DNA from: Pseudofrankia sp. DC12
GTDB taxonomy: Bacteria; Actinomycetota; Actinomycetes; Frankiales; Frankiaceae
Reading direction: 5' to 3'
Length of the DNA stretch: 64,000 nt
Assembly (NCBI RefSeq): GCF_000966285.1
Contig: NZ_KQ031391.1
Coordinates: 802,978 to 866,977, forward strand
The position numbers were made by a program, and so were the translations under genes. Shown piece by piece: positions 1 to 64,000 of this stretch. Position 1 is the stretch's first letter, and each line of letters begins with the position of its first letter. Below the pieces are notes generated by a model, which was not told where the DNA came from, did no database searches, and was given only the letters and a program-made list of their open reading frames with translations.

Positions 1-57
1 GCGCAGGGCTTCCACCTGGCCCGGCCGTCACCTCGGCTGGTCCTCGCCAGCCGGTGA
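1..57 (+). CDS. 3' end of a gene entering from the left, possibly an EAL-domain protein
   Basis: The first 18 codons of the window read in frame 1 as AQGFHLARPSPRLVLASR and end in TGA. The AQGFHLARP stretch resembles the C-terminal end of EAL (cyclic-di-GMP phosphodiesterase) domains, which commonly finish with AQGF/Y-x-x-x-RP. Only this tail is visible, so the family call is tentative. Confidence 0.4.
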   Translation, partial: AQGFHLARPSPRLVLASR

Positions 58-60
58 GTC

Positions 61-258
61 CTAGGGGTTCCCGGCGGGCTCGACCAGGATCTTCGCGCCC
101 GCGTTGGCGTGGGCCAGGTCGTCGTACGCCTCGTTCACGTGGTCGAGGCGGACCCGGCGGGCCAGCAGCGGCGACGGGTCCAGCTGGCCGTCGGCGAACG
201 CGGCGACGACGGTGGGACGGCCGGCGGCGCCGCCGTGGCGGCAGCCGGTCCGTTGCGC
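61..258 (-). pseudogene. C-terminal remnant of a zinc-type alcohol dehydrogenase
   Basis: Read leftward, this stretch encodes an open C-terminus ending GAKILVEPAGNP and a TAG stop. It includes VRLDHVNEAYDDL, the typical last helix of medium-chain zinc alcohol dehydrogenases. No start codon, GroES-like domain or Rossmann domain is present upstream, so only about the last 60-65 residues remain. The left boundary is the stop codon; the right boundary is where similarity fades. An intact relative lies at 2340-3443. It is one of several gene remnants in the acyl-CoA cluster. Confidence 0.65.
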
Positions 259-287
259 CCGCCGAACGGCCGTCGATACGCTGTTAC

Positions 288-300
288 CTCTAGATGTTTC
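288..300. promoter_or_regulatory. TCTAGAT-type element in front of an acyl-CoA dehydrogenase remnant
   Basis: CTCTAGATGTTTC sits about 35 bases before the ATG of the remnant at 332. It matches the AT-rich element repeated at 3473, 4463, 8741, 11666, 16607 and 19474. It may be an operator or core-promoter part; the gene it served is dead. Confidence 0.5.
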
Positions 301-331
301 GGTCGAGTCGACGGTGGGTGGCGGCGTTCCG

Positions 332-693
332 ATGCGGTTCAGCTTCGACGAGGGCCAGCTGGCGGTCCGCGACGCCGTGGGCGCGTTCGGCGCCGGCGCC
401 GGGACCGGGGACGCGTCACCCGGGGATGCGTCCCCGGGGACGCGTCACCCGAGAGCGCCGCGGTGGACGAGGCCGCCCAGGCCGCCAGCACGGCCAAGCT
501 GCTGGCTGGCGAGGCCGGCCTCGCCGGGGGCCGGGCCGCCGTGCAGATCCTCGGCGGGATGGGCTTCACCTGGGAGATGCTTCCCCACTACTTCCTCAAG
601 CGGGCCTGGGTGCTGGAGCACCAGTTCGGCACCACGTCGTGGCACGCCGCCCGGCTCGCCGAGTCCCTGGCGGCCGAGATCGCGGCGCCATGA
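332..693 (+). pseudogene. Acyl-CoA dehydrogenase remnant with the middle deleted
   Basis: The 5' part encodes MRFSFDEGQLAVRDAVGAF, a typical acyl-CoA dehydrogenase N-terminus. After a short repeated GACGCGTCACCCGGG-like patch (about 408-452) the coding frame changes. It resumes as a dehydrogenase C-terminus with QILGGMGFTWEMLPHYFLKR, ending ESLAAEIAAP and TGA. The protein should be about 370-400 residues, but only about 120 codons are left and they lie in two frames. The flavin- and substrate-binding core is gone. The TCTAGAT element is still present upstream. Similarity of the tail is to the FadE-like protein at 10473-11621. Confidence 0.8.
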
Positions 694-746
694 TCGTGAG
701 TGCGGCCGGCGCCGGCGTCTGCATCGATCGTCTCAAGGAGCAGAAC

Positions 747-800
747 GTGACGGGTCTCGTCAGTCGTACCGCCGCGGCGACCGGAGCGGGGTCCCGCTGA
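747..800 (+). pseudogene. 17-codon leader, likely the N-terminal stub of a short-chain dehydrogenase
   Basis: A GTG start seven bases after AAGGAG opens VTGLVSRTAAATGAGSR and stops with TGA at 798-800. The TGA overlaps the ATG of the following CoA ligase (TGATG). The peptide closely resembles SDR N-termini of the form MTGLLDGRVAVVTGAGSG, including the start of the TGxxxGxG nucleotide-binding turn, and then ends. It is read here as the surviving stub of an SDR gene that now may act as a translationally coupled leader. The match is short, so the origin is inferred. Confidence 0.5.
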
Positions 801-2269
801 TGGGCGACCCGAATCCCGCGCTCAGCGGCCGCCTCGGCCAGGTGTTCGCACTGGACCCGGCGGCTCCCGCGGTCGAGTTCGAGCGTCACTGGCACAGCTG
901 GGGCGAGCTGGCCGCCACCGCGGACGCGGTCGAGCCGCACGTGGCGGCCGGCGAGCGCGTCGCGCTGCTGCTGCGCAACCGGCCCGCCCAGCTCGGCCTG
1001 CTGCTCGGCCTGCTGCGGGCCGGGGCCTGCGTCGTCGCGGCCAGCCCGGGACGCGGCGTCGACCGGGTCCGCGCCGACCTCGACGGCCTCGCCGTCGCGA
1101 CCGTCGCGGGCGCACCCGAGGACCTTGAGACCTTCGCCCCTCGGGTGCGCTGGTTCGCCAGCGGCGCCCTCGGCACCGTCAGCGTCACCGGCGGGCCCGC
1201 GGCGACGGCTGAGGCGGACCTGCGCCCCGGCGTCGCCGTCGAGATGCTCACCAGCGGCACGACCGGGCCGCCCAAGCGAGTGCCGCTGAGCTACGAGACG
1301 TTCGCCCGCGTGCTCGCCGGCGCCAAGCACTACGAGCGCGGCACCGACACCCGGGTCCGGCTGCGCACCGGGGCCGTCATCGTCAACGCGCCGCTGGTGC
1401 ATCTCGGCGGCCTGTTCCGGGTGCTGCAGTGCGTCAACGACGGCCGGGCGTTCTGCCTGCTCGAACGGTTCCGCGTCGACGAGTGGCTGGACGCGGTCCG
1501 CCGCCACCGGCCGGCGACCGTCAGCCTGGTGCCGGCCGCGCTGCGGATGGTCCTCGACGCAGGCCTCGACCGCGCCGACCTCGCCTCGGTCCGCTCGGTC
1601 ATCTCCGGCACCGCGCCGCTGGCGCCCGAGGACGCCGACGCCTTCCAGGAGCGGTACGGCATACCGGTGCTGACCTCCTATGCCGCGACCGAGTTCGGCG
1701 GCGGGGTCGCCGGCTGGAACCTCGCCGACCACGAGCGGTACTGGGCGACCAAGCGCGGCAGCGTCGGGCGGGCGCACGCGGGCTGCCGGCTGCGCGTCGT
1801 CGACGCCGACACCGGGGCCGAGCTCGGGCCCGGCTCCCCCGGCCTGCTGGAGATCCAGGCGCACCAGCTCGGCGACGGCGCCGGGTGGGTCCGGACCACC
1901 GACCTCGCCCGCCTCGACGCCGACGGCTTCCTGTGGATTCTCGGGCGCGCCGACCAGGCCATCATCCGCGGCGGCTTCAAGGTGCACCCGGGCGACGTCC
2001 GGGCGGCGCTCGAACGCGACCCCCGGGTGCGCGGCGCCGCCGTGGTCGCCCGGCCCGACCCCCGGCTCGGTGCCGTCCCGGTCGCCGCGGTCGAGCTGCG
2101 CCCCGGGGCGGGTGCGGTCAGCGCGGACGAGCTGCTCGCCCAGGCAGCGACCGTGCTCGCCCGCTACGAGCTGCCCGACGAGCTGCGCATCCTCGACGCG
2201 CTGCCGCGGACCCCGTCCGGCAAGCCCGACCTCGGCGCGGTCCACGCCCTGTTCACCACGCACGGCTGA
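800..2269 (+). CDS. Acyl-CoA synthetase / AMP-dependent ligase
   Basis: A 489-residue member of the ANL (AMP-forming CoA ligase) superfamily. It would activate a carboxylic acid with ATP and CoA through an acyl-adenylate. The P-loop TSGTTGPPKR lies near residue 148, TSYAATEFGG (the A5 region) near 293, the hinge/A8 region with GRADQAIIRGGFKVHPGD near 380-398, and the catalytic lysine in PSGKPDL near 473. The N-terminus is short compared with 520-550-residue relatives and lacks the usual first helix. The ATG overlaps the stop of the SDR-like stub, so translation is probably coupled to it. It is the first intact gene of the cluster; the substrate is unknown. Confidence 0.88.
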   Translation: MGDPNPALSGRLGQVFALDPAAPAVEFERHWHSWGELAATADAVEPHVAAGERVALLLRNRPAQLGLLLGLLRAGACVVAASPGRGVDRVRADLDGLAVATVAGAPEDLETFAPRVRWFASGALGTVSVTGGPAATAEADLRPGVAVEMLTSGTTGPPKRVPLSYETFARVLAGAKHYERGTDTRVRLRTGAVIVNAPLVHLGGLFRVLQCVNDGRAFCLLERFRVDEWLDAVRRHRPATVSLVPAALRMVLDAGLDRADLASVRSVISGTAPLAPEDADAFQERYGIPVLTSYAATEFGGGVAGWNLADHERYWATKRGSVGRAHAGCRLRVVDADTGAELGPGSPGLLEIQAHQLGDGAGWVRTTDLARLDADGFLWILGRADQAIIRGGFKVHPGDVRAALERDPRVRGAAVVARPDPRLGAVPVAAVELRPGAGAVSADELLAQAATVLARYELPDELRILDALPRTPSGKPDLGAVHALFTTHG

Positions 2270-2339
2270 GGGCCTGGCGGGCCTGGCGGACCGCGCCTCG
2301 GCGCCGGGGCCGGGCCCGCTTGGCCGACGGGCCCTCGGC

Positions 2340-3443
2340 CTAGGCCGGCGGCGCGGGCGGGAGCAGTACGGGCTTGACGACCTTGCCTGACAGCGACGCC
2401 TCCTCGGCGGCGTTGATCTCGTCGAGCGGGAAGGTCTCGATCAGCCGGTCGAACGGGAACTCGCCGGCCCGCCACCAGTCGATCAGCATGGGGATGACGA
2501 CCCTCGGGTCGGCGCCGCCCTCCAGGATGCCCGACACGGTCTTGCCGATCAGCGCGACCGGGTCGAGGGTGATCGGCTCGGTCTGGATGCCGACCAGGCC
2601 GCAGTGGCCGCCCTGGCGCAGCGCTCCGATCGCGTTGCCGATGACGGCGACGTTGCCGGTGGTGTCGAAGCCGAACTCGGCGCCGCCGCCGGTCAGCGCC
2701 TGGACCTGCTGGACGAGGTCGGCCGCGGCCCCGTCGAGCACGTGGGTGGCGCCGAGCTCGGTGGCCAGCTCCAGCCGGTGGGCGTGCAGGTCGACCGCGA
2801 TGATCGTGGCCGCGCCGACGGCCTTGGCCGCCATGATGGCGGACAGCCCCACCGCCCCCGCGCCGAACACCACGAGGCTCGCGCCGGCCGGCACGGCCAG
2901 CTGGACCAGCACCGAGCCCGCGCCGGTCAGGATGCCGCAGCCGAGCGGCCCCAGCTTCTCCAGCGGCAGGGCCTTGTCGACCACCACGACGTTGCGTTCC
3001 GCCGCGACGCAGTAGGTCGCGAACGAGGACTGGCCGAACCAGCGGGAGGCGATCTCACCACCGGCCGCGTCCCGGACCCCCGTGCTGCCGTCGACCCGGC
3101 GCCCCAGCAGGTTGCGGAGCAGGAACTGGTCGCAGTAGGGCGGTCGGCCGCCGCGGCATTTCGCGCAGTCGCCGCAGGTGTCGAACGACAGCACGACGTG
3201 GTCGCCGACCGCCACCCGGTCCACGCCGGCGCCGACAGCCTCGACCACCCCGGCGCCCTCGTGCCCGGTGATGATCGGGGGTGGCGAGAACGACGCGGTT
3301 CCGCGCGGCACGACGTCCGTGTGGCAGAGGCCCGCCCCGACCACGCGGACCAGCAGCTCGCCCGCCCCCGGCGGGTCGAGCTCGACCTCCTCCAGCACGT
3401 ACGGCCCGTCAGCCTGGCGCAGCACCGCCGCGGTCATCTTCAT
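2340..3443 (-). CDS. Zinc-dependent alcohol dehydrogenase (medium-chain family)
   Basis: A 367-residue NAD(P)-dependent medium-chain dehydrogenase, probably oxidising an alcohol in the neighbouring catabolic pathway. Visible catalytic-zinc ligands are C in GLCHTD, H in GHEGAG and C in LGCGILTGAGSVL. The structural-zinc cysteines are in CGDCAKCRGGRPPYC. The Rossmann motif is GAGAVG (VVFGAGAVGLSAIMAAK). The ATG at 3443 is chosen because GGAGGTC precedes it by about 8 bases; an upstream GTG at 3467 lies closer to the promoter. It is divergent from the GntR regulator at 3622 and shares an AT-rich element with it. The class resembles aryl/acetoin-type alcohol dehydrogenases; specificity cannot be assigned. 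Confidence 0.9.
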   Translation of the reverse strand: MKMTAAVLRQADGPYVLEEVELDPPGAGELLVRVVGAGLCHTDVVPRGTASFSPPPIITGHEGAGVVEAVGAGVDRVAVGDHVVLSFDTCGDCAKCRGGRPPYCDQFLLRNLLGRRVDGSTGVRDAAGGEIASRWFGQSSFATYCVAAERNVVVVDKALPLEKLGPLGCGILTGAGSVLVQLAVPAGASLVVFGAGAVGLSAIMAAKAVGAATIIAVDLHAHRLELATELGATHVLDGAAADLVQQVQALTGGGAEFGFDTTGNVAVIGNAIGALRQGGHCGLVGIQTEPITLDPVALIGKTVSGILEGGADPRVVIPMLIDWWRAGEFPFDRLIETFPLDEINAAEEASLSGKVVKPVLLPPAPPA

Positions 3444-3472
3444 CGACCGACCTCCACTCATAGTCACCTCTA

Positions 3473-3489
3473 TTCATAGATATATCTTC
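3473..3489. promoter_or_regulatory. AT-rich palindromic element between alcohol dehydrogenase and GntR gene
   Basis: TTCATAGATATATCTTC contains the perfect palindrome AGATATATCT. It lies about 30-45 bases upstream of the alcohol dehydrogenase start (leftward) and about 135 bases upstream of the GntR gene (rightward). It belongs to the family of TCTAGATAT-like elements in this cluster. If the GntR protein binds it, this would give autoregulation; that link is inference. Confidence 0.5.
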
Positions 3490-3621
3490 TTCAGTCACGT
3501 AGAGCCACCGACTGTCGGCAGGTCCGGCCGCGGGCGCCGAGGCGGCTGGCACCGGCCGGTACCCTGAGGCGATCGTCCTGCTTCCGGTGCCGGCCGGGAG
3601 CGGCCGACGGAGAAGCAGCCG

Positions 3622-4416
3622 ATGGAGAAAGGGTCGAGCATGGTGGCCGAGCGCCAGGGAGCCCGCGGCAGCGAGCGCCCCGGGCTTCGCGAGAAGCCGC
3701 AGCAGATCGCCGATGAGCTCCGGCGGCTCATCGTCACCGGCGAGCTGGCCGACGGCGAGTCCCTCGGGCACGAGCCCGACCTCGTCGAGCGCTTCGGCGT
3801 CTCCCGCCCGTCGCTGCGCGAGGCGCTGCGCATCCTGGAGGCCGAAGGCCTGATCACCGTGAGGCGCGGCGTGCTCGGCGGCATCGTCGCCCACCAGCCC
3901 AACGGCCGAATGACCGCGCGCACCGCGGCGCTGCTGCTGCAGGCGCGCAACGTGCCGCTCGCCGACGTCTACGACGCCCGCGGCCTGATCGAGCCTGTCG
4001 CCGCCCGGCTGCTCGCCCAGTCCCGGTCCCGCCGGTCGGCGGCGGCTGAGCTGCGGCGGCTCACCGCCGAGCAGCTCGAGGTCATCGACGACCCGGACGC
4101 CTTCGGCCGGGCCAACTCCGCCTTCCACGCCCAGCTCGTCGAGCTTGCCGGGAACCAGACCCTGAGCATCGTCGCCGAGATGCTGAGCGAGATCGTCGCG
4201 CGCGCCGTCGCCGCCGCCAGCCAGCCGGACGACGGCAAGGACGCCGCCGCGACCCGCGCCCGCGGCCTGCGCTCGCAGGCCCGGCTGGCCGTCCTCGTCG
4301 AGGCCGGCGACGCCGCGGCCGCCGAGGCCCACTGGGCCGAGCACATGAAGGTCGTCGGGCGGGTCCTGGTCGCGCAGCGGGCGAAGACCGTGATCGACCT
4401 CATGCAGCACTACTGA
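3622..4416 (+). CDS. GntR-family transcriptional regulator with FCD domain
   Basis: A 264-residue FadR-subfamily repressor. The N-terminal winged helix-turn-helix covers about residues 22-90 and includes DLVERFGVSRPSLREALRILEAEGLI, followed by the wing VRRGVLGG. The C-terminal half (about 100-250) is an all-helical FCD ligand domain with the conserved pattern LIEPVAARLLA, FHAQLVELAGN and HWAEHMK. Such domains usually sense carboxylic acids or acyl-CoA compounds. GGAG precedes the ATG by about 9 bases; a second ATG 18 bases on also has a good ribosome site. It is the only dedicated regulator within the first 21 kb, so it is the best candidate to control the cluster through the shared AT-rich elements. 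That assignment is not demonstrated. Confidence 0.9.
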   Translation: MEKGSSMVAERQGARGSERPGLREKPQQIADELRRLIVTGELADGESLGHEPDLVERFGVSRPSLREALRILEAEGLITVRRGVLGGIVAHQPNGRMTARTAALLLQARNVPLADVYDARGLIEPVAARLLAQSRSRRSAAAELRRLTAEQLEVIDDPDAFGRANSAFHAQLVELAGNQTLSIVAEMLSEIVARAVAAASQPDDGKDAAATRARGLRSQARLAVLVEAGDAAAAEAHWAEHMKVVGRVLVAQRAKTVIDLMQHY

Positions 4417-4452
4417 GCGGCACCCCCGGCGCCTTCGGCGCAACCCGTAGCA

Positions 4453-4484
4453 GGTCCGCGATAAATCTAGATATATTGCGGACC
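4453..4484. promoter_or_regulatory. AT-rich element inside a 7-bp inverted repeat
   Basis: ATAAATCTAGATATATTGC (4461-4479) contains the shared TCTAGATAT core. It is bracketed by GGTCCGC (4453-4459) and its exact complement GCGGACC (4478-4484), making a larger dyad with an 18-base spacer. It lies about 65-80 bases ahead of the amidohydrolase remnant at 4543. Confidence 0.5.
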
Positions 4485-4542
4485 GACTGGATGGCGCCCG
4501 CGGGCGGGCCGTGGGCTGCTGACGGCGGAGGTGCGGCCGATC

Positions 4543-4771
4543 ATGACCATTGACGTGGGCTCCCCGGGAGCCGGCTTACCGGCGCCCAGCTTCCCTGTGT
4601 TCGACGTGGACAACCACCTGTACGAGACCGAGGACGCGCTGACCCGGCACCTGCCGGCGGCCCACCGTGACCTGTTCCGGTTCGTCGAGCTGAACGGCCG
4701 CAAGAAGCTGGACGAACCTCGCCGACCTGCTCGGCGTGACCCGGTCGGCCCCGGCAGCCGGGAAGGCCTGA
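4543..4771 (+). pseudogene. Amidohydrolase (amidohydrolase_2 type) remnant with the middle deleted
   Basis: The first codons give MTIDVGSPGAG and then FDVDNHLYETEDALTRHL, the metal-binding N-terminus typical of the amidohydrolase_2 family (DxDxH-type start). The sequence runs to about KKLD near 4712 and then switches frame into NLADLLGVTRSAPAAGKA and TGA. That tail resembles the C-terminus of the same family, where NAARLxGL-like ends are common. About 75 codons remain of an expected 350-400. A GGAGG lies upstream and the promoter-like element at 4461 is kept. The nearest intact amidohydrolase in the window, at 11697, belongs to a somewhat different subgroup. Confidence 0.75.
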
Positions 4772-4844
4772 CCGCGCCCGGCGCCGCGCCCAGCGGCGGC
4801 GCGGCCCGCGAAGCCCCACCCCTTCACAGCGGGAGGTTCCCGGT

Positions 4845-5648
4845 ATGGGATTCGAGACGATCCAGTACGAGGTCGCCGACCGCGTCGCGACGATCACCTT
4901 CGACCGGCCGGACCGGCTCAACGCGCTGAGCCCGGCCATGATCCGCGAGCTGCGCCAGGCGTACGCCGACGCTGAGGCCGACGACGACGTCTGGCTGCTG
5001 CTGGTGACCGGCAACGGCCGGGCGTTCTGCACGGGCGCCGACGTCGGCGAGATCCCCGCCGACGGCCGGGTGATCTACGACGAGCCCTACCTGTCGACGT
5101 TCCCGCAGTGGGAGGCGCCACAGGAGGGCACCCCGCCGTTCCGGTCGATGACGAAGCCGATCCTGACCGCCGTCAACGGGTTGTGCTGCGGCGCCGGCCT
5201 GGATCTCGTCACCACCGGCGACATCGTGATCGCCTCCGACCGGGCCGAGTTCTTCGACCCGCACGTGAGCATCGGGCTGGTCGCGGGCCGCGAGACCGTC
5301 CGGCTGGCCCGGGCGCTGCCGACCACCGTCGCGCTGCGGATGGCGCTGATGGGCCGCCACGAGCGGATGCCCGCGCAGCGCGCCTACGAGCTGGGGCTCG
5401 TCTCCGAGGTCGTCGAGCACGACCGGCTGTTGGAGCGGGCCTACGAGATCGCGGCCACCGTCAACCGCAACGCCCCGCTGGCGGTGCGCGGCACCCGGCT
5501 GGCGATCCGCCGCGGGCTGGACCTGCCGACGCACGACGCCGAGGTGATGGCGGAGACGTTCCGCGAGCGGGTCGTGCGCACCGACGACGCCAAGGAGGGC
5601 CCGGCGGCCTTCCTGCAGAAGCGCCAGCCGGTCTGGAAATGCCAGTGA
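4845..5648 (+). CDS. Enoyl-CoA hydratase/isomerase family protein
   Basis: A 267-residue crotonase-fold protein expected to act on acyl-CoA thioesters (hydration, isomerisation or ring chemistry). ITFDRPDRLNALS near the start is the signature strand. FCTGADVGE (about residues 61-69) and NGLCCGAGLDL (about 111-121) form the oxyanion hole. At the position that carries the first catalytic Glu in classical hydratases the sequence reads FFDPHVSIGLVAG, so it may not be a standard hydratase. GGGAGG precedes the ATG by about 8 bases. It stands between two pseudogenes, whose promoters may now serve it. Confidence 0.88.
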   Translation: MGFETIQYEVADRVATITFDRPDRLNALSPAMIRELRQAYADAEADDDVWLLLVTGNGRAFCTGADVGEIPADGRVIYDEPYLSTFPQWEAPQEGTPPFRSMTKPILTAVNGLCCGAGLDLVTTGDIVIASDRAEFFDPHVSIGLVAGRETVRLARALPTTVALRMALMGRHERMPAQRAYELGLVSEVVEHDRLLERAYEIAATVNRNAPLAVRGTRLAIRRGLDLPTHDAEVMAETFRERVVRTDDAKEGPAAFLQKRQPVWKCQ

Positions 5649-5669
5649 CCGGGGGCCGGCCCGAGGCCG

Positions 5670-5720
5670 GCGGCCGGCTGGACGGCCCCGCACCTCAGCG
5701 TCGAGCAGGGCGGCCGCGGC
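5670..5720 (+). repeat. 51-bp perfect direct repeat, copy 1
   Basis: These bases are identical to 8920-8970 inside the intact acyl-CoA dehydrogenase gene, about 3.2 kb away in the same orientation. Identity stops on both sides. Recombination between the two copies would delete the CoA ligase and hydratase genes between them. Confidence 0.9.
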
Positions 5721-5791
5721 GCGGCCGGGACCTCGCAGATCCAGCGCAACCTCGTCGCGGAGCGCATCCTCGGCATGCCCCGGGCGTCCTG
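5670..5791 (+). pseudogene. Acyl-CoA dehydrogenase remnant, N-terminal piece joined in frame to C-terminal tail
   Basis: The frame reads AGWTAPHLSVEQGGRG, then TSQIQRNLVAERILG, ending MPRAS and TGA. The first part matches the N-terminal region of the intact dehydrogenase at 8785-10095. The second is the standard acyl-CoA dehydrogenase tail with the (G)T-x-x-IQRN motif. There is no start codon, and roughly 300 residues between the two parts are missing. The first 51 bases (5670-5720) are identical to 8920-8970, so the piece derives from that gene or a very close copy. Confidence 0.8.
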
Positions 5792-5943
5792 AGCCGCGCC
5801 GGCGGCCCCGGGCGGCAGCGCGCCCTGAATCTCAGCGCCCTGAATCTCAGCCCGCCCTTGAACGTCAACGCATCCTCGACGTCAGCGTCCGGAACCCCAG
5901 CAGCCTGGCTGCCCCGCCGGCGGCCACCAGCACGGAGGTGACC

Positions 5944-6030
5944 ATGGCCGACCCAGCGCCCCTCGACGCCGGCAGCCCCCAGCACGAGCTTGTCCCCGGC
6001 CCGCGCCACTTAGCCGGAGCCGCGGCGTGA
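5944..6030 (+). CDS. Small ORF coupled to the CoA ligase start
   Basis: A 28-codon frame starts with ATG seven bases after GGAGG and encodes a peptide beginning MADPAPLDAGSPQ. Its TGA overlaps the GTG start of the next gene (GTGA). No family is recognisable. It could be a leader peptide or the stub of a lost gene. The good ribosome site and the overlap suggest it is translated; function unknown. Just upstream the 17-base unit around CCTGAATCTCAGC is repeated twice (about 5820-5850). Confidence 0.4.
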   Translation: MADPAPLDAGSPQHELVPGPRHLAGAAA

Positions 6031-7739
6031 CCGCGCCCGGCCAGACCCGGACGACGCCCGACGAGCCGGCCCCGCCGGCGGACTGGTCACTCCCCGCGCT
6101 GCTGGACGTGATCACGGCGGCGGCGCCCGACCGGGAGATGCTGGTCTGGGGGGACGTCCGGCGCACCTACGCCGAGGTGCGCGGCCGCACCCGTCGCCTC
6201 GGCGCCTTCCTCGCCCGCGCAGGGCTGGGCGCCCGCCGCGAGCGGGCCGGTCTGGAGCGCTGGGAGTGCGGCCAGAGCCCGGTCGCGGTCCTGCTGTCCA
6301 ACTGCCCCGAGTACGTCGAGGCGATGATCGGCGCCTACCGGGCGCGGGCCGTACCGTTCAACGTCAACCACCACTACAACTCCCACGAGATCGGCGCCCT
6401 GCTGGCGGCCGTCGGCGCCGAGGCGGTCGTCTACCACCGCCGGCTGGGCCCGCTGCTCGCCGCCGCCACCCCGCTCGGCGGCCGGCTGCTGCTCGACGTC
6501 GACGACGGCTCGGGAGTCGCGCCACTGCCCGCCTCCACCCCGTACGAGCAGGCGCTCGCGGCGGTGAGCGACGCCGAGGCCGATGCCCTGCCGGCACCCT
6601 CGCCCGACGACCTCTACCTGGTCTGCACCGGCGGCACCACCGGCAAGCCCAAGGGGGTGCTGTGGCGCCAGGGTGACGTCTACGTCGCCGCGATGGGTGG
6701 CTTCGAGGGCGCCACGGCCGAGCGGGTCGCCGCGCTCGTGGCCGTGCCCGGCGGTCCCGCTGGGGCGAGGTCACGCGGCGGTGCCTGGTTCGCCGTGCCA
6801 CCGCTCATGCACAGCGCCGCGCAGTGGACGGCTTTCGCCGGCCTCGCCCTCGGTGTCACGCTGGTCCTGCACGACGACAGCACGCCGTTCGACCCCGGCG
6901 CGGTCCTCGCCGTCGCCGCGCGTGAGCGGGTCACGATGATGACGATCGTCGGCGACGCCTACGCCCGCCCGCTCGTCGAGAAGCTGCGGGCCAGCACCTA
7001 CGAGCTCTCCGCGCTGACCAGCCTGAGCACGGGCGGGGCGACGACCAGCGCGGCGCTCAAGCAGGCGCTGCTGGAGCTGCTGCCCCACCTGACGATCGTC
7101 GACGGCTACGGCGCGTCCGAGACCGGCGGGATGGCGTTCGGCGCCTCGACGAAGAACGCGCAGACCCGCCAGTTCACCCTCGGGCCGGGCGGCGCCGTGC
7201 TGTCCGCCGACCGGTCGCGGTTCCTGCGCACCGACGAGGACGAGATCGGCTGGACCGCCCGTGTCGGACGGGTGCCACTCGGCTACCTGAACGACTCGGA
7301 ACGGACCGAGCAGACGTTCCCGATCGTCGACGGCCGGCGGATCACCGTCCCCGGCGACCGGGCCCGCTATGACCCGGACGGCTCCGGGAAGATCGTCATG
7401 CTCGGCCGCGACGCGATGGTCGTCAACACCGGCGGGGAGAAGGTGTTCGTCGAGGAGGTCGAGGAGGCGCTGCGGCGCCACCCGGACATCCTCGACGCCC
7501 TCGTCGTCGGCCGGCCCAGCGAGCGGTTCGGCGAGGAGGTCGTCGCCCTCGTCCAGCCCCGGCCAGGGGCCTCGCTGTCTCCCAGCGAGGTACGCGAGTA
7601 CGCCAGCCGGACCGTCGCCCGGTTCAAGGCGCCGCGCGCGGTGCTGCTGTGCGGGACGATCGGCCGCCACGCCACCGGCAAGGCCGACTACACCTGGGCC
7701 AGGACGGCCGCCCTGGAGGCCGTGCCGGCGACCACCTGA
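6027..7739 (+). CDS. Acyl-CoA synthetase / AMP-dependent ligase
   Basis: A 570-residue AMP-forming CoA ligase. The P-loop VCTGGTTGKPKGVLW lies near residues 203-217 and the A5 region DGYGASETGGMAFG near 359. The A7/A8 region is RARYDPDGSGKIVMLGRD, then NTGGEKVFVEEVEEAL near 470, and the C-terminal ATGKADY holds the catalytic lysine near 549. The GTG start is chosen because the frame opens there, GGAG lies about 8 bases upstream, and it overlaps the preceding small ORF. It resembles long-chain or steroid/terpenoid-type ligases of actinobacteria. It converges on the echA gene at 7882, with a palindromic repeat between them. Confidence 0.9.
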   Translation: MTAPGQTRTTPDEPAPPADWSLPALLDVITAAAPDREMLVWGDVRRTYAEVRGRTRRLGAFLARAGLGARRERAGLERWECGQSPVAVLLSNCPEYVEAMIGAYRARAVPFNVNHHYNSHEIGALLAAVGAEAVVYHRRLGPLLAAATPLGGRLLLDVDDGSGVAPLPASTPYEQALAAVSDAEADALPAPSPDDLYLVCTGGTTGKPKGVLWRQGDVYVAAMGGFEGATAERVAALVAVPGGPAGARSRGGAWFAVPPLMHSAAQWTAFAGLALGVTLVLHDDSTPFDPGAVLAVAARERVTMMTIVGDAYARPLVEKLRASTYELSALTSLSTGGATTSAALKQALLELLPHLTIVDGYGASETGGMAFGASTKNAQTRQFTLGPGGAVLSADRSRFLRTDEDEIGWTARVGRVPLGYLNDSERTEQTFPIVDGRRITVPGDRARYDPDGSGKIVMLGRDAMVVNTGGEKVFVEEVEEALRRHPDILDALVVGRPSERFGEEVVALVQPRPGASLSPSEVREYASRTVARFKAPRAVLLCGTIGRHATGKADYTWARTAALEAVPATT

Positions 7740-7778
7740 CCACCCCGGCGCCGCCCGGAGGTGCCGCTCGCCGGCTGG

Positions 7779-7852
7779 TGATCGCCGTTTCGCTCTCCGG
7801 TGGTCGTGACCAGGCACTTTTCACGGCCACCGGAGAGCCGAGATCGCGATCA
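7779..7852. repeat. 74-bp dispersed palindromic element, copy 1
   Basis: The element begins TGATCGCC and ends GCGATCA. Inside it GCTCTCCGGTGG (7792-7803) is exactly complementary to CCACCGGAGAGC (7827-7838). It lies between the convergent CoA ligase and echA genes. A related 75-bp copy with the same ends and shared inner words is at 31658-31732. It may serve as a terminator here, or be a small mobile repeat. Confidence 0.55.
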
Positions 7853-7881
7853 TCGGCGTGGACGGGCCGGGGCGAGAGCGG

Positions 7882-8676
7882 TCAGCGGCCGGTGAAGCGG
7901 GGCTCGCGCCGCTCCAGGAACGAGCGGATGCCCTCGGCCATGTCCTTGGTCGTGTAAGCGATGTGCTGGGAACGGGCCTCGTCCTCGAGCGCCTGCTCGA
8001 AGGTGAGCGAGCCGGCGGCGTCGAGCTGGCGCTTGATCAGGCTGAGCGTGGTGGTCGGCCCGGCCGCGAGCCGGCGGCCCCAGGCTCCGGCCGTCTTCGG
8101 CAGCTCGCCGGCCGGCACGACCTCGTTGATCAGGCCCCAGTCCAGCGCGTCCTCGGCCCCGAGGATGTCGCCGAAGAACGCGAGCTGCTTGGCCCGGCGC
8201 AGGCCGACGTGGCGGGGCAGCGTCCAGGACGTGCCCCCGTCGAGCGCGAGCCCACGGCGCGCGAACACCTCGCAGAACCGGGCCCGGTCGCTGGCGAGCA
8301 CCAGGTCGCAGGCCAGCGCGATCCCGAGGGCAACGCCGACGCAGACGCCGTCGACGACGGCCAGGGTCGGCTTGGGCAGCCGGTGCAGCCGGTTGATGAT
8401 GTCGCCGACGACCCGCATCTCGTGCAGGATCGCCTGGCGGCCACGGCCGGTCAGCCCGCTGGCGGCGTCGCCGCTGCCGGACAGGTCGGCGCCCGAGGAG
8501 AAGTTCCCGCCCGCGCCGGTCAGGACCAGCGCGCGGTCGTCCGGATTGGTCGTGACCTCGGTCAGCACCCGGTCGAGGTCGGCCCAGCTCTCGGCGTTCA
8601 GCGCGTTCTTCTTCTCCGGGCGGTTGAACGTGACGGTGACCAGACCGTCCTGGCGTTCGACGAACATGGCCGCCAT
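7882..8676 (-). CDS. Enoyl-CoA hydratase/isomerase family protein (PaaG-like)
   Basis: A 264-residue crotonase-fold protein. FNRPEKKNALNAESW is the N-terminal signature. FSSGADLSG and DGVCVGVALGIAL form the oxyanion-hole loops. VFARRGLALDGGTSWTLPRHVG carries an aspartate in the position used by PaaG-type isomerases/hydratases instead of the second Glu. GGAGGAGG precedes the ATG. Transcription probably starts from the bidirectional element at 8719-8756, shared with the acyl-CoA dehydrogenase at 8785. Confidence 0.9.
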   Translation of the reverse strand: MAAMFVERQDGLVTVTFNRPEKKNALNAESWADLDRVLTEVTTNPDDRALVLTGAGGNFSSGADLSGSGDAASGLTGRGRQAILHEMRVVGDIINRLHRLPKPTLAVVDGVCVGVALGIALACDLVLASDRARFCEVFARRGLALDGGTSWTLPRHVGLRRAKQLAFFGDILGAEDALDWGLINEVVPAGELPKTAGAWGRRLAAGPTTTLSLIKRQLDAAGSLTFEQALEDEARSQHIAYTTKDMAEGIRSFLERREPRFTGR

Positions 8677-8718
8677 CGGGCCTCCTCCTGGATCGGCCGC
8701 GCCGCGCGGACCGCGGCG

Positions 8719-8756
8719 ATACTATCGAGGCCGTTCTCTTAGTATCTAGATATTTC
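8719..8756. promoter_or_regulatory. Bidirectional promoter/operator with TATCTAGATA palindrome
   Basis: AGTATCTAGATATTTC holds the perfect palindrome TATCTAGATA (8743-8752). Read leftward, TAGATA (8748-8743) and TAGTAT (8724-8719) are spaced 18 bases apart, as a -35/-10 pair for the echA gene. The same palindrome lies 30-40 bases before the rightward dehydrogenase ATG. The layout matches those at 16.6 and 19.5 kb. Confidence 0.55.
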
Positions 8757-8784
8757 AAAGATCACGCGCAAGGGGTTGGCGCCG

Positions 8785-10095
8785 ATGAGCACGGCTTTCT
8801 CCAGCAGCGCGGCGGACGACGCAGGCTCGGGAGCGGCCCTGCGGGCCGAGGTCACCGCCTGGCTCCAGGAGCACTGGGACCCCGAGCTGACCGTCGAGCG
8901 GTGGTGGAGCGTGGTCGCCGCGGCCGGCTGGACGGCCCCGCACCTCAGCGTCGAGCAGGGCGGCCGCGGCCTGCCGCAGCGGGCCGGGCGGGCGGTGCGC
9001 GCCGCGTTCCTCGCGCACGGCGCCCTGCAGCCCCCTGGCGGCCTGGGCCTGCTGATGGCCGCCCCGACCATCCTCACCCTGGGCACGCCCGAGCAGATCG
9101 CCCGGCACGTGCCGCCGATCCTGGAGGGCCGGCTCGGCTGGTGCCAGCTGTTCTCCGAGCCGGGCGCCGGGTCCGACCTCGCCGGGCTCACCACCCGGGC
9201 CGAGCGCGACGGCGACCGGTGGGTGATCAACGGCCAGAAGGTCTGGAGCAGCCAGGCCCGCGAGGCCGACTACGGCATGCTGCTGGCCAGGACCAGCTTC
9301 GACGTCCCCAAGCACGCCGGGATCTCCTGGTTCGCCTTCAAGCTCGACCAGCCGGGCGTCACGATCCGCCCACTGCGGGAGATGACCGGTGACGCCGTGT
9401 TCAACGAGGTCTTCCTCGACGACGCGGTGGCCCTCGACGCGGACCTGGTCGGCGGCGAGGGCAAGGGCTGGATGGCCGCGAACACGACCCTGCACTTCGA
9501 GCGGACCGGGATCGGCGCCGGCGGCGCGCACGCCGGCTTCCCCCCGCCCGGCCCGAACGGCGGCGTCCTCGGGATGACGGCCGGCGAGGCCGCGAAGCTG
9601 CGCGCGCCCGAGGGGCTGACCGTCACCCTCGCCGACCTGGTGGCGCTGGCCCACGCGCACGGCCGGGACGCCGACCCGGCCATCCGCCAGAAGCTGGCCC
9701 GCCTGTACTCCTACCAGCAGGTCGGCCAGTGGAACGCCGCCCGGGCCAAGGCCGAGACCGCGGCGGGCGACGCGGCGGCGGGCACGTCCATCGCCAGCAC
9801 CGGCAAGATCGCCCAGACCCGGATCACCAAGCTCGCCGCCGAGATCGGCCTGGACATCCTCGACGCGGGCGGCCTGCTCGCCGGGGACGACGCCGCCGAG
9901 GGCGGCAGGTTCGGCAAGGCGTTCCTGTTCGCCCGAGCCTCCTCGATCTACGGCGGCACCGACGAGATCCAGCGCAACATCGCCGCCGAACGCGTCCTGG
10001 GCCTCCCCCGCGAGCCCAGCCCCGACCGCGGCCGCCCCTACCGCGAGGTCCTGCGCGGCCGAGCGGGCCGCGAGGACGCCGCCCCGGCCGGCTGA
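8785..10095 (+). CDS. Acyl-CoA dehydrogenase
   Basis: A 436-residue flavoprotein that would introduce an alpha,beta double bond into an acyl-CoA, passing electrons to ETF. The middle domain has CQLFSEPGAGSDLAGL (about residues 117-132) and WVINGQKVWSSQAREADY. The C-terminal helical domain ends with the flavin/tetramer motif SSIYGGTDEIQRNIAAERVLGLP. The ATG at 8785 follows AAGGGG; an upstream in-frame TTG is less likely. Residues about 48-62 are encoded by the 51-bp repeat also found at 5670. The extended alanine/glycine-rich insert near residues 245-300 is within the range seen in larger actinobacterial FadE proteins. Confidence 0.92.
   Translation: MSTAFSSSAADDAGSGAALRAEVTAWLQEHWDPELTVERWWSVVAAAGWTAPHLSVEQGGRGLPQRAGRAVRAAFLAHGALQPPGGLGLLMAAPTILTLGTPEQIARHVPPILEGRLGWCQLFSEPGAGSDLAGLTTRAERDGDRWVINGQKVWSSQAREADYGMLLARTSFDVPKHAGISWFAFKLDQPGVTIRPLREMTGDAVFNEVFLDDAVALDADLVGGEGKGWMAANTTLHFERTGIGAGGAHAGFPPPGPNGGVLGMTAGEAAKLRAPEGLTVTLADLVALAHAHGRDADPAIRQKLARLYSYQQVGQWNAARAKAETAAGDAAAGTSIASTGKIAQTRITKLAAEIGLDILDAGGLLAGDDAAEGGRFGKAFLFARASSIYGGTDEIQRNIAAERVLGLPREPSPDRGRPYREVLRGRAGREDAAPAG
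8920..8970 (+). repeat. 51-bp perfect direct repeat, copy 2
   Basis: Identical to 5670-5720. Here it is part of the intact acyl-CoA dehydrogenase gene, encoding the AGWTAPHLSVEQGGRG stretch. Confidence 0.9.
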
Positions 10096-10155
10096 GCGGC
10101 GAGCCGCGCCGACGGCAGGCAGCCCACAGCACCGGCCGCGGAAGACCATGACCAC

Positions 10156-10445
10156 GTGGCCGTCGATCTTCGCGATGCCCGGATCGCCGAGGCGTGCCGC
10201 CGGTACGGCGTCGCCGAGCTGTCCGTCTTCGGCTCAGTTGCCTGCGGCGACGACACCGACGAGTCGGACGTCGATCTCCTGTACGTGTTGGCGCCCGGCT
10301 CCAAGCTCGGCTACGAGATCGTCGACCTCCAGGACGATCTCGAAAAGATCGTTGACGGCACGTCGACCTGGTACCCAGGTCCCGGCTGAAATGGGTCATC
10401 CGGGATCGGGTGCTTGCGGAGGCTCGGGTTCTGTATACGGCGTGA
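10156..10445 (+). pseudogene. MNT-type nucleotidyltransferase gene with a frameshift
   Basis: The N-terminal part encodes VFGSVACGDDTDESDVDLLYVL, the GS...DxD core of minimal nucleotidyltransferases (the MntA half of MNT/HEPN toxin-antitoxin modules). The frame is lost near 10350, where KIVDGTSTWYPGPG runs to a TGA at about 10388. In the next frame the expected tail continues as HVDLVPRSRLKWVIRDRVLA to a TGA at 10443-10445. One indel near 10345-10360 would restore a protein of about 96 residues. No HEPN partner gene follows; an acyl-CoA dehydrogenase converges on it 27 bases away. It is either a decayed antitoxin remnant or a sequencing-error frameshift. Confidence 0.75.
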
Positions 10446-10472
10446 CGAGCTCTACCTCGTCGACATGATCGG

Positions 10473-11621
10473 CTATACGCCGATGCTGGTGGCCAGCCGG
10501 TCGCGCCAGGTGGCTGGGGCGCCGAAGAGCAGTTCGTCGGACTTGGCCCGGCGGAAGTACAGGTGGGCCGAGTGCTCCCAGGTGAAGCCGATGCCGCCGT
10601 GGACCTGGATGTTGTCGGCGGCGACCTGGGTGTAGGCCTCCGAGCAGTAGGCCTTCGCGACGGCGGCGATCCTGGCCAGCTCGTCGTCGCCGCCATCGGC
10701 CGCCGTGGCGCCGGCCGCGCACCAGGCCGCGTAGTAGGCGGCCGACCGCGCGGACTCCACCTCCAGCAGCATGTCGGCGCAGCGGTGCTTCACGGCCTGG
10801 AAGCTGCCGATCTGGCGGCCGAACTGGACCCGGTCCTTGGCGTACTGGACCGCCATGTCCAGGACGGCCTCGGCGCCGCCGGCCTGCTCGGCGGCCAGCG
10901 CCACGGTCGCCAGGTTCAGCACGTGCTCGATCACCGGCCAGCCCGCGCCGTCCTCACCGAGCAGGGTGGCCGGCGCGCCCGCGAGCTCGACCCTGGCCAG
11001 CCGGCGGGTCTGGTCGAGCGTCGACAGCGGCGCCCGGGTCAGGCCCGGGGCGTCGCCGGGGACGGCGAACAGGGACACGCCGGCCGCACTGCGCGCGGCG
11101 ACCAGCAACAGGTCGGCAGTGTGGCCGTCGAGCACAAAGGACTTGGTGCCGGCCAGCGTCCAGCCGTCACCCGCCTGCGCCGCGACGGCGGCGACGCCGC
11201 TGGCGTCCCAGCGCCCGTTCTCCTCGGCGAAGGCCAGCGTCGCGATGGTCTCGCCGGCCGCGATGCCCGGCAGCCAGGCCTTCTGCGCCCCGGCATCCCC
11301 CGAGCGCAGCAGCGTCCCGACGGCGAGCACCGCCGTCGACAGGTACGGCGCACACAGCAGGCGGCGCCCCATCTCCTCGGCGACGATCGCGACCTCGACG
11401 AACGTAGCGCCGGAGCCGCCCAGCTCCTCCGGGATCGCGAGGCCTACCAGGCCCAGCTCGCCGGCCAGCTGCGCCCAGACCGCCGGGTCATAGCCGTCCG
11501 AGGTCTCCATCAGGCGGCGCACCTCCGGCTCCGGGGCCGCGTGCTCCAGGAACGCGCGTACCGTCCGGCGCAGCTCCCGCTGCTCCTCGGTAAAGGCAAA
11601 CGGCTTCCCGGCCATCCCCAT
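10473..11621 (-). CDS. Acyl-CoA dehydrogenase
   Basis: A 382-residue acyl-CoA dehydrogenase. FTEEQRELRRTVRAFLE opens the N-terminal helical domain, GLAIPEELGGSGATFVE the next segment, and ATLAFAEENGRWD the middle domain. QFGRQIGSFQAVKHRCADM and QVHGGIGFTWEHSAHLYFRR mark the C-terminal domain. The divergent middle domain resembles the partner subunits of heteromeric FadE pairs used on sterol-type substrates, so it may need a second dehydrogenase. That is inference. Two ATGs are possible, at 11621 and 11615; GGAAGG spacing favours the second. The AT-rich element at 11666 is its likely promoter region. Confidence 0.9.
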   Translation of the reverse strand: MGMAGKPFAFTEEQRELRRTVRAFLEHAAPEPEVRRLMETSDGYDPAVWAQLAGELGLVGLAIPEELGGSGATFVEVAIVAEEMGRRLLCAPYLSTAVLAVGTLLRSGDAGAQKAWLPGIAAGETIATLAFAEENGRWDASGVAAVAAQAGDGWTLAGTKSFVLDGHTADLLLVAARSAAGVSLFAVPGDAPGLTRAPLSTLDQTRRLARVELAGAPATLLGEDGAGWPVIEHVLNLATVALAAEQAGGAEAVLDMAVQYAKDRVQFGRQIGSFQAVKHRCADMLLEVESARSAAYYAAWCAAGATAADGGDDELARIAAVAKAYCSEAYTQVAADNIQVHGGIGFTWEHSAHLYFRRAKSDELLFGAPATWRDRLATSIGV

Positions 11622-11665
11622 CGCCTTCCGTCGTCGCGCACGCCCGACCAGCCGGCCGCCGCCCC

Positions 11666-11683
11666 TTATGTATAGATGTTTTC
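11666..11683. promoter_or_regulatory. AT-rich element upstream of acyl-CoA dehydrogenase
   Basis: TTATGTATAGATGTTTTC lies 45-60 bases ahead of the leftward dehydrogenase start. It shares the TATAGAT core with the other elements of the cluster; leftward it reads TATACAT, which could also be a -10 box. Confidence 0.45.
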
Positions 11684-11696
11684 CCCGGTTCGGGGG

Positions 11697-12527
11697 TTAC
11701 TTGGCCTTGGCGCGGTCGGCGAAGAAGAAGGACAGGGCGTTGTCGTAGAGCCAGGCCTGGCGGACCTCGTCGGTGAGGCCCAGGTTCGTGGCCTCCGCGA
11801 GGCAGCGCTCGAACGAGAGCACCGGGTGGTCGGAGGCGAAGATGACCCGGTCGCGGCCCCGGGTCGACATGTAGTGCAGCAGCGAGGCGGGCAGCCGCCT
11901 GGGCGACCAGGCCGACGTCATCAGCCGCAGGTTCCTGTACTTGATCATCAGCCGGATCGCGGTGTCCCACCAGGGGTCGGCCCCGTGGATCATGCAGAGC
12001 CTCAGCTCGGGGAACCGGACGCAGACCCGGTCGAGGTAGATCGGGTTCTGGACCTCGCCGGGGATCGGCGGCCCGGGGATGCCGGTGTTCATGCACAGCG
12101 GCAGGTCGAGCTCGCAGCACTTCGTGTAGAGCGGGTAGTAGACCGCGTCGGTGGGCGGGTACATCCCGTCGCCCCAGAAGCTCGGCCCCACCGTGGCGGA
12201 CGCGACGGGGTAGTCCCGGACGTAGGACTCCAGCGTGCGCAGGGCCGCCATCGGGCGCAGCAGGTTGAAGCCGCCGACGGCGAGCGCGAACCGGTCGGGG
12301 CGCGCCTCGGCGTACCTCGCGGCCCGGTCCGGCCCCTTGCTGGTCCGCGAGATCAGGATCGCCCGCTCGACGCCGGCGGCGTCCATGGCGTCGATCAGCT
12401 CGGGCAGCTCGGGGCTGTGGAAGAAGGACTCGCCACCCTTGAAGTAGTCCTCCTTGACCCGCACCATCCACTCGGGCTGCTTGTCGTCGCCCAGGTGGAC
12501 GTTGACCAGGCAGTCGATGGCCTTCAT
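11697..12527 (-). CDS. Amidohydrolase family protein (amidohydrolase_2)
   Basis: A 276-residue metal-dependent hydrolase of the amidohydrolase_2 (TIM-barrel) family, which includes decarboxylases and ring-opening hydrolases. The N-terminus MKAIDCLVNVHLG departs from the usual DxHxH: the metal-binding pair is replaced by NVH. MIHGADPWW (a barrel histidine) and IFASDHPVLSFERCL (the late barrel aspartate) are present. The ATG overlaps the TGA of the upstream CoA ligase (ATGA), so it is the last gene of the echA > ligase > ligase > amidohydrolase operon. Such proteins recur in actinobacterial sterol or aromatic CoA-catabolic clusters. The chemistry here is unknown. Confidence 0.82.
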   Translation of the reverse strand: MKAIDCLVNVHLGDDKQPEWMVRVKEDYFKGGESFFHSPELPELIDAMDAAGVERAILISRTSKGPDRAARYAEARPDRFALAVGGFNLLRPMAALRTLESYVRDYPVASATVGPSFWGDGMYPPTDAVYYPLYTKCCELDLPLCMNTGIPGPPIPGEVQNPIYLDRVCVRFPELRLCMIHGADPWWDTAIRLMIKYRNLRLMTSAWSPRRLPASLLHYMSTRGRDRVIFASDHPVLSFERCLAEATNLGLTDEVRQAWLYDNALSFFFADRAKAK

Positions 12528-14131
12528 GTCGGCCTCACCTTCCGGGATCTGGCGACACCCTTGTCCCGCAGCAGCCGGCGCAGCGCACCCACGTCGGCCT
12601 TCCCGCTGGCCAGCCGCGGCACCGTGGCCGGGTCGGTAACCACGAGCCACCGCGTCGGGACCTTGAAGCTGCTCAGCCGGGACCTGACCGCCTCGGCCAG
12701 GTCGCCGGCACCGCCGGCCGCGTCCGGGGACACGACGACCAGCGCGGCGACCTGCGGGTCACCCGCCTCGTCGGCGACGTCGGTGACGAAGGCCTCGCGC
12801 GCCCCGGGCAGGGCGCGCAACGCCGTCTCGACCTCGAGCGGGTACACGGTCGCGCCGCTGACCTTGAACATGTCGTCGAGCCGGCCCCGGTACCACAGGA
12901 AGCCCTCGGCATCGAGCACACCGGCGTCGGCGGTCGGGTAGAAGCCGTCGCGGTCGAACACGTCCGCCCGGTGGCGCCCGCAGATGCCGCGCATCAGGTG
13001 CGGCCCGCGCAGCCGGATCTCCCCCTCGGCGCCAGGCGGGAGCGGCCGGCCGGTGACCGGGTCGACGACGCGGACCTCGACGCCCGCGAAGGGCTGGCCG
13101 CAGCTGCCGCGCTTGTCCTCGGGAAGGTCGGTGTCGAGCCGGGAGCCGCAGTACGGGCCGAACGACTCGGTCATCCCGAAAAGGCTCGCCCGCGCCCCCG
13201 CGGCGGGCCGCTGCGCCGCGGGCAGGACCGCGCCGAGGCTGCCCGGCCGCAGCGACGACAGGTCGACGGCCGGGAAGTCCGGGTGCGCCGCGAGCCACGC
13301 CGCCTGGTCGGGCCAGCCGCGGAACAGCGTGACCCGCTCCCGTTCGAGGAAGCGCAGCGTGCGGCCCGGCTCCGGCTCCGCCTCGGTGAGCAGCGTGGCA
13401 CCGGCGACGAGCACCGAGAGCAGGCCGGCGCCGAACCCGCCGGTCCAGAAGAACGGCATCGGGATGTAGAGCCGCTCACCGTGGCCGACGCGCCGGGCGC
13501 CCAGGCTGCTGACGACGGCGCGCAGCGCGTTGCCGTGCGTGTGCAGCACGCCCTTCGGCTCGCCCGAGCTGCCGGACGTGAACAGGACGACGAGGTCGTC
13601 GGCGGGCCGCACGGCCCGTTCGTGGGCGTCGACCAGCGCCGCCGCCACCGCGGCCGTCGGCAGGTCGGCCGAGGTCCAGGCCTGGCACAGCGACGGCACG
13701 CCCGGATGCCGGCGGCCGGCCCGCAGGCGCCCGGCCAGGCCCGGCACCTCGGCCTCCAGGTCGGCGAGGTAGTCACGGCCGCGGAAGGCCGGCACGGCGA
13801 CGAGGTAGGTGACGGCCGCGGCCCGCAGCTGGGCGATCAGCTCCGGCGGGCGCAGCAGCGTCGACAGTGGGACGAGGACCGCGCCGATCCTGGTCACGGC
13901 GAGCGCGAGCACCGCCCAGCCGACGCCGTTCGGCATCACCGATCCGACCCGGCTGCCCTTGCCGACCCCGGCGGCCACCAGCCGGGCCGCGAGCGCCCGG
14001 CTCGCGTCGTCGAGCTGGTGGTAGGTGACCGCCTCGTCGTCGCCGACCAGCGCCCCGAGGCCGCCGTCCTCGCGCCGGCGGACTGCGAGCAGCCCGGAGA
14101 TCGTCAGCGCCGCGGGCTCAGCGGGCGGCAC
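12524..14131 (-). CDS. Acyl-CoA synthetase / AMP-dependent ligase
   Basis: A 535-residue AMP-forming ligase. FTSGSSGEPKGVLHTHGNA is the P-loop, LFGMTESFGPYCG the A5 region, and YPTADAGVLDAEGFLWYRGR with FKVSGATVYPLEVE the A7-A8 hinge. LASGKADV near the C-terminus holds the catalytic lysine. The GTG at 14131 follows AGGGAG and overlaps the preceding ligase by 14 bases. Its sequence parallels the neighbouring ligase at 14118-15764, so the pair looks like an old tandem duplication that has diverged. Confidence 0.88.
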   Translation of the reverse strand: MPPAEPAALTISGLLAVRRREDGGLGALVGDDEAVTYHQLDDASRALAARLVAAGVGKGSRVGSVMPNGVGWAVLALAVTRIGAVLVPLSTLLRPPELIAQLRAAAVTYLVAVPAFRGRDYLADLEAEVPGLAGRLRAGRRHPGVPSLCQAWTSADLPTAAVAAALVDAHERAVRPADDLVVLFTSGSSGEPKGVLHTHGNALRAVVSSLGARRVGHGERLYIPMPFFWTGGFGAGLLSVLVAGATLLTEAEPEPGRTLRFLERERVTLFRGWPDQAAWLAAHPDFPAVDLSSLRPGSLGAVLPAAQRPAAGARASLFGMTESFGPYCGSRLDTDLPEDKRGSCGQPFAGVEVRVVDPVTGRPLPPGAEGEIRLRGPHLMRGICGRHRADVFDRDGFYPTADAGVLDAEGFLWYRGRLDDMFKVSGATVYPLEVETALRALPGAREAFVTDVADEAGDPQVAALVVVSPDAAGGAGDLAEAVRSRLSSFKVPTRWLVVTDPATVPRLASGKADVGALRRLLRDKGVARSRKVRPT

Positions 14132-15764
14132 GCAGCAGCTCCCTGAGGGCGGGCATGTCGATCTTGCCGCTGGACATCGTCGGCACCTCGTCGTCGGCGA
14201 GCAGGACGAACCTGCGCGGCACCTTGTAGGAGGACAGCCGCCCGGCCAGCTGGCGGCGCAGGTCGCCGGCGTCGACGTCGCCCCCGGACGGCACCCGGAC
14301 CGCCGCCGCGACGATCTGCCCACGCGCCGGGTCGTCGAGGCCGACGACGTGCGCTGTGAGCCCCGCGACGTCGCGGATCGCCGCCTCGACCTCGCTCGGC
14401 GACACGTTCGCGCCGCCGGTCTTGATCAGGTCGCCGCGCCGGCCGTGGAAGTAGAAGAGGCCCTCGTCGTCGACGGCGAACAGGTCGCCGGTGTGGAACC
14501 ACCCGTCGGGGTCGAACACCTCGTGGCGTTCCCGGCTGTAGTAGCCCTCCATCAGGAACGGGCCCCGCAGCCACAGCTCCCCCACCTCGCCGACGCCACA
14601 TTCCGAGCCATCCGGCTCGGCGACCCGGGCCTCGAAGCCCGGCGCCGGGCGCCCGAACGAGCCGCGGCGCCGCTCCGGCTGGTCGCCCTCGTCCGCGCTG
14701 ACCAGGCAGACGCTGCCGGCCTCGGTCATCCCGAGCATCTGGTGGCGCAGCAGCGGGTCGACGGGCCGGACGTCGGCGCGCATGATCGAGTAGAGGTTGC
14801 CGCGGCGGATCGAGGACAGGTCCCGGCGGGCGAACGTCGGGTCGGCCCGCAGGCCCGCCACCGACTGCGCGTAGCCGTTCACCATGGTCGGGCGCTCACG
14901 TTCCAGGACGTCGAGCACATCCGCCGGATCGGACGCGTTCGAGCAGACCAGCCGGCCACCGGCCACCAGGGTCCCGAGCAGCGCGTAGGCGAACCCACCG
15001 ACCCAGAAGAACGGCGAGTTCGAGAAGAGCGCCTCCTCGGGGGTGTAGCGGCGGATGTCGTTCAGGTTCGCCAGATGGCGGATCAGCGCGCCCTGGGTGT
15101 GGACCACGCCTTTCGGCGCGCTTGTCGACCCGGACGTGTGGACGATGACATGACGGTCACTCGGCGCCAGGGACTGTTCGACCGCCAGCGCCAGGTCGTC
15201 GTCCACCGCGACGCCGTGGCGCGCCAGCGCGGCCAGCGTCCACGCCGGCCCGACCCGGCCGTCGTCGACGGCGTCCGCGCCGGCGGCGAAGAACACGCGC
15301 CGCAGCACCGGCATCGACGCGGCCAGCAGCGGCTGCCCGGCCTGGAGATCAAGATCGTCGACGGCCGCCCCGAGCGCGGCGACGTAATCATGGCCGCGGA
15401 AGCCGCGGGCCGCGAGCAGCACCCCGACGTCCGCGTTGTACAGCAGCCCGCGCAGCTCCGCGCTGGTCGAGAACGTGCTCAGCGGGACCGTGACCGCGCC
15501 GGCCCGGGCGGCGGCCAGCCACCCGACGACGAAGTCGCTCCCGTTCGGGAACAGCAGCCCGACGTGGGTGCCCCGGCCGACGCCGAGCGCCAGCAGGCCC
15601 CGGGCCAGCTCCCGCGACCGCCGGTCGGCTTCGGCGTAGGTGAGGACGTCGTCGTCGGTCACCAGCAGGACCCGCGGGCCGTACTGGGCGGCCCGCTCCC
15701 GCAGCAGGGCCGCGGCCGTCAGCGGTAAGCCGTCGCCGGCCTCGATCGTGGTCTCGATCGCCAC
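14118..15764 (-). CDS. Acyl-CoA synthetase / AMP-dependent ligase
   Basis: A 548-residue AMP-forming ligase. VHTSGSTSAPKGVVHTQGA is the P-loop with a less common SAPK, LGMTEAGSVCLVS the A5 region, WFHTGDLFAVDDEGLFYFHG and DLIKTGGANVSPSEVE the A7-A8 region, and MSSGKIDMPAL the catalytic lysine segment. The GTG start overlaps the echA stop (TAGTG). Together with the next ligase it is organised as a translationally coupled pair. Confidence 0.9.
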   Translation of the reverse strand: MAIETTIEAGDGLPLTAAALLRERAAQYGPRVLLVTDDDVLTYAEADRRSRELARGLLALGVGRGTHVGLLFPNGSDFVVGWLAAARAGAVTVPLSTFSTSAELRGLLYNADVGVLLAARGFRGHDYVAALGAAVDDLDLQAGQPLLAASMPVLRRVFFAAGADAVDDGRVGPAWTLAALARHGVAVDDDLALAVEQSLAPSDRHVIVHTSGSTSAPKGVVHTQGALIRHLANLNDIRRYTPEEALFSNSPFFWVGGFAYALLGTLVAGGRLVCSNASDPADVLDVLERERPTMVNGYAQSVAGLRADPTFARRDLSSIRRGNLYSIMRADVRPVDPLLRHQMLGMTEAGSVCLVSADEGDQPERRRGSFGRPAPGFEARVAEPDGSECGVGEVGELWLRGPFLMEGYYSRERHEVFDPDGWFHTGDLFAVDDEGLFYFHGRRGDLIKTGGANVSPSEVEAAIRDVAGLTAHVVGLDDPARGQIVAAAVRVPSGGDVDAGDLRRQLAGRLSSYKVPRRFVLLADDEVPTMSSGKIDMPALRELLRAAR

Positions 15765-16579
15765 TAGCGGCCGCCGAAGTTCGGGGCGCGCCGTTCCTGG
15801 AAGGCCGCGAGCCCCTCCCGGAAGTCGCCGGTGCGGGACGACAGCTCCAACGCGTAGGCCTCCTGCTCCATCGCCTCGGCCAGCCCGAGCTCCAAGCCCC
15901 GGTTGACCGACCGCTTGGTCAGCCCGACGGCGACGGTCGCGGCCTGGCCGAGCTCGGCGACCAGGGCGGCGGTGGCGTCGCCGAGCTCGGCGTCGGGCAC
16001 GGCCCGGTAGATCAGGCCCCAGGCCGCGGCCTCGGCACCGGACAGCCGGCGCCCCAGGATGAGCAGTTCCTTCGCCCGGGCCACACCGACCAGCCGGGGC
16101 AGCAGCCAGGTGGCGCCGCTGTCCGGGCTGAAGCCCCGGGCCAGGAAGGGCTCCCAGAAACGGCTGGTCTCGGCGGCCACGGTGAAGTCCGCGGCCAGCG
16201 CCAGCTGGAACCCGAGCCCGGCCGCGTGCCCGCGCACCGCGCAGACGACGGGCAGCTGGATCTCGGTGATGAGCTGGACGAGCCGGTGCGCCTGCAGGGC
16301 CGTGCGCCGCTGCACGCTGCCCGTCCGCGGCCGCTCGCCGCCCTTGGTGTTCGACGCGGCCCAGTCGGCGCCAGAGCAGAAGTCGGGCCCGAGGCTGGCC
16401 AGGACGACGACGCGCAGGCCGTCGTCGACGGCCGCGTCCTCCAGCGTCTCGATCAGCCGCCGCACCGCGGCCGGGCCGAGGGCGTTGCGGCGCTCCGGGC
16501 GGTTCAGGCCGATCCGCAGCACGCCGCCGTCGCGTTCGACGACGACGCCAGCGCCCGTGGCGGATCCCATGCCGTTCAC
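15764..16579 (-). CDS. Enoyl-CoA hydratase/isomerase family protein (PaaG-like)
   Basis: A 271-residue crotonase-fold protein. NRPERRNALG, FCSGADWAAS and HAAGLGFQLALAADF are the signature elements. ARGFSPDSGATWLLPRLVG has the PDSG aspartate typical of PaaG-type enzymes. It is the first gene of the four-gene leftward operon. The GTG at 16579 begins seven bases after a TACGAT box, so the mRNA may be leaderless; an in-frame ATG at 16570 is the alternative. Confidence 0.9.
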   Translation of the reverse strand: MNGMGSATGAGVVVERDGGVLRIGLNRPERRNALGPAAVRRLIETLEDAAVDDGLRVVVLASLGPDFCSGADWAASNTKGGERPRTGSVQRRTALQAHRLVQLITEIQLPVVCAVRGHAAGLGFQLALAADFTVAAETSRFWEPFLARGFSPDSGATWLLPRLVGVARAKELLILGRRLSGAEAAAWGLIYRAVPDAELGDATAALVAELGQAATVAVGLTKRSVNRGLELGLAEAMEQEAYALELSSRTGDFREGLAAFQERRAPNFGGR

Positions 16580-16586
16580 CGGGGCG

Positions 16587-16624
16587 ATCGTATCGAGGCT
16601 GCGCTTAAATGTCTATATGTATTG
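16587..16624 (-). promoter_or_regulatory. Operon promoter with AT-rich element
   Basis: Read leftward, TAGACA (16615-16610) and TACGAT (16592-16587) are separated by 17 bases, and the GTG of echA begins seven bases later. The -35-like hexamer is embedded in the AT-rich element AAATGTCTATATGTATTG (16607-16624) shared across the cluster. Confidence 0.6.
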
Positions 16625-16768
16625 ACGTCACGGCGGACACGCCGACGACAGGTCACCGGGAGCATGGCTCCGTCATATTCCCCCGCGTCGCCCGGCGCCA
16701 CCGGCCGCCCCGGGCCGGCCGTGGCCACGCCAGCTCGGGGCAGGCGGCCTCGGGGCACGCCACGACGC

Positions 16769-16911
16769 GGACAGGCCCGGACCGGCCAGACCAGGACCGG
16801 CCAGGCCCGGCCAGGCCCGGACCGGACAGGCCCGGACCGGCCAGACCCGGACCGGCCAGACCAGGACCGGCCAGACCAGGACGGTCAGCCCAGGACGGTC
16901 AGCCCAGGACG
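16769..16911. repeat. GC-rich minisatellite of 10- and 15-base units
   Basis: About 14 irregular head-to-tail units built from GGCCAGACCAGGACC, GGCCAGGCCC and GACAGGCCC words fill this stretch. The last units (CAGCCCAGGACGGT) run into the 3' end of the CoA ligase, whose stop codon at 16899-16901 lies inside a repeat unit. Confidence 0.85.
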
Positions 16912-18422
16912 TCCGGCGGCAACAGGCGGCGGGCGGCCTTGCCGGTGGGCAGGCGGGGGAACTCGTCGAGGAACCGGACCGACCGGGGCGCCTTGAAGCG
17001 GGCGAGGCGAGCGCGGGAGTACGCGATGAGCTCGGCCTCCAGCGCGGCCGGATCGGCCGGCGGGCTCGCGGGCCGGACGACCGCCCGCACCGACTCGCCC
17101 ATCTCCGGGTCGGGGACGCCGATCACGACGACGTCCGCGACCTGGGGATGCCGGATCAGGACGTCCTCCAGCTCGCGCGGGTAGATGTTGACGCCACCCG
17201 AGACGATCATGTTGGTGGCACGGTCGGTCAGGTAGAGGTAGCCGTCGGCGTCGACATGGCCGATCTCGCCGTAGGTGGCCCAGCCACGGTCGTCGAACAT
17301 GGAGGCGGTCTTCTCCGCGTCGCCGTGGTACTCGAAGCGGGGCGCCGCCTCGAAGAAGACCCGCCCGTCGGCGCCGGCCGGCAGCTCGTTCCCGGCCTCG
17401 TCGACGATGTGGACCGCGCCCTGCATGGAGCGCCCGACGGAGCCCGGGTGGGCGAGCCACTCCTGCGGCCCGATGAAGCAGAACCCGACGCCCTCGCTGC
17501 CTGCGTAGTACTCGTAGACAACCGGGCCGAGCCACTCCAGCACGGCCCGCTTGACGTCGGCCGGGCACGGCGCGGCGGCGTGGACGAGCGTCTTCAGGCT
17601 GGACAGGTCGTGGCCCAGGCGCTCCTGCTCGGGCAGCTTCAACAGCCTGACGAGGTGGGTCGGGACGACCTGCGCCATCGTGACCCGGTGCCGCTCGATC
17701 GCCTGGAGGAACTCGACGGGCTCGAACCGCTCGGTGAGCACGACCGTCCCGCCGATCCGGTGGATCGCGTTGGTCCAGCCAGACGGGGCCGCGTGGTAGA
17801 GCGGGGCAGGGCTCAGGTAGCGGGTGGTCTCGTCGCCGCCGAACAGGAACCGGACCATCGCCGTGAACCCCCTCGGCGCGCCGAGGGGGCCGCCGACCGC
17901 GGGCGGCTTGATCCCCTTGGGGCGGCCGGTGGTGCCCGACGAGTAGAACATCCACGCGCCGTCGGCCTCGTCGTCGATCGGCGTCGGCGCGAAACCGGCG
18001 ACGGCCTGCTCGTACGGCTCGAACCCGTCGACCGGCCCGCCGACGGACAGCCGGATCGTCGGGCCGGCGCCGGCCAGCTCGGCCACGATGTCGGCGCAGG
18101 ACGCCGACGCGATCAGCGCGTCGGCGCCGCAGTCCTCGACGATGTACCGGGCCTCGGCGGCGGACAGGTGCCAGTTGATCGGCGTGACCAGCAGGCCGGC
18201 GCGCAGCCCCGCCCAGGTGACCTCGAAGTACTCGGCCCGGTTCTCCATCAGCACCGCGACGTTGGCGCCGATGCCCAGCCCGGCCGCGCGCAGCGCGTGC
18301 GCGAGCCGGTTCGACCTCGCCTCCAGCTCCGCGTAGGTGATCGTGACGTCATCGGCGATCACCGCGGGCCGGTCCGGCGCCACGGCGGCGAGCCACTTCG
18401 GATGCTCGAGCTGCGTCGTCAC
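16899..18422 (-). CDS. Acyl-CoA synthetase / AMP-dependent ligase
   Basis: A 507-residue AMP-forming ligase of the fadD13/caiC-like type. FYSSGTTGRPKGIK is the P-loop, EYYAGSEGVGFCF the A5 region, WATYGEIGHVDADGYLYL and ATNMIVSGGVNIYPRELE the A7-A8 hinge, and LPTGKAARRLL the catalytic lysine segment. The GTG at 18422 follows GGGAGAG; another GTG 12 bases upstream is possible. It is downstream of echA (18445-19266) with a 22-base gap, so the two form an operon. The final codons overlap a minisatellite. Confidence 0.9.
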   Translation of the reverse strand: MTTQLEHPKWLAAVAPDRPAVIADDVTITYAELEARSNRLAHALRAAGLGIGANVAVLMENRAEYFEVTWAGLRAGLLVTPINWHLSAAEARYIVEDCGADALIASASCADIVAELAGAGPTIRLSVGGPVDGFEPYEQAVAGFAPTPIDDEADGAWMFYSSGTTGRPKGIKPPAVGGPLGAPRGFTAMVRFLFGGDETTRYLSPAPLYHAAPSGWTNAIHRIGGTVVLTERFEPVEFLQAIERHRVTMAQVVPTHLVRLLKLPEQERLGHDLSSLKTLVHAAAPCPADVKRAVLEWLGPVVYEYYAGSEGVGFCFIGPQEWLAHPGSVGRSMQGAVHIVDEAGNELPAGADGRVFFEAAPRFEYHGDAEKTASMFDDRGWATYGEIGHVDADGYLYLTDRATNMIVSGGVNIYPRELEDVLIRHPQVADVVVIGVPDPEMGESVRAVVRPASPPADPAALEAELIAYSRARLARFKAPRSVRFLDEFPRLPTGKAARRLLPPDVLG

Positions 18423-18444
18423 GCTCTCTCCCACGAGGCGCTCG

Positions 18445-19266
18445 TCAGCGGCCGTTGGACGAAGGCTTCGCGAGCTGCTCCTTCATGCCGTCGAGCAGCA
18501 TGAGGATCGGCATGCCGCTCTCGGACAGCGCGTGGCCGTGGCCGGTCTGGTGGATGTCGAAGACCGACTGGACCGCCGCGTAGAAGCCCTGCACGTCGAG
18601 CGTCTGGTTGACGGCCCGCTTGGCCTGGCGCAGCGCGAACGGGTGCTTGGTGGCGATCTCGGCCGCCAGCGCCCTGGTCACGTCGCGCAGGTCCGCAAGC
18701 GGCACGACCCGGTTGACCATGCCGACCCGCTCGGCCTCGTAGGCGTCCATCTTGCGGCCGGTGAACAGCAGCTCCTTGGCCTTGCGCGGGCCCATCTCCC
18801 AGGTGTGGCCGTGGTACTCGACGCCGCCGATGCCCATGTTCACGACCGGGTCGGAGAACGTGGCGTTGTCCGCGGCGATGATCAGGTCGCACGGCCAGGC
18901 GAGCAGCAGGCCGCCGGAGATGCAGACGCCCTGGACGGCGGCGATCGACGGCTTCGGCACGTTGCGCCACCGCAGGCTGTACTCCAGGAACCGCCGGGAC
19001 TCGATCTCGTAGATGCCCTCCAGCGTCCACTTCGGCGGCGCGCCGTTGGAGCCGCCCACGCCCTTGATGTCATGGCCGGCGGAGAAGTGCTTGCCGTTGG
19101 CACGCAGGACGATGACCCGGGCCTCGGGGTCGTCCGCGGCCCGCCGCCACGCCGCGTCGAGCTCGTCGAGCAGCTCCAGCGTCTGGGCGTTGGCGGCCTC
19201 CGGCCGGTCCAGGGTGATGGTCGCGATCGCGTCGCTGACCTCGTAGTCGATGAACGTCTTCGTCAC
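18445..19266 (-). CDS. Enoyl-CoA hydratase/isomerase family protein
   Basis: A 273-residue crotonase-fold protein. TLDRPEAANAQTLELL is the signature strand; FSAGHDIKG and QGVCISGGLLLAW form the oxyanion hole. The segment after it (VVNMGIGGVEYHGHTWEMG) departs from standard hydratases and resembles the group that includes actinobacterial sterol-side-chain hydratases. The GTG at 19266 follows GGAGGCC by 6 bases. An in-frame ATG at 19446 lies seven bases after a TAGCAT box and could start a leaderless 333-residue form, but the extra codons have poor third-position GC bias, so it is not preferred. Confidence 0.88.
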   Translation of the reverse strand: MTKTFIDYEVSDAIATITLDRPEAANAQTLELLDELDAAWRRAADDPEARVIVLRANGKHFSAGHDIKGVGGSNGAPPKWTLEGIYEIESRRFLEYSLRWRNVPKPSIAAVQGVCISGGLLLAWPCDLIIAADNATFSDPVVNMGIGGVEYHGHTWEMGPRKAKELLFTGRKMDAYEAERVGMVNRVVPLADLRDVTRALAAEIATKHPFALRQAKRAVNQTLDVQGFYAAVQSVFDIHQTGHGHALSESGMPILMLLDGMKEQLAKPSSNGR

Positions 19267-19453
19267 GACCGGCCTCCAGGACTCCTCGAGCACGGCGTTG
19301 CCTCGATTGACGCCGATGGGTACGACGCCGCGCAAGCAGTCGGGAGATCCGCGCGCCGCGAGCCGGCCTGGTGCCGCCGCGACGCCGCGCCGAGGGCCGA
19401 TCGAGGCCGGGCGCGCCGCGGCCCGTCGGGCCTGAGCGCTTCGCATTGCGGCG

Positions 19454-19492
19454 ATGCTAGCCAGCGGGCGCAGTAATGTCTAGATATATACG
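19454..19492. promoter_or_regulatory. Bidirectional promoter/operator with TCTAGATATATA element
   Basis: AATGTCTAGATATATACG (19475-19492) is the best match to the shared element. Leftward, TAGACA (19482-19477) and TAGCAT (19459-19454) are 17 bases apart and drive the echA-ligase operon. Rightward it stands about 60 bases before the divergent echA at 19549, where the TATATA part could act as a -10 box. Confidence 0.6.
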
Positions 19493-19548
19493 ATGGACCG
19501 GCGGCAGGGCATCCTGCCGGTGGACGGCGGCGACGAGGAGTGCGTGCG

Positions 19549-20601
19549 ATGGGTGAAGGTCAGCCGCGGGACGGCCGCGTCCTGCTGGAGCGGGACGACT
19601 CCTGCGGCATCGCCCGGCTCACCCTGGACAACCCCGCCCGGCGCAACGCCTACGGCCCCGCGATGCGCGCCCAGCTCGCCACCCACCTCGACACCCTCGC
19701 CGACGACGACACCATCAAAGTCGTCATCCTGCGCGGCAGCGACAACATCTTCTCCTCCGGCGCCGACATGGGAAACGCCTACGCCTGGTACAGCAACGAC
19801 ACCAGCGCGGACAACGAGACACACCGCGCCCGACGGCCCAGCCAACGCCGCCGCCTCACCGTCGACCGCCACACCTTCGACTTCTACCACCAGTTCCTCG
19901 GCTACCCCAAAGTCACCGTCGCCGAAGTCAACGGCTACGCCCTCGGCGGCGGCTTCGAACTCGCCCTCATGGCCGACATCGCCGTCATCAGTGCCGAAAC
20001 CCGCATCGGCATGCCCGCCACCCGCTTCCTCGGCCCCGCCCTCGGCTCCCTGCACATGTTCTTCTACCGACTCGGCCCCGTCCTCGCCCGCCGCCTCCTG
20101 CTCACCGGCGACATCATCCAAGCCGCCGAACTCGCCCACCTCGGCATCTTCACCGAAACCGTCGGCACCACCACCGACGCCACCACCCGCGCCGAACACT
20201 GGGCCCGCAAAGCCGCCAAAATGCCCGCCGACGGCATCACCATCGCCAAAGAAGCCTTCCGCCTCATCGAACAGCTCCAGAACTACCAAGGCGAAGAAAC
20301 CACCAGCTACCTCCTCCACGCCTACGGCACCAACCTCCGCTTCGAAGACGACGAATACAACTTCGTCAAAACCCGCGCCCAACACGGCACCAAACGCGCC
20401 TTCCAGCTCCGCGACCACCACTTCACCGTCACCGACGAACCCCTCTTCACCACCGCCAACGGCACCACCGCCAACGGCAGCGCCCCCGACGGCGATGCCC
20501 CCGACGGCGATGCCCCCGGAAGCGAGCGCGCTCAGGAAGAGGTCTCCGGTAGCCAGGAGCCCGCTGGCCGGGAGCCGACACTCGAAGCGCCGACCGGCTG
20601 A
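19549..20601 (+). CDS. Enoyl-CoA hydratase/isomerase family protein with a C-terminal extension
   Basis: A 350-residue crotonase-fold protein, longer than the usual 260-270. LDNPARRNAYG, IFSSGADMGN and NGYALGGGFELALMAD are the signature elements. The body ends near residue 300 and is followed by a low-complexity tail with TTANGTTANGSAPDGDAPDGDAPG-like repeats. GAGGAG precedes the ATG by 8 bases. From about 19700 to 20460 the gene uses many AAA, GAA and CAA codons together with C-ending codons, unlike its neighbours, which use AAG/GAG/CAG. This suggests a separate origin. The protein is probably part of the same acyl-CoA pathway. Confidence 0.88.
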   Translation: MGEGQPRDGRVLLERDDSCGIARLTLDNPARRNAYGPAMRAQLATHLDTLADDDTIKVVILRGSDNIFSSGADMGNAYAWYSNDTSADNETHRARRPSQRRRLTVDRHTFDFYHQFLGYPKVTVAEVNGYALGGGFELALMADIAVISAETRIGMPATRFLGPALGSLHMFFYRLGPVLARRLLLTGDIIQAAELAHLGIFTETVGTTTDATTRAEHWARKAAKMPADGITIAKEAFRLIEQLQNYQGEETTSYLLHAYGTNLRFEDDEYNFVKTRAQHGTKRAFQLRDHHFTVTDEPLFTTANGTTANGSAPDGDAPDGDAPGSERAQEEVSGSQEPAGREPTLEAPTG

Positions 20602-20652
20602 GGCCGTCGCGGCGCCGCCGCTCGTCGCGCCCGCACGCTGAGAGGAACCCTG

Positions 20653-21768
20653 GTGCTCATCCCCTTTGACGACTACCCGGTGCACCAGACGGCGCTCCCG
20701 CTCGCGCACGCCGGCGACGGCCACCCGGACCAGTACGACCGGTTCTGGTTCAACGGCTACGACGAGAACATGTACTTCGCCGTGGCGCTCGGCCTCTACC
20801 CGAACCGCGGCATCATCGACGCCGCGTTCAGCGTCGTCCACGACGGCGTCCAGCGGTCAGTCTTCGCCTCCGGGCGCATCCCGCTGGACCGCACCCAGAC
20901 GAGGATCGGCCCGATCTCCATCGAGATCGTCGAACCGATGCGGGTCGCCCGGATCGTCGTCACCGCCCCCGAGCACGGGCTCGTCGCGGACCTGACCGCG
21001 ACCGCCAGGACCTCCGCGTACGAGGAACCCCGCCAGACCCGCCACGCCGGCACCGTGATGATCATGGACGTCACTCGGGCCACCCAGCTGGTCACCTGGT
21101 CGGGCACCCTCTCCTCCGGCGGCACCGATATCCCGATGGGCGCGCCCGCTTACGGCACCAAGGACCGTTCCTGGGGCATCCGCGGTGTCGGTGATCCCGC
21201 CCCGGCGGCGCCCCGAAACGTGCCACCGCAGCTTTGCTTCTTCTGGGCCCCGCTGAACTTCCCCGACCGGTGCCTGCACTATCTGCGTTTCGAGGACGCG
21301 CACGGCGTCCCGTGGTCCGAGACCGCGGCCGTTCTACCCGTACTGGGCGACGCCGCGCCGGTCTTCGGCGCCGAGACCGGAATCCGCCGGCTGGACGGGG
21401 TTCACCACAAGATCCGCTGGGCCCCGGGCCTGCGCCGTTCCGAAAGTGCCACGATCGTGCTCGGGCCCGGCGAGACCGTCGAGCTGGAGCCCATCCGCAC
21501 GTTCCGGATGAAGGGCGTCGGCTACCTGCATCCCACCTGGGGCCACGGGAAATGGCACGGTGAGCTGGCCGTCGGCGCCGAGAGCCACCAATGCGCCGAC
21601 CTGGATGTCCTCGCGTTCGACACGATTCACGTGCAGCAGGTCATGCGCGCGACCTGGGGCGACCGGACCGGCCTCGGCGTCCTCGAACAGGTCGTCATCG
21701 GCCCCTACGCCCCCGGCGGCCTCACCGAGCTGCTGGACGGTGCCCGCGCCCGGACCACGGGCCCCTAG
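20653..21768 (+). CDS. DUF7064/DUF7065-like (hydroxyneurosporene synthase-like) protein
   Basis: A 371-residue protein without signal peptide or membrane segments. FWFNGYDENMYFAVALGLYPNRGIIDAAF near the start and FFWAPLNFPDRCLHYL, MKGVGYLHPTWGHGKWHGELAVG later recall the beta-rich lipocalin-like family related to CrtC/AttH, now split into DUF7065 (N) and DUF7064 (C). These proteins often sit beside acyl-CoA or terpenoid catabolic genes. The GTG follows AGAGGA by 6 bases. It is probably co-transcribed with the upstream echA (51-base gap). Biochemical role unknown; the family label is from memory of motifs. Confidence 0.65.
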   Translation: MLIPFDDYPVHQTALPLAHAGDGHPDQYDRFWFNGYDENMYFAVALGLYPNRGIIDAAFSVVHDGVQRSVFASGRIPLDRTQTRIGPISIEIVEPMRVARIVVTAPEHGLVADLTATARTSAYEEPRQTRHAGTVMIMDVTRATQLVTWSGTLSSGGTDIPMGAPAYGTKDRSWGIRGVGDPAPAAPRNVPPQLCFFWAPLNFPDRCLHYLRFEDAHGVPWSETAAVLPVLGDAAPVFGAETGIRRLDGVHHKIRWAPGLRRSESATIVLGPGETVELEPIRTFRMKGVGYLHPTWGHGKWHGELAVGAESHQCADLDVLAFDTIHVQQVMRATWGDRTGLGVLEQVVIGPYAPGGLTELLDGARARTTGP

Positions 21769-21805
21769 CACCGGCGCCCGCCCCAGCGGGCCAGCGCGGA
21801 GGCGG

Positions 21806-22249
21806 CTAGGCCCGGCTCAGCGACTCGACGATCGTCGTCAGCTCGCCGATGAGCCGCAGCGCCGTGGGGATGTCGATCCCGTAGCCCTGGAACACCCGCT
21901 GGGGGACGTCGGCGGCCCTGGCACGCAGCGCCGTTCCCTGCTCGGTCAGCGAGATGAGAACGCGCCGCTCGTCCGAGGGATCGCGGGCCCGGTCGGCCAG
22001 GCCGAGATCCTCCAGGCGCTTGAGCAACGGGGTCAGGGTGCCGCTGTCCAGATGCAGGCTCGCGCCGATGTCACCGACCGTGAGGGGCTTCTCGGCCTCC
22101 CAGAGCACCAGCATCGTGAGGTACTGCGGGTAGGTCAGCCCGATCTCGGCCAGGACCGGCCCGTAGGCCCGGATCGCGAAGCGGCTCGCGCTGTACAGCG
22201 CGAAGCACAGCTGGTTGCCGAGCTCCAGTTGCGGGAGGCGTTCGGCCAT
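21806..22249 (-). CDS. MarR-family regulator, OhrR-like organic peroxide sensor
   Basis: A 147-residue winged-helix protein. NQLCFALYSASR places a cysteine at residue 15, the peroxide-reactive Cys of OhrR. The following AYGPVLAEIGLTYPQYLTMLVLWE holds the tyrosines that hydrogen-bond it. The DNA-binding region is TVGDIGASLHLDSGTLTPLLKRLEDLGL with the wing DERRVLISLTEQG. OhrR represses the hydroperoxide reductase ohr, but no ohr gene is adjacent; an SDR gene lies 135 bases upstream in the same direction. No ribosome site precedes the ATG, so it may be leaderless. Confidence 0.85.
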   Translation of the reverse strand: MAERLPQLELGNQLCFALYSASRFAIRAYGPVLAEIGLTYPQYLTMLVLWEAEKPLTVGDIGASLHLDSGTLTPLLKRLEDLGLADRARDPSDERRVLISLTEQGTALRARAADVPQRVFQGYGIDIPTALRLIGELTTIVESLSRA

Positions 22250-22384
22250 GCCGTAGACGTTACAGGCCGCGAGCGACCATTTCGGCCGGTCCGCGCGGCG
22301 CGGCCAGGCGCGACGGCGGTGCCAGCGCCGCCCACGGTCCGCCTCGCCCACACCGTCCACCGGCCGTCCGGCCTGTGCCGGGAG

Positions 22385-23323
22385 CTAGCCGGCCAGGGTC
22401 TCGACGGAGACCTCCCACAGGCGGGCGGCGGCCTCGGGGTCGAGCGCGAACGGGGCCACGCCATTGCGGGCGGTGAGTACGCCCGCCTCCGCCTCGTTGC
22501 AGTCCTCGAAGTAGCGGCCGCCGACGCCGTCAAGCAGCGGGGCGGTCGCGACGAGGACCGAGGTGGCGGCGCCCTGTTCAGGGGTCTTCCACTTCAGGCC
22601 GCCGCCGCCGGCAGCGGTCCGCATCTGCTCGAGCACCCGGTCGGGCACGTAACGCTGCAGGTTGGTCCGAATCCCGCCCGGCATGAGCGCGTTGGCGGTG
22701 ATCCCATCGGCCGCCCAGCGCTTGCTGGCCTCGACGGCGAACAGCACGTTGGCCGTCTTCGACTGCCCATAGGCCGAGAACGGGTCGTAGGGGCGCCGCT
22801 CGAAGTGGATGTCGTCGAAGACCACCGGGGACCGGTGGTGCGCGCTGGAGCTGACCGAGACGACCCGGGCCCCGCCGGCCGCGGCCAGCGCGTCGTGCAG
22901 CCCGACGGAGAGGGCGAAGTGGCCCAGGTGGTTGGTCGCAAACTGCATCTCCCAGCCCTCGGGCGTGCGCCCAAGCGGCGAGGCCATGACCCCGGCGTTG
23001 TTGACCAGGATGTCCAGCGGGCCGTCCCAGCCCGCGACGAAGGCGGCGACCGAGGCCTGGTCGGCGAGGTCGAGCGGGGCGACGAGGATCTGCTTGCTGC
23101 CGGTGGCGGCCGTGAGTTCGGCGGCGACGCGGCCGCCGGCCTCGACGTTGCGGACGGCCAGCGTCACCTCTGCCCCGGCGCCGGCCAGTGCCCGCGCCGT
23201 CTCCACGCCAATCCCCGAGGCACCACCCGTGACGACGATGCGCCGGCCAGTGAGGTCGATGCCCTCGATCACCTCCGCGGCGGTCGACTCGGCGGAGAAC
23301 GAGGTGGTAATCCGGTCGGTCAT
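22385..23323 (-). CDS. Short-chain dehydrogenase/reductase
   Basis: A 312-residue SDR of the retinol-dehydrogenase/WWOX-like extended-length group. VVTGGASGIGVETARAL is the TGxxxGIG cofactor loop, NNAGVM the central NNAG, and SAYGQSKTANVLFA the catalytic YxxxK. Ser is in VSVSSSAHH. NAD(P)-dependent oxidation or reduction of a carbonyl/alcohol is expected. GGGAG precedes the ATG. It is divergent from a TetR regulator (23418) across a 94-base region with two operator-like sites, so that regulator very likely controls it. Confidence 0.92.
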   Translation of the reverse strand: MTDRITTSFSAESTAAEVIEGIDLTGRRIVVTGGASGIGVETARALAGAGAEVTLAVRNVEAGGRVAAELTAATGSKQILVAPLDLADQASVAAFVAGWDGPLDILVNNAGVMASPLGRTPEGWEMQFATNHLGHFALSVGLHDALAAAGGARVVSVSSSAHHRSPVVFDDIHFERRPYDPFSAYGQSKTANVLFAVEASKRWAADGITANALMPGGIRTNLQRYVPDRVLEQMRTAAGGGGLKWKTPEQGAATSVLVATAPLLDGVGGRYFEDCNEAEAGVLTARNGVAPFALDPEAAARLWEVSVETLAG

Positions 23324-23346
23324 GGCGTGCTCCCGTCGGTACGCTC

Positions 23347-23397
23347 AACCGGAGTTTCCTCCGGCCCATCGCCCACACTAACCGGAGGCTCCTCCGC
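23347..23397. promoter_or_regulatory. Paired inverted-repeat operators for the SDR/TetR divergent pair
   Basis: AACCGGAGTTTCCTCCGG (23347-23364) and AACCGGAGGCTCCTCCGC (23380-23397) are two copies of an AACCGGAG-N2-TCCTCCG inverted repeat. They are spaced 33 bases start to start, about three helical turns. They fill the region between the two divergent genes, as expected for a TetR dimer pair. Confidence 0.7.
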
Positions 23398-23417
23398 TTC
23401 ATTCCGGAGGTGATGTG

Positions 23418-23984
23418 ATGGCCGCCACGCGCACGCTGCGCGCCGACGCCCGGCGCAACCGCGAGCGGCTGCTGGAGGTCGCCGTCCGGGTGCTGTCCCA
23501 GGCCGGTCCCGACGTGCCGCTGGAGGCGATCGCGAAGGAGGCCGGTGTCGGGATCGGCACGCTTTACCGCCACTTCCCCAGCCGCGAGGCGCTGGTCGAC
23601 GCGGCCTACCGCAACGAGCTGGACCGGCTGGCCGACGCCGTCGACGACCTGCTCAGCGGCCTCCCGCCCGACCAGGCCCTGCGCGCCTGGATGGACCGGT
23701 TCGTCGACTACCTGGCCGCCAAGCGCGGCATGGGCGACGCACTGCGCGCGCTGATCGCCTCCGGCGGTGACCCGTTCGCGCACAGCCGCGACCGGCTGAC
23801 CAACGCCGTCGAGACCCTGCTGCGGGCCGGGGCGGCAGCCGCGACGCTGCGCGCGGACGTGGCTCCCGACGACGTCCTGGTCAGCCTCAGCGCCATGTCC
23901 CTCGCCTCCGCCGACCGCGGCGACCGCGGCCAGGCCGGCCGCCTGCTGGACCTGCTCATGGACGCGCTCCGGGTCCGCAACTGA
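23418..23984 (+). CDS. TetR-family transcriptional regulator
   Basis: A 188-residue TetR/AcrR regulator. The helix-turn-helix lies in about residues 30-62: VPLEAIAKEAGVGIGTLYRHF. The C-terminal part is a helical ligand-binding domain of the TetR_C group found in SbtR-like proteins (VDYLAAKRGMGDALRALIASG). GGAGG precedes the ATG by 7 bases; a GTG one codon upstream is also in frame. It probably represses the divergent SDR gene and itself through the two repeats at 23347-23397. Confidence 0.92.
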   Translation: MAATRTLRADARRNRERLLEVAVRVLSQAGPDVPLEAIAKEAGVGIGTLYRHFPSREALVDAAYRNELDRLADAVDDLLSGLPPDQALRAWMDRFVDYLAAKRGMGDALRALIASGGDPFAHSRDRLTNAVETLLRAGAAAATLRADVAPDDVLVSLSAMSLASADRGDRGQAGRLLDLLMDALRVRN

Positions 23985-24011
23985 TCACCCTGGCCTCGCC
24001 GGGGGTGATCA
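23982..24011. terminator. Hairpin at the end of the TetR gene
   Basis: TGATCACCC (23982-23990) and GGGTGATCA (24003-24011) are perfectly complementary across a 12-base loop. The TGA stop codon is the first half of the left arm. There is no U-tract, as is common in high-GC actinobacteria. Confidence 0.5.
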
Positions 24012-24049
24012 CGACTCCGGCTCCAGAGGGTTGCGGGCATCAGGGCCAA

Positions 24050-24916
24050 CTACTTCGCCTTCTGGGAAGCGGCAGCGTCGGGCCTTAGCTCCGCCAGGCT
24101 GAGTTGATGCGCCGGCTTGTCGGGCAGGGCGATCCTGCGGGTGACCCGCAGGTCCGGCCCGGCGTGGAGCAGCTCGCCGGGCTCCATCGGGCGCCACCCA
24201 GGGCTGTCGTCCATCCGTTCGCTGGCGACCACGAGCGCGGGGGCGGCGGCCAGGTCATGGGACTGGACCCGCATCCGGCCATTCGTGCCACTGTGATCGA
24301 GGTGGCGGTCGCCGTGGTGGCCGCCAGGCTGACGTTCGAGCGTGTAGAGCTGGTGGGTGTCGGGGTAACGCAACGCCCAGAGCTCCCGAGGCGTCGTGAC
24401 AATCAGGTTCAGGGCATAGAGCGGCAGGTTCGCCGCGACCCACTGGGCGGCGCGTTCGATGCCGCTGGCCATGTCCCCGGAAATCCTAGTCTCCCGGGTG
24501 ATCAGGGCGAAGAACCGCTCGGAGTCCGTATCACCCTTCACCAGGAACCGGTCCAGGCCTAGTTCGGCATCGAGCTGGTCCAGGCCCTCGACCACCCCGT
24601 TGTGCGCGAACATGCGCCCCTCCTGCTCGAAGGGATGGGTATTGCGCTGTTTTACCGCTCCGGTCGAGGCGAACCGAATGTGCGCGAGGAAGGTGGCTGA
24701 CTCGACGTTCCGGGCCTCCTGCGCGAAGCCTCGGTCCTCACAGGCCGCGATCGGGGCCTTGTACAGCTCGGGAGAGCCGTCGGCGCCGAAGAAGCCGATC
24801 CCGGCGCCGTCCGGCTCCCGCCGGCTCTGGTCGCTGAGGCTGTCAGGGGCGTCCAGCAGCCAGAACGTCGCGTGCGTGCGCAGCGGCGAGCTGCTCATCC
24901 CGAACAGACGACACAT
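24050..24916 (-). CDS. Class II glutamine amidotransferase
   Basis: A 288-residue Ntn-type amidotransferase. The nucleophile is Cys2 in MCRLFGMSSSP, exposed once Met is removed. REPDGAGIGFF and HIRFASTGAVKQRNTHPF are the glutamine-binding loops, and FAHNGVVEGLDQLD the oxyanion/asparagine region. KGDTDSERFFALI follows. The layout matches YafJ/EgtC-like stand-alone proteins. There are no egtABD genes next to it, so an ergothioneine role (EgtC) is not supported. It lies head-to-tail with an MFS gene 95 bases upstream. Confidence 0.88.
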   Translation of the reverse strand: MCRLFGMSSSPLRTHATFWLLDAPDSLSDQSRREPDGAGIGFFGADGSPELYKAPIAACEDRGFAQEARNVESATFLAHIRFASTGAVKQRNTHPFEQEGRMFAHNGVVEGLDQLDAELGLDRFLVKGDTDSERFFALITRETRISGDMASGIERAAQWVAANLPLYALNLIVTTPRELWALRYPDTHQLYTLERQPGGHHGDRHLDHSGTNGRMRVQSHDLAAAPALVVASERMDDSPGWRPMEPGELLHAGPDLRVTRRIALPDKPAHQLSLAELRPDAAASQKAK

Positions 24917-25010
24917 GCGGCACCGCGCTCCTCGTCGGTCGTGCGCCGCCAGCCTGCCCGGACGGCGCGGGCCTGGGCCCGGCCCGCGTGCATCATCGAC
25001 CGCCGACCCG

Positions 25011-26510
25011 TCAGCCGCCACGGCGCGGCGGGGGAAGACCAGCCCCCGCCGCGCCGTGGCGGCGGCCCGACAGCCGGCAGGCGGCGAGCAGGGCGGTGGC
25101 CCCCGTCGCGCACCCGCACACCGGGAAGACCACTAGGGCGGACGTCGCGCCGGCGTGGTCGACGAGCGCGCCGGCCAGCGGGGCCCCGGCGGCGACGCCG
25201 ACTCCGTTCGCGATCACCGTCCAGCCGAAGCCCTCGGTCCGCCGGTGCGCGGGCACCAGCTCGCCGACGATCGTGGTCGAGCTGATGATCAGAGGAGTCA
25301 GCGGCAGGCCGGCGATCACGACCGCGACGACCACCGCGTCGATACCGCCGACCGAGGCCGCCAGCGGCGCCACCGAGGCGGTGAGGGCGAAAAGGCCGGC
25401 GGCCACGGCGAACCGACGCGGCAGGCTCGACCGCCAGCGCACCATCCCGTAGCAGATCCCGGCGCACAGGTTGGAAGCCGTCAGCGTGCTCGGCAGCAGC
25501 CCCGACGCGGCTCCCCAGCCATGCGCGCGGCCGTAGGCGACCAGGGCGACGTCCGAGGCGCCGAAGAACATTCCCAGCGCGGCCGCCGAGGCCAGCAGCG
25601 GGACCAGCCCGTGGATCCGCGCCATCGACCGCTCACCCGGGGCCGGCTCGCGGACCACCGGCTCACCGGCCGGCAACGGGCCGGCCATGGGCTCGCCGGC
25701 TGCCGACGCGCCGGCGCTGGCCGGCAAGGCGAGCCGGTCCGGCGACGCGGAAAGGTCCGGGACGGCTGACTTCCCAGCCGCGGGAGCCGAGCCGGACAGC
25801 GCTGTGAAGGCGGCGGTGCCGACCGCGGCGAGCACCAGCGCGGCAGCGGTACCGGCCGACGGGGTGAGGCCGGCGAGCGCGCTGGCGGCGGCCGGCCCGG
25901 TGACGAAGGTGATCTCGTCGATGGCCGACTCCAGCGCGTAGGCGGCGTCCAGCCGAGCGCCGGCCGGAAGCCTGGCGGCCCATCGCTGCCGGGCCACCGG
26001 GCCGACCTGCGGAAGGGTCGCGCCGGTCGCGACCGCGGTCCCGAGCAGTACGGGCACCGGCGCGGCCACGACGGCGGCCGCGAGGAACGCGATGCCGGCG
26101 GCGACGTGGGCGGCGGCGAGCACGGGAAGCACCGCGCGGGGGCCGAGCCGGTCGATGCGCCGGCCGATCGCCGGGCCGGACGCGGCGCCGGCGAGCGCGA
26201 CCGCGGCGGTCGTCAGGCCGGCGAGGCGGTACGAGCCGGTGCTCGCCGCCACCAGCAGCATGCCGCCCACACCGATCATGGCGACCGGCAGCCGGGCCAG
26301 CAGCCCCGCCGCCATCATCGGCCGGGTGCCCGGCTGACTGACCAGCCAGCGATAGGCGGCGCCACCAGACTCGGGCGACGCGTCGGCGACGGACGCGGGC
26401 TGGGGACGCGCCCGCTCCCCGCGCCCGGCGGCTGCGGGCCTGTCCGGGGCGGCGGTGGTCGTAGGGATGTGACTCGGTGCGGACGTGCTGAGGTCAGCTG
26501 TGACGCTCAT
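25011..26510 (-). CDS. MFS transporter
   Basis: A 499-residue membrane protein with about twelve hydrophobic segments, in two blocks separated by a hydrophilic Ala/Pro/Gly-rich loop (about residues 250-300). The first block has PAIGRRIDRLGPRAVLPVL, the MFS loop between TM2 and TM3. The N-terminal 50 residues are a cytoplasmic low-complexity stretch. The Ala/Gly-rich segments resemble actinobacterial sugar/drug efflux MFS proteins; the substrate is unknown. The ATG at 26510 follows GAGG. The last codons coincide with a 48-base perfect hairpin. Confidence 0.8.
   Translation of the reverse strand: MSVTADLSTSAPSHIPTTTAAPDRPAAAGRGERARPQPASVADASPESGGAAYRWLVSQPGTRPMMAAGLLARLPVAMIGVGGMLLVAASTGSYRLAGLTTAAVALAGAASGPAIGRRIDRLGPRAVLPVLAAAHVAAGIAFLAAAVVAAPVPVLLGTAVATGATLPQVGPVARQRWAARLPAGARLDAAYALESAIDEITFVTGPAAASALAGLTPSAGTAAALVLAAVGTAAFTALSGSAPAAGKSAVPDLSASPDRLALPASAGASAAGEPMAGPLPAGEPVVREPAPGERSMARIHGLVPLLASAAALGMFFGASDVALVAYGRAHGWGAASGLLPSTLTASNLCAGICYGMVRWRSSLPRRFAVAAGLFALTASVAPLAASVGGIDAVVVAVVIAGLPLTPLIISSTTIVGELVPAHRRTEGFGWTVIANGVGVAAGAPLAGALVDHAGATSALVVFPVCGCATGATALLAACRLSGRRHGAAGAGLPPPRRGG
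25015..25062. terminator. Perfect 20-bp inverted repeat overlapping the end of the MFS gene
   Basis: The 20-base arm 25015-25034 is exactly complementary to 25043-25062, with an 8-base AAGACCAG loop. The stem is almost all G and C. It lies within the final LPPPRRGG codons of the MFS gene, so it is translated as well as being a probable transcription terminator. Confidence 0.7.
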
Positions 26511-26861
26511 CGGGCATACCTCGCGACCGAGGCGCAACGGGCGCTCAGCCGGCGGGGTGACGGGTCCCGGATGCGTCGGCTCGGCCACACCTGACCGCCG
26601 GCGCGCCGCGCAGCGGCCGGCGCCGGTCGAGGTGGACCTCTCGGGGCGGGCCTGGTCCGCGGACTCTGCCTGTTCACAGGCTCTGATAGTTCACAGGCTC
26701 TGGCGGTTCGCGGACAGCTGGTCGGCTCGGTGCGGCGCGGTCGCGTAGCACGAAAGCCGACAGATCATAGCATCATTAGACGACCCAAGCGCGTTCCTCG
26801 ACGGCCCGGACCCGGCCACGCCCTGTCGCCACGCTGGTTGCGACCGCATAGCCTTTGCCCC
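26511..26861. other. Intergenic region between MFS transporter and glutamate decarboxylase
   Basis: No gene is seen here. The 14-mer GTTCACAGGCTCTG occurs twice with a 17-base period (26672-26685 and 26689-26702). An AT-rich patch around 26762-26778 reads TATGAT leftward and could be a -10 box for the MFS gene. Confidence 0.45.
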
Positions 26862-28295
26862 GTGGCACTGCACAGGCAAACGGTGGGAGACCAGGCGAAC
26901 GCGCGGCTGGCGGTCCGTCCGCAGTTCCGGTGGCCCGCGGGGCAGCCGCGCCCCGGCGAGGAGACCAGCGGCGAACTGCCGCGCTACCGCATCCCGGCGG
27001 CGCCGATGGACCCGGAGACGGCCTACCAGCTGGTGCACGACGAGTTGATGCTCGACGGCAACGCCCGGCTGAACCTCGCCACCTTCGTGACCACCTGGAT
27101 GGATCCGCACGCCGACCGGCTGATGGCCGAGTGCGCCGCCAAGAACATGATCGACAAGGACGAGTACCCGCAGACCGCCGAGCTGGAGGCGCGCTGCGTG
27201 AGCATGCTCGCCGACCTCTGGCACGCGGCGGACGCGGCGGACGCGGTCGGCTGCTCGACGACCGGCTCGTCCGAGGCGGGCATGCTCGCCGGCCTGGCGA
27301 TGACCCGCCGCTGGCGGGCCGCGCGCCGTGCGGCGGGTCTCCCGGCCGACCGGCCGAACCTGGTGATGGGCGCGAACGTGCAGGTCTGCTGGGAGAAGTT
27401 CGCCCGCTACTGGGACGTCGAGGCCCGGCTGGTGCCGCTCGCGCCCGGGCGCACCCACCTCACCGCCGACGAGGCCGTGCGCCACTGCGACGAGAACACC
27501 GTCGGCGTCGTCGCCATCCTCGGCTCGACGTTCGACGGGACGTACGAGCCGGTCGCCGAGATCGCGGCGGCGCTCGACCGGCTCGCCGCCGGCGGCGGGC
27601 CTGACGTGCCGGTACATGTCGACGCCGCGTCGGGCGGCTTCGTGGCCCCGTTCTGCGATCCGGACCTGCTCTGGGACTTCCGGCTCGACCGGGTGGTCTC
27701 GATCAACGCGTCGGGACACAAGTTCGGCCTCGTCTACCCAGGCGTCGGCTGGGTGCTGTGGCGCGACCACGAGCACCTGCCCGAGGAGCTGGTCTTCCAC
27801 GTCGACTATCTCGGCGGGACGATGCCGACGTTCGCGCTCAACTTCTCCCGCCCCGGCGCTCAGGTCGTCGCGCAGTACTACTCGCTGCTACGCCACGGCC
27901 GCGAGGGATACCGCCAGGTGATCCAGGGCTGCCGGGACGTCGCGACCCGCCTTTCTGGCCTGATCGCCGGGATGGGACCCTTTGAGCTGGTCTCCGACGG
28001 TGCCGGCGGCGGCATCCCCGCCTTCGCGTTCACAGTGCGCGATGCCGACGCGGCGGGGTTCAGCGTGTTCGACCTGTCGGAGCTGCTGCGGACCCGCGGC
28101 TGGCAGGTCCCCGCCTACCGGCTCCCACCGGCGCTGGAGGAGCTGGCCGTGCTGCGCGTCGTCGTCCGCAACGGGTTCGGCCCGGACCTGGCCGACCTGC
28201 TGGCCGCCGACCTTCGCCGCGTCGTCGAGCGCCTCACCGACGCGAGCCGCCCCGGGCCGCCGCACGCCGAGGCCGCCGCCGGCTTTCACCACTGA
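26862..28295 (+). CDS. gadB: Glutamate decarboxylase
   Basis: A 477-residue PLP-dependent group II decarboxylase that converts glutamate to GABA, consuming a proton. GCSTTGSSEAGMLAGLAM is the cofactor phosphate/Thr-Ser region and HVDAASGGFVAPF holds the PLP aspartate. SINASGHKFGLVYPGVGW carries the Schiff-base lysine near residue 287. The length matches bacterial GadB (about 465). The GTG at 26862 lies just after a CATAGCCT box with no ribosome site, so translation may be leaderless. There is no glutamate/GABA antiporter beside it, so a role in acid resistance is not supported by context. Confidence 0.93.
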   Translation: MALHRQTVGDQANARLAVRPQFRWPAGQPRPGEETSGELPRYRIPAAPMDPETAYQLVHDELMLDGNARLNLATFVTTWMDPHADRLMAECAAKNMIDKDEYPQTAELEARCVSMLADLWHAADAADAVGCSTTGSSEAGMLAGLAMTRRWRAARRAAGLPADRPNLVMGANVQVCWEKFARYWDVEARLVPLAPGRTHLTADEAVRHCDENTVGVVAILGSTFDGTYEPVAEIAAALDRLAAGGGPDVPVHVDAASGGFVAPFCDPDLLWDFRLDRVVSINASGHKFGLVYPGVGWVLWRDHEHLPEELVFHVDYLGGTMPTFALNFSRPGAQVVAQYYSLLRHGREGYRQVIQGCRDVATRLSGLIAGMGPFELVSDGAGGGIPAFAFTVRDADAAGFSVFDLSELLRTRGWQVPAYRLPPALEELAVLRVVVRNGFGPDLADLLAADLRRVVERLTDASRPGPPHAEAAAGFHH

Positions 28296-28422
28296 CCGCC
28301 GGGCCGGTCGCGGGCCGATTCCCGGGCCGGCGGCCGATGAGTGGGAGCGGGTCGCCCGGTTGAACGAGGTGAGCGTGCCGGTGCGACACCGGCGGCGCAC
28401 CCGACGAGAGCGGAGCAGCCCG

Positions 28423-28644
28423 ATGGCCACCGAGCCCACCGCCGCGAAGGTGCGCGGACCGGCGTCCTACTTCCCGTCGATCGAGAAGAAGTACGGCCAA
28501 CCGATCGCCGAATGGAAGACGATCATCAGGGCGAGCGGCGTCACCCATCACATGGAGCTGGTCGGCTGGCTGAAGAAGGAGTACGGCCTGGGGCACGGCC
28601 ACGCCAACGCCCTCGTCGCCGACACGCTGGCCGCGCGGGGCTGA
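28423..28644 (+). CDS. DUF4287-domain protein
   Basis: A 73-residue soluble protein. YFPSIEKKYGQPIAEWKTII and HMELVGWLKKEYGLGHGHANALV are the hallmark of the short DUF4287 domain, common as a stand-alone protein in actinobacteria. Function unknown. GGAG precedes the ATG by about 8 bases. It is 127 bases after glutamate decarboxylase and may be transcribed with it. Confidence 0.85.
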   Translation: MATEPTAAKVRGPASYFPSIEKKYGQPIAEWKTIIRASGVTHHMELVGWLKKEYGLGHGHANALVADTLAARG

Positions 28645-28662
28645 CCGCGCGGCGGCCGATGA

Positions 28663-29418
28663 TCAGCTCTTTCGCCGGACGATGAACGGGTCGGTCGCCG
28701 CGGCGACGCCTTGGGCGCCGAGGTGTACCGCGCTGGCGGGAAGCTCGGAGCCGGCGAGCTGGAAGCCGAACTGGGTGTAGATCGCGCACTGGTCGGTGAG
28801 GTCGAGGCCGTCGATCCGGCCGTGGTTGGTCAGGCTGAAGGTCAGCACGTGCCGGTCGGCCGAGAGGTGGAAGCTGTCACCCTTCTCCAGCGCGAAGGGG
28901 TTGGCGGTGATGGTCTGGGCGCTGCGGACGGTCCCGGTGAACACCTCGGCGTTGGTCGAGGGGTGCGTGACCCGCAGATGCCAGCCGGCGCCGTCATGCC
29001 AGACCCACGCGCCGTCGACGCCGCCCGGGGTGACGCTCGGCGCGCCGATGACCTGGTCGGGCAGCGGCACGGAGCAGCGGTTCTGGCGCGCGTCGTCGGC
29101 GCCGGGGGACGTCGACGCACCGGCCGGCGACGCACCGGCCGGCGACGCACCGGCCGGCGACGCACCGGCCGGCGACGCACCGGCCGGCGACGCACCGGCC
29201 GCGGCCGCCGGAGCGGCCGCGAGCGCGGGCTGGGCCATGGCCGGTGCGGAACCGCCGGTCTCGCCGCCGGCCATGGCGGTCTGGCCCGCGGCCGGTGTCG
29301 TCGTGGCCGCGCTGGAGGGCGCGGCCTGTGCCGCGAGGGTGCCTGCCTGGCAGGCGGTCAGGCCGGCGACGGCCAGGCTCACGAGGGTCACGGCCAGCGG
29401 GCGGTTGTGGCGGGACAT
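28663..29418 (-). CDS. Putative lipoprotein with Gly-Ala-Ser-Pro-Ala repeats
   Basis: A 251-residue exported protein. The N-terminus MSRHNRPLAVTLVSLAVAGL is a signal peptide ending in the lipobox LTAC, so Cys is probably lipidated. Residues about 30-110 are an Ala/Pro/Ser linker with five to six GASPA repeats. The C-terminal 135 residues (NRCSVPLPDQVIG to the end) form a compact domain with two cysteines (NRCS and DQCA), perhaps a disulfide. GAGGAG precedes the ATG. The domain is not recognised. Confidence 0.75.
   Translation of the reverse strand: MSRHNRPLAVTLVSLAVAGLTACQAGTLAAQAAPSSAATTTPAAGQTAMAGGETGGSAPAMAQPALAAAPAAAAGASPAGASPAGASPAGASPAGASPAGASTSPGADDARQNRCSVPLPDQVIGAPSVTPGGVDGAWVWHDGAGWHLRVTHPSTNAEVFTGTVRSAQTITANPFALEKGDSFHLSADRHVLTFSLTNHGRIDGLDLTDQCAIYTQFGFQLAGSELPASAVHLGAQGVAAATDPFIVRRKS
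29113..29198. repeat. 15-base tandem repeat in lipoprotein linker
   Basis: Nearly identical 15-base units (CGACGCACCGGCCGG) repeat five to six times in frame, giving the GASPA repeats. Copy number may vary between strains by slippage. Confidence 0.9.
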
Positions 29419-29786
29419 GAGGCTCCTCGTCGTAGGCATCGGTGACGAGGACCAACGTGTCCGTTCGAGACGAGAGGTGTGTGAGCGGAATGTTCGAACC
29501 CGGTCAATCCTCGACCTTCCTCAGGGCCCAGGGGCGAGCTGCGGGCCGCGCTGGTGGAACGCGGGCTGCTGGGCGGTGCGTCCATCCAGGTGACCCAGAA
29601 GCTGTCGTCGACGCGGTGTCCGCGCTTGCTCTGGCTGAGGTGCGGAGGTGCCCCGGCCAGCCCCCGGCGGGGCCTCCCGCTTACCCGGCGCCCACGCGAT
29701 GACGCGTGACCCGAGCGGCACCCGGGGCGTCCGCGCCGCGGGTGGACCGCGCGTGACCTGGGCTTTCCCTCCCGCCCCGAGGGGAG
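29419..29786. other. Intergenic region without a recognised gene
   Basis: No convincing coding frame is visible. A small hairpin, GCCCCG with CGGGGC near 29650-29675, is the only structure noted; it lies downstream of the permease gene and could help terminate it. Confidence 0.4.
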
Positions 29787-30971
29787 TCAGGCCGGCTCGG
29801 TTGACTGGGTGGGCTCATAGGTCAGGTTGCTCGACCAGCGTTCCTCGACGCGGCCGAAGTACCAGACCGCGAGCGCGATCGCCCACGCGACGAAGAAGAG
29901 GCCGACGATGCCGTAGCCGGCGTAGTCGAGGTTGATGTTGGCGACCCAGGCGATCGGCCCGGACCGGATCGTGAATCGGTCGGCCACGACACCGATGAGC
30001 TCGATGCTGCCGATGACCAGCGCGACGACCACCGAGATGGTCGTGATCGTCAGGTTGTAGAACACCTTGCGGACCGGGCGGGCGAAGGCCCAGCCGTAGG
30101 CGGCGTTCATGAAGACGCCGTCGATGGTGTCCATCAGGCACATGCCGGCGGCGAAGAGGATCGGGAGCACCAGCACCGAGTAGAAGGGCAGGTTGAACGC
30201 CGCGGCGCCGCCCGCGAGGACGAGCAGGCCCACCTCGGTCGCGGTGTCGAACCCGAGCCCGAACAGAACCCCGACAGGGTAGATGCTCAGCGGCCTGGTG
30301 ACGGTCTTCGTGAGCCGGCCGAGGAAGCGGTTCATGAAGCCGCGGGAGTCGAGGCGCCGCTCCAGCTCCTGCTCGTCGTAGGTCCCGTGGCGCATCTCGC
30401 GGAAGATCTTCAGGATGCCGACCAGGGCGGCGAGGTTGAGGATCCCGAGTATCCAGAGGAAGACGCCGGACACCGACGGGCCGATGACCCCGGTGATGGT
30501 GTGCAGCTCGGAGCTGTCGTTCGAGACCGGGCCGACCAGGGACTTGACGCCGACGGAGAGCAGGAAGGCCAACACGAAGACGATCGTCGAGTGGCCGAGG
30601 GAGAACCAGAACCCGACCGACAGCGGCCGGCGCCGTCGTTCCTGCCCGGCGGCCTCGGCGGCGGCGTTGTCGGCGACCAGCTTCCGGGTGGCGTTGTCGA
30701 CGGCCGCGATGTGGTCGGCGTCGAAGGCGTGCCGCAGCCCGAACGTGTAGGCGAGCACGCCCACCCCGGCGGTGAAGACCGGGTGGTCACCGCCGAGCTG
30801 ATAGCCGTGCGGGGCCACCAGGGTGAGCAGCACGACGAAGCCGGCCACGTGCAGGACGACGATGACGGCGGCCATCCCGGCGAGCGACCGCTTGTCCGCG
30901 CTGCTGAGGCTGTCGCGGAACTGCGCCAGCCGCGTCCCGAACGACACCTCCCTGGTGCTGGGGGTGGTCAT
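29787..30971 (-). CDS. Nickel/cobalt permease (NiCoT family, HoxN/NixA type)
   Basis: A 394-residue secondary transporter in the cytoplasmic membrane that takes up Ni2+ and/or Co2+. The TM2 signature RHAFDADHIAAVDN is at residues 80-93. The second family motif, LGFDTATEVGLL, lies in the middle. About eight membrane segments are visible. ATG is at 30971, with a GTG one codon earlier. A Nur-like inverted repeat starts about 20 bases upstream, so repression by nickel is likely and nickel is the favoured substrate. No urease or hydrogenase genes are in the window. Confidence 0.92.
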   Translation of the reverse strand: MTTPSTREVSFGTRLAQFRDSLSSADKRSLAGMAAVIVVLHVAGFVVLLTLVAPHGYQLGGDHPVFTAGVGVLAYTFGLRHAFDADHIAAVDNATRKLVADNAAAEAAGQERRRRPLSVGFWFSLGHSTIVFVLAFLLSVGVKSLVGPVSNDSSELHTITGVIGPSVSGVFLWILGILNLAALVGILKIFREMRHGTYDEQELERRLDSRGFMNRFLGRLTKTVTRPLSIYPVGVLFGLGFDTATEVGLLVLAGGAAAFNLPFYSVLVLPILFAAGMCLMDTIDGVFMNAAYGWAFARPVRKVFYNLTITTISVVVALVIGSIELIGVVADRFTIRSGPIAWVANINLDYAGYGIVGLFFVAWAIALAVWYFGRVEERWSSNLTYEPTQSTEPA

Positions 30972-30992
30972 CACTACGCCACTATCTCGTTG

Positions 30993-31009
30993 TTGCGAGA
31001 CTCTCGCAA
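30993..31009. promoter_or_regulatory. Nur-like operator upstream of the nickel/cobalt permease
   Basis: TTGCGA-GACTC-TCGCAA is a perfect 6-bp inverted repeat with a 5-base spacer, extended by G/C on each side. It agrees in spacing and core (TGC...GCA) with the published Streptomyces Nur box tTGCaa-N5-ttGCAA. It lies 20-40 bases before the permease start. Confidence 0.7.
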
Positions 31010-31015
31010 CTGGCT

Positions 31016-31069
31016 CCCAGCCTCAGGAACCCTCCCAGTCTCAGGAACCCTCGCAGCTTCAGGAACCGA
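31016..31069. repeat. Three 18-base tandem repeats
   Basis: CCCAGCCTCAGGAACCCT, CCCAGTCTCAGGAACCCT and CGCAGCTTCAGGAACCGA follow each other without gaps. The NUDIX stop codon (31059-31061) lies in the third unit, so the array begins in the gene's last codons and runs toward the permease promoter. Confidence 0.85.
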
Positions 31070-31616
31070 GGAGCCGCCCGGTGCGGACGAGGGTCTCGCG
31101 CAGGTTGTCCTCGGCGACGGCGTCCAGCGCGTCGGGCAGGCTGAGCCAGCGCAGCGGCGCCGTCGGCTTCTCCGGCCGAGCCTGCGCCGGCGCCGCGGTC
31201 GCCAGGACGAAGCGCAGATCCGCGTGCTCGTGCGCCGGCTCCCGGGTGTTCGCGGGAACCGGGACCACGACGACGTGGCGCAGCTCGGCCGTCGGCCAGG
31301 GCCGCAGGTCCGTCAGGCCCGTCTCCTCGCGGCCCTCCCGCAGGGCGACGGCGACCGGGTCGTCCTCGCCCGGGTCGCCGTGGCCGCCGACCTGCAGCCA
31401 GCTCTCCATCCGCTCGTGCCAGCGCAGCAGGACCCGCCCGGTCTCCGGATGGACGACCACCGCCGACGCGGTGAGATGCAGCGGCGCGTCGCGTGACCAG
31501 GGGTCGGGAGTTCCCTCGACCATGGCCAGCGCCTGGGCCACATCCGCCGCCTCGCCGCCGTCCGCCGGCTGATACCTGGACAGCAGGTGCTTCGCAGCGC
31601 CGGAACCGCATTTCAT
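31059..31616 (-). CDS. NUDIX hydrolase
   Basis: A 185-residue protein of the NUDIX superfamily, which cleaves nucleoside diphosphates linked to other groups. The box is GGHGDPGEDDPVAVALREGREETGL, at about residues 76-100, matching Gx5Ex7REUxEExGU; the two REExGU-site glutamates bind Mg2+. The strand ahead (VVVHPETGRVLLRWHE) is standard. Substrate unknown. The gene ends inside a tandem repeat. Confidence 0.9.
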   Translation of the reverse strand: MKCGSGAAKHLLSRYQPADGGEAADVAQALAMVEGTPDPWSRDAPLHLTASAVVVHPETGRVLLRWHERMESWLQVGGHGDPGEDDPVAVALREGREETGLTDLRPWPTAELRHVVVVPVPANTREPAHEHADLRFVLATAAPAQARPEKPTAPLRWLSLPDALDAVAEDNLRETLVRTGRLLGS

Positions 31617-31657
31617 GCGATCAAATCCTAGTGCCGTGACCGGCCCGCCCGTTTAGG

Positions 31658-31732
31658 TGATCGCCGACTGCGCCCTCAAGTGGTCGCGGAAATGCCACGG
31701 CTACAACCATCTGGAGCCTGAAATGGCGATCA
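31658..31732. repeat. 75-bp dispersed palindromic element, copy 2
   Basis: It begins TGATCGCC and ends GGCGATCA, an exact 8-base inverted repeat. Inner words such as TGGTCG, CACGG and GGAG fall in the same order as in the 74-bp element at 7779-7852. Here it lies between the divergent NUDIX and DUF2236 genes. Confidence 0.5.
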
Positions 31733-31852
31733 TGCCGGTGCCTGGACGGGGCTGGCCCCGGCCCGAACGGCACACCCGCGAATACGCGTGTCGGTCCTCA
31801 CGATCATTGTGCGGATCAGACGGGTGAACGCGGCGGCGCGCATGATGGCGTA

Positions 31853-32752
31853 ATGGTGCTGCCGAGGCTGCCCGTCGACGCGGCCGAGCTCCGCGCGCGG
31901 GTCGGCGGCGAGGTCTTCGCCCGGGTCTCCGGGCCGGACGGCGCGCGCCGGCGCGAGCAGATCTTCGAAGCAGCCGGCGAGCGGTGGTTCGCCGAGGACC
32001 GGCCGATCCGGCGGGTACACGGCGACAGCGCGATGTTCGTCGGCGGCCTGCGGGCGCTGCTGCTCCAGTCGCTGCATCCGCTCGCGATGGCCGGGGTGGC
32101 CGCTCATTCGGACTTCCGCGCCGACCCGTGGGGCCGGCTGCAGCGGACCAGCTATTTCCTCGCCGCGACGACCTTCGGCCCGGACGACGAGGCGGAGCGA
32201 GCGGTCGCCCGGGTACGGGGTGTGCACCGCCGGGTCCGCGGGACGGCGCCCGACGGGCGGCCCTACGCGGCGGACGACCCACACCTCCTGCGCTGGGTGC
32301 ATCTCGCCGAGATCGACAGCTTCCTCGCCGCCTACCAGCGTTACGGCTCGGCCCCGCTGACCACGGCCGAGCAGGACGGCTACGTGCTGGACACGGGGCT
32401 GGTGGCCGAGAAGCTCGGCATCGACGACCCGCCGCGCACGATGGCCGCGCTGGGCGAGCAGCTGGCGGCGTACCGCCCGGAGCTCGCCGGTACACCGCAG
32501 GCCCGCCAGGCCGCCCGGTACCTGCTGGTCAGCGCGCCGCTGCCGCTCGCGGCCCGGGCTCCGTACAGCGCGCTCGCGGCCGCGGCCGTCGGCCTGATGC
32601 CGGTGTGGACGCGGTGGCCGCTGCGGCTGCCCTACCTGCCCGTCCTCGAGGGCACCGTCGGCCGGCTGGCCGGCTGGGGCGCGGTGGCGGGGATCCGCTG
32701 GGCCACGAGCCCCGCCGACTCGGCCGGGCAGTCGGCAGGCTCCGCGCGCTGA
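31853..32752 (+). CDS. Oxygenase MpaB-family (DUF2236) protein
   Basis: A 299-residue soluble protein of the ER-bound oxygenase MpaB/MpaB'/rubber-oxygenase (Lcp)-like DUF2236 family. GDSAMFVGGLRALLLQSLHPLAMAGVAAHSDF contains the first conserved histidine. PHLLRWVHLAEIDSFLAAYQRYG holds the second, in LLRWVH. These residues bind heme iron in characterised relatives. Family members occur in many copies in actinobacteria and most are uncharacterised. Oxidative activity is inferred from family only. Confidence 0.85.
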   Translation: MVLPRLPVDAAELRARVGGEVFARVSGPDGARRREQIFEAAGERWFAEDRPIRRVHGDSAMFVGGLRALLLQSLHPLAMAGVAAHSDFRADPWGRLQRTSYFLAATTFGPDDEAERAVARVRGVHRRVRGTAPDGRPYAADDPHLLRWVHLAEIDSFLAAYQRYGSAPLTTAEQDGYVLDTGLVAEKLGIDDPPRTMAALGEQLAAYRPELAGTPQARQAARYLLVSAPLPLAARAPYSALAAAAVGLMPVWTRWPLRLPYLPVLEGTVGRLAGWGAVAGIRWATSPADSAGQSAGSAR

Positions 32753-32882
32753 CCGCCGGATCGACGGTCCGTCGCCGGCATCCGGCCGAGACACGTCGGC
32801 GCGCTCATCGCTAACCTCGTCGGGGAACCGAGGATGTTGCAGCTGCCGCTGACCCCCGCGTCGAGGAGGAGGACGGCCGCGC

Positions 32883-34787
32883 GTGAGACCGCTCCGTGCC
32901 GGGGACCCCGTCGCCGTCGGCGGCTACCGCCTGCTCGGCACCCTCGGCGCCGGCGGGATGGGCCGGGTCTACCTGGCCCGCAACCAGGGCGGCCGGACCG
33001 TGGCCGTCAAGGTGATCCGCCCCGAGTACGCGGACGAGCCGGCGTTCCGGACCCGGTTCCGCCGTGAGGTCGATGCGGCCCGACGGGTCGGCGGCCCCTG
33101 GACGGCACCGCTGATCGACGCCGGCCCCGACGCCGAGCAGCCCTACCTCGTCACCGCGTACATCCCGGGCCCATCCCTGGGGCGGGCGGTGGCGGACCAC
33201 GGCCCACTGCCGGCGACGAGCGTGCGCGCGCTCGGCGCCGGCCTCGCCGAGGCGCTGATCGCCGTGCACAGCGCCGGGCTGGTCCACCGCGACCTCAAGC
33301 CGTCGAACGTGATCCTCAGCCCCGACGGGCCGCGCGTCATCGACTTCGGGATCTCCCGGGCGATCGACGCCTCGGTGCTGACCACGAGTGGCGCGGTAGT
33401 CGGCTCGCCCGCCTTCATGGCCCCGGAACAGGTGCACGGCGCCGAGATCGGCCCGGCCAGCGACGTCTTCTCGCTGGGGTCCGTGCTCGTGTTCGCCACG
33501 ACGGGCGCCGGGCCGTTCGACGGCCCGGTCATGGCCTCCGTGCTGCACGGGGTGCTCACCCGCGAGCCCGACCTCGCCGAGCTGCCCGCCGACCTGCGCG
33601 AGCTGGTCCGCGCCTGCCTGCGCAAGGATCCGGCGGCGCGGCCCACCCCGCGCGAGGTGGTGTCCGCGCTCGCGCCCGACGGCGCCGCCGCGCTGATGGC
33701 GGCCGGCTGGCTGCCGACGGACCTGGTCACGAGCCTGAGCCGGCAGGCCGTCGCCCTCCTCGACCTCGACACACCCGGCGAGCCCGGCCCGCCCTACACC
33801 TCCGTCACGCCGCCTGGACCCGTCACGCCAGCCGGCCAAGCCACACCAGCCGAGCACAACCCGCCGCCCGGCTACCCGCCGCCACCCGGGTACTCGCCAG
33901 CGGCCGGGTTCGCGTCGCGGGATCCAGCCGGATACACCCCGCCAGCCGGGTACCCGCCGCCGGCCGGCTACGTCCCGGCGGCCGGCCAGGGCTCGGGTCC
34001 CGGGACGGGCCCGCCGAGCGGCGCACCGTCGGGCCTCGTGACGGTCGCGACCCCGGCGCCCTTCCCCGGTCTGCCGCCCACCCCGCCTGGTCCATTGGGG
34101 GCAACCCCGCCGGGGCCGCCGGCAGGCGGGTCGAACCGCCGCGGCCTGATCGCGGCCGCGACGGCGGGCTTCCTCGGCCTGGTGGTCATCATCCTGCTCG
34201 TCGTCCTCCTGGTGCGGCAGGCCCACAGCTCGGCCGCCAGCGACGACGGGACCATCGGTCGTCAGAGCTCCGGTCCGGCGATCTCCGTGGAGACCTCCGG
34301 CCCGCCGGCCACCTTCGACGGGTCCATTCCTGACGGTTCCCTCCCAGACGGCTCCGCGCCGCCCGCGGGTACCGGAACGACCCGGCCCGGTCCCCTGCCC
34401 ACCCGGTACCTCGGAACCTGGCAGGGGACGGTGACCACCGAGGACGGCGCGATCATCTACCACGCGGTGATCACCCTGCGAGCGGGCCAGACCGGCCAGA
34501 CCGTCGGCCATGCGGACATGGCAGTGACCACCGTCCTGGGCGTGCCGGTCGACTCGCTCGACTGCACCGGGGATCTCCGGCTCGTCGGGTTCGGCGGCCC
34601 GTCCGGAGACGAGGTGGTCGTGGCCGACATCCCGGGCTCCGGCAAGAACGTCACCATGCTCGGTGTGCAGGCCTGCACCGAGGGCGGCACCACCCGGCTG
34701 TCCCTCGGCTCCGACGGCCAGCTGACCTACACGTCCGAGGACGTGCCCGGGGGCCGGCCGTCCGGCAAGCTGCGCCGCCAGCAGTGA
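32883..34787 (+). CDS. PknB-type serine/threonine protein kinase with extracellular domain
   Basis: A 634-residue membrane kinase. The kinase domain covers about residues 12-270: LGAGGMGRVYLA is the glycine loop, VAVKVI the ATP lysine, HRDLKPSNV the catalytic loop near 135, DFGIS the metal site near 154, and GSPAFMAPEQ the APE segment. Then comes a Pro/Gly/Tyr-rich juxtamembrane linker (about 300-400) with GYPPPAGY-like repeats. A single TM helix (GLIAAATAGFLGLVVIILLV, about 420) follows, and an extracellular region of about 190 residues with two cysteines (LDCTG and QACTE). It lacks PASTA repeats, so it is not PknB itself. GGAGGA precedes the GTG. It probably phosphorylates proteins in response to an external signal, unknown here. 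Confidence 0.93.
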   Translation: MRPLRAGDPVAVGGYRLLGTLGAGGMGRVYLARNQGGRTVAVKVIRPEYADEPAFRTRFRREVDAARRVGGPWTAPLIDAGPDAEQPYLVTAYIPGPSLGRAVADHGPLPATSVRALGAGLAEALIAVHSAGLVHRDLKPSNVILSPDGPRVIDFGISRAIDASVLTTSGAVVGSPAFMAPEQVHGAEIGPASDVFSLGSVLVFATTGAGPFDGPVMASVLHGVLTREPDLAELPADLRELVRACLRKDPAARPTPREVVSALAPDGAAALMAAGWLPTDLVTSLSRQAVALLDLDTPGEPGPPYTSVTPPGPVTPAGQATPAEHNPPPGYPPPPGYSPAAGFASRDPAGYTPPAGYPPPAGYVPAAGQGSGPGTGPPSGAPSGLVTVATPAPFPGLPPTPPGPLGATPPGPPAGGSNRRGLIAAATAGFLGLVVIILLVVLLVRQAHSSAASDDGTIGRQSSGPAISVETSGPPATFDGSIPDGSLPDGSAPPAGTGTTRPGPLPTRYLGTWQGTVTTEDGAIIYHAVITLRAGQTGQTVGHADMAVTTVLGVPVDSLDCTGDLRLVGFGGPSGDEVVVADIPGSGKNVTMLGVQACTEGGTTRLSLGSDGQLTYTSEDVPGGRPSGKLRRQQ

Positions 34788-34812
34788 CCCGGGCGGAGCG
34801 GCGGCGCGGCCC

Positions 34813-35802
34813 TCAGGCGGTCGCCAGCCCGAAGACCAGCAGGGAAAGCCCGTAGCAGCCGACGACGAGGGCCGCGCCCAGGGCCTGGCGACACCGGGTC
34901 CTGGGCACCCCGGGCATCAGCCAGAACCCGAACACCCGGTTCGCGAGCGGCATCAGAATCCAGGTCAGCGTGGCCACGCTCAGGATGTTGCCGACGAAGA
35001 AGACCAGGAACTCCGGTAGCCCGGCGCCCGTCAGCGCGTCGCTGACCGTGATGCTCAGCACCATAACCGTGGGATAGAGCGCGAGCAGGACCATCATCGC
35101 CTGCTTCCAGCTCGGCGGCGCTCCCTCGTCCCGGCCGCCGGCCTCGCCGAACCGGAACCAGCCGCTGAACGCGGAGCCCACCTTCCGGACGTCGAATCCG
35201 GTGATGTGCGCACGGCCGTCCTCGATCAGCCGCTGCCGTGCGGTCGAGCCGAGCCATTCCTCCAGGTGGCGCATCGAGTCGTACCGGAAGACTGCGACCC
35301 ACCTTTCCTGAACCCCGGGAACGGGCTGGAAAAGCTCGTAGCCCCGAAACCCGGCCGTCGTCTTCTGGACCTTGTGCGCCTTCTCCTGCCAGGCGAGGAA
35401 GGCCGCCTCATGGCCCGGCCGTACGTCATGCGCGACGACCGCCGTGACGGTGTCCTTCTCGGGTCGCTCACCCGCGAGGATCTCCTGGCTGCCCGGGCCG
35501 CTGAACAGCTCCCGGCCCTCGTCCAGCAGGCGCCTGCGGTCCGGTGAGTCCAGCCAGCCGCGCAGGTCACCGACCGTCCCGAACCGGAACAGCACCACCC
35601 AGGAGTGGTCGTCGACCGACGCCGGCGGGTAGAGCTCGGCCGCCTCGAAACCGGGGCGCCGGCGGGCCACATCGTCCGTTCTGCGCTGCCAGCGCAGATA
35701 GTCGCGTTCACAGCCTTCGCGCACGTCGACGGTGACGACGGCGGTCGCGGCCGCGCCATCCGATTCCCGGCCGACGTCATCTTTCCGCGAGCCATCCACC
35801 AT
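34813..35802 (-). CDS. Tandem antibiotic-biosynthesis-monooxygenase-domain membrane protein
   Basis: A 329-residue protein with two copies of the ferredoxin-like ABM domain: about residues 20-105 (TVDVREGCERDYLRWQRR ... GFEAAELYPP) and 117-205 (AHDVRPGHEAAFLAWQEK ... GFRGYELFQP). Next come three to four membrane segments (about 235-325), including MVLLALYPTVMVLSITVSDA and FLVFFVGNILSVATLTWIL. Proteins of this shape are annotated as ABM-transmembrane proteins. No catalytic function is established. The start is the ATG at 35802, with a weak ribosome site. Confidence 0.8.
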   Translation of the reverse strand: MVDGSRKDDVGRESDGAAATAVVTVDVREGCERDYLRWQRRTDDVARRRPGFEAAELYPPASVDDHSWVVLFRFGTVGDLRGWLDSPDRRRLLDEGRELFSGPGSQEILAGERPEKDTVTAVVAHDVRPGHEAAFLAWQEKAHKVQKTTAGFRGYELFQPVPGVQERWVAVFRYDSMRHLEEWLGSTARQRLIEDGRAHITGFDVRKVGSAFSGWFRFGEAGGRDEGAPPSWKQAMMVLLALYPTVMVLSITVSDALTGAGLPEFLVFFVGNILSVATLTWILMPLANRVFGFWLMPGVPRTRCRQALGAALVVGCYGLSLLVFGLATA

Positions 35803-35980
35803 TCGGAGCGTAGGTCGTGGAAAGCATCACGGCGCGCCACCGTTGCCTCTTGCCCGTTTTGTTCGTTCGGTCCCGGCGGCGCTACGCCCGGCGCCCGGAT
35901 GGGTATGCCACTGCTGTGGCCGGATGGTTCCGGAAAACACCGGCCCACCGGGAGCGACGAACAGCGGAAATGGGGCGGGC

Positions 35981-36547
35981 ATGGACAAGAAGGCGCTCAT
36001 GAACGAGGCCACGCGGCTGGCGGTCCAGTCGGTGGAGAACGGCTGGGGCGGCCCCTTCGGCGCCGTGATCGCCAAGAACGGGGACATCGTCGCGCGCGGC
36101 CAGAACCGCGTCCTGCTGACCGGGGACCCCACCGCGCACGCCGAGGTCGAGTGCATCCGCAAGGCGATCCAGGTGCTGAACCCGGACGGCCCGACGATCA
36201 GCCCGGACGAGCAGAACCACGCGACGCTGCAGCTGGTCCCCCGCCCGCCCGGCTCCCCGGACCGGGTTCCCGAACGGGCCCGGATGCTGCTGGGGTACTC
36301 GCTCTACACGGCCGGCATCCCGTGCCCGATGTGCATGAGCGCGATCTACTGGTCCCGGATCGATGACGTCTACTACAGCAGCGACCTCGAAGCGACCCGC
36401 GAGATCGGTTTCGACGACGCCTTCCAGTACGAGGACTTCGGCCGGCCGCTGGCCGAGCGCTCGATCCACGTCGAGCAGCTCAGCCCCGAACTGGGCGGGC
36501 AGGCCTACGCGACGTGGAGCGGCAAGCCCGACCGCCACCCGTACTAG
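35981..36547 (+). CDS. Nucleoside deaminase (cytidine/deoxycytidylate deaminase fold)
   Basis: A 188-residue zinc deaminase. HAEVE (in DPTAHAEVECIRK) supplies a zinc histidine and the proton-shuttling Glu, and PCPMCMSA the two zinc cysteines. WGGPFGAVIAKNGDIVARGQN is typical of the guanine deaminase/TadA-like group. An insert of about 40 residues between the two motifs is longer than in guanine deaminase GuaD of bacilli. Guanine or related purine is the likely substrate. The ATG is preceded by GGGGCGGGC only, a weak site. Confidence 0.85.
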   Translation: MDKKALMNEATRLAVQSVENGWGGPFGAVIAKNGDIVARGQNRVLLTGDPTAHAEVECIRKAIQVLNPDGPTISPDEQNHATLQLVPRPPGSPDRVPERARMLLGYSLYTAGIPCPMCMSAIYWSRIDDVYYSSDLEATREIGFDDAFQYEDFGRPLAERSIHVEQLSPELGGQAYATWSGKPDRHPY

Positions 36548-36626
36548 GACCCGGCCAGCCAGACCCGGCCCGCCGGATACGGCCAGCCAGGACGGCCGGC
36601 CGGGCGCGACCTTCTAGCATTCGGGA

Positions 36627-38459
36627 GTGCCCGGTAGAAGGCTCTCGGCCGCCTGGTCGCGCGCGGCCGCCGCGCGCCGGCCACTGCCGGAGTACCCGCG
36701 CCCGCACCTCGTCCGAGCGTCCTGGCTGTCGCTGAACGGCCGGTGGGAGTTCTGGGGCGGCCGGGAAGCGGAGGATCTCGACGAGCCCGGCGGTCCCCCG
36801 GTCGGGCGCCGGCTGCCGCGCCGGGTCATGGTCCCGTTCCCGGTCGAGGCGCGCCTGTCCGGCATCGAGGCCGGGTACCAGCGGATGTGGTACCGCCGCA
36901 CGTTCCGGGTGCCGCCCGGCTGGGCCGGCGGCCGGGTCCACCTGCACTTCGGCGCGGTGGACTGGGAATGCCGGGTGTGGGTCAACGGCGTCGAGGTGGG
37001 CGCGCACCGCGGCGGCTACGACGCCTTCAGCTTCGACATCACACCCGCCCTGGCCTGGCACGACGAGGAAGAGGTGCTCGTCCACGTCCTGGACCCGACG
37101 GACGGCGGTGGGCAGCCGCTCGGCAAGCAGCGGCGGAACCCGGGCGGGATCTTCTACACGGCCGCCTCGGGGATCTGGCAGACCGTCTGGCTGGAGCCGA
37201 CCCCGTCCTGCCACATCGCCCGGCTCACGCTGACCCCGGACCTGGCCGCCGGCGCCGTCCACGTCCTGGTGCACGCGGTCCAGGCGCCCGCGGCCGCGGA
37301 GGCGGGCCAGCCGGGGCCTGCCGCCGCGGTCCCGGTCCGGGTCGAGGTGCGCGCCGGCCTCGCGGCCGAAGCCGACACGGTGGCGACCGGTCTCGGCACC
37401 AGCGGGCAGCCGTTCACCGTCGAGATACCGAACGTCCGGCCCTGGTCGCCCGACGACCCCTTCCTCTACGGCGTGACCGTCACCCTCGCCGACAGCCAGC
37501 CCGGCCCAACCGGCGCGCCCGACCGGGTCGACGGCTACGTCGGCATGCGGTCCGTCGAGGTGACGGAGGTGGCCGGCGAGCCGCGGCCACTGCTGAACGG
37601 ACGCTTCGTCTTCCACCTCGGGCTGCTGGATCAGGGCTACTGGCCGGACGGCGGCTACACGGCCCCGACCGACGACGACCTCCGGCGCGACCTCGAGGTG
37701 GCGAAGGAGCTCGGCTTCACCTGTATCCGCAAGCACGCGAAGGTTGAACCGGCGCGCTGGTACCACTGGGCCGACCGGCTCGGCCTGCTCGTCTGGCAGG
37801 ACATGCCGTCCATGCCGCACGACCGGCAGCCGGACGAGGCCGCCCGCCGCCAGTTCGAGGCCGAGCTGCGGGCACTCGTCGAACAGTGCGGCGCCTTCCC
37901 GTCCGTGGTCGGCTGGGTCCCGTTCAACGAGGGCTGGGGCCAGTACGACGTCGCGCGGATCGCCCGGACGGTCCGGGACCTCGACCCGACCCGCCTGGTC
38001 AGCGAGAACAGCGGCAGCGCCGACCCCGGGAACGACTGGGTCGACGGGGGCGCCGGCCACGTCGCCGACCTGCACGCCTATCCCGGCCCGGCCGCCGTCG
38101 CGGCCTCGGCCGGCAGGTGCCGGGCGCTCGGCGAGTTCGGCGGACTCGGGCTGGCCCTGACCGGCCACGACTGGGGCCGGGCAACCGGGTTCAGCTACGA
38201 GTGGGCCACCTCGCCGGACGGGCTCACCGACCGCTATCTGGGGATGGTCGACGAGCTGCGCGCGCTGGCCCGCGACCAGGGCCTCAGCATCGCCGTCTAC
38301 ACCCAGGTGACGGACGTCGAGGGCGAGCGCAACGGCCTGCTGACCTACGACCGGACCGTCCTGAAGGTCGACCCCGACCGGGTCCGCGCCGCCCACCAGC
38401 GGCTGTACGACGAGACCCGCGCCTTTTCCGCTCCTGATCGCGAGGACCCGCGGTCCTGA
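36627..38459 (+). CDS. Glycoside hydrolase family 2 protein
   Basis: A 610-residue predicted beta-glycosidase. The jelly-roll sugar-binding domain is at about 20-190 (LNGRWEFWGG, MWYRRTFRVP, VNGVEVGAHRGGYDAFSFDIT). The immunoglobulin-like domain runs about 190-320. The TIM-barrel has RKHAKVEPARWYHWADRLGLLVWQDMP and WVPFNEGWGQYD, with the acid/base Glu near 435. GEFGG near 505 may carry the nucleophile. No signal peptide is seen, so it is cytoplasmic. Substrate (galactoside, mannoside or glucuronide) is not resolved. It converges with nothing and is followed by ppc 92 bases on. Confidence 0.88.
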   Translation: MPGRRLSAAWSRAAAARRPLPEYPRPHLVRASWLSLNGRWEFWGGREAEDLDEPGGPPVGRRLPRRVMVPFPVEARLSGIEAGYQRMWYRRTFRVPPGWAGGRVHLHFGAVDWECRVWVNGVEVGAHRGGYDAFSFDITPALAWHDEEEVLVHVLDPTDGGGQPLGKQRRNPGGIFYTAASGIWQTVWLEPTPSCHIARLTLTPDLAAGAVHVLVHAVQAPAAAEAGQPGPAAAVPVRVEVRAGLAAEADTVATGLGTSGQPFTVEIPNVRPWSPDDPFLYGVTVTLADSQPGPTGAPDRVDGYVGMRSVEVTEVAGEPRPLLNGRFVFHLGLLDQGYWPDGGYTAPTDDDLRRDLEVAKELGFTCIRKHAKVEPARWYHWADRLGLLVWQDMPSMPHDRQPDEAARRQFEAELRALVEQCGAFPSVVGWVPFNEGWGQYDVARIARTVRDLDPTRLVSENSGSADPGNDWVDGGAGHVADLHAYPGPAAVAASAGRCRALGEFGGLGLALTGHDWGRATGFSYEWATSPDGLTDRYLGMVDELRALARDQGLSIAVYTQVTDVEGERNGLLTYDRTVLKVDPDRVRAAHQRLYDETRAFSAPDREDPRS

Positions 38460-38551
38460 AACAGGCCGGACACCTGAAGGCGCGAGCATGGCCAGCGCGC
38501 CCCGCGCGGGTACCGACCGCGCCCCGCGCACACGAGACCACCGGAGGCGGC

Positions 38552-41422
38552 GTGACGGCGATGGACCACCGCGGCGAGGCACGGACCAGCGGCGACGGGA
38601 CCGGCCCCGAGCCGGACACCGAGCAGGGCCTGGACGCCGGGACGTTCGCCGGCGGGGTCGCCTCGGATGTGCGGCACGCCGGGGTGCGGGCCGGGGTGCG
38701 CCGCCTCGGCGGGCTGCTCGGCGAGTCGCTGACCCGCCACGAGGGCGCCCAGCTGCTGGAGCTCGTCGAGCGGGTGCGCGCGCTGGCCCGCGGAAGCGGC
38801 GACCGCGGCGACCTGCACCGCGTGCTCGCGGACGTCGACCATCCAACCGCGATCGTGCTGGCCCGGGCGTTCACCGCGTACTTCCAGCTCGCCAACATCA
38901 CCGAGCAGCTGCACCGGGCCCGGGAGCTGACCGACCGCCCGCGGGGCGCGATCGAGGAGACGGGCGGCCGGATCGCCGCCGCCGTGTCCGCGGGACTGCT
39001 CGACCCGGAGCTGCCCGCCCAGGTCGTCAGCCGCCTGGAGCTGCGCCCGGTGTTCACCGCGCACCCGACCGAGGCGAGCCGCCGCTCGGTGCTCGACGTG
39101 CTGCGCGGGATCGCCGAGCTGCTCGACGCCGCCGACGACCCGCGCGCGCACCCGTCCCGCCGCCACGTCGTCGACCGCCGGCTCGCCGAGGCCGTCGACG
39201 TGCTCTGGCAGACCGACGAGCTGCGGGTGGAGCGCCCGAAGCCCACCGACGAGGCCCGCTCGGCCGCCTACTACCTGACCTCGATCGCCACCGACGTGCT
39301 GCCCGGCCTGCTCGAGGAGCTCGACGGCGCGCTCGCGCAGGCCGGGGCAGGGCTGCCGGTCACCGCCCGGCCGCTGCGGTTCGGCACCTGGGCCGGCGGC
39401 GACCGGGACGGCAACCCGAACGTCACCCCGGCCGTGACCCTCGACGTCCTCACGCTGCAGCACGAGTTCGGCATCCGCGTGCTGCTGGGCGCCGTCGACG
39501 GCCTGATCAAGGACCTGACGGCCTCGACGCGGGTCGTCGAGGTCAGCGACGAGCTGGTGGCGAGCCTCGACGCCGACCGGGCGGCCCATCCCGAGGTGTA
39601 CGACCGGTTCATCCGCCTGAACGCCACCGAGCCGTACCGGCTGAAGGCCAGCTACATCCGGGCCAGGCTGGCGGCCACCCGCGACCGGCTGGCCGCCGGG
39701 GCCGCGCACGTGCCCGGCCGGGACTACCTGAGTTTGCCCGGCCTGCTCGCCGACCTGACCGTCATGCACCGGTCGCTGTCGCAGAACCGGGGCCAGCTGG
39801 TGGCCGACGGCCCGCTGCGGCGCGCGATCCGGGTGGCCTCGGCGGTCGGGATGTCGCTCGCGACCCTCGACATCCGCGAGCACGCCGAGCGCCACCACGC
39901 GGCGCTCGGCGCGCTCTACGACCGGCTCGGCGAGCTGCCCGGCCCGTACGCCGACCTCGACCGGCCCGAGCGGATCGCGCTGCTGTCCCGCGAGCTGGCC
40001 GGACGCCGGCCGCTGTCCGGGGCGGCGGCGCCCGTCCCCGCCGACCCGACGGCGGCGGCCGTGCTGGAGCTGTTCGCCACGATCCGGGTCGCGCTCGACC
40101 GGTTCGGCGAGGACGTCATCGAGAGCTACATCGTGTCGATGACCCGCGACGTCGACGACATCCTCGCGGTCGTCGTGCTCGCCCGGGAGGCCGGTCTCGT
40201 CGAGATCACCCCCGGCGCCGGCGCGCGGGCGCGGATCGGGTTCGTGCCGCTGTTCGAGACCGTCGCCGAGCTGCGCGCCGCCGGCCGGCTGCTCGACGGC
40301 ATGCTCGCCGACCCGTCCTACCGGGCCGTGGTCGCCGCCCGCGGCGACCTCCAGGAGATCATGCTCGGCTACTCCGACTCCTCCAAGGACGCCGGCATCG
40401 CCGCGTCCCAGTGGGAGATCCACCGGGCCCAGCGGGAGCTGCGGGACGTGGCCCGCCGGCACGGCGTCGTGCTGCGGCTGTTCCACGGCCGCGGCGGCTC
40501 GGTCGGCCGGGGCGGCGGGCCGACCGGCGAGGCGATCCTCGCCCAGCCGTTCGGCACCCTCGACGGCCCGATCAAGGTCACCGAACAGGGCGAGGTGATC
40601 TCGGACAAGTACACGCTCCCCCAGCTGGCCCGCCACAACCTGGAGATCGCGCTGGCCGCCGTGCTGGAGGCGTCGATCCTGCACCGCGAGTCCCGCCAGC
40701 CAGCGGGCGTGCTGGCCGAGTGGGACCAGGCGATGGAGGCGGTCGCCGACTCGGCGCGCACCGCCTACCGGGCGCTGACCGCCGACCCGGCACTGGTGCC
40801 GTTCTTCCTGGCGGCGACACCCGTCGACGAGCTGGGCCACCTCAACATCGGCTCCCGGCCGTCCCGGCGGCCCGGCGGCATTGGTGGCCTGGACGACCTG
40901 CGCGCGATCCCGTGGGTGTTCGGCTGGACGCAGTCGAGGATCATCCTGCCCGGCTGGTTCGGGCTCGGCACCGGGCTCGCGGCCGCCCGGGCGGCCGGCG
41001 CGGGCGACACGCTGGCCGAGATGTACCGGTCGTGGCACTTCTTCCGCACGTTCCTGAGCAACGTGTCGATGACGCTGGCGAAGACCGACCTGCGGATCGC
41101 CGCCGACTACGTCACCACGCTCGTCCCCGCAGAGAAGGCCGGACCGTTCGAGGTGATCCGCGCCGAGCACGAGCGCACCGTCGCCGAGGTGCTGACCGTC
41201 ACCGGGTCCTCGACCTTGCTGGAGCACGCCCCGGTGCTGCGCCAGACGCTGGAGGTGCGCGACCTGTACCTCGCCCCGTTGCACGCGCTGCAGGTGTCAC
41301 TGCTCGCCCGGTCCCGCGCCGCCGCGGCGGCCGACCCCGGTGGCGAGATCGACCCACGCCTGCGCCGGGCCCTGCTGCTGACCATCAACGGCATCGCCGC
41401 CGGCCTGCGCAACACCGGGTGA
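38552..41422 (+). CDS. ppc: Phosphoenolpyruvate carboxylase
   Basis: A 956-residue cytoplasmic enzyme that carboxylates PEP with bicarbonate to oxaloacetate, refilling the TCA cycle. FTAHPTEASRRS holds the catalytic histidine near 170, GGDRDGNPNV is near 281, LGYSDSSKDAG near 607 and FHGRGGSVGRGGGP near 644. The C-terminus ends in the conserved NTG. GGAGG precedes the GTG by 4 bases; an in-frame ATG nine bases later is an alternative. The first 60 residues are a nonconserved Asp/Gly-rich extension. A strong bidirectional hairpin follows the stop. Confidence 0.97.
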   Translation: MTAMDHRGEARTSGDGTGPEPDTEQGLDAGTFAGGVASDVRHAGVRAGVRRLGGLLGESLTRHEGAQLLELVERVRALARGSGDRGDLHRVLADVDHPTAIVLARAFTAYFQLANITEQLHRARELTDRPRGAIEETGGRIAAAVSAGLLDPELPAQVVSRLELRPVFTAHPTEASRRSVLDVLRGIAELLDAADDPRAHPSRRHVVDRRLAEAVDVLWQTDELRVERPKPTDEARSAAYYLTSIATDVLPGLLEELDGALAQAGAGLPVTARPLRFGTWAGGDRDGNPNVTPAVTLDVLTLQHEFGIRVLLGAVDGLIKDLTASTRVVEVSDELVASLDADRAAHPEVYDRFIRLNATEPYRLKASYIRARLAATRDRLAAGAAHVPGRDYLSLPGLLADLTVMHRSLSQNRGQLVADGPLRRAIRVASAVGMSLATLDIREHAERHHAALGALYDRLGELPGPYADLDRPERIALLSRELAGRRPLSGAAAPVPADPTAAAVLELFATIRVALDRFGEDVIESYIVSMTRDVDDILAVVVLAREAGLVEITPGAGARARIGFVPLFETVAELRAAGRLLDGMLADPSYRAVVAARGDLQEIMLGYSDSSKDAGIAASQWEIHRAQRELRDVARRHGVVLRLFHGRGGSVGRGGGPTGEAILAQPFGTLDGPIKVTEQGEVISDKYTLPQLARHNLEIALAAVLEASILHRESRQPAGVLAEWDQAMEAVADSARTAYRALTADPALVPFFLAATPVDELGHLNIGSRPSRRPGGIGGLDDLRAIPWVFGWTQSRIILPGWFGLGTGLAAARAAGAGDTLAEMYRSWHFFRTFLSNVSMTLAKTDLRIAADYVTTLVPAEKAGPFEVIRAEHERTVAEVLTVTGSSTLLEHAPVLRQTLEVRDLYLAPLHALQVSLLARSRAAAAADPGGEIDPRLRRALLLTINGIAAGLRNTG

Positions 41423-41430
41423 CCGGCTCG

Positions 41431-41461
41431 CGCGGGTGCTCGGAGCGCCCGAGCACCCGCG
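41431..41461. terminator. Bidirectional terminator between ppc and the PspC-domain gene
   Basis: CGCGGGTGCTCGG (41431-41443) and CCGAGCACCCGCG (41449-41461) form a perfect 13-bp stem with a 5-base loop, lying 8 bases after the ppc stop and 15 bases from the convergent gene's stop. Confidence 0.8.
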
Positions 41462-41476
41462 ACCGGGCCGGCCGGG

Positions 41477-42775
41477 TCAGCCGTGCGAGACCGACACGTT
41501 GCCGTCGGCGACCTTGACGTAGATCGTCACCGGGGCGCCTTCGGTGCCGTACGGCGGCAGGACCGTCTCGTTGGTCCCGATGCCACGGTGCCGCTCGCCC
41601 CAGCCGCGGCCGGCGCTCGTGAAGGAGTTGAGGCCGTCGACGGTGACGTCGCCGAAGCGCACGTCGGCCCGGACGGTCGCGTTCATCCCCGCGGGCAGGA
41701 GCACCCGGACCTGGCCCGCCCCGAGCGTGACGTGGATCTCGTGGGCCGACGTCGGCGTGAGGCGGCGCAGGTCCAGCACGCCCTGGCCGAAGGCGAGGCG
41801 GTAGTCGCCGCGCACGTCGGCGGCCGTCGCCGGCGTCCAGACCTGCTGCCCGGTCCCGTCGTGCAGGCTCGCGTGGGTACCGCCGAACGCGGCGGTGCCG
41901 AGCGCACCGAGGAGCAGCAGCGGGAGCAGCGACCACGGGAGGCGCCGCAGCACCCCACCGACCAGCAGCGCGACCAGGGCGATCCCGCCGATGACCCAGA
42001 AGTAGACCGGCAGCCAGATCCCGACGAGCGCGTCGGTCACCCCAAGGACGGTCAGCGTCGCCACCAGCGTCGTGAGCGCGGCTATCCGCAGCGGCCAGGA
42101 CCGTCGGTGGCGTTCCCGCGCCGCGCCTCGGGCCTCACCGAGCCAGGCGCGAGCCTCGGTGGCCCAGGCCGGCGCCGTTGGGCCCTTGTCCAGGCGCAGG
42201 GCCGGCGCGTCGACCGAGGTCCGCAGCTCTTCCGAGGTGACGGCCTCTCCCGAGCCCGCCCCGGCCCAAGCGGCCGGCGGCTCGCCTGAGGCTGGCGGCG
42301 CGGTCCGGACTGGACGCCGCCAGCCGCCATCCCGAGACCCGAGCAGCACCAGCGGCACGACGACCATCACGAGCAGCGGCCAGGCCGGGTGCGGCGACCA
42401 CCAGCTGAAGGCGAGGCTCCACAGCAGCAGCCCGCAGACGACCGCCACCAGCCACGGCGGGATGTGGCGGCGGCGCAGCCGCTCGACCCAGCCGTCGAGC
42501 GGTGTGTGGCCGGTCCCCTCGGCCGGGATGACCGCCCACGCGATCAGGTAGGCGAGGGCGCCGGCGCCGCCGAAGATCGCGGCGACGGCGAACAGGACCC
42601 GGAACAGCACCGGGTCGACGCCGGCGTACTCCCCGAGCCCGCCGGAGACACCGGACAGGACGCGGTCGGTGGCGCTGCGGCGTAGCTGGCGCCGCGGAGC
42701 AGCCGGCGGAACGGCCGGCGGGGCAGTGAGCGGGGCGGCTGGCGGTGTCACCGGGGGTTCGGGTTCTGTGCTCAT
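41477..42775 (-). CDS. PspC-domain membrane protein with LiaF-like C-terminal domain
   Basis: A 432-residue membrane protein. After a Pro/Ala-rich N-terminus, DRVLSGVSGGLGEYAGVDPVLFRVLFAVA starts a PspC domain with its membrane helix. More membrane segments follow at about 105-145 and 225-295. The C-terminal region (about 320-432; VWTPATAADVRGDYRLAFGQGVLDL to the end) is a beta-helix-like domain as in LiaF/DUF2154 proteins that restrain sensor kinases. It is divergent from a kinase whose N-terminus is also PspC. A sensing role in envelope stress is inferred from this pairing. Confidence 0.88.
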   Translation of the reverse strand: MSTEPEPPVTPPAAPLTAPPAVPPAAPRRQLRRSATDRVLSGVSGGLGEYAGVDPVLFRVLFAVAAIFGGAGALAYLIAWAVIPAEGTGHTPLDGWVERLRRRHIPPWLVAVVCGLLLWSLAFSWWSPHPAWPLLVMVVVPLVLLGSRDGGWRRPVRTAPPASGEPPAAWAGAGSGEAVTSEELRTSVDAPALRLDKGPTAPAWATEARAWLGEARGAARERHRRSWPLRIAALTTLVATLTVLGVTDALVGIWLPVYFWVIGGIALVALLVGGVLRRLPWSLLPLLLLGALGTAAFGGTHASLHDGTGQQVWTPATAADVRGDYRLAFGQGVLDLRRLTPTSAHEIHVTLGAGQVRVLLPAGMNATVRADVRFGDVTVDGLNSFTSAGRGWGERHRGIGTNETVLPPYGTEGAPVTIYVKVADGNVSVSHG

Positions 42776-42900
42776 AGTGGGTACAGGTTGCCGACGTGAC
42801 GGGGTCAGCGCATCCGGTGAACCCCTGATTTCGACCCTGAGGGCGGGGCTCGGGGCGACTCCCGATACCCGAGAACCGCCGGAGCCGGAATCATGGCTGT

Positions 42901-44076
42901 GTGACCCGGCCCCAGCCCACCACCCGCGTCCTCTACCGGCGTCCTGATGTGGGCCTGGCCGGCGGGGTCATCACCGGGATCGCGCTGCACACGGGCCTGC
43001 GGCGACGCACGGTCACTCTGCTTTTCCTCGTCCTGGTGATCAGCGGCGGGCTCGGCGTCGCGCTCTACGCGACGTACTGGATCGTGCTGCCCACGCCCGC
43101 CGGCGTCCGGCCCTCGCGGCTGCCGCGGCCGGTCGAGTTCGTGCTGCTCGGGGTGGTCGTCCTCGCGGCCTTCGCGGTGCTGGCGAGCCGGATCGCCGGC
43201 GGCTCCCTGTTCGTGCCCACCCTGCTCGCCTGCCTCGGCGGCGCGACGATCTGGCGCCAGGCGGCCAGCCCGGACCGCGAACGCTGGCTGCGGGCGTCGC
43301 GCAGCACGTTCGGCGCGCCGACCGCCGACCGGATGGGCCGGCTGCGCCTGCTCCTCGGGGCCGCCCTGGTAGTCGCCGGGGGTGTCCTCGTCCTGCATCG
43401 GGCGAACGTGAACACGCTGCGGGACGGGCTGTGGGCGACCGGGGTGACGGCGGTCGGCCTGGCCCTGCTCGGCGGGCCGTGGTGGATCCGGCTGACGTCC
43501 CAGCTCGGCGCCGAACGTGCCGAAAGGATCCGCGGCCAGGAGCGGGCCGACATCGCCGCCCACCTGCACGACTCCGTCCTGCAGACGCTCGCCCTCATCC
43601 AGCGCAACGCGGACTCGCCGCGCGAGGTGACCCGCCTCGCCCGCGGCCAGGAACGCGAGCTCCGCGGCCTGCTCTACGGGACCCGCGCGGCCGGCGGCCA
43701 GCTCGGCGCGGAGCTGCGCACGGCCGCCGCCGAGGTCGAGGACGCCTATGCGGTCAAGGTCGACGTCGTCGTGGTCGGTGACCTCGCCCTCGACGACGCG
43801 CTCGCGGCGGCCTGCGCCGCCGCCCGCGAGGCGATGGTCAACGCGGCCCGGCATTCCGGGGCCACCGACGTCTCGCTCTACGCCGAGGTCGAGGCCGACG
43901 CGGTCAGCGTGTTCGTCCGGGACCGTGGGGTCGGCTTCGAGCCGGACGCGGTCGCCGAGGACCGTCAGGGCGTGCGCGGCTCGATCATCGGCCGGGTCGA
44001 GCGCAACGGCGGGACGGTCTCGCTCCGCAGCAGCCCCGGCGGGGGAACAGAGGTGGCGATAAGGATGCGGCGATGA
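42901..44076 (+). CDS. Sensor histidine kinase with N-terminal PspC domain
   Basis: A 391-residue membrane kinase of the HisKA_3 group. VLYRRPDVGLAGGVITGIALHTGLRRRTVTLLF is the PspC domain. Three to four further membrane segments extend to about residue 200. RADIAAHLHDSVLQTLALIQ carries the phospho-accepting histidine near 222. The ATPase has EAMVNAARHSGATDVSLY (N box), DRGVGF (G1) and SSPGGGTEV (G2). The GTG start is 125 bases from the divergent PspC gene. The response regulator gene overlaps its last 4 bases. Confidence 0.93.
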   Translation: MTRPQPTTRVLYRRPDVGLAGGVITGIALHTGLRRRTVTLLFLVLVISGGLGVALYATYWIVLPTPAGVRPSRLPRPVEFVLLGVVVLAAFAVLASRIAGGSLFVPTLLACLGGATIWRQAASPDRERWLRASRSTFGAPTADRMGRLRLLLGAALVVAGGVLVLHRANVNTLRDGLWATGVTAVGLALLGGPWWIRLTSQLGAERAERIRGQERADIAAHLHDSVLQTLALIQRNADSPREVTRLARGQERELRGLLYGTRAAGGQLGAELRTAAAEVEDAYAVKVDVVVVGDLALDDALAAACAAAREAMVNAARHSGATDVSLYAEVEADAVSVFVRDRGVGFEPDAVAEDRQGVRGSIIGRVERNGGTVSLRSSPGGGTEVAIRMRR

Positions 44077-44720
44077 CGACGGTGTACCTGGTCGACGACC
44101 ACGCGATGTTCCGGGCCGGCGTCCGCGCCGAGCTCGGCGGCCGGGTCGAGGTAGTCGGTGAGGCGGCGACGCCCGCCGCCGCCGTCGCCGGCATCGTGGC
44201 GAGCCGGCCGCAGGTCGTCCTGCTCGACGTGCACATGCCGGACGGCGGCGGCCTCGCCGTGCTGCGACAGGTGGGCGAGCGCGTGCCGGACACCCGCTTC
44301 CTGGTGCTCTCCGTCTCGGACGCGGCCGAGGACGTCATCGCCCTGATCCGCGCGGGCGCCCGCGGCTACGTCACGAAGACGATCTCCGCGGACGAGCTCG
44401 CCGACGCCGTCGAACGGGTGGCGGGCGGGGACGTCGTGTTCAGCCCTCGCCTCGCCGGCTTCGTCCTGGACGCCTTCCGGGACGCGCCGAACGCCCCGCC
44501 CGCCGCGGCCGCCCCCGACGCGGACTTCGACCAGCTCACCCCGCGCGAGCGGGAGGTGCTGCGGCTGCTGGCCCGCGGCTACGCGTACAAGGAGATCGCC
44601 GCCGAGCTGTTCATCTCGGTCAAGACCGTCGAGACGCACGCGTCCAACGTCCTGCGCAAGCTGCGCCTGTCCAGCCGTCATCAGCTCACCCGCTGGGCCG
44701 CCGACCGCCGGATCACCTGA
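44073..44720 (+). CDS. NarL/LuxR-family response regulator
   Basis: A 215-residue regulator. The receiver domain (1-120) has DD at 8-9 and the phospho-acceptor Asp in LLDVHMPDGGG (about 51). Ser/Thr are in LSVSDA, and the lysine in VTKTI. The DNA-binding domain is LTPREREVLRLLARGYAYKEIAAELFISVKTVETH, from about 155. The ATG overlaps the kinase stop (ATGA), so the two are translated together. It probably controls the divergent PspC gene and envelope genes, but target sites were not identified. Confidence 0.94.
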   Translation: MTTVYLVDDHAMFRAGVRAELGGRVEVVGEAATPAAAVAGIVASRPQVVLLDVHMPDGGGLAVLRQVGERVPDTRFLVLSVSDAAEDVIALIRAGARGYVTKTISADELADAVERVAGGDVVFSPRLAGFVLDAFRDAPNAPPAAAAPDADFDQLTPREREVLRLLARGYAYKEIAAELFISVKTVETHASNVLRKLRLSSRHQLTRWAADRRIT

Positions 44721-44777
44721 CGCGATGACGCGCGCCGCCACGGGCAGCGCCCTGGCAGACCACCTCCGCCGACCACC

Positions 44778-44803
44778 CGAGGGGTGTGGCAGCACCCCCT
44801 TCT
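44778..44803. terminator. Possible hairpin after the two-component operon
   Basis: GGGGTG (44781-44786) pairs with CACCCC (44793-44798) across six bases; GAGG...CCTTC sequences flank it. It lies 60 bases after the response regulator stop. There is no clear U-tract. Confidence 0.35.
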
Positions 44804-45016
44804 GCCGGGTCAGGTGTGTCGGCTCCGTGGGCGCCGGCTCCGTGGGCGCCGGCATCGCGGCTGGCCTGGGTCCCCCTCGGGACCCTGCGCCATGCCGCCC
44901 CCACGCCGCGGTGGGCACTGGCGAGGTTCACCCGCTCACGGGCCACCCGATCGGCGCTTCCTGTCCGGTTTGATAGGCTTCTGACCGTTCCTTGGGGGGG
45001 CGACCAAGGAGTGGTC

Positions 45017-45760
45017 ATGCCTCTTGCCCGTAGGACCGTCACCGGCGCGCTGGCCGCGCTGGGCCTGGCCGCGATGCTGGCCTCCTGCAAGCCCGGTCTC
45101 GTCTCGTCACCCTCCGCCGGCGGCGAGCCCCCACAGCCAACCGTGTCGGCCGCCACCACCTTGCCGGCCGCCACCACCTTGCCGGCCGCCACCACCTTGC
45201 CGGCCGCCGCGACTCCGTCAGCACACGCTCCGTCGGCCGATCCGGACCCGGTCCCACCGTCGGCGCCGCCCACGACCGTGCCGGCCGCCGAGACACCGTC
45301 CACCCCGGCCCAGCCGCCCGCCCGCTCGACACCGCCCGCGACGACACGTCCGCCCGCCACGACGCCGCCGCCCGCCCTTTCGAAGACCGACGAGGTCGTC
45401 CGGCTGACCAACGCCGAACGGGGAAAGGCCGGCTGCGGCCCGCTCGCCGCCGACCCGCGCCTCGCCGCCTCGGCGCAGGCGCACACCGCGGACATGGCGC
45501 AGAACAACTACTTCAGCCACACCAGCCTCGACGGCCGGTCCATGGCTGACCGCATCCGCGCGACCGGGTTCCCGTTGACCGCCGTCGGGGAGAACATCGC
45601 CGCGGGTGCGGCGACGGCCGCCCAGACCATGGACATGTGGATGAACAGCCCGGGGCACCGCGCGAACATCCTCAACTGCTCCTACACCCGGATCGGCGTC
45701 GGTTACGCCGAGGGCGGTTCCTACCGCTACTACTGGACGCAGGACTTCGGCCGGCTCTGA
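45017..45760 (+). CDS. CAP-domain (SCP/PR-1-like) lipoprotein
   Basis: A 247-residue exported protein. VTGALAALGLAAMLASC is a signal peptide with lipobox LASC. Residues about 35-120 are Pro/Thr/Ala-rich with three ATTLPA repeats. The C-terminal CAP domain (about 123-247) begins VVRLTNAERGKAGCGPL. It has HTADMAQNNYFSHTSLDGRSMADRI, GENIAAG, MNSPGHRANILNCSYTRIGVGYA and YYWTQDFG; these His and Glu form the CAP cavity. AAGGAG precedes the ATG by 5 bases. The role, perhaps in the cell envelope, is unknown. Confidence 0.93.
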   Translation: MPLARRTVTGALAALGLAAMLASCKPGLVSSPSAGGEPPQPTVSAATTLPAATTLPAATTLPAAATPSAHAPSADPDPVPPSAPPTTVPAAETPSTPAQPPARSTPPATTRPPATTPPPALSKTDEVVRLTNAERGKAGCGPLAADPRLAASAQAHTADMAQNNYFSHTSLDGRSMADRIRATGFPLTAVGENIAAGAATAAQTMDMWMNSPGHRANILNCSYTRIGVGYAEGGSYRYYWTQDFGRL

Positions 45761-45769
45761 CCCGGACGA

Positions 45770-45936
45770 CCGGCGGGACCGGGCTCGAGGCGAGCGTTCC
45801 GGTGCGCCCCCCGGTGAACGGGAACAGGCCGTTGGGCTGCCACCACTGGCCGATCTGGGCGGTGAACGCCCCCGAAGGCCCGGGCCGCGGCGACCGGCAC
45901 CCGCAGCGCGACGAGAACGCGTAAGCCCTCCGTCAC
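45770..45936 (-). pseudogene. SRPBCC (AHSA1-like) gene, frameshifted and truncated
   Basis: A GTG that overlaps the ArsR stop (GTGA) opens VTEGLRVLVALRVPVAAARAFG, the usual N-terminus of AHSA1-like SRPBCC proteins. An extra G in the GGGGG run near 45868 breaks the frame. In the next frame the family sequence continues as FTAQIGQWWQPNGLFPFT and GGRTGTLA. It then loses similarity near 45785, against the CAP gene's 3' end. About 55 of an expected 150-plus codons remain. ArsR followed by an SRPBCC gene is a common pair. Confidence 0.7.
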
Positions 45937-46280
45937 CGTTCCAGGTGTCGCTCAAGATGCGCGGCGAAGGCCGCGAGCTGGCCCGCCCAGGCCTGCTCGG
46001 CGGTGTCGATCCAGCGGCGCAGCTCGGTCATCGGCACCGACCGCAGCGTGTAGATCCGGACCCGCGCGTCGAACTCGGGGTGTGTCTCGCTGACCAGGCC
46101 ACACTGGCGCAGCACCCGTAGATGCTTGCTCATCGTCGACGGCGTGGCGCCGAGGGCCGACGCGAGCTCGCCGGCGCGCCGCGGCCCCGCCGCGAGCAGC
46201 TCGACGGCCCGCCGCCGGACCGGGTCGGCCAGCGCGGACAGGGTCTCGTCGAGGCTCGCCTCGGGCGCGGGCTCGCTCAC
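45933..46280 (-). CDS. ArsR-family transcriptional regulator
   Basis: A 115-residue winged-helix regulator. ALADPVRRRAVELLAAGPRRAGELASALGATPSTMSKHLRVLRQCGLV is the DNA-binding region; RVRIYTLRSVPMTELRRWID follows as the wing/dimer helix. No metal-binding ELCVCDL box is present, so it is of the non-metal type often linked to SRPBCC genes. GTG overlaps the stop of the upstream VOC gene, and its own stop overlaps the start of the broken SRPBCC gene. Confidence 0.92.
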   Translation of the reverse strand: MSEPAPEASLDETLSALADPVRRRAVELLAAGPRRAGELASALGATPSTMSKHLRVLRQCGLVSETHPEFDARVRIYTLRSVPMTELRRWIDTAEQAWAGQLAAFAAHLERHLER

Positions 46281-46774
46281 TTCCAGTCGGTGGCCATGAT
46301 CGGCTGCCCGAGGGCGGCCTCGGCCTCGGCGCGGGAGACGTCGCAGACGTGGGCCGCGAACGACCAGCGGTGCCCCTGGAGATCGACGGCACGGTAGGTG
46401 CGGTCGCCATAGAACTGGTCCGTCGGCTCAGCCGCGATCTCCGCGCCGGCCGCGCGGGCCCGCTCGCAGTGCTCGTCGAGCCCGCCCGGCAGCTGCACGT
46501 GCACCACCTGGCTGTTCGACCCGCCGTTGCTGGCGGGGCAGCGGATCCAGTCGGCCCACTCGGCGCCAACCATGATCCGTCCAGCGCCGGCGCAGCTCAA
46601 CTCGTAGTGGCACATCTCGGGCGCTTCGGGCGGCCCGTCGATGGCCATCGTGATCTCGAAACCGAACACGCGCTCCAGCCAGGCGAGGGCCGCCTTCGGG
46701 TCCCGGTGGTGCACACTCGACGTGAACACCTGTTCGCCCACGGTGCCAATACTTTCCGATTCTGGAAACCACAT
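46277..46774 (-). CDS. VOC-family (glyoxalase/bleomycin-resistance-like) protein
   Basis: A 165-residue protein with the VOC/PhnB-like fold. VFTSSVHHRDPKAALAWLERVFGFEI is the first beta-alpha-beta unit, and VVHVQLPGGLDEHCERARAAGAEIAAEPTDQFYGDRTYRAVDLQGHRW the second, with the metal-site-like positions H and E/D. Enzymatic activity is not certain. The ATG at 46774 is the best start; ribosome site weak, and in-frame TTG 46816 or GTG 46741 are alternatives. It heads the VOC-ArsR-SRPBCC operon. Confidence 0.85.
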   Translation of the reverse strand: MWFPESESIGTVGEQVFTSSVHHRDPKAALAWLERVFGFEITMAIDGPPEAPEMCHYELSCAGAGRIMVGAEWADWIRCPASNGGSNSQVVHVQLPGGLDEHCERARAAGAEIAAEPTDQFYGDRTYRAVDLQGHRWSFAAHVCDVSRAEAEAALGQPIMATDWK

Positions 46775-46893
46775 CAAGGACCCGCCGGCAACGACGCGCG
46801 TCGGGTGGTCCGCCAAGGCGACGCCGCGGACGCCAGCTTGCTGGCACGGTCGAACGCGGCGGTCCTGTCAGCGCCGGTCCTGGCCCGCAGGCC

Positions 46894-47754
46894 TCACGGG
46901 GTGAAGATCTCCTCGATCGAGGTCAGCGCGCCTGACCCGACCTTGATGAAGGCCTTGAGCCGCCCGTCCGGCCCGAGCTGGGCCAGCTTTCCCGCCAGTG
47001 CGGACAACGTGGCCGGCACGTCTCCCCCGCTCGGGTCCTCCAGGCTGACCCCGGCGGCAGGGCCGTTCTCGTCCACGTACCGCAGGTTGGCCCGCGGCGC
47101 GACCGGGAGGGTACGCGACACGACGTTCTTGTCGCGGACGTAGTAGTCGTTGCACTGTTCCGCGGGCCATGGCCCCGGATTGCCGTCCTCGGTGCAGGCC
47201 TGCTGGGCCGCGGTGCCGGTGAACCATTCGACGACGTCGAAGGTGACGCTGCCGTTCGCCGGGTCGACGGCGGTGACGTAGGCGGCGTAGTCGCCACTCA
47301 ACGCGGTCGCGGTCGGGCCGTCCCCGTCGTCGGGCGGCGCGGTGGCGGCCGGGCTGGCTCCGCCGGCGGCCGGCACGGTGGCGGTGGGGCTGGCCGCGTC
47401 AGCCCCAGGCTCGGTGGGCACCGGACTGGCCCCGACAGCTGCCGGCGAGCTGGCAGCCTGGTCCGCCGGCGCCGCGGCCAGCGACACGGTCATCGCCCTG
47501 ATCCCGCTCAGCGGCAGGTCGACGCGGCCGCTCGACTGTCGCGCCGGGCTCGCGGCGGCCGCGCTCACCGTGTGGTCCGCCGCAGGCGCATCCTCAACCA
47601 CGGCGGCATTCCCCGCGGAAGTCACAGGTGCCCAGGTCAACGCGCAGCAGGCCACCGCCGCCACGAACGCGACCCGTACCAAAACGGCGACCACGGCGCC
47701 GCGACGACCGAGCCCAGCCCAGCCGGCCGGGCGCGCGATGTTTCGTCCTCGCAT
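46894..47754 (-). CDS. Secreted or membrane-anchored protein of unknown function
   Basis: A 286-residue protein with a basic N-terminus and one hydrophobic stretch (AVVAVLVRVAFVAAVACCAL), followed by an Ala/Pro/Ser/Thr-rich linker to about residue 150. The C-terminal domain (about 155-286) has YVTAVDPANGSVTFDVVEWF, QACTEDGN, QCNDYYVRDKNVVSRTLPV and ends SALTSIEEIFTP. Two cysteines could form a disulfide. Related stand-alone domains occur in actinobacterial secreted proteins, but no function is recognised. GGGAG precedes the ATG. Confidence 0.75.
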   Translation of the reverse strand: MRGRNIARPAGWAGLGRRGAVVAVLVRVAFVAAVACCALTWAPVTSAGNAAVVEDAPAADHTVSAAAASPARQSSGRVDLPLSGIRAMTVSLAAAPADQAASSPAAVGASPVPTEPGADAASPTATVPAAGGASPAATAPPDDGDGPTATALSGDYAAYVTAVDPANGSVTFDVVEWFTGTAAQQACTEDGNPGPWPAEQCNDYYVRDKNVVSRTLPVAPRANLRYVDENGPAAGVSLEDPSGGDVPATLSALAGKLAQLGPDGRLKAFIKVGSGALTSIEEIFTP

Positions 47755-48262
47755 CGCGTCTCCCAGGTACTACGTCAAGGTGACCGACCGGCGTCGATCA
47801 CAACCCAACCGTAGTCGCCCCATCCCGCACTGCCCAGGGAATAACGACTCCCGGAACTCCATACTCGCCAGCAATGGATCCGGGGGTACAGCCGGGTTGG
47901 GCCCCGCAGGGAAATGGGCTCGCCCGAAGGCGGGGACCGTCGGCTGGAGCCCACCACGGAAGGCGAATTCCTCCTCGCGGCGAGCCTCGCCAAGCTGGTG
48001 CGCCGAGCGGCCGTGGCGCCGTTGCCACCGGAGCGTTCTCCCAGGTTGGCGCCTTGTTCCGGGCTCATTGGTGCCAGGCCCGGGGACCTCGGACCCGGCG
48101 CCACTCGGTCGATAGATCACTGCTGGGACTACGTCCGCGTCTGCTCTTTCGTGCCGAGTACCTGGCCGCGCATCGCGACGCCGTGGACCGGCTGTTGGCC
48201 GAATCGCCGACCGCGCGACCGCGCGGCGACCACCCGTTTCCGGGCGAAAACTCGCATTCCGG
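47755..48262. other. Non-coding or decayed stretch of about 500 bp
   Basis: No intact gene is evident and third-position GC bias is weak in all frames. Short coding-like pieces occur, such as LLFRAEYLAAHRDAVDRLL on the plus strand near 48145-48200, but they could not be assigned to a family. The stretch lies beside a broken gene and an insertion sequence and is likely eroded. Confidence 0.4.
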
Positions 48263-48766
48263 TCAGAGTCGGCTGGCCACAGTGCGGGCCAGGTTCTCCA
48301 GGGGGCCGCGGTTCTCGGCCGGGTCGTTGCTACGGGTGAGGTCGATCGACACCCAGAAATCGTGCTTCTGCACGAAGACCGCGTAATCCTCGGCATAGGC
48401 CTCGTCACTGATGCCGGACAGCGGCCGCAGCACGTGGCCGACACCGCGCTCGGCGGCGAGGTAGCTCTCGGCCGTCCTGCCGGCGAAGACCTCGACCTGG
48501 GCGGTCGGCCCGCTGGGCGGCGCGGTGTAGGTGCACGTTTCTGGCTGCGTGACGTCACTGTTCAGTGAGGTGCCAGCGAGTTACTCGGCTTCCTGCCTGG
48601 TTACGAGCGCGCAGGGATCCGTGACAGCGCTGGTCGCCTTCCCGCCGGCTGCGGAGCCCTTCTGCCCGCTGGCAGCCGACGACGTGGCAGCCGACGGAGT
48701 CATAGTCAAAAGTATGACCAAAATCAGGGAGCCTGTCGACACGGGGCTGGCGTGCTTGCCGATCAA
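48263..48766 (-). pseudogene. Secreted DUF3558-like protein gene interrupted by an in-frame TAA
   Basis: The leftward frame begins TTG-MIGKHASPVSTGSLILVIL, a signal-peptide-like start, and continues through an Ala/Ser linker to SAVTDPCALVTRQEAE. A TAA at 48583-48581 interrupts it. Without any frame change the coding sequence continues LAGTSLNSDVTQPETCTYTA, FAGRTAESYLAAERGVG, ISDEAYAEDYAVFVQKHDFW and ends ENLARTVASRL TGA at 48263. The DPCALVT...E start, a Cys pair (DPC and ETC) and the late DEAY/VQK-like strand resemble DUF3558 lipoproteins. About 167 codons in all. The IS30 element begins only 28 bases upstream and may have removed the promoter. Confidence 0.75.
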
Positions 48767-48793
48767 CGACGATGCCGATCACGACTCGAACCT

Positions 48794-49879
48794 GGGCGGA
48801 ATCAAGCGGTCATGGCGACACATGACTTTCCAGCAGCTCGGTAAAGACCTCGAGCGGCGTCGCCCATTTGAGCGTCTGCCGTGGCCGCCCATTCAGCTGC
48901 GTGGCCACCATATCAAGTTCTTCCTGTGTGTGCAAGGACAGGTCTGTGCCCTTCGGGAAGTACTGGCGCAGCAACCCGTTGGTGTTCTCGTTCGAGCCGC
49001 GCTGCCACGGTGAGTGCGGGTCGCAGAAATACACGGGAATACCGGTGCGGACGGTGAAATCGGCGTGCCGGGCCATCTCCTTTCCCTGGTCCCAGGTCAC
49101 CGAGTTCCGCATGAACTCGGGCAGGGTCTCCATCTTCTTGCCCAGCAGGTAGGCGACCTTGTCGGCGTTACGGTCGTACGGTATTCGCACCAACATCACG
49201 AACCGGGTCGTGCGCTCGACCAGCGTGGCGATCTGCGACTTGTTGCCCTTCCCGATGATCAGGTCGCCCTCCCAGAAACCGGGGACGGCGCGGTCCTCGG
49301 CCTCCTTCGGCCGCTCGCTGATGTTGACCATGCCGACGATCCCGCCCCTGGTCAGGGTGCTGCGCGACCGGTTGACCCGCCTGGCCCGGCCCTTACGCAG
49401 CGCGATCTTCAGTTCCGTCCGCAGCTCGCCGCGCGCCTGGAGGTAGAGGCACTCGTAGATTGTTTCGTGGCTCACGCGCATGCTCTCGTCGTCGGGAAAG
49501 TCCGTGCGCAGTCTCTCGCTGATCTGCTTCGGCGACCACTTCTCGACCAGGCCGGTGTTCACCGCGTCGTGCAGCTCCTTCGACGCGACGAGTTTCCGTT
49601 CCTTCGGGCGGGCGCACATCAGATCACACCGTGCCTGCGCATCCACCGCCCGATACGCCGCGGCACCGCCGTTACGCTCGATCTCCCGGGAGATCCCCGA
49701 ATGATGACGACCGAGCACAGCGGCGATATACCGAGCCGAACGCTCCTGACTCAACTCCCGCGAGATGACCTCGCGGTCCTCCACCGTCAACCGCTCCCGT
49801 ACGCCCATCCACCATCCAGCCCCTCGACACCATCGCGATCATCCTATCGGGGCGTCGCTACGACCGTTTGATGCCGCCC
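48794..49879. mobile_element. IS30-family insertion sequence, apparently complete
   Basis: The element is about 1,086 bp. Terminal inverted repeats are at 48794-48821 and 49852-49879: GGGCGG-M-ATCAA-R-CGGTC-R-T-R-GCGAC on the left, with the matching reverse complement on the right (about five mismatches in 28). It contains one uninterrupted transposase gene. A target duplication could not be made out. It stands between a broken secreted-protein gene and a toxin-antitoxin pair. Confidence 0.85.
48810..49808 (-). CDS. IS30-family transposase
   Basis: A 332-residue DDE transposase. The N-terminal helix-turn-helix is RLTVEDREVISRELSQERSARYIAAVLGRHHSGISREIERNG. The catalytic core has GFWEGDLIIGKGNKS (first Asp), VTWDQGKEMARH (second Asp) and SNENTNGLLRQYFPKGTDLS (Glu). 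The reading frame is intact and ends inside the left terminal repeat. Confidence 0.96.
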   Translation of the reverse strand: MGVRERLTVEDREVISRELSQERSARYIAAVLGRHHSGISREIERNGGAAAYRAVDAQARCDLMCARPKERKLVASKELHDAVNTGLVEKWSPKQISERLRTDFPDDESMRVSHETIYECLYLQARGELRTELKIALRKGRARRVNRSRSTLTRGGIVGMVNISERPKEAEDRAVPGFWEGDLIIGKGNKSQIATLVERTTRFVMLVRIPYDRNADKVAYLLGKKMETLPEFMRNSVTWDQGKEMARHADFTVRTGIPVYFCDPHSPWQRGSNENTNGLLRQYFPKGTDLSLHTQEELDMVATQLNGRPRQTLKWATPLEVFTELLESHVSP

Positions 49880-49946
49880 TGCCACGAGACTTCCGAAACA
49901 TAGATCGCTCACGGGAGCGGCACGCCCACGTGCCGGAGAGACCGTC

Positions 49947-50261
49947 TCAGGCAATCTGGTGCAGTTCGTTCCCGTAGTCAAAGATGATCCGTAGTCGGGC
50001 TCCAAGTGCCCGTGCATACCGGCTTAGGGTGGCGACCTCGTTGGCATCAAGGTCACCGTTCTCGATCTGGCTGACCCGGCCTGGAGACACGCCCATGGAC
50101 TCGGCTACCTGGCGCTGTGTGAGACCGAGGCGAGTGCGCTCCTCAGCCAGGTGAAACGCACTGATCCAAGCCTCCGTACGTGCCCGCTCCGCAGCGAGTG
50201 CTTCATCGTCGCCATCGTGCAACTCGGCGCGAAGGTCGTCCCAGTCATAGAACTCAGTCAC
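49947..50261 (-). CDS. HTH (XRE/HigA-like) antitoxin
   Basis: A 104-residue protein with a Cro/C1-type helix-turn-helix: LAEERTRLGLTQRQVAESMGVSPGRVSQIENGDLDANEVATLSRYARAL. The N-terminal 40 residues (TEFYDWDDLRAELHDGDDEAL) are acidic and may wrap the toxin. The GTG follows GGAGGGGC and overlaps the toxin stop by 4 bases. The toxin-first order is that of higBA-type modules. It probably represses the pair's own promoter. Confidence 0.9.
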   Translation of the reverse strand: MTEFYDWDDLRAELHDGDDEALAAERARTEAWISAFHLAEERTRLGLTQRQVAESMGVSPGRVSQIENGDLDANEVATLSRYARALGARLRIIFDYGNELHQIA

Positions 50262-50653
50262 GAGCCGCCCCTCCGTTTCCTCTCGGCCGCCAGCCATCCG
50301 TCATACGCCGCCTCGGCAACCGGTATCGCATTCTCGTACCAGCCCGACCAGTCGCCGGCCTTGTTGCCTGCAACCAACAACACAGCCTGCGACCACGGGT
50401 CGAAGACAAACAGGATCCGGATCGCCACTGTGCGACCTGACCGCGGCCGTAGCTCCTTGAGATTTTTGATCTCCGAACCGGCCAACGTGTCGACGACCGG
50501 CCGGCCAAGCGCTGGGCCTGCATCGGCGAGCATGTCGATCGCCACGTTCACCGATCGGTAGGTGGCCGGATCAGCCTGCCGCAGCGCGCGCAGCCAGTTC
50601 CGCACCTCGCGGGTCGTCTTGACCGTCCACCGAGGGGACAAGCCTGCGGACAC
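50258..50653 (-). CDS. RelE/HigB-like toxin (phage-derived Gp49-like)
   Basis: A 131-residue basic protein of the RelE/ParE superfamily, expected to be an mRNA interferase. WTVKTTREVRNWLRALRQAD starts the fold. IKNLKELRPRSGRTVAIRILFVFDP and AVLLVAGNKAGDWSGWYENAIPVAEAAYDGWL are the Gp49-like core. The GTG at about 50653 lies six bases after TATAGT, so it may be leaderless; an upstream ATG near 50680 is the alternative. Further upstream extension would translate antisense of a tRNA fragment and is not credible. Confidence 0.88.
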   Translation of the reverse strand: MSAGLSPRWTVKTTREVRNWLRALRQADPATYRSVNVAIDMLADAGPALGRPVVDTLAGSEIKNLKELRPRSGRTVAIRILFVFDPWSQAVLLVAGNKAGDWSGWYENAIPVAEAAYDGWLAAERKRRGGS

Positions 50654-50813
50654 ACTCGCACTATAGCTCAGACTAAACATCACGTCGCCGCAGTGCTCCT
50701 TGCGCCGGGCCCCACGAGTGTCAAGGATGGGCGTCGTCGAGAGGTCGCGACAGCGGTGTGCTTGCATCCGGCAGCGACCCGCGGGCCAGAACACCCCTGC
50801 GGCGTAAGCGATT

Positions 50814-50858
50814 GTGGGCGTGGCGGGGATCGAACCTGCGACCACTCGCTTGTAAGGC
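50814..50858 (-). repeat. Copy of the 3' part of tRNA-Val (attachment-site-like)
   Basis: These 45 bases match 52583-52627, the anticodon-to-3'-end part of the tRNA-Val gene plus one flanking base, with one mismatch. The similarity ends abruptly within the anticodon arm. The same orientation and the position 1.77 kb downstream of the tRNA's 3' end fit the distal attachment site of an element integrated into the tRNA gene. Confidence 0.8.
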
Positions 50859-51213
50859 CGAAGCCTCCAAGCGCTGTCCTGACCAGCCTTCTCGCACCTC
50901 ATACGCGAGCGAAGACGCAACAGGCGAACTGCCTTCAATCACAGTAGCGGCGGCGGGTGCAAGCCGTCACACACCGCCGGCGCCCGTAAGCGCGCGTGTA
51001 CCGGACGAACGCGATCCCGCTCGCGAGCCGCCCGGTCGCTCCTGTTCGTGCATCGCTTCCCCTTTCAAGCGCCGATACTCCGAGTGATCAGGCGCATCCC
51101 GCGCTCACCCCGATCGGTGGCGGCTGGAGGCGACGACACGTCGGTCGCGACCACCACCGCGACGGCCCACCTCACCCCGCTCCACGCGGTCGATCTATGC
51201 CAAATTTCGCGGG

Positions 51214-51254
51214 TGATCTACGTGCTAAATAGCGATTGATCTACGTGCTATCAT
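51214..51254 (+). promoter_or_regulatory. Promoter of the ATPase gene with a 14-bp direct repeat
   Basis: TGATCTACGTGCTA occurs at 51214-51227 and again at 51237-51250, with a 23-base period. The second copy runs into TATCAT, a good -10 box, about 40 bases before the ATPase GTG. The repeats could bind a regulator. The surrounding DNA is less GC-rich than the rest of the window. Confidence 0.5.
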
Positions 51255-51292
51255 GCGATCGCAGGTTCGTCGAAGAGGCCGACGGGAGCTCC

Positions 51293-52543
51293 GTGAGCAG
51301 GTACGTTCCTCGCCTGATCGACCAGGAGCTGCAGGATGTGATCGCCACGCATCCCGCCGTCCTCGTGGTCGGTCCCCGCGCCTGCGGCAAGACCACCACC
51401 ACCCGACGGCTCTGCCGCTCGATGCTCCGCCTGGACGTGCCCGCGCAGGCCACCGTCGTCCGCGCCGACCCTGACGTCGCGCTGCGCGGGCTCGACGAGC
51501 CCATCCTGATCGATGAGTGGCAGCTGGTTCCCGAGGTCCTGGGTGCGGTCAAGCGCGCTGTGGACGACGACCCTCGACCGGGTCGATTCGTGCTGACTGG
51601 CTCCTCGCAGGCGGATCTGACCGCGTCCGGCTGGCCCGCGACGGGTCGGATCGTCCGGCTGACCATGTATCCGCTCGTCGGTCGCGAGCGGCATGGCGAC
51701 CCGACGGCTCCGCCGTTGATTGACCGCATAGTTGCAGAAGGCGCCGCGAGCCTCGCTAATCCGGCCCCTGAGTGGGATTTGGCTAGCTACGTGGACGAAG
51801 CATTGACCAGCGGCTGGCCTGAGGCTCTCAACGCTCCCACGGGACGCTCCCGCGATCGCTGGCTGACCGGCTATGTAGATCACCTTGCAACCCGAGAGGC
51901 GCCGGCTCTGGGAGTCGCCCGCGATCCTCTGCGAATGCGGCGCTATCTCCAGGCGATCGCCGCCAACACTGCCGGGGTGCCGACCCACAAGCTCCTGTAC
52001 GACGCGGCGGGAATCAATCGCGAGACGGCCACAGCCTATGACAATCTCCTCGACACCCTCATGATCACCAGCCGGGTGCCCGCTTGGGCGGGAAATCGCA
52101 CCCTGCGCGCGACCCGCCTTCCCAAGCGATATGTCATCGACCCTGGCCTGCTCGGTCCGCTCCTGCGGATCGACCAACGTCGCGCGCTACGAGACGGAGA
52201 CCTCCTTGGCCGCGCCATCGACACACTCGTCGCCGCCCAGCTCCGTGCCGAGTGCGCTCTCAGCGTCATCGGAGCCGATCTTTACCACTTCCGGGACCCG
52301 GCCGGCCGGCACGAAGTCGACCTCCTCGTCGAAACCCGCGACGGCCAGCTCGTCGCCATCGAGATAAAGGCATCCGCGGCGCCCTCGCTCAACGATGCAC
52401 GCCATCTCGCCTGGCTTCAGGAACAGACAGACACCAGGCTCGCGGCCGGGCTCCTCATCCACACAGGACCACGCATGTTCCAGCTAACGGACCGAATCAC
52501 AGCTGTACCCATCGCCAGCCTGTGGGCGTCCGCAGGAACCTGA
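51293..52543 (+). CDS. ATP-binding protein with AAA_14 and DUF4143 domains
   Basis: A 416-residue P-loop ATPase. VLVVGPRACGKTTTTRRL is Walker A (about residues 20-37) and PILIDEWQLVP Walker B. LTGSSQADLTASGWPATGRIVRLTMYPL follows. The C-terminal DUF4143 region (about 165-400) ends in a nuclease-like fold: FRDPAGRHEVDLLVETRDGQLVAIEIKAS, with D, E and K spaced as in PD-(D/E)xK-type sites. The GTG follows GGGAG. Such proteins are widespread and accessory, and their function is not settled. It is the only gene between the tRNA-Val gene and the tRNA fragment at 50814. Confidence 0.9.
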   Translation: MSRYVPRLIDQELQDVIATHPAVLVVGPRACGKTTTTRRLCRSMLRLDVPAQATVVRADPDVALRGLDEPILIDEWQLVPEVLGAVKRAVDDDPRPGRFVLTGSSQADLTASGWPATGRIVRLTMYPLVGRERHGDPTAPPLIDRIVAEGAASLANPAPEWDLASYVDEALTSGWPEALNAPTGRSRDRWLTGYVDHLATREAPALGVARDPLRMRRYLQAIAANTAGVPTHKLLYDAAGINRETATAYDNLLDTLMITSRVPAWAGNRTLRATRLPKRYVIDPGLLGPLLRIDQRRALRDGDLLGRAIDTLVAAQLRAECALSVIGADLYHFRDPAGRHEVDLLVETRDGQLVAIEIKASAAPSLNDARHLAWLQEQTDTRLAAGLLIHTGPRMFQLTDRITAVPIASLWASAGT

Positions 52544-52583
52544 CCTCCAGCAGACAGCATCGCCGCAGGTTAGAGGTCGTAGG

Positions 52584-52655
52584 TGGGCGTGGCAGGGATC
52601 GAACCTGCGACCACTCGCTTGTAAGGCGAGCGCTCTCCCGCTGAGCTACACGCCC
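52584..52655 (-). tRNA. tRNA-Val (anticodon TAC)
   Basis: The leftward sequence folds as a full cloverleaf. The acceptor stem GGGCGTG pairs with CACGCCC. The D arm contains AGCTCAGCGGGAGAGC. The anticodon stem-loop is CTCGC-CTTACAA-GCGAG, giving anticodon TAC, and the T arm contains GGTTCGATCC. CCA is not encoded. Its 3' part is duplicated at 50814-50858. Confidence 0.96.
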
Positions 52656-52713
52656 GGGAGTTCCGCAAGAGTACGCAATCGGGCGCACCCGGCGGAGTGA
52701 CTGGTCTGTGATC

Positions 52714-53121
52714 TTACCGGTCCGTGGCCTCGTCCGGGGACGGCACCACGGTCGTGGGCTGCCCGAACATCCGGGCAAGCGCTGCCGCGACGTCGCCGGC
52801 CAAGGTGGCGTTCCCGGCCCCAGGTGGGTCGCCCCGGCCAGGTTCGTGGGCTGAACCCTGGATCAGGGGATCGCCGGGGCCGGGCTGCTGGCCTCCCGGC
52901 TCTGTCCGGCGGCCGCAGTCTCGGCAGACGACCAGGCCCAGCGCCTTCGCCAGCCGGGCCGAGCCGCAGCCGACACACCGGTCGAGCGGGTGGCGCCAGC
53001 CGGGGTCACGCTGGCATTCCGGGCACACAAGTACCTGCTCGCCGCCGACGACCGCCCTGGCCCACGGGCTGGCACCGCGGGCAGGGTCGGTCTGGCGCGT
53101 GTCGCAGCGATAGCACGGCAT
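52714..53121 (-). CDS. Zinc-ribbon protein of unknown function
   Basis: A 135-residue protein with two zinc-ribbon-like halves: MPCYRCDTRQ ... VLVCPECQRD (CxxC...CxxC) and CVGCGSARLAKALGLVVCRDCGRR. The rest is Pro/Gly-rich, ending in a helix AGDVAAALARMFGQP. No function is recognised. The ATG at 53121 puts the first CxxC at the N-terminus; an in-frame GTG at 53148 is possible. It lies close to the tRNA-Val gene, in the same direction. Confidence 0.7.
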   Translation of the reverse strand: MPCYRCDTRQTDPARGASPWARAVVGGEQVLVCPECQRDPGWRHPLDRCVGCGSARLAKALGLVVCRDCGRRTEPGGQQPGPGDPLIQGSAHEPGRGDPPGAGNATLAGDVAAALARMFGQPTTVVPSPDEATDR

Positions 53122-53202
53122 GTCGGCCCGCCCGTCGTCCCACCACAATGATCAACCAATGAGGCCCACCGCTCGCCCGAGACCCTGACGACGAGAGGCT
53201 GA

Positions 53203-53236
53203 CCGGCATCCGAACCCTCGCGCGTCCGGATGCCGG
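53203..53236. terminator. Hairpin downstream of the peroxiredoxin gene
   Basis: CCGGCATCCG (53203-53212) and CGGATGCCGG (53227-53236) are perfectly complementary over 10 bases with a 14-base loop. It lies about 55 bases past the stop of the leftward peroxiredoxin gene. Confidence 0.55.
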
Positions 53237-53289
53237 CCTGCGTCCCGTCAGCGGGGACCGTCGCGCTGGCCGAGCGCCCGCGCGGTGTC

Positions 53290-53748
53290 CTACAGGGCGG
53301 CGAGCGCCTTGAGGTACTCGGCCTGGTCGCGGGCGTCGGGGATCGCGTTGACGACCTTCCAGCGCACGACGCCCTCCTTGTCGATGACGAAGGTGCCGCG
53401 CACGGCGAGCCCCTTCGCCTCGTCGAAGATGCCGTAGGCCTTCGCCACCTCGCCGTGCGGCCAGAAGTCGGCCAGCAGCGGGAACTCGTAGCCCTGCTCG
53501 GTCGCCCACACCTTGTGCGCGAAGGCCGAGTCGACGGAGACGGCGAGCACCTGGACGTCGTCGTTCTGGAACGAGGCCAGGTCGTCCCGGACGGAGCACA
53601 GCTCGCCCTGGCAGACGCCCGTGAAGGTCAGCGGGTAGAAGATCAGGACGACGTTGCGCTTCCCCTTGAACTGCGAGAGGGTGACAACCTCGTTGTTCTG
53701 GTCCTTGAGCGAGAAGTCGGGGGCGGCGGCGCCCACCTCGACGGTCAC
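53290..53748 (-). CDS. AhpE-like peroxiredoxin
   Basis: A 152-residue thioredoxin-fold peroxidase reducing H2O2 and organic peroxides. FTGVCQGELCSVRDD carries the peroxidatic cysteine at about residue 46, with the TxxC motif. Mycobacterial AhpE has an Asp where this protein has a second cysteine (about 51), which might serve as a resolving cysteine. VQVLAVSVDSAFAHKVWATEQGYEFPLLADFWPHGEVAKAYGIF is the typical core. It is in the aceE/DUF3052 neighbourhood, as in other actinobacteria. Confidence 0.93.
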   Translation of the reverse strand: MTVEVGAAAPDFSLKDQNNEVVTLSQFKGKRNVVLIFYPLTFTGVCQGELCSVRDDLASFQNDDVQVLAVSVDSAFAHKVWATEQGYEFPLLADFWPHGEVAKAYGIFDEAKGLAVRGTFVIDKEGVVRWKVVNAIPDARDQAEYLKALAAL

Positions 53749-54168
53749 GTGATCATCCTCCGGTCATGGCCTGGTTGGCGTGGGGCCAGCTGTGGGCCTG
53801 ATGGCGCGGGGCGAGGCTCATGCCCGTTGCCGATGGCCCAGGCGCGGGCGCGCGCTGGCCTGGGCCAGCCACGGGCACCCGTGCTCGATGCGCGTTCCCA
53901 GCCAAGCATGCCACCGCGAGGTCGCCGACCAGAGCCCCGGGACGGCCGGCACACCTTCCCTTCCTCGTCTGGCGGGCGGCGGCCCCAAGCCTGGCTCGCG
54001 CACCGGCGGCCAGAGGTCGTCGCGCCGGGCCTCAGCCGCCGGCGGCGTTCGCGCGGCGCCCGGGCGATCGGCGCGGCCCGCTGTCCAAATCCGGCCAGTT
54101 GACCCCATCGGCGCTACTCTGAGCGCGGTGCGGGCGCGAGCCGGGCCGCGTGGGAGGGCAGAGATCCA
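53749..54168. other. Intergenic region without a recognised gene
   Basis: Between the divergent peroxiredoxin and DUF4234 genes. No coding frame, RNA or repeat is convincing. Promoters for both genes are expected here, but none stands out. Confidence 0.4.
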
Positions 54169-54633
54169 GTGACAAACCCGGGTGCAACCACGCAATGGGG
54201 CGGCCTCCAGCCGCCGGCGCCGGACTCGGTGACGTCCGGTTGGGGCGTGCTGGGCAAGCGCCGCAACCCCGTAGCCGCCTGGCTGGGACTTCCGCTGATC
54301 ACGCTGGGGATCTACGGCCTGGTCTGGGTCTACAAGACCAACCGCGAGCTGAGCCAGTACGACCGCCGGATCACGGCCAACCCGGCGTTGTCGGTGCTGG
54401 CCTGCACGTTCGGCGTGATCCTGATCGTGCCGCCGTTCCTCGCGGCCTGGCGGCTGGGAACCCGTGCGGCGCAGGCGCAGCAGGCGGCCGGGGTGCCCGA
54501 GCTGAGCACCGGGGTCGCCTTCCTGCTGTTCCTGGTTGGCTTCGGGCCGCTCTACCTGCAGTCAGAGATCAACAAGATCTGGGCACGTTACCCTGTCGCC
54601 GTCGAGGGCCAGCAGGTGCCGCTCGCGCCCTGA
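54169..54633 (+). CDS. DUF4234-domain membrane protein
   Basis: A 154-residue membrane protein. GKRRNPVAAWLGLPLITLGIYGLVWVYKTNRELSQYD is the DUF4234 motif: a membrane hairpin followed by WxYK. Two more hydrophobic segments follow (ALSVLACTFGVILIVPPFL and GVAFLLFLVGFGPLYLQ). The end resembles SPFH-neighbour proteins of actinobacteria. Function unknown. GTG start after GATCCA, weak ribosome site. Confidence 0.82.
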   Translation: MTNPGATTQWGGLQPPAPDSVTSGWGVLGKRRNPVAAWLGLPLITLGIYGLVWVYKTNRELSQYDRRITANPALSVLACTFGVILIVPPFLAAWRLGTRAAQAQQAAGVPELSTGVAFLLFLVGFGPLYLQSEINKIWARYPVAVEGQQVPLAP

Positions 54634-54887
54634 GGCCGCCCAGGACCGCCGCTCTGGACCCCACACGCGGTCAGCGAGAAGCCCGCGTCCTGATCGCTGG
54701 CTGAGCCCGCGCACGGTCAACGAACAGCCCTCGTCACGACCACGGTCAGCCCACTCCGGACCAAGTCCCCTCCCGCCTGGAAGCCCGGCACCGCCAGGCA
54801 GCCCAGTATGGCCCGTTCGGGCCCCGCGCGAGGCCCGTGGGCACGGCATGCCTGCCGAGGCAGCCATGCCCACGGGACCGTGCCGGG

Positions 54888-55325
54888 TCAGCGGTGCCGG
54901 ACCCGCTGGGTCTTGGGGGCGGCGAGCCGCATGCCGGCCCACTCCTGGGCGACGCTGAGCGTGCTCGTCTGGACCAGGCCAGCGGTCGGCACAGCGTCCA
55001 GGATGTCGCTCGGCTCGACGTGACCTTCGCGGCCGGACTTCGGGGTCAGCAGCCAGATGATCCCCTGGTCGGAGAGCTGGCGCCGGGCATCGATGAGCGC
55101 GTTGGCGAGATCACCGTCCTCGTCGCGCCACCACAGCAGCACGATGTCGACGACGTCGTCGGAGTCCTCCGGCACGAGCTCCGTTCCGCTGGCGGCGGTG
55201 ACCGCCTCCAGCAGGTCTCCTGCGATGTCGTCGTCCTCGTTGATCGACTGCACCATGGTTCCGGCGACGACGCCAAGACGCTCAGCACGGCGCTGACCCT
55301 CGGCGTTCGCCGCGGTCGGACTCAC
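54888..55325 (-). CDS. DUF3052-domain protein
   Basis: A 145-residue soluble acidic protein. AERLGVVAGTMVQSINEDDDIAGDLLEAV, VDIVLLWWRDEDGDLANALIDARRQLSDQGIIWLLTPKSGR and ILDAVPTAGLVQTSTLSVAQEWAGMRLAAPK define the DUF3052 family, restricted largely to actinobacteria and typically found near aceE. The function is not established. The GTG at 55325 lies at the start of the first helix. Confidence 0.92.
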   Translation of the reverse strand: MSPTAANAEGQRRAERLGVVAGTMVQSINEDDDIAGDLLEAVTAASGTELVPEDSDDVVDIVLLWWRDEDGDLANALIDARRQLSDQGIIWLLTPKSGREGHVEPSDILDAVPTAGLVQTSTLSVAQEWAGMRLAAPKTQRVRHR

Positions 55326-55707
55326 CCTCCGTTACCTCCTGCTCGTATTCCTGACGGGCGAGCGTAGACCCGCGCGTCCCGGTCGGACAAACCCGTCGGC
55401 CCTACTGGCCGCGAGCCCCGCCGTGGCCTAAGTCCACCGGACCATGTGGTGGCAGCGCAAGTGCCACGCCCGGTGGGCACATCAATCCCGCTTGACCGAA
55501 CCGCGGGGAACCAGGGAAGTCCGCGCCTGACAGGCCGCTGCGCGCGGCCGAGCGGGCACGGCGGACCGCTCGGCGGGCCCAGGTCCGTTCGGGCCTCGCG
55601 GTTCGCTGCGAGCTGGGAATCCCACGTCGTGGGCATGACGTATTGCCTACACCTCCGGAGACCGTTCTGACAGTGTTACCGGATCGAGGAACCGGCGCCG
55701 CCAACGA
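55326..55707. other. Intergenic region without a recognised gene
   Basis: Between DUF3052 (leftward) and YjbQ (leftward, ending at 55708). No credible coding frame. A few small dyads (such as CCAC...GTGG near 55436-55452) are present, but none matches a known RNA element with confidence. Confidence 0.4.
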
Positions 55708-56112
55708 TCAGCCCGTTAGGAACGAGAACCGGACGGTTCGGTCGGGATTGTCCACGTTCAGGTCAACGAGGGCGATCGACTGCCAGGTTCCCAGCGCGAG
55801 CCGGCCGGCGAAGACCGGGACGGTCAGCGACGGCGGGATGCTGGCCGGCATGACGTGCGAGCGCCCGTGCCCCGGTGTGCCGTGCGCGTGCCGCCAGCGG
55901 CCGTCGGCGGGCAGCAGGCTGGCCAGCGCGGCCAGCAGGTCGTCGTCGCTGCCGGCGCCGAGCTCGAGGATCGCGACACCGGCCGTCGCGTGCGGCACGA
56001 AGACCGACAGCAACCCGTCCCCGCGGCTGGCGACGAACCGGCTCGCCTCGCCGGTCAGGTCGTGGACCTGCTCCCGCCGCCCGGTCCGCACCGTCACCGT
56101 CGTCGTCTCCAC
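55708..56112 (-). CDS. YjbQ family protein (secondary thiamine-phosphate synthase-like, UPF0047)
   Basis: A 134-residue protein of the YjbQ/UPF0047 family. LLSVFVPHATAGVAILE carries the HATxG-like active-site histidine, HAHGTPGHGRSHVMPASIPPSLTVPV the GHSH-type conserved loop, and LGTWQSIALVDLNVDNPDRTVRFSFL the C-terminal strand. Weak thiamine-phosphate synthase activity is reported for family members, but the physiological role is uncertain. Confidence 0.9.
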   Translation of the reverse strand: METTTVTVRTGRREQVHDLTGEASRFVASRGDGLLSVFVPHATAGVAILELGAGSDDDLLAALASLLPADGRWRHAHGTPGHGRSHVMPASIPPSLTVPVFAGRLALGTWQSIALVDLNVDNPDRTVRFSFLTG

Positions 56113-56415
56113 CCCCGCATCATCCAGCGTCCGCCGCGGCCGCTCCGGGCCGGTCCGGCGCTGGAGGGCCAGCCGGATCGCGGGGGCAAGTCCGTACCGA
56201 CCGGGCGCGCCGGGGCATACGGTGGTGAGCAGCTCACGTTGTTTTCACTGAACAGTTTCGTTGACGTTCGTCACAGTCGGCGCGACGGAACTCGGCGGTA
56301 ACCGGGGTGTGCGTGACGTCTTCGACGGCACGGAGCACCATGGCGTCAGCATGTCCGTACCCGGGCACGACCTGCCCGGGCCGGCCGGCATCCAAGGGCT
56401 AGGAGCAGAGGAAAA
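56113..56415. promoter_or_regulatory. aceE upstream region
   Basis: No gene is seen. The stretch 56236-56280 is AT-richer than its surroundings and contains TTGTTTTCACTGAACAG and TTGACGTTCGTCAC words that may form the aceE promoter; exact boxes cannot be fixed. Confidence 0.35.
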
Positions 56416-59217
56416 GTGGCACAGGAGAGCAACCGGAAGTTCTCGGTCATTACCGACGGACTGCCAAGCCAGCTGCCTGACGTGGATCCGTCGGAAACGA
56501 GCGAATGGCTCGAGTCCCTCGACGCGGTCATCGCCGAGCAGGGGCGCGGCCGCGCACGTTTCCTCATGCTCAAGCTCCTGGAGCGCGCCCGGGCCAACGC
56601 GGTCGGCGTCCCGTCGCTGACCAGCACTGACTACATCAACACGATCCCGCCGGAGCAGGAGCCGTGGTTCCCCGGCGACGAGCACGTCGAACGTCGCATC
56701 CGCGCCTACATCCGGTGGAACGCAGCCATCATGGTGAGCCGGGCCAACCGGCCCGAGTACAACGTCGGCGGGCATATCGCCACGTACGCGTCGAGCGCGA
56801 GCCTCTACGAGGTCGGCTTCAACCATTTCTTCCGCGGCAAGGACCATCTGAGCAACTCCCCCGGCTCCAGCTCCGGCGACCAGGTGTTCATTCAGGGCCA
56901 CGCCTCCCCCGGTATCTACGCCCGCGCTTTCCTCGAGGGCCGGCTCACCGAGACGGAGCTGGACGCGTTCCGGCGGGAAGGCGCCCCGGGCGGCCTTTCG
57001 TCGTACCCACACCCCCGGCTGATGCCGGAATTCTGGGAGTTCCCGACCGTGTCGATGGGCCTCGGCCCGCTGGACGCGATCTACCAGGCCCGGTTCAACC
57101 GCTACCTGCACAACCGGCAGATCAAGGACACGGCCGGCAGCAGGGTCTGGGCGTTCCTGGGTGACGGCGAGATGGACGAGCCCGAGTCGCTCGGCGCGCT
57201 CGGCATCGCCGCCCGCGAGGAGCTCGACAACCTGATCTTCGTGGTGAACTGCAACCTGCAGCGCCTCGACGGCCCGGTCCGCGGCAACGGCAAGATCATG
57301 CAGGAGCTGGAGTCGTTCTTCCGCGGCGCCGGCTGGAACGTGATCAAGGTCGTCTGGGGCCGCGACTGGGACCCACTGCTGGCCCAGGACACCGACGGCG
57401 CCCTCGTGAACAAGATGAACGAGACGCCGGACGGCCAGTTCCAGACCTACTCGACCTCGTCGGGCGAGTACATCCGGGAGAACTTCTTCGGCTCGGACGC
57501 GCGGCTGCGCCGGATGGTCTCCGGCCGTTCCGACGACGACCTGCGCAAGCTGTCCCGCGGCGGCCACGACTACCGCAAGCTCTACGCCGCCTACAAGGCC
57601 GCGACGGAGCACGAGGGCCAGCCGACGGTGATCCTCGCGCACACCATCAAGGGCTGGACGCTGGGCAAGGACTTCGAGGCCCGCAACGCGACCCACCAGA
57701 TGAAGAAGCTCACGAAGGCCGAGCTGAAGGAGTTCCGCGACCGGCTCTACCTGGAGATCCCGGACTCGGCGCTGGAGGGCGGCCTGCCGCCCTATTACCA
57801 CCCGGGGCCGGACTCCGAGGAGATCCAGTACATGAAGGAGCGGCGGGCCTCACTCGGTGGCTCGCTGCCGCGCCGGGTGACTCGCGCGAAGGCGCTCACG
57901 CAGCCGCCCGCGTCGCTGTTCGACATCCTGCGCAAGGGCTCCGGCAAACAGCCGGTCGCGACGACGATGGCGTTCGTACGGCTGCTGAAGGACCTCATGA
58001 AGACCAAGGAGATGGGCGCCCGTTTCGTGCCCGTCATCCCGGACGAGGCCCGCACGTTCGGCATGGACGCGATGTTCCCGACGGCGAAGATCTACTCGCC
58101 GCACGGCCAGCAGTACGAGGCCGTCGACCGGGACCTGCTGCTGTCCTACCAGGAGTCCCAGCAGGGCCAGATGCTGCACGAGGGCATCAGCGAGGCCGGC
58201 TCGATGGGCTCGGTGATCGCCGCCGGCACGTCCTACGCGACGCACGCCCAGCACATGATCCCGGTCTACGTCTTCTACTCGATGTTCGGCTTCCAGCGCA
58301 CGGGCGACCAGATGTGGGCGTTCGGCGACCAGCTGGGCCGCGGCTTCCTGCTCGGCGCCACCGCGGGGCGCACCACGCTCAACGGTGAGGGCCTCCAGCA
58401 CCAGGACGGCCACTCGCTGCTGCTGGCGTCGACGAACCCGGCCTGTGTCGCCTACGACCCCGCGTTCGGCTTCGAGATCGCGCACATCACCCGCGACGCC
58501 CTGGACCGGATGTACGGCGAGCGCGACGAGAGCGTCTTCTACTACCTGTCGGTCTACAACGAGCCGTACCCGCAGCCGGCCGAGCCGGCGGGACTCGACC
58601 CGGCCCAGGTCATCGCCGGCATGTACCGGTTCCGGGCGGCCGAGGACGCCGGCACGTCGATCGCGCCGACCCCCGGCCGGGACGGCGCGCCCCGCGCGCA
58701 GCTGCTGGCCAGCGGCGTCGCGATGCGCTGGGCGCTGACGGCACAGGAACTACTGGCCGCCGAGTTCGGGGTCGCGGCCGACGTCTGGTCGGTGACGTCC
58801 TGGAACGAGCTGCGCAAGGACGCGCTCGGCTCCGAGCGGGCGAACCTGCTCAACCCGGAGCAGCCGGAGAGCGTTCCCTACGTGTCCCGGATGCTCGCGG
58901 ACGCGGCGGGCCCGGTGGTCGCGGTCAGCGACTGGATGCGCGCGGTTCCGGACCAGATCGCCCGTTGGGTGCCGCAGCCGTACACCTCGCTCGGCACCGA
59001 CGGCTACGGCCGGTCGGACACCCGGGCGGCGCTGCGCCGCCACTTCAACGTCGACGCCGAGTCGGTCGTCGTGGCGACACTGGAGTCGCTGGTACGCGCC
59101 GGTGAGATCAAGGCGAGCGTCGTCGAGGAGGCCATCGCCCGCTACGACCTGCGCGGCGAGTCCACCGTGGCCGGCACCCCCGCGGGCGAGGCCGACGACC
59201 GGCCGATCTCGGGTTAG
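56416..59217 (+). CDS. aceE: Pyruvate dehydrogenase E1 component (homodimeric AceE)
   Basis: A 933-residue thiamine-diphosphate enzyme that decarboxylates pyruvate and passes the acetyl group to the lipoyl domain of E2. The length fits the homodimeric E1 type. [26 protein letters not shown] and [21 protein letters not shown] contain active-site histidines. [10 protein letters not shown] with [19 protein letters not shown] is the ThDP/Mg2+ motif near 249-290. [23 protein letters not shown] and [11 protein letters not shown] belong to the transketolase-like and C-terminal domains. GAGGAAAA precedes the GTG. A strong terminator follows. The E2 and E3 genes are not in the window. Confidence 0.98.
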
Positions 59218-59220
59218 GAC

Positions 59221-59257
59221 GGGCGCTCCGCGCCCGCCTCTCGGGCGCGGAGCGCCC
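59221..59257. terminator. Strong terminator hairpin after aceE
   Basis: GGGCGCTCCGCGCCCG (59221-59236) and CGGGCGCGGAGCGCCC (59242-59257) form a perfect 16-bp stem with loop CCTCT, starting four bases after the aceE stop. Confidence 0.85.
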
Positions 59258-59850
59258 TCCCGACGCTGGGAGTCACGTGGCGTGGAGACGGGTGGCCGGT
59301 CTGGACAGGGGCCGGTCTCGTGGTCGGGTCGCGCTGTCGGGCTTGGCAGTGGGTCCGCTCGGGGCCGTGTTTGACGACTCGCTGTAGCCAGGGCCGGGGC
59401 GGCGGCGGATCTGGGTGGTGGCCAGTACGGCATAGATCGACACGGTGACACGGCGCCGGTCAACGCAGAGTCCCATGCTGCGCACGTGCCGCTTTCATGG
59501 CCTGGGCCACTGGTCGGCTCCGGCCTCACCCCGCCGAGATTGGCTACTATGAGTATCCGTCGGGCGGTAGGCGTCCCGGCTCATCGGCCCGATGAGCCCG
59601 GATGGTCCGCGGACAGCACAGTCGGCCGGTTTGGGTGCGATGACATCGGCGCCGCACTACGCTGACGAGGTTGACGCTCAGTGTTCATGGGACCGGAGGC
59701 TCGGTGTTCATGAGGGCGAGAGCCTAGGCGGTGCGGCGTCATTGATCGCGTCCTCGCTGAGCCGTCGGAGCCTCCGGGCCTGGCGGCGGATCATTCGAGT
59801 CCGCGGCAGGGAGCGCTCGGCGGGGAAGCGCCTATGGCGAGGAGGACCAC
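59258..59850. other. Intergenic region of about 590 bp
   Basis: No gene is recognised. TTGGCTACTATGAGTATCC at 59538-59556 is an AT-rich patch that could hold a -10 box. The 14-mer GCTC-R-GTGTTCATG occurs twice (59676-59689 and 59699-59712). These may belong to the promoter region of the gene pair at 59851. Confidence 0.4.
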
Positions 59851-60003
59851 GTGAAGGCTGCCGTGACGGATACCCGTCCAGCCACCCGCATCGACAAGGT
59901 GCGCGCGGTGACGGTGGCGGCGCCACGGGTGACCTGGATCGAGGTCCCCGTGCTCGCCGAGAGCGGGCCGGCGCGCCGGGCGGCGGCGGGAGTGTTCGCA
60001 TGA
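59851..60003 (+). CDS. Small protein of unknown function, coupled to the next gene
   Basis: A 50-residue frame with a strong ribosome site (GGAGG five bases before GTG). It begins VKAAVTDTRPATRIDKVRAV and ends RRAAAGVFA. There is no signal peptide or membrane segment, and the charge is mildly basic. Its TGA overlaps the ATG of the following gene (ATGA), so the two are probably translated together. I do not recognise it. It might be a partner or a leader of the larger protein. Confidence 0.6.
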   Translation: MKAAVTDTRPATRIDKVRAVTVAAPRVTWIEVPVLAESGPARRAAAGVFA

Positions 60004-60842
60004 TCCTGCGGGCCCGCCGTGTCGAACGGCTCGAGGAGCACCCGAACCTGCGCGGCATCCTGGGCATCCTCGCCCAGCTCGTGCACACCAGCGACGACGA
60101 GCTGGTCCAGCTCGCCGCCGAGTGGCGCAACTCACCGTCGCTCGCCGGCGCCCGCGACCGGGCACTCTCGCCCGAGTCGCCGCTGGTCGTCGAGGTACTC
60201 GCCGCGTTCGACGCGCTGTCCGCGATCTACGCGGACGACCTGTCCGGCGCCGACTACGTGTCGGTCGAACCGACGGTCACAGCGACGGCACTGCGTTCCA
60301 TGCGCGACGCCCTGGCCGCGGCCTACGCCCGGCCGATCCTGTCGCGCTCCGAGTACGCCGGGCTGATGCGTCCCTGGCGGGCGGTGTACCCGCGGGTCCG
60401 CTCGCACGAACCCGACCTGGGCCCGTCCGCCGCGGACGTGAAGCGGGTGCTGGCGGCGCTGCCGAAGCTGGCGGTCCGCTGCCACGACACGCGCAGCTCC
60501 GAGGTCTTCGAGGGCCTCCTGGTCGCGGCGCTGACCCGGGACGAGTCCGACCATCAGGAGGCGATGGACGCCGCGTTCGGCACGGCCGTGCTGACCGGCC
60601 GCCGCCGAGTGTGGACCCTGGTGCGCCGCAGCGCCGCCGAGGGCTTCTGGCGGCCCTGCCAGGACTGCCGCGGTGGGGCGCTGCTGCCCGCGGACCCGTC
60701 GTCGGAGGCGCGGGTCATGGAGCTGTGCGCCGACCTGGCGTGCGCGTTGCTCGTCGAGGACCTGCTCGACCCGGTGCTGTGTGCCCGGCTGACGACGCCG
60801 CTGGCCGCGCTGATCCCGCTCCAGGACCACTCGGTTCGCTAG
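60000..60842 (+). CDS. Conserved-looking hypothetical protein, 280 residues
   Basis: A soluble, largely helical protein. The frame starts MILRARRVERLEEHPNLRGILGIL with ATG overlapping the preceding small gene. It contains LVHTSDDELVQLAAEWRNSPSL and SAADVKRVLAALPKLAVRCHDTRSSEVFEGLLVAAL. A CQDCRGG segment (about 221) is a single CxxC. Third-position GC bias is strong, so the gene is real. No family is recognised. Confidence 0.7.
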   Translation: MILRARRVERLEEHPNLRGILGILAQLVHTSDDELVQLAAEWRNSPSLAGARDRALSPESPLVVEVLAAFDALSAIYADDLSGADYVSVEPTVTATALRSMRDALAAAYARPILSRSEYAGLMRPWRAVYPRVRSHEPDLGPSAADVKRVLAALPKLAVRCHDTRSSEVFEGLLVAALTRDESDHQEAMDAAFGTAVLTGRRRVWTLVRRSAAEGFWRPCQDCRGGALLPADPSSEARVMELCADLACALLVEDLLDPVLCARLTTPLAALIPLQDHSVR

Positions 60843-60891
60843 CCCGCGCCCCCTGGACCGCGCGCGCCGCTGGCCGCGCTCCACGACCGGC

Positions 60892-61284
60892 TCAGACGGC
60901 GGCGGGCACGCCTGTCGTCGACCGGCGGGGGGCCGGCGGGCGCGCCGGACGGGGCCCGGCGGGCCGCGCCGGTCCGCGGCGGGGCTCCACCGTCCAGCCG
61001 GTGGGGAGGATCTCGCCGGTGTCCTCGAACAGGATCACCCCGTTGCACAGCAGGCTCCAGCCCTGGCCGGGATGGGTGCGCACGGACCGGGCGGCGTCCC
61101 GGTCGAGCGCGTCCGCGGCCGGGCAGACGGGCTGGTGCGCACACGGGTGACCGGTGTCGCCGGTGGGGCCGTGTCGCGCCGCATCGTCACTGGGCGTAGG
61201 GGCGGAGCAATGGGCAGCGTTGGCGGCGACTGAGGAGTCGCCGCTCGCGACGCCCACCCTAGCCGTCCGCTCGGAAGAACTCAC
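60892..61284 (-). CDS. DUF5999-domain protein
   Basis: A protein of about 130 residues. HPCAHQPVCPAADALDRDAARSVRTHPGQGWSLLCNGVILFEDTGEILPTG is the DUF5999 motif, with conserved cysteines CxHQPxCP and a final C in LLCNG. Short proteins of this kind are common in actinobacteria and have no known function. The C-terminus is an Arg/Pro-rich tail. The start is uncertain: GTG 61284 or 61290, or TTG 61296. Confidence 0.85.
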   Translation of the reverse strand: MSSSERTARVGVASGDSSVAANAAHCSAPTPSDDAARHGPTGDTGHPCAHQPVCPAADALDRDAARSVRTHPGQGWSLLCNGVILFEDTGEILPTGWTVEPRRGPARPAGPRPARPPAPRRSTTGVPAAV

Positions 61285-61296
61285 CTGCACGGGCAA

Positions 61297-61853
61297 CAGA
61301 CGTTACGCCTACCGGTTACAGCAGTCACAACGACCTGCTGCCTGCGCCGTCGGCATGTTTGCATGGTGGGTTCCAAACCACACCAAAGAGGGGTAGCCGG
61401 CGCCGCGGCGGCCCTCACCGAGGGTGTCCGTAGACCCGAGAGAGATCGTCAATTGACTACAGTGCGTAGCCAACGGTGGGACCACAGCGGAGTAGACGGC
61501 GGCTGGCCCTCGTTCCGGCCCTGACCCGAATCCGACAGCCCCGACGCGCCGCACACCGGCCTGGGCGGCACCGATCTCGTTCGAGCCCTGGTCAGGGCGC
61601 AGCCGCACGGGACGCGGAGAAACCGGACCAAACCGCCGGAAGAACATCGCGGGCACAAGGCGGGCCGCATCGATTGGTCGCGCCGAGCGCCGACGGTAGG
61701 TTACCGACCTGCCGCCCTACGACACGTCGCGGCGCCGGCCGGACTGGGTGCGCTCCGCCCGGTGACGGACGGCCACGGGGGCACAGCCGAGACGCGCGTG
61801 GGTCGGCCCCGGGGACGGCAGTCCTCGGCCGGGAGAACGGTGGAGGGCCCGCG
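61297..61853. other. Intergenic region of about 550 bp
   Basis: No gene is recognised. TTGACT at 61452-61457 followed by AT-poor sequence could be a -35 box, without a clear -10. The 3' end carries the GGAGG of the next gene. Confidence 0.35.
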
Positions 61854-63725
61854 ATGACCACCGACTCCGTGGCGACGGGCCCGGACGGGCACGACGCCCG
61901 CGCCGCGGCGCCCGGCGGGCCCGCGCACGACGAGCCCACGCTGATAGGCCTGACGGCGAGCCCCAGGACACTCGCCGGGGCCACGGTGGCCGGCGGCCCA
62001 CTACCGGGCCGGCACCGCCCGCTGTGGGCCCGGCTGGGGGGCGGGGCGCGGCGGCACTGGCTGTTCGCCGTCCTGCTCGCCGTCGGCGCGGCGCTGCGCG
62101 TGCTGCTGATGTACGCCTACCGGCCGGCGTTCGAGTTCTCCGGCGACTCGTACGCGTACCTGACGCTCGCCCACCTCTCGCGGCCGGACCCGATGCGCCC
62201 GGCTGGCTATCCGCTGCTGCTGCGGCTGCTCGGCGACGCGGGCGGCCTCGCCATCGTCCCGGCAGCCCAGCACGCCGTCGGGCTGGCCATCGCCGTCGCG
62301 CTGTACGCGCTGCTCCTGCATCGCGGCGTGCGACCGGTGGTCGCCGCGCTGGCCACCGCGCCTGTACTACTGGACGCGTACCTGATCGACATCGAGCACT
62401 TCGTGATGGCAGAGACGCTGTTCCTGGCGCTGCTGGTCGCGGCCCTGGTGGCGCTGCTCTGGTCGCCACGGCCGTCGGTCCTCGCGTGTGGCCTGGCCGG
62501 CCTGGTGCTCGCCGGAGCCGGCCTGGTGCGGACCCTCGGCGTCGTCCTCGGCCTGCTGGCGCTGGCCTACGTCCTGGTGCGGCGGCTGGGCTGGCCGCGG
62601 CTCGGGGCGTTCGGGGTGTTCCTCGCCGTGCCGCTGGTGGCCTACGCGAGCTGGTTCCACAGCTACCACGGCAGCTACGCGCTGACCGGGGGCGACGCCG
62701 CGTGGCTGTACGGCCGGGTCGCCCCGATCGCGGACTGCTCCCGGCTGGACCTGACGACCGAGCAGCTCGGCCTCTGCTCGCCGCACTCGCCGGCAGACCG
62801 GCCGGGCCCGAACTACTACGTCTGGGCCGATACCAGCCCCCGGTTCCAGGTGACGGGCAGCGAACAGCACAAGAACGCGGTGCTGGCCGGCTTCGCCCAC
62901 CAGGTGATCCAGCGCCAGCCGGCGGACTACGCCCGGATGGTCGCCGCCGACGTCGGGCACTACTTCCTGCCCGGAAGGAACACCGGCTACCGGGACTGGC
63001 CGGTCGGCTCCTGGCAGTTCCCAACCGCGGACCCGCCGGACTACTGGCATACCAGCGTCCCGCTGCTCGGCCTCGGCGGCGGGCACCCGGCCCGGGTGAT
63101 CAACGAGCCTGAGGCCGGCTGGCTGCGCGCCTACCAGCGGTTCGGCTACGCGCCCGGCCCGCTGCTCGCGGTTCTCGTGGTGCTCGCGCTGGTCGCCACC
63201 GGCCTCGGCCTCCCCCGCCCCCGCCTGTCCCACGGGCGCCTGCGCCGGCCCTGGGTGCTGGCCGCGCCGCCAGCGACCGTCACGGCGGGATCCGACGCCC
63301 GGCCTGGGCCGGCTCCCCGGAAGCCCGCCAGGCCCGCGCTGGAGGGCCTGGCGGCCCTCGGGCTGGGCGAGTCCTTCGCCGACGACCCGGTGACCGTCGT
63401 CCGGGACCGGGGTGACGGCGGCGCGGCGCGGCGGGCCGAAGAGTCCGCACCGCCGTCCCGCCGCGCCGAGCGGCGGGCCGCGCGGCGCGGTCGCCGGGCC
63501 AGCCAGGACCCGGCCGTCACCGAGCGCCGCCGGCTCAGCGCCGACTGCGCACTGCTGGTCGCCCTGGGCGTCACGGTGCTCGTCGTCCCGTCCGCGACGG
63601 TCTGCTTCGACTACCGCTACCTGCTGCCGGCGCTGGTCCTCTTCCCGCCGGCCGCGGCCCTGGCGATCCGCCAGTTCGCCCTGTCCCGCCGAGCCGACCC
63701 GCCGCCACCCCGCCGGCTCGGCTGA
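61854..63725 (+). CDS. Polytopic membrane protein, GT-C glycosyltransferase-like
   Basis: A 623-residue membrane protein. After a cytoplasmic N-terminus of about 60 residues come about nine to ten hydrophobic segments, from HWLFAVLLAVGAALRVLLMYAY. The first periplasmic loop has FEFSGDSYAYLTLAH; the acidic residue after TM1 (GDSYAY) is as in GT-C mannosyl/arabinosyltransferases that use lipid-linked sugars. A large loop lies at about 280-420. A basic, low-complexity cytoplasmic stretch (about 470-560, with RRAEESAPPSRRAERRAARRGRRA) interrupts the membrane part before the last two helices (LLVALGVTVLVVPS and LLPALVLFPPAAAL). GGAGG precedes the ATG. The substrate is unknown. Confidence 0.75.
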   Translation: MTTDSVATGPDGHDARAAAPGGPAHDEPTLIGLTASPRTLAGATVAGGPLPGRHRPLWARLGGGARRHWLFAVLLAVGAALRVLLMYAYRPAFEFSGDSYAYLTLAHLSRPDPMRPAGYPLLLRLLGDAGGLAIVPAAQHAVGLAIAVALYALLLHRGVRPVVAALATAPVLLDAYLIDIEHFVMAETLFLALLVAALVALLWSPRPSVLACGLAGLVLAGAGLVRTLGVVLGLLALAYVLVRRLGWPRLGAFGVFLAVPLVAYASWFHSYHGSYALTGGDAAWLYGRVAPIADCSRLDLTTEQLGLCSPHSPADRPGPNYYVWADTSPRFQVTGSEQHKNAVLAGFAHQVIQRQPADYARMVAADVGHYFLPGRNTGYRDWPVGSWQFPTADPPDYWHTSVPLLGLGGGHPARVINEPEAGWLRAYQRFGYAPGPLLAVLVVLALVATGLGLPRPRLSHGRLRRPWVLAAPPATVTAGSDARPGPAPRKPARPALEGLAALGLGESFADDPVTVVRDRGDGGAARRAEESAPPSRRAERRAARRGRRASQDPAVTERRRLSADCALLVALGVTVLVVPSATVCFDYRYLLPALVLFPPAAALAIRQFALSRRADPPPPRRLG

Positions 63726-63816
63726 GCCGGGGCGCCTTTCGGCCGGAGCGAGGCGGGCGCGGCCAGCCCGCGCCACGCGTGGGATGACACGGCGGGCCGC
63801 GGCGGTTGGCCCCGAC

Positions 63817-64000
63817 ATGCGCTACGGAGACGACGAGACGGTCCGCGGGCTGCTGGCCGACAGCCACACCTGGGCCGTCGTGGGGCTGTCGGCCAACACG
63901 GGCCGGGTCGCTTACGAGATCGCGCGGTACCTGCGGGAGCACGGCAAGCGGGTGATCCCGGTGCACCCGTCGAAGCCGACGATCGCCGGCGAGCAGGGCT
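63817..64000 (+). CDS. CoA-binding-domain protein (YccU-like), cut off by the window end
   Basis: The visible 61 codons, MRYGDDETVRGLLADSHTWA onward, give the start of a Rossmann-type CoA-binding domain: WAVVGLSANTGRVAYEIARYLREHGKRVIPVHPS. Family members are about 135-150 residues and bind CoA or regulate acetylation. An in-frame ATG at 63784 is also possible. The stop lies beyond the window. Confidence 0.85.
   Translation, partial: MRYGDDETVRGLLADSHTWAVVGLSANTGRVAYEIARYLREHGKRVIPVHPSKPTIAGEQG

Follow-up and report, generated by a model that had tools for sequence, protein, structure and literature searches.

The window, by which we mean the whole stretch of DNA analysed (64,000 nt), lies in Pseudofrankia sp. 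DC12 (Actinomycetota; Actinomycetes; Frankiales; Frankiaceae; GCF_000966285.1, NZ_KQ031391.1, positions 802,978-866,977 of the forward strand). It holds a cluster of acyl-CoA catabolic genes together with gene remnants and regulator genes:

332..693, + strand, acyl-CoA dehydrogenase remnant, start kept, middle lost, tail from 487
800..2269, + strand, AMP-binding acyl-CoA ligase (Pfam PF00501/PF13193, found in a longer version of the frame, 104-2266)
2340..3443, - strand, zinc-type alcohol dehydrogenase (Pfam PF08240/PF00107)
3622..4416, + strand, GntR/FCD transcriptional regulator (Pfam PF00392, PF07729), the proposed binder of the sites from its co-occurrence with them
4543..4830 (end approximate), + strand, remnant resembling the start of an amidohydrolase (family read from the translation)
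4845..5648, + strand, enoyl-CoA hydratase/isomerase (Pfam PF00378)
6027..7739, + strand, acyl-CoA synthetase (NCBIfam NF005863, above cut-off)
7882..8676, - strand, enoyl-CoA hydratase/isomerase (Pfam PF00378)
8785..10095, + strand, acyl-CoA dehydrogenase (Pfam PF02770/PF00441/PF02771)
10473..11621, - strand, acyl-CoA dehydrogenase (Pfam PF00441/PF02771/PF02770)
11697..12527, - strand, amidohydrolase (Amidohydro_2, Pfam PF04909)
12524..14131, - strand, acyl-CoA ligase (Pfam PF00501)
14118..15764, - strand, acyl-CoA ligase (Pfam PF00501)
15764..16579, - strand, enoyl-CoA hydratase/isomerase (Pfam PF00378)
16899..18422, - strand, acyl-CoA ligase (Pfam PF00501)
18445..19446 (alternative start 19293), - strand, enoyl-CoA hydratase/isomerase (Pfam PF00378)
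19549..20601, + strand, crotonase-family protein (NCBIfam, best match NF006128, below cut-off)
20653..21768, + strand, Rv3169 family protein (NCBIfam NF053593, above cut-off)
21806, MarR regulator (in the window)
23418, TetR regulator (in the window)

The original prediction named two dead genes behind AT-rich elements, and both were found. One is the acyl-CoA dehydrogenase without its middle: in tblastn, the last 64-67 residues of three relatives (326-342 aa) match 487-687. The other is the short frame at 4543, whose translation resembles an amidohydrolase N-terminus.

Seven AT-rich elements had been predicted to share one motif about 25-80 bp from start codons. All seven are present and the distances hold in the window, but the common motif stands for six only. 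These are copies of an 18-bp palindrome with the consensus WWWAYATCTAGATRTWWW, symmetric across 16-18 bp, and the element at 3473 falls short of it:

283..300, candidate operator, GTTACCTCTAGATGTTTC, 24.0 bits; precedes the broken acyl-CoA dehydrogenase gene
3469..3486, weak, possibly decayed operator between the alcohol dehydrogenase gene and gntR, 8.3 bits
4460..4477, candidate operator, GATAAATCTAGATATATT, 29.6 bits; directly past gntR
8739..8756, candidate operator, TTAGTATCTAGATATTTC, 29.0 bits; divergent intergenic region, overlaps a leftward -35-like box
11665..11682, candidate operator, CTTATGTATAGATGTTTT, 23.1 bits
16606..16623, candidate operator, TAAATGTCTATATGTATT, 26.5 bits; overlaps a leftward -35-like box
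19473..19490, candidate operator, GTAATGTCTAGATATATA, 31.4 bits; divergent intergenic region, overlaps a leftward -35-like box

The scoring matrix was built excluding the genome itself, from the 58 exact sites of the family comparison below. For both the matrix and the promoter geometry, 3 of the 58 (L034, L057, L069) were omitted because a close downstream gene was not seen; the remaining 55 gave 73 orientations, 71 with full flanks and 59 after removal of those at least 75% alike. The matrix used 56 of these 59 oriented promoters, equal to 43 when each site is counted once. The same six sites were recovered when the orthologous clusters L033 and L048 were also excluded. Outside the six, no place in the 64 kb reached 10 bits, the next best scores being 8.7, at a place that overlaps the 16606 site, and 8.3, for the 3473 element. 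Three window sites keep 17-18 of 18 bases in relatives, with 18/18 identical at 4460 and at 8739; the three loci compared represent two relatives, since L001 and L048, each 108,654 bases long, appear to be the same contig from a single genome. At the 11665 position, the relatives carry versions of 33-34 bits. At 3473 they carry a somewhat better version than the window's, of 13.7 bits and with the CTAG core replaced. The score rules out the 3473 element as a full site, and it is possibly a decayed one at best; it is the only element in the gntR promoter region of the window.

In the 6.88-Mb genome, three sites match ATRTCTAGAYAT with 0-1 mismatches, all within the acyl-CoA cluster, and the 19473 site is the sole place with none. 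Allowing up to one mismatch to AYRTCTAGAYRT gave 23 places, 6 of them in the window cluster and 4 at 6.49-6.53 Mb, beside genes for an amidohydrolase, SDRs, a luciferase-like monooxygenase, RibD_C and a cupin protein. As the total of 23 is below that of a reversed control pattern (56), the signal in this genome lies in the quality and clustering of the sites and not in their number. Places at 4.79 Mb that the pattern grouped together were discarded as a cluster, scoring 12-14 bits by the matrix. A possible third cluster was seen at 6.855 Mb (22.5, 16.7 and 14.3 bits).

We then compared 35 genomes of the family, 14 with a close GntR orthologue (at least 57% identity, a cut chosen after the gap in the list was seen) and 21 without. 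The 14 genomes hold 58 exact sites (in 13/14 genomes), the 21 only 3 (in 3/21; binomial p = 9e-15, overstating independence because the genomes are related), whereas the reversed control pattern split into 14 and 8 (p = 0.2). Of 57 exact sites, 0 are fully contained in a called gene, 3 overlap a gene end and 53 are within 300 bp upstream of a called gene; for the control pattern, 13/22 are fully contained and 5/22 upstream. Many of the genes behind the exact sites encode acyl-CoA or related catabolic enzymes, as seen in a list of 72 genes downstream of sites, one of which (L073) comes from a genome without GntR and many of which are mutual orthologues. This comparison comes near the check proposed with the original prediction and supports its idea of a regulon probably under a single regulator.

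Proximity of the sites to the regulator gene varies. Of the 58 exact sites, only 21 have a close GntR gene no more than 20 kb away, and 30 are on other contigs. At 14 of 19 GntR loci, a site of at least 18 bits occurs within 5 kb; at L014 it is 6.9 kb away, and at L004, L007 and L015 no such site was found in the stretch scanned around the gene. In total, 48 sites of at least 18 bits were counted in 361 kb around the 19 GntR genes, and 20 control loci spanning 132 kb gave 0; the comparison is not independent, because the matrix was derived in part from sites at some of these places. The control set had first numbered 22, from which L092 and L099 (holding 3 and 2 such sites) were dropped because they are at GntR-associated loci. 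One genome (G018) has two GntR orthologues and no exact site, with weaker sites of 26.6 and 31.1 bits near both. Paralogous regulators number up to four per genome, with two or more in 12/14 genomes.

The association extends beyond the class. In three genomes outside it (G416, G430, G431), 4/4 exact sites are within 11 kb of GntR, and in one of them the site precedes what looks like an operon of similar enzymes with GntR last. In the run from site to GntR at L114, no regulator besides GntR was seen among the called genes; one unmatched gene resembles a thioesterase (below cut-off), and the gene following GntR encodes a beta-lactamase-fold protein. At L012, L013 and L114, genes were scanned in part, and the gene caller misses genes. 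In G432 the single exact site is on a contig other than that of GntR, and in G433 no exact site was found. In a genome of another family (G426), a 52%-identical GntR relative with the same FGVSRPSLREALRILEA stretch sits amid variants with changed outer bases: four ACCTCTAGAGGT-like places occur in the 20 kb around it, against a null mean of 0.35. The TCTAGA core is kept there, and no close homologue of another window gene was found in those 20 kb. As the core is kept in distant relatives, one regulator probably controls the gene set. The two outer-base forms contrasted are ACATCTAGATGT and, at the G426 orthologue, ACCTCTAGAGGT.

The protein itself carries a GntR winged helix-turn-helix (wHTH) domain at its N-terminus (PF00392, 59.2 bits, residues 27-84) and an FCD domain at its C-terminus (PF07729, 56.8 bits). 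In the AlphaFold model, helices are predicted with moderate confidence from residue 95 on, and its best Foldseek matches are GntR/FCD regulators; given the low confidence of the model (mean pLDDT 74, pTM 0.58), no claims on the pocket are drawn from it. FGVSRPSLREALRILE is invariant across 18 orthologues. So are N165, H169 and H241, which align with D, H and H of 2di3; no counterpart of the third His was seen in that alignment. In some FCD proteins, one Asp/Asn and three His form a metal site (PMC7797058). By alignment, Pro52 takes the place of Arg35 of FadR. This loss was not used to explain the missing GT/AC, because L021, a protein of the same genome 42-46% identical to GntR, also lacks Arg there.

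We consider the elements most probably to be operators of the local GntR protein, which would keep acyl-CoA catabolism repressed as long as no inducer is bound; the inducer may be an acyl-CoA. A dimer of the regulator encoded at 3622-4416 would bind each 18-bp palindrome. Without inducer, GntR would sit on the promoters and block RNA polymerase, at three of them covering the -35-like box. The CoA ligases of the cluster would activate the substrate, the resulting acyl-CoA or similar product would bind the FCD domain, and GntR would then release the DNA, switching the separate transcription units on together. In some relatives, GntR may also regulate its own gene.

Other explanations have to be weighed against this. 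That the elements are chance AT-rich words in GC-rich DNA is hardly conceivable: the 3473 element does score at chance level and the genome-wide one-mismatch total is not above control, yet 60 Markov-simulated windows reached no more than 11.5 bits against 23-31 at the six sites, and this, next to the bases kept in the two relatives, refutes chance for six of the seven. It is also very unlikely that they are core promoter parts (-35 boxes) without a role as regulator sites. The predicted leftward geometry was indeed seen at 8739 (TAGATA, 18 bp, TAGTAT), 16606 (TAGACA, 17 bp, TACGAT) and 19473 (TAGACA, 17 bp, TAGCAT), and TANNNT at 17-bp spacing (+22) occurs in 8/59 oriented promoters, while no other place outside the motif has it in more than 5. 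However, several of the eight are alike in wider sequence and so make fewer independent cases, and the fixed -10 spacing expected of a sigma-70 core promoter element is confined to these 8/59. Moreover, the motif occurs in several divergent intergenic regions, is rare in those genomes of the family that have no GntR and lies at a variable distance from starts (-4 to 288 bp); its symmetry across 16-18 bp and this variable spacing rule out a core promoter as the sole function. What stands of the core-promoter alternative is that one palindrome half can act as a -35 box at part of the sites, and an operator, overlapping the -35 box in some cases, is thus the more likely role of the palindrome.

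GntR could instead act as an activator, or combine repression at some promoters with activation at others, which is the mode of E. coli FadR. Positions close to -35 can be compatible with activation and the site positions vary, but with a -10 box at +22 the palindrome would be centred roughly 35 bp upstream of the expected start, right over the -35 box, which suits occlusion, and PMC7797058 describes the FCD relative Atu1419 as a repressor. We regard activation as unlikely. Unlikely, too, is that another transcription factor binds the palindrome and GntR simply accompanies the same catabolic genes. This would account for the missing GT...AC signature of FadR-subfamily operators (described in PMC4494728) and for the 37/58 sites with no close GntR gene within 20 kb on the same contig, and the MarR and TetR genes of the window offer candidates. 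Against it, GntR is the only regulator called in the partly scanned L114 run, and G426 keeps GntR and the core without close homologues of other window genes within the 20 kb.

Under the operator reading, relatives of nitrogen-fixing symbionts have a large set of acyl-CoA catabolic genes for which a candidate regulator, its DNA code and the member genes can be named, and asking which compound releases the regulator offers a way to the substrate. The data suggest a single-operon regulon that became dispersed, with operators kept even before dead genes. We lean slightly towards a FadR-subfamily class that reads a CTAG palindrome without GT...AC, kept from Acidimicrobiia to the Frankia group and with ACCTCTAGAGGT outer bases in another family; in the Frankia group, the ancestral operon would have fragmented with an operator for each fragment, and up to four paralogues would share one operator code. 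A literature search found, among the matches listed, no report of an operator of this kind paired with GntR. If binding is confirmed, it would add a further exception to the GT...AC rule of FadR-subfamily operators, and the natural outer-base change beside the 52%-identical orthologue would help decode how the wHTH reads DNA.

By sequence and fold, the best solved relatives are LldR/CGL2915 (2DI3), NanR, PdhR and E. coli FadR, which share the GntR wHTH and FCD domains. In layout, the system resembles the actinobacterial regulons of the KstR/KstR2 type, in which genes for CoA ligases, hydratases and dehydrogenases are controlled by one regulator through many scattered operators; KstR and KstR2 are TetR proteins with other motifs, whereas the window regulator is GntR/FCD. 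FadR-subfamily operators are usually palindromic and normally have TKGT/ACMA boxes with GT and AC 2-3 nt apart, BioR and NanR being among the exceptions (PMC4494728). GT...AC is therefore the usual operator and no condition of membership. WWWAYATCTAGATRTWWW is instead CTAG-centred and lacks such boxes, which would make GntR an atypical reader among the subfamily. BioR (TTATMKATAA, as given in PMC4494728) likewise belongs to the FadR subfamily and has an AT-rich palindrome without GT...AC, but its site is 10 bp with a two-base centre and serves biotin genes, against 12-18 bp, a four-base CTAG centre and acyl-CoA catabolism here. Atu1419 of the VanR group (PMC7797058) is an FCD repressor in a hydroxycinnamate-degradation region whose short palindrome ATGTATACAT lies at or between promoter boxes, as in the window; the Atu1419 site fits (N)yGT(N)xAC(N)y and the window motif does not.

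The window (bases 802978-866977) comes from a single-contig genome of 6.88 Mb and has a GC content of 72.8%. Positions 1-22000 hold five acyl-CoA ligase genes, five enoyl-CoA hydratase/crotonase genes, two intact and one broken acyl-CoA dehydrogenases, one alcohol dehydrogenase, one amidohydrolase and one Rv3169-family protein, together with the regulator gene, whose product is 96% identical to a Frankia sp. AgB1.9 GntR:

3622-4416, GntR/FCD regulator gene, within the 1-22000 cluster

Using an 18-position palindromic matrix built from sites of other family genomes, with the own genome excluded, we scored the seven related elements of the original prediction. Six of them (283, 4460, 8739, 11665, 16606 and 19473) reach 23-31 bits, but the seventh, at 3473, lies at chance level (8.3-9.8 bits); its position in relatives scores 13.7 bits with the CTAG core altered. 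The rest of the 64-kb window stays below 10 bits throughout, and the maximum over 60 simulated windows is 11.5 bits. The same six sites are returned by a matrix of 43 distinct sites, or of 40 without orthologous clusters. In two relatives, 18/18 bases are kept at 4460, 18/18 at 8739 and 17/18 at 19473. The counterparts of 11665 and 16606 are stronger (33-38 bits; the stretch of one relative locus, L001, ends short of both), and the cores of these two window sites have drifted. Site 283 had no aligned counterpart at any of the three loci examined. In summary, the operator set is real and conserved. Good operators also persist in front of two dead genes: a dehydrogenase without its middle (332-693, operator 283) and a frame that reads like an amidohydrolase start (4543-4830, operator 4460).

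The sites co-occur with the regulator. A GntR at least 57% identical to that of the window is present in 14 of 35 family genomes, the next best being at most 47%, with the cut chosen after the list was inspected. These 14 genomes contain 58 exact sites (13/14 positive), compared with 3 in the 21 others (3/21). Kinship among the genomes makes the p values optimistic, both for site density (0.47 versus 0.02 per Mb, p 9e-15) and for the per-genome association (Fisher p 5e-6); with the reversed pattern the same split yields 14 and 8 (p 0.2). In 396 genomes sampled from the phylum, exact matches occur in 74, usually one or two and never more than six per genome, and a GntR reaching E 1e-60 or better is present in 3. 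Around 19 GntR genes, a site of at least 18 bits lies within 5 kb at 14 and within 2 kb at 11; none of that strength was found around the GntR genes of loci L004, L007 and L015. The local GntR is very probably the reader of the operator set. Only 6, 12 and 21 of the 58 exact sites lie within 5, 10 and 20 kb of a close GntR gene, and 30 are on other contigs, so the bulk of the proposed regulon would lie away from the regulator gene.

Placement was examined for 57 exact sites from GntR-bearing genomes, apart from those of the window. No site is fully contained in a called gene, three extend across a gene boundary and 53 lie at most 300 bp upstream of a gene; of the 22 control sites, 13 fall within genes and 5 upstream. 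At two GntR loci, L092 (~3468-3485) and L099 (~3500-3517), the reversed control word TATAGATCTATA itself coincides in part with a strong matrix match, a 25-bit operator match with a TATA-like centre, suggesting that the motif may tolerate such centres. Raw counts among 72 downstream genes, covering 25 of 39 families with downstream genes alone scanned, include 19 enoyl-CoA hydratases, 10 Amidohydro_2, 8 acyl-CoA dehydrogenases, 7 DAP_DH_C, 4 SDR, 4 luciferase-like, 3 AMP-binding and 3 RibD_C. Two contigs of one genome (L026 and L029) each end five bases past an operator that is identical in both, as are its near flanks, and the stretch recurs in two other genomes (L039 and L043 are concerned). 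This recurrence, at contig ends and elsewhere, suggests that a divergent promoter region may have been duplicated, breaking the assembly.

Within the own genome, ATRTCTAGAYAT with at most 2 mismatches occurs at 52 places versus 47 for the reversed control, and AYRTCTAGAYRT with at most 1 mismatch at 23 versus 56. As the control is similar or higher, these totals carry no signal, which resides in quality and clustering. All three ATRTCTAGAYAT places with 0-1 mismatch are in the window cluster, as are six of the 23 AYRTCTAGAYRT places; four more lie at 6.49-6.53 Mb, adjoining an amidohydrolase, SDRs, a luciferase-like monooxygenase, a RibD_C protein and a cupin protein, and the remaining 13 are for the most part GC-rich variants. 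At 6852000-6858000 (L112), three further operator-like places score lower (22.5, 16.7 and 14.3 bits). A Rieske KshA_C protein is encoded close to them, as is an acyl-CoA dehydrogenase-like frame, and the region is possibly a third regulon piece.

The pairing extends to distant relatives. Two Acidimicrobiia MAGs (G430, locus L012; G431, L013) and a genome from another class of the same phylum (G416, L114) have four exact sites in all, every one 2 to 11 kb from GntR. At L114, one 32.9-bit site has a crotonase gene on one side and, on the other, a divergent run that encodes dehydrogenase, hydratase, ligase and amidohydrolase enzymes and ends with GntR. The genes of this run are 62-86% identical to their best window matches; two exceptions stand at 36 and 39%, and one gene has no counterpart. 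The gene caller was incomplete (the L012 GntR itself was missed), and a Pfam scan of ten of the unmatched genes at these three loci, one without any match, found no regulator. The compact operons add a weakly matched thioesterase-like protein, and L013 an APH-type phosphotransferase gene beside GntR (L013 5377-6018 and 10785-11849, L114 7569-8219, listed for both). Two MAGs do not fit the pattern: G432 has a single exact site, on a contig other than that of GntR, and in G433 no exact site was found. G426, of the same class but another family, has a GntR with 52% identity and the same helix, and four ACCTCTAGAGGT-like palindromes (mismatches 0, 1, 1 and 2), against a null mean of 0.35, lie at L115 9199-13818, at most 5 kb from it; these variants are possibly a co-evolved operator.

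The palindrome is symmetric and occurs at distances of -4 to 288 bp from gene starts, and several copies serve divergent genes, a placement that would be expected of an operator. The leftward -35-like geometry pointed out originally is present at 8739, 16606 and 19473, where the leftward half of the palindrome, TAGAYA, is followed 17-18 bp on by a TANNAT box. Of 59 oriented promoters, 8 have TANNNT at 17-bp spacing, and several of these eight resemble one another over a longer stretch. With that spacing, the palindrome centre would fall near -35, which would suit the predicted occlusion by a repressor. From the enzymes and FadR, we infer that the inducer may be an acyl-CoA or free acid.

Both domains and the nearest solved structures place the window GntR in the GntR/FCD (FadR-subfamily) group. 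The common consensus of this subfamily consists of TKGT/ACMA boxes with GT and AC 2-3 nt apart, with NanR and BioR (TTATMKATAA) as exceptions (Suvorova et al. 2015, PMC4494728). No earlier report of a CTAG-centred GntR operator was found in the portion of the open-access literature covered. The window operator departs from the consensus otherwise than NanR and BioR do, by its CTAG centre, and the proposed operator/GntR pair would be a variant within the known FadR-subfamily regulators.
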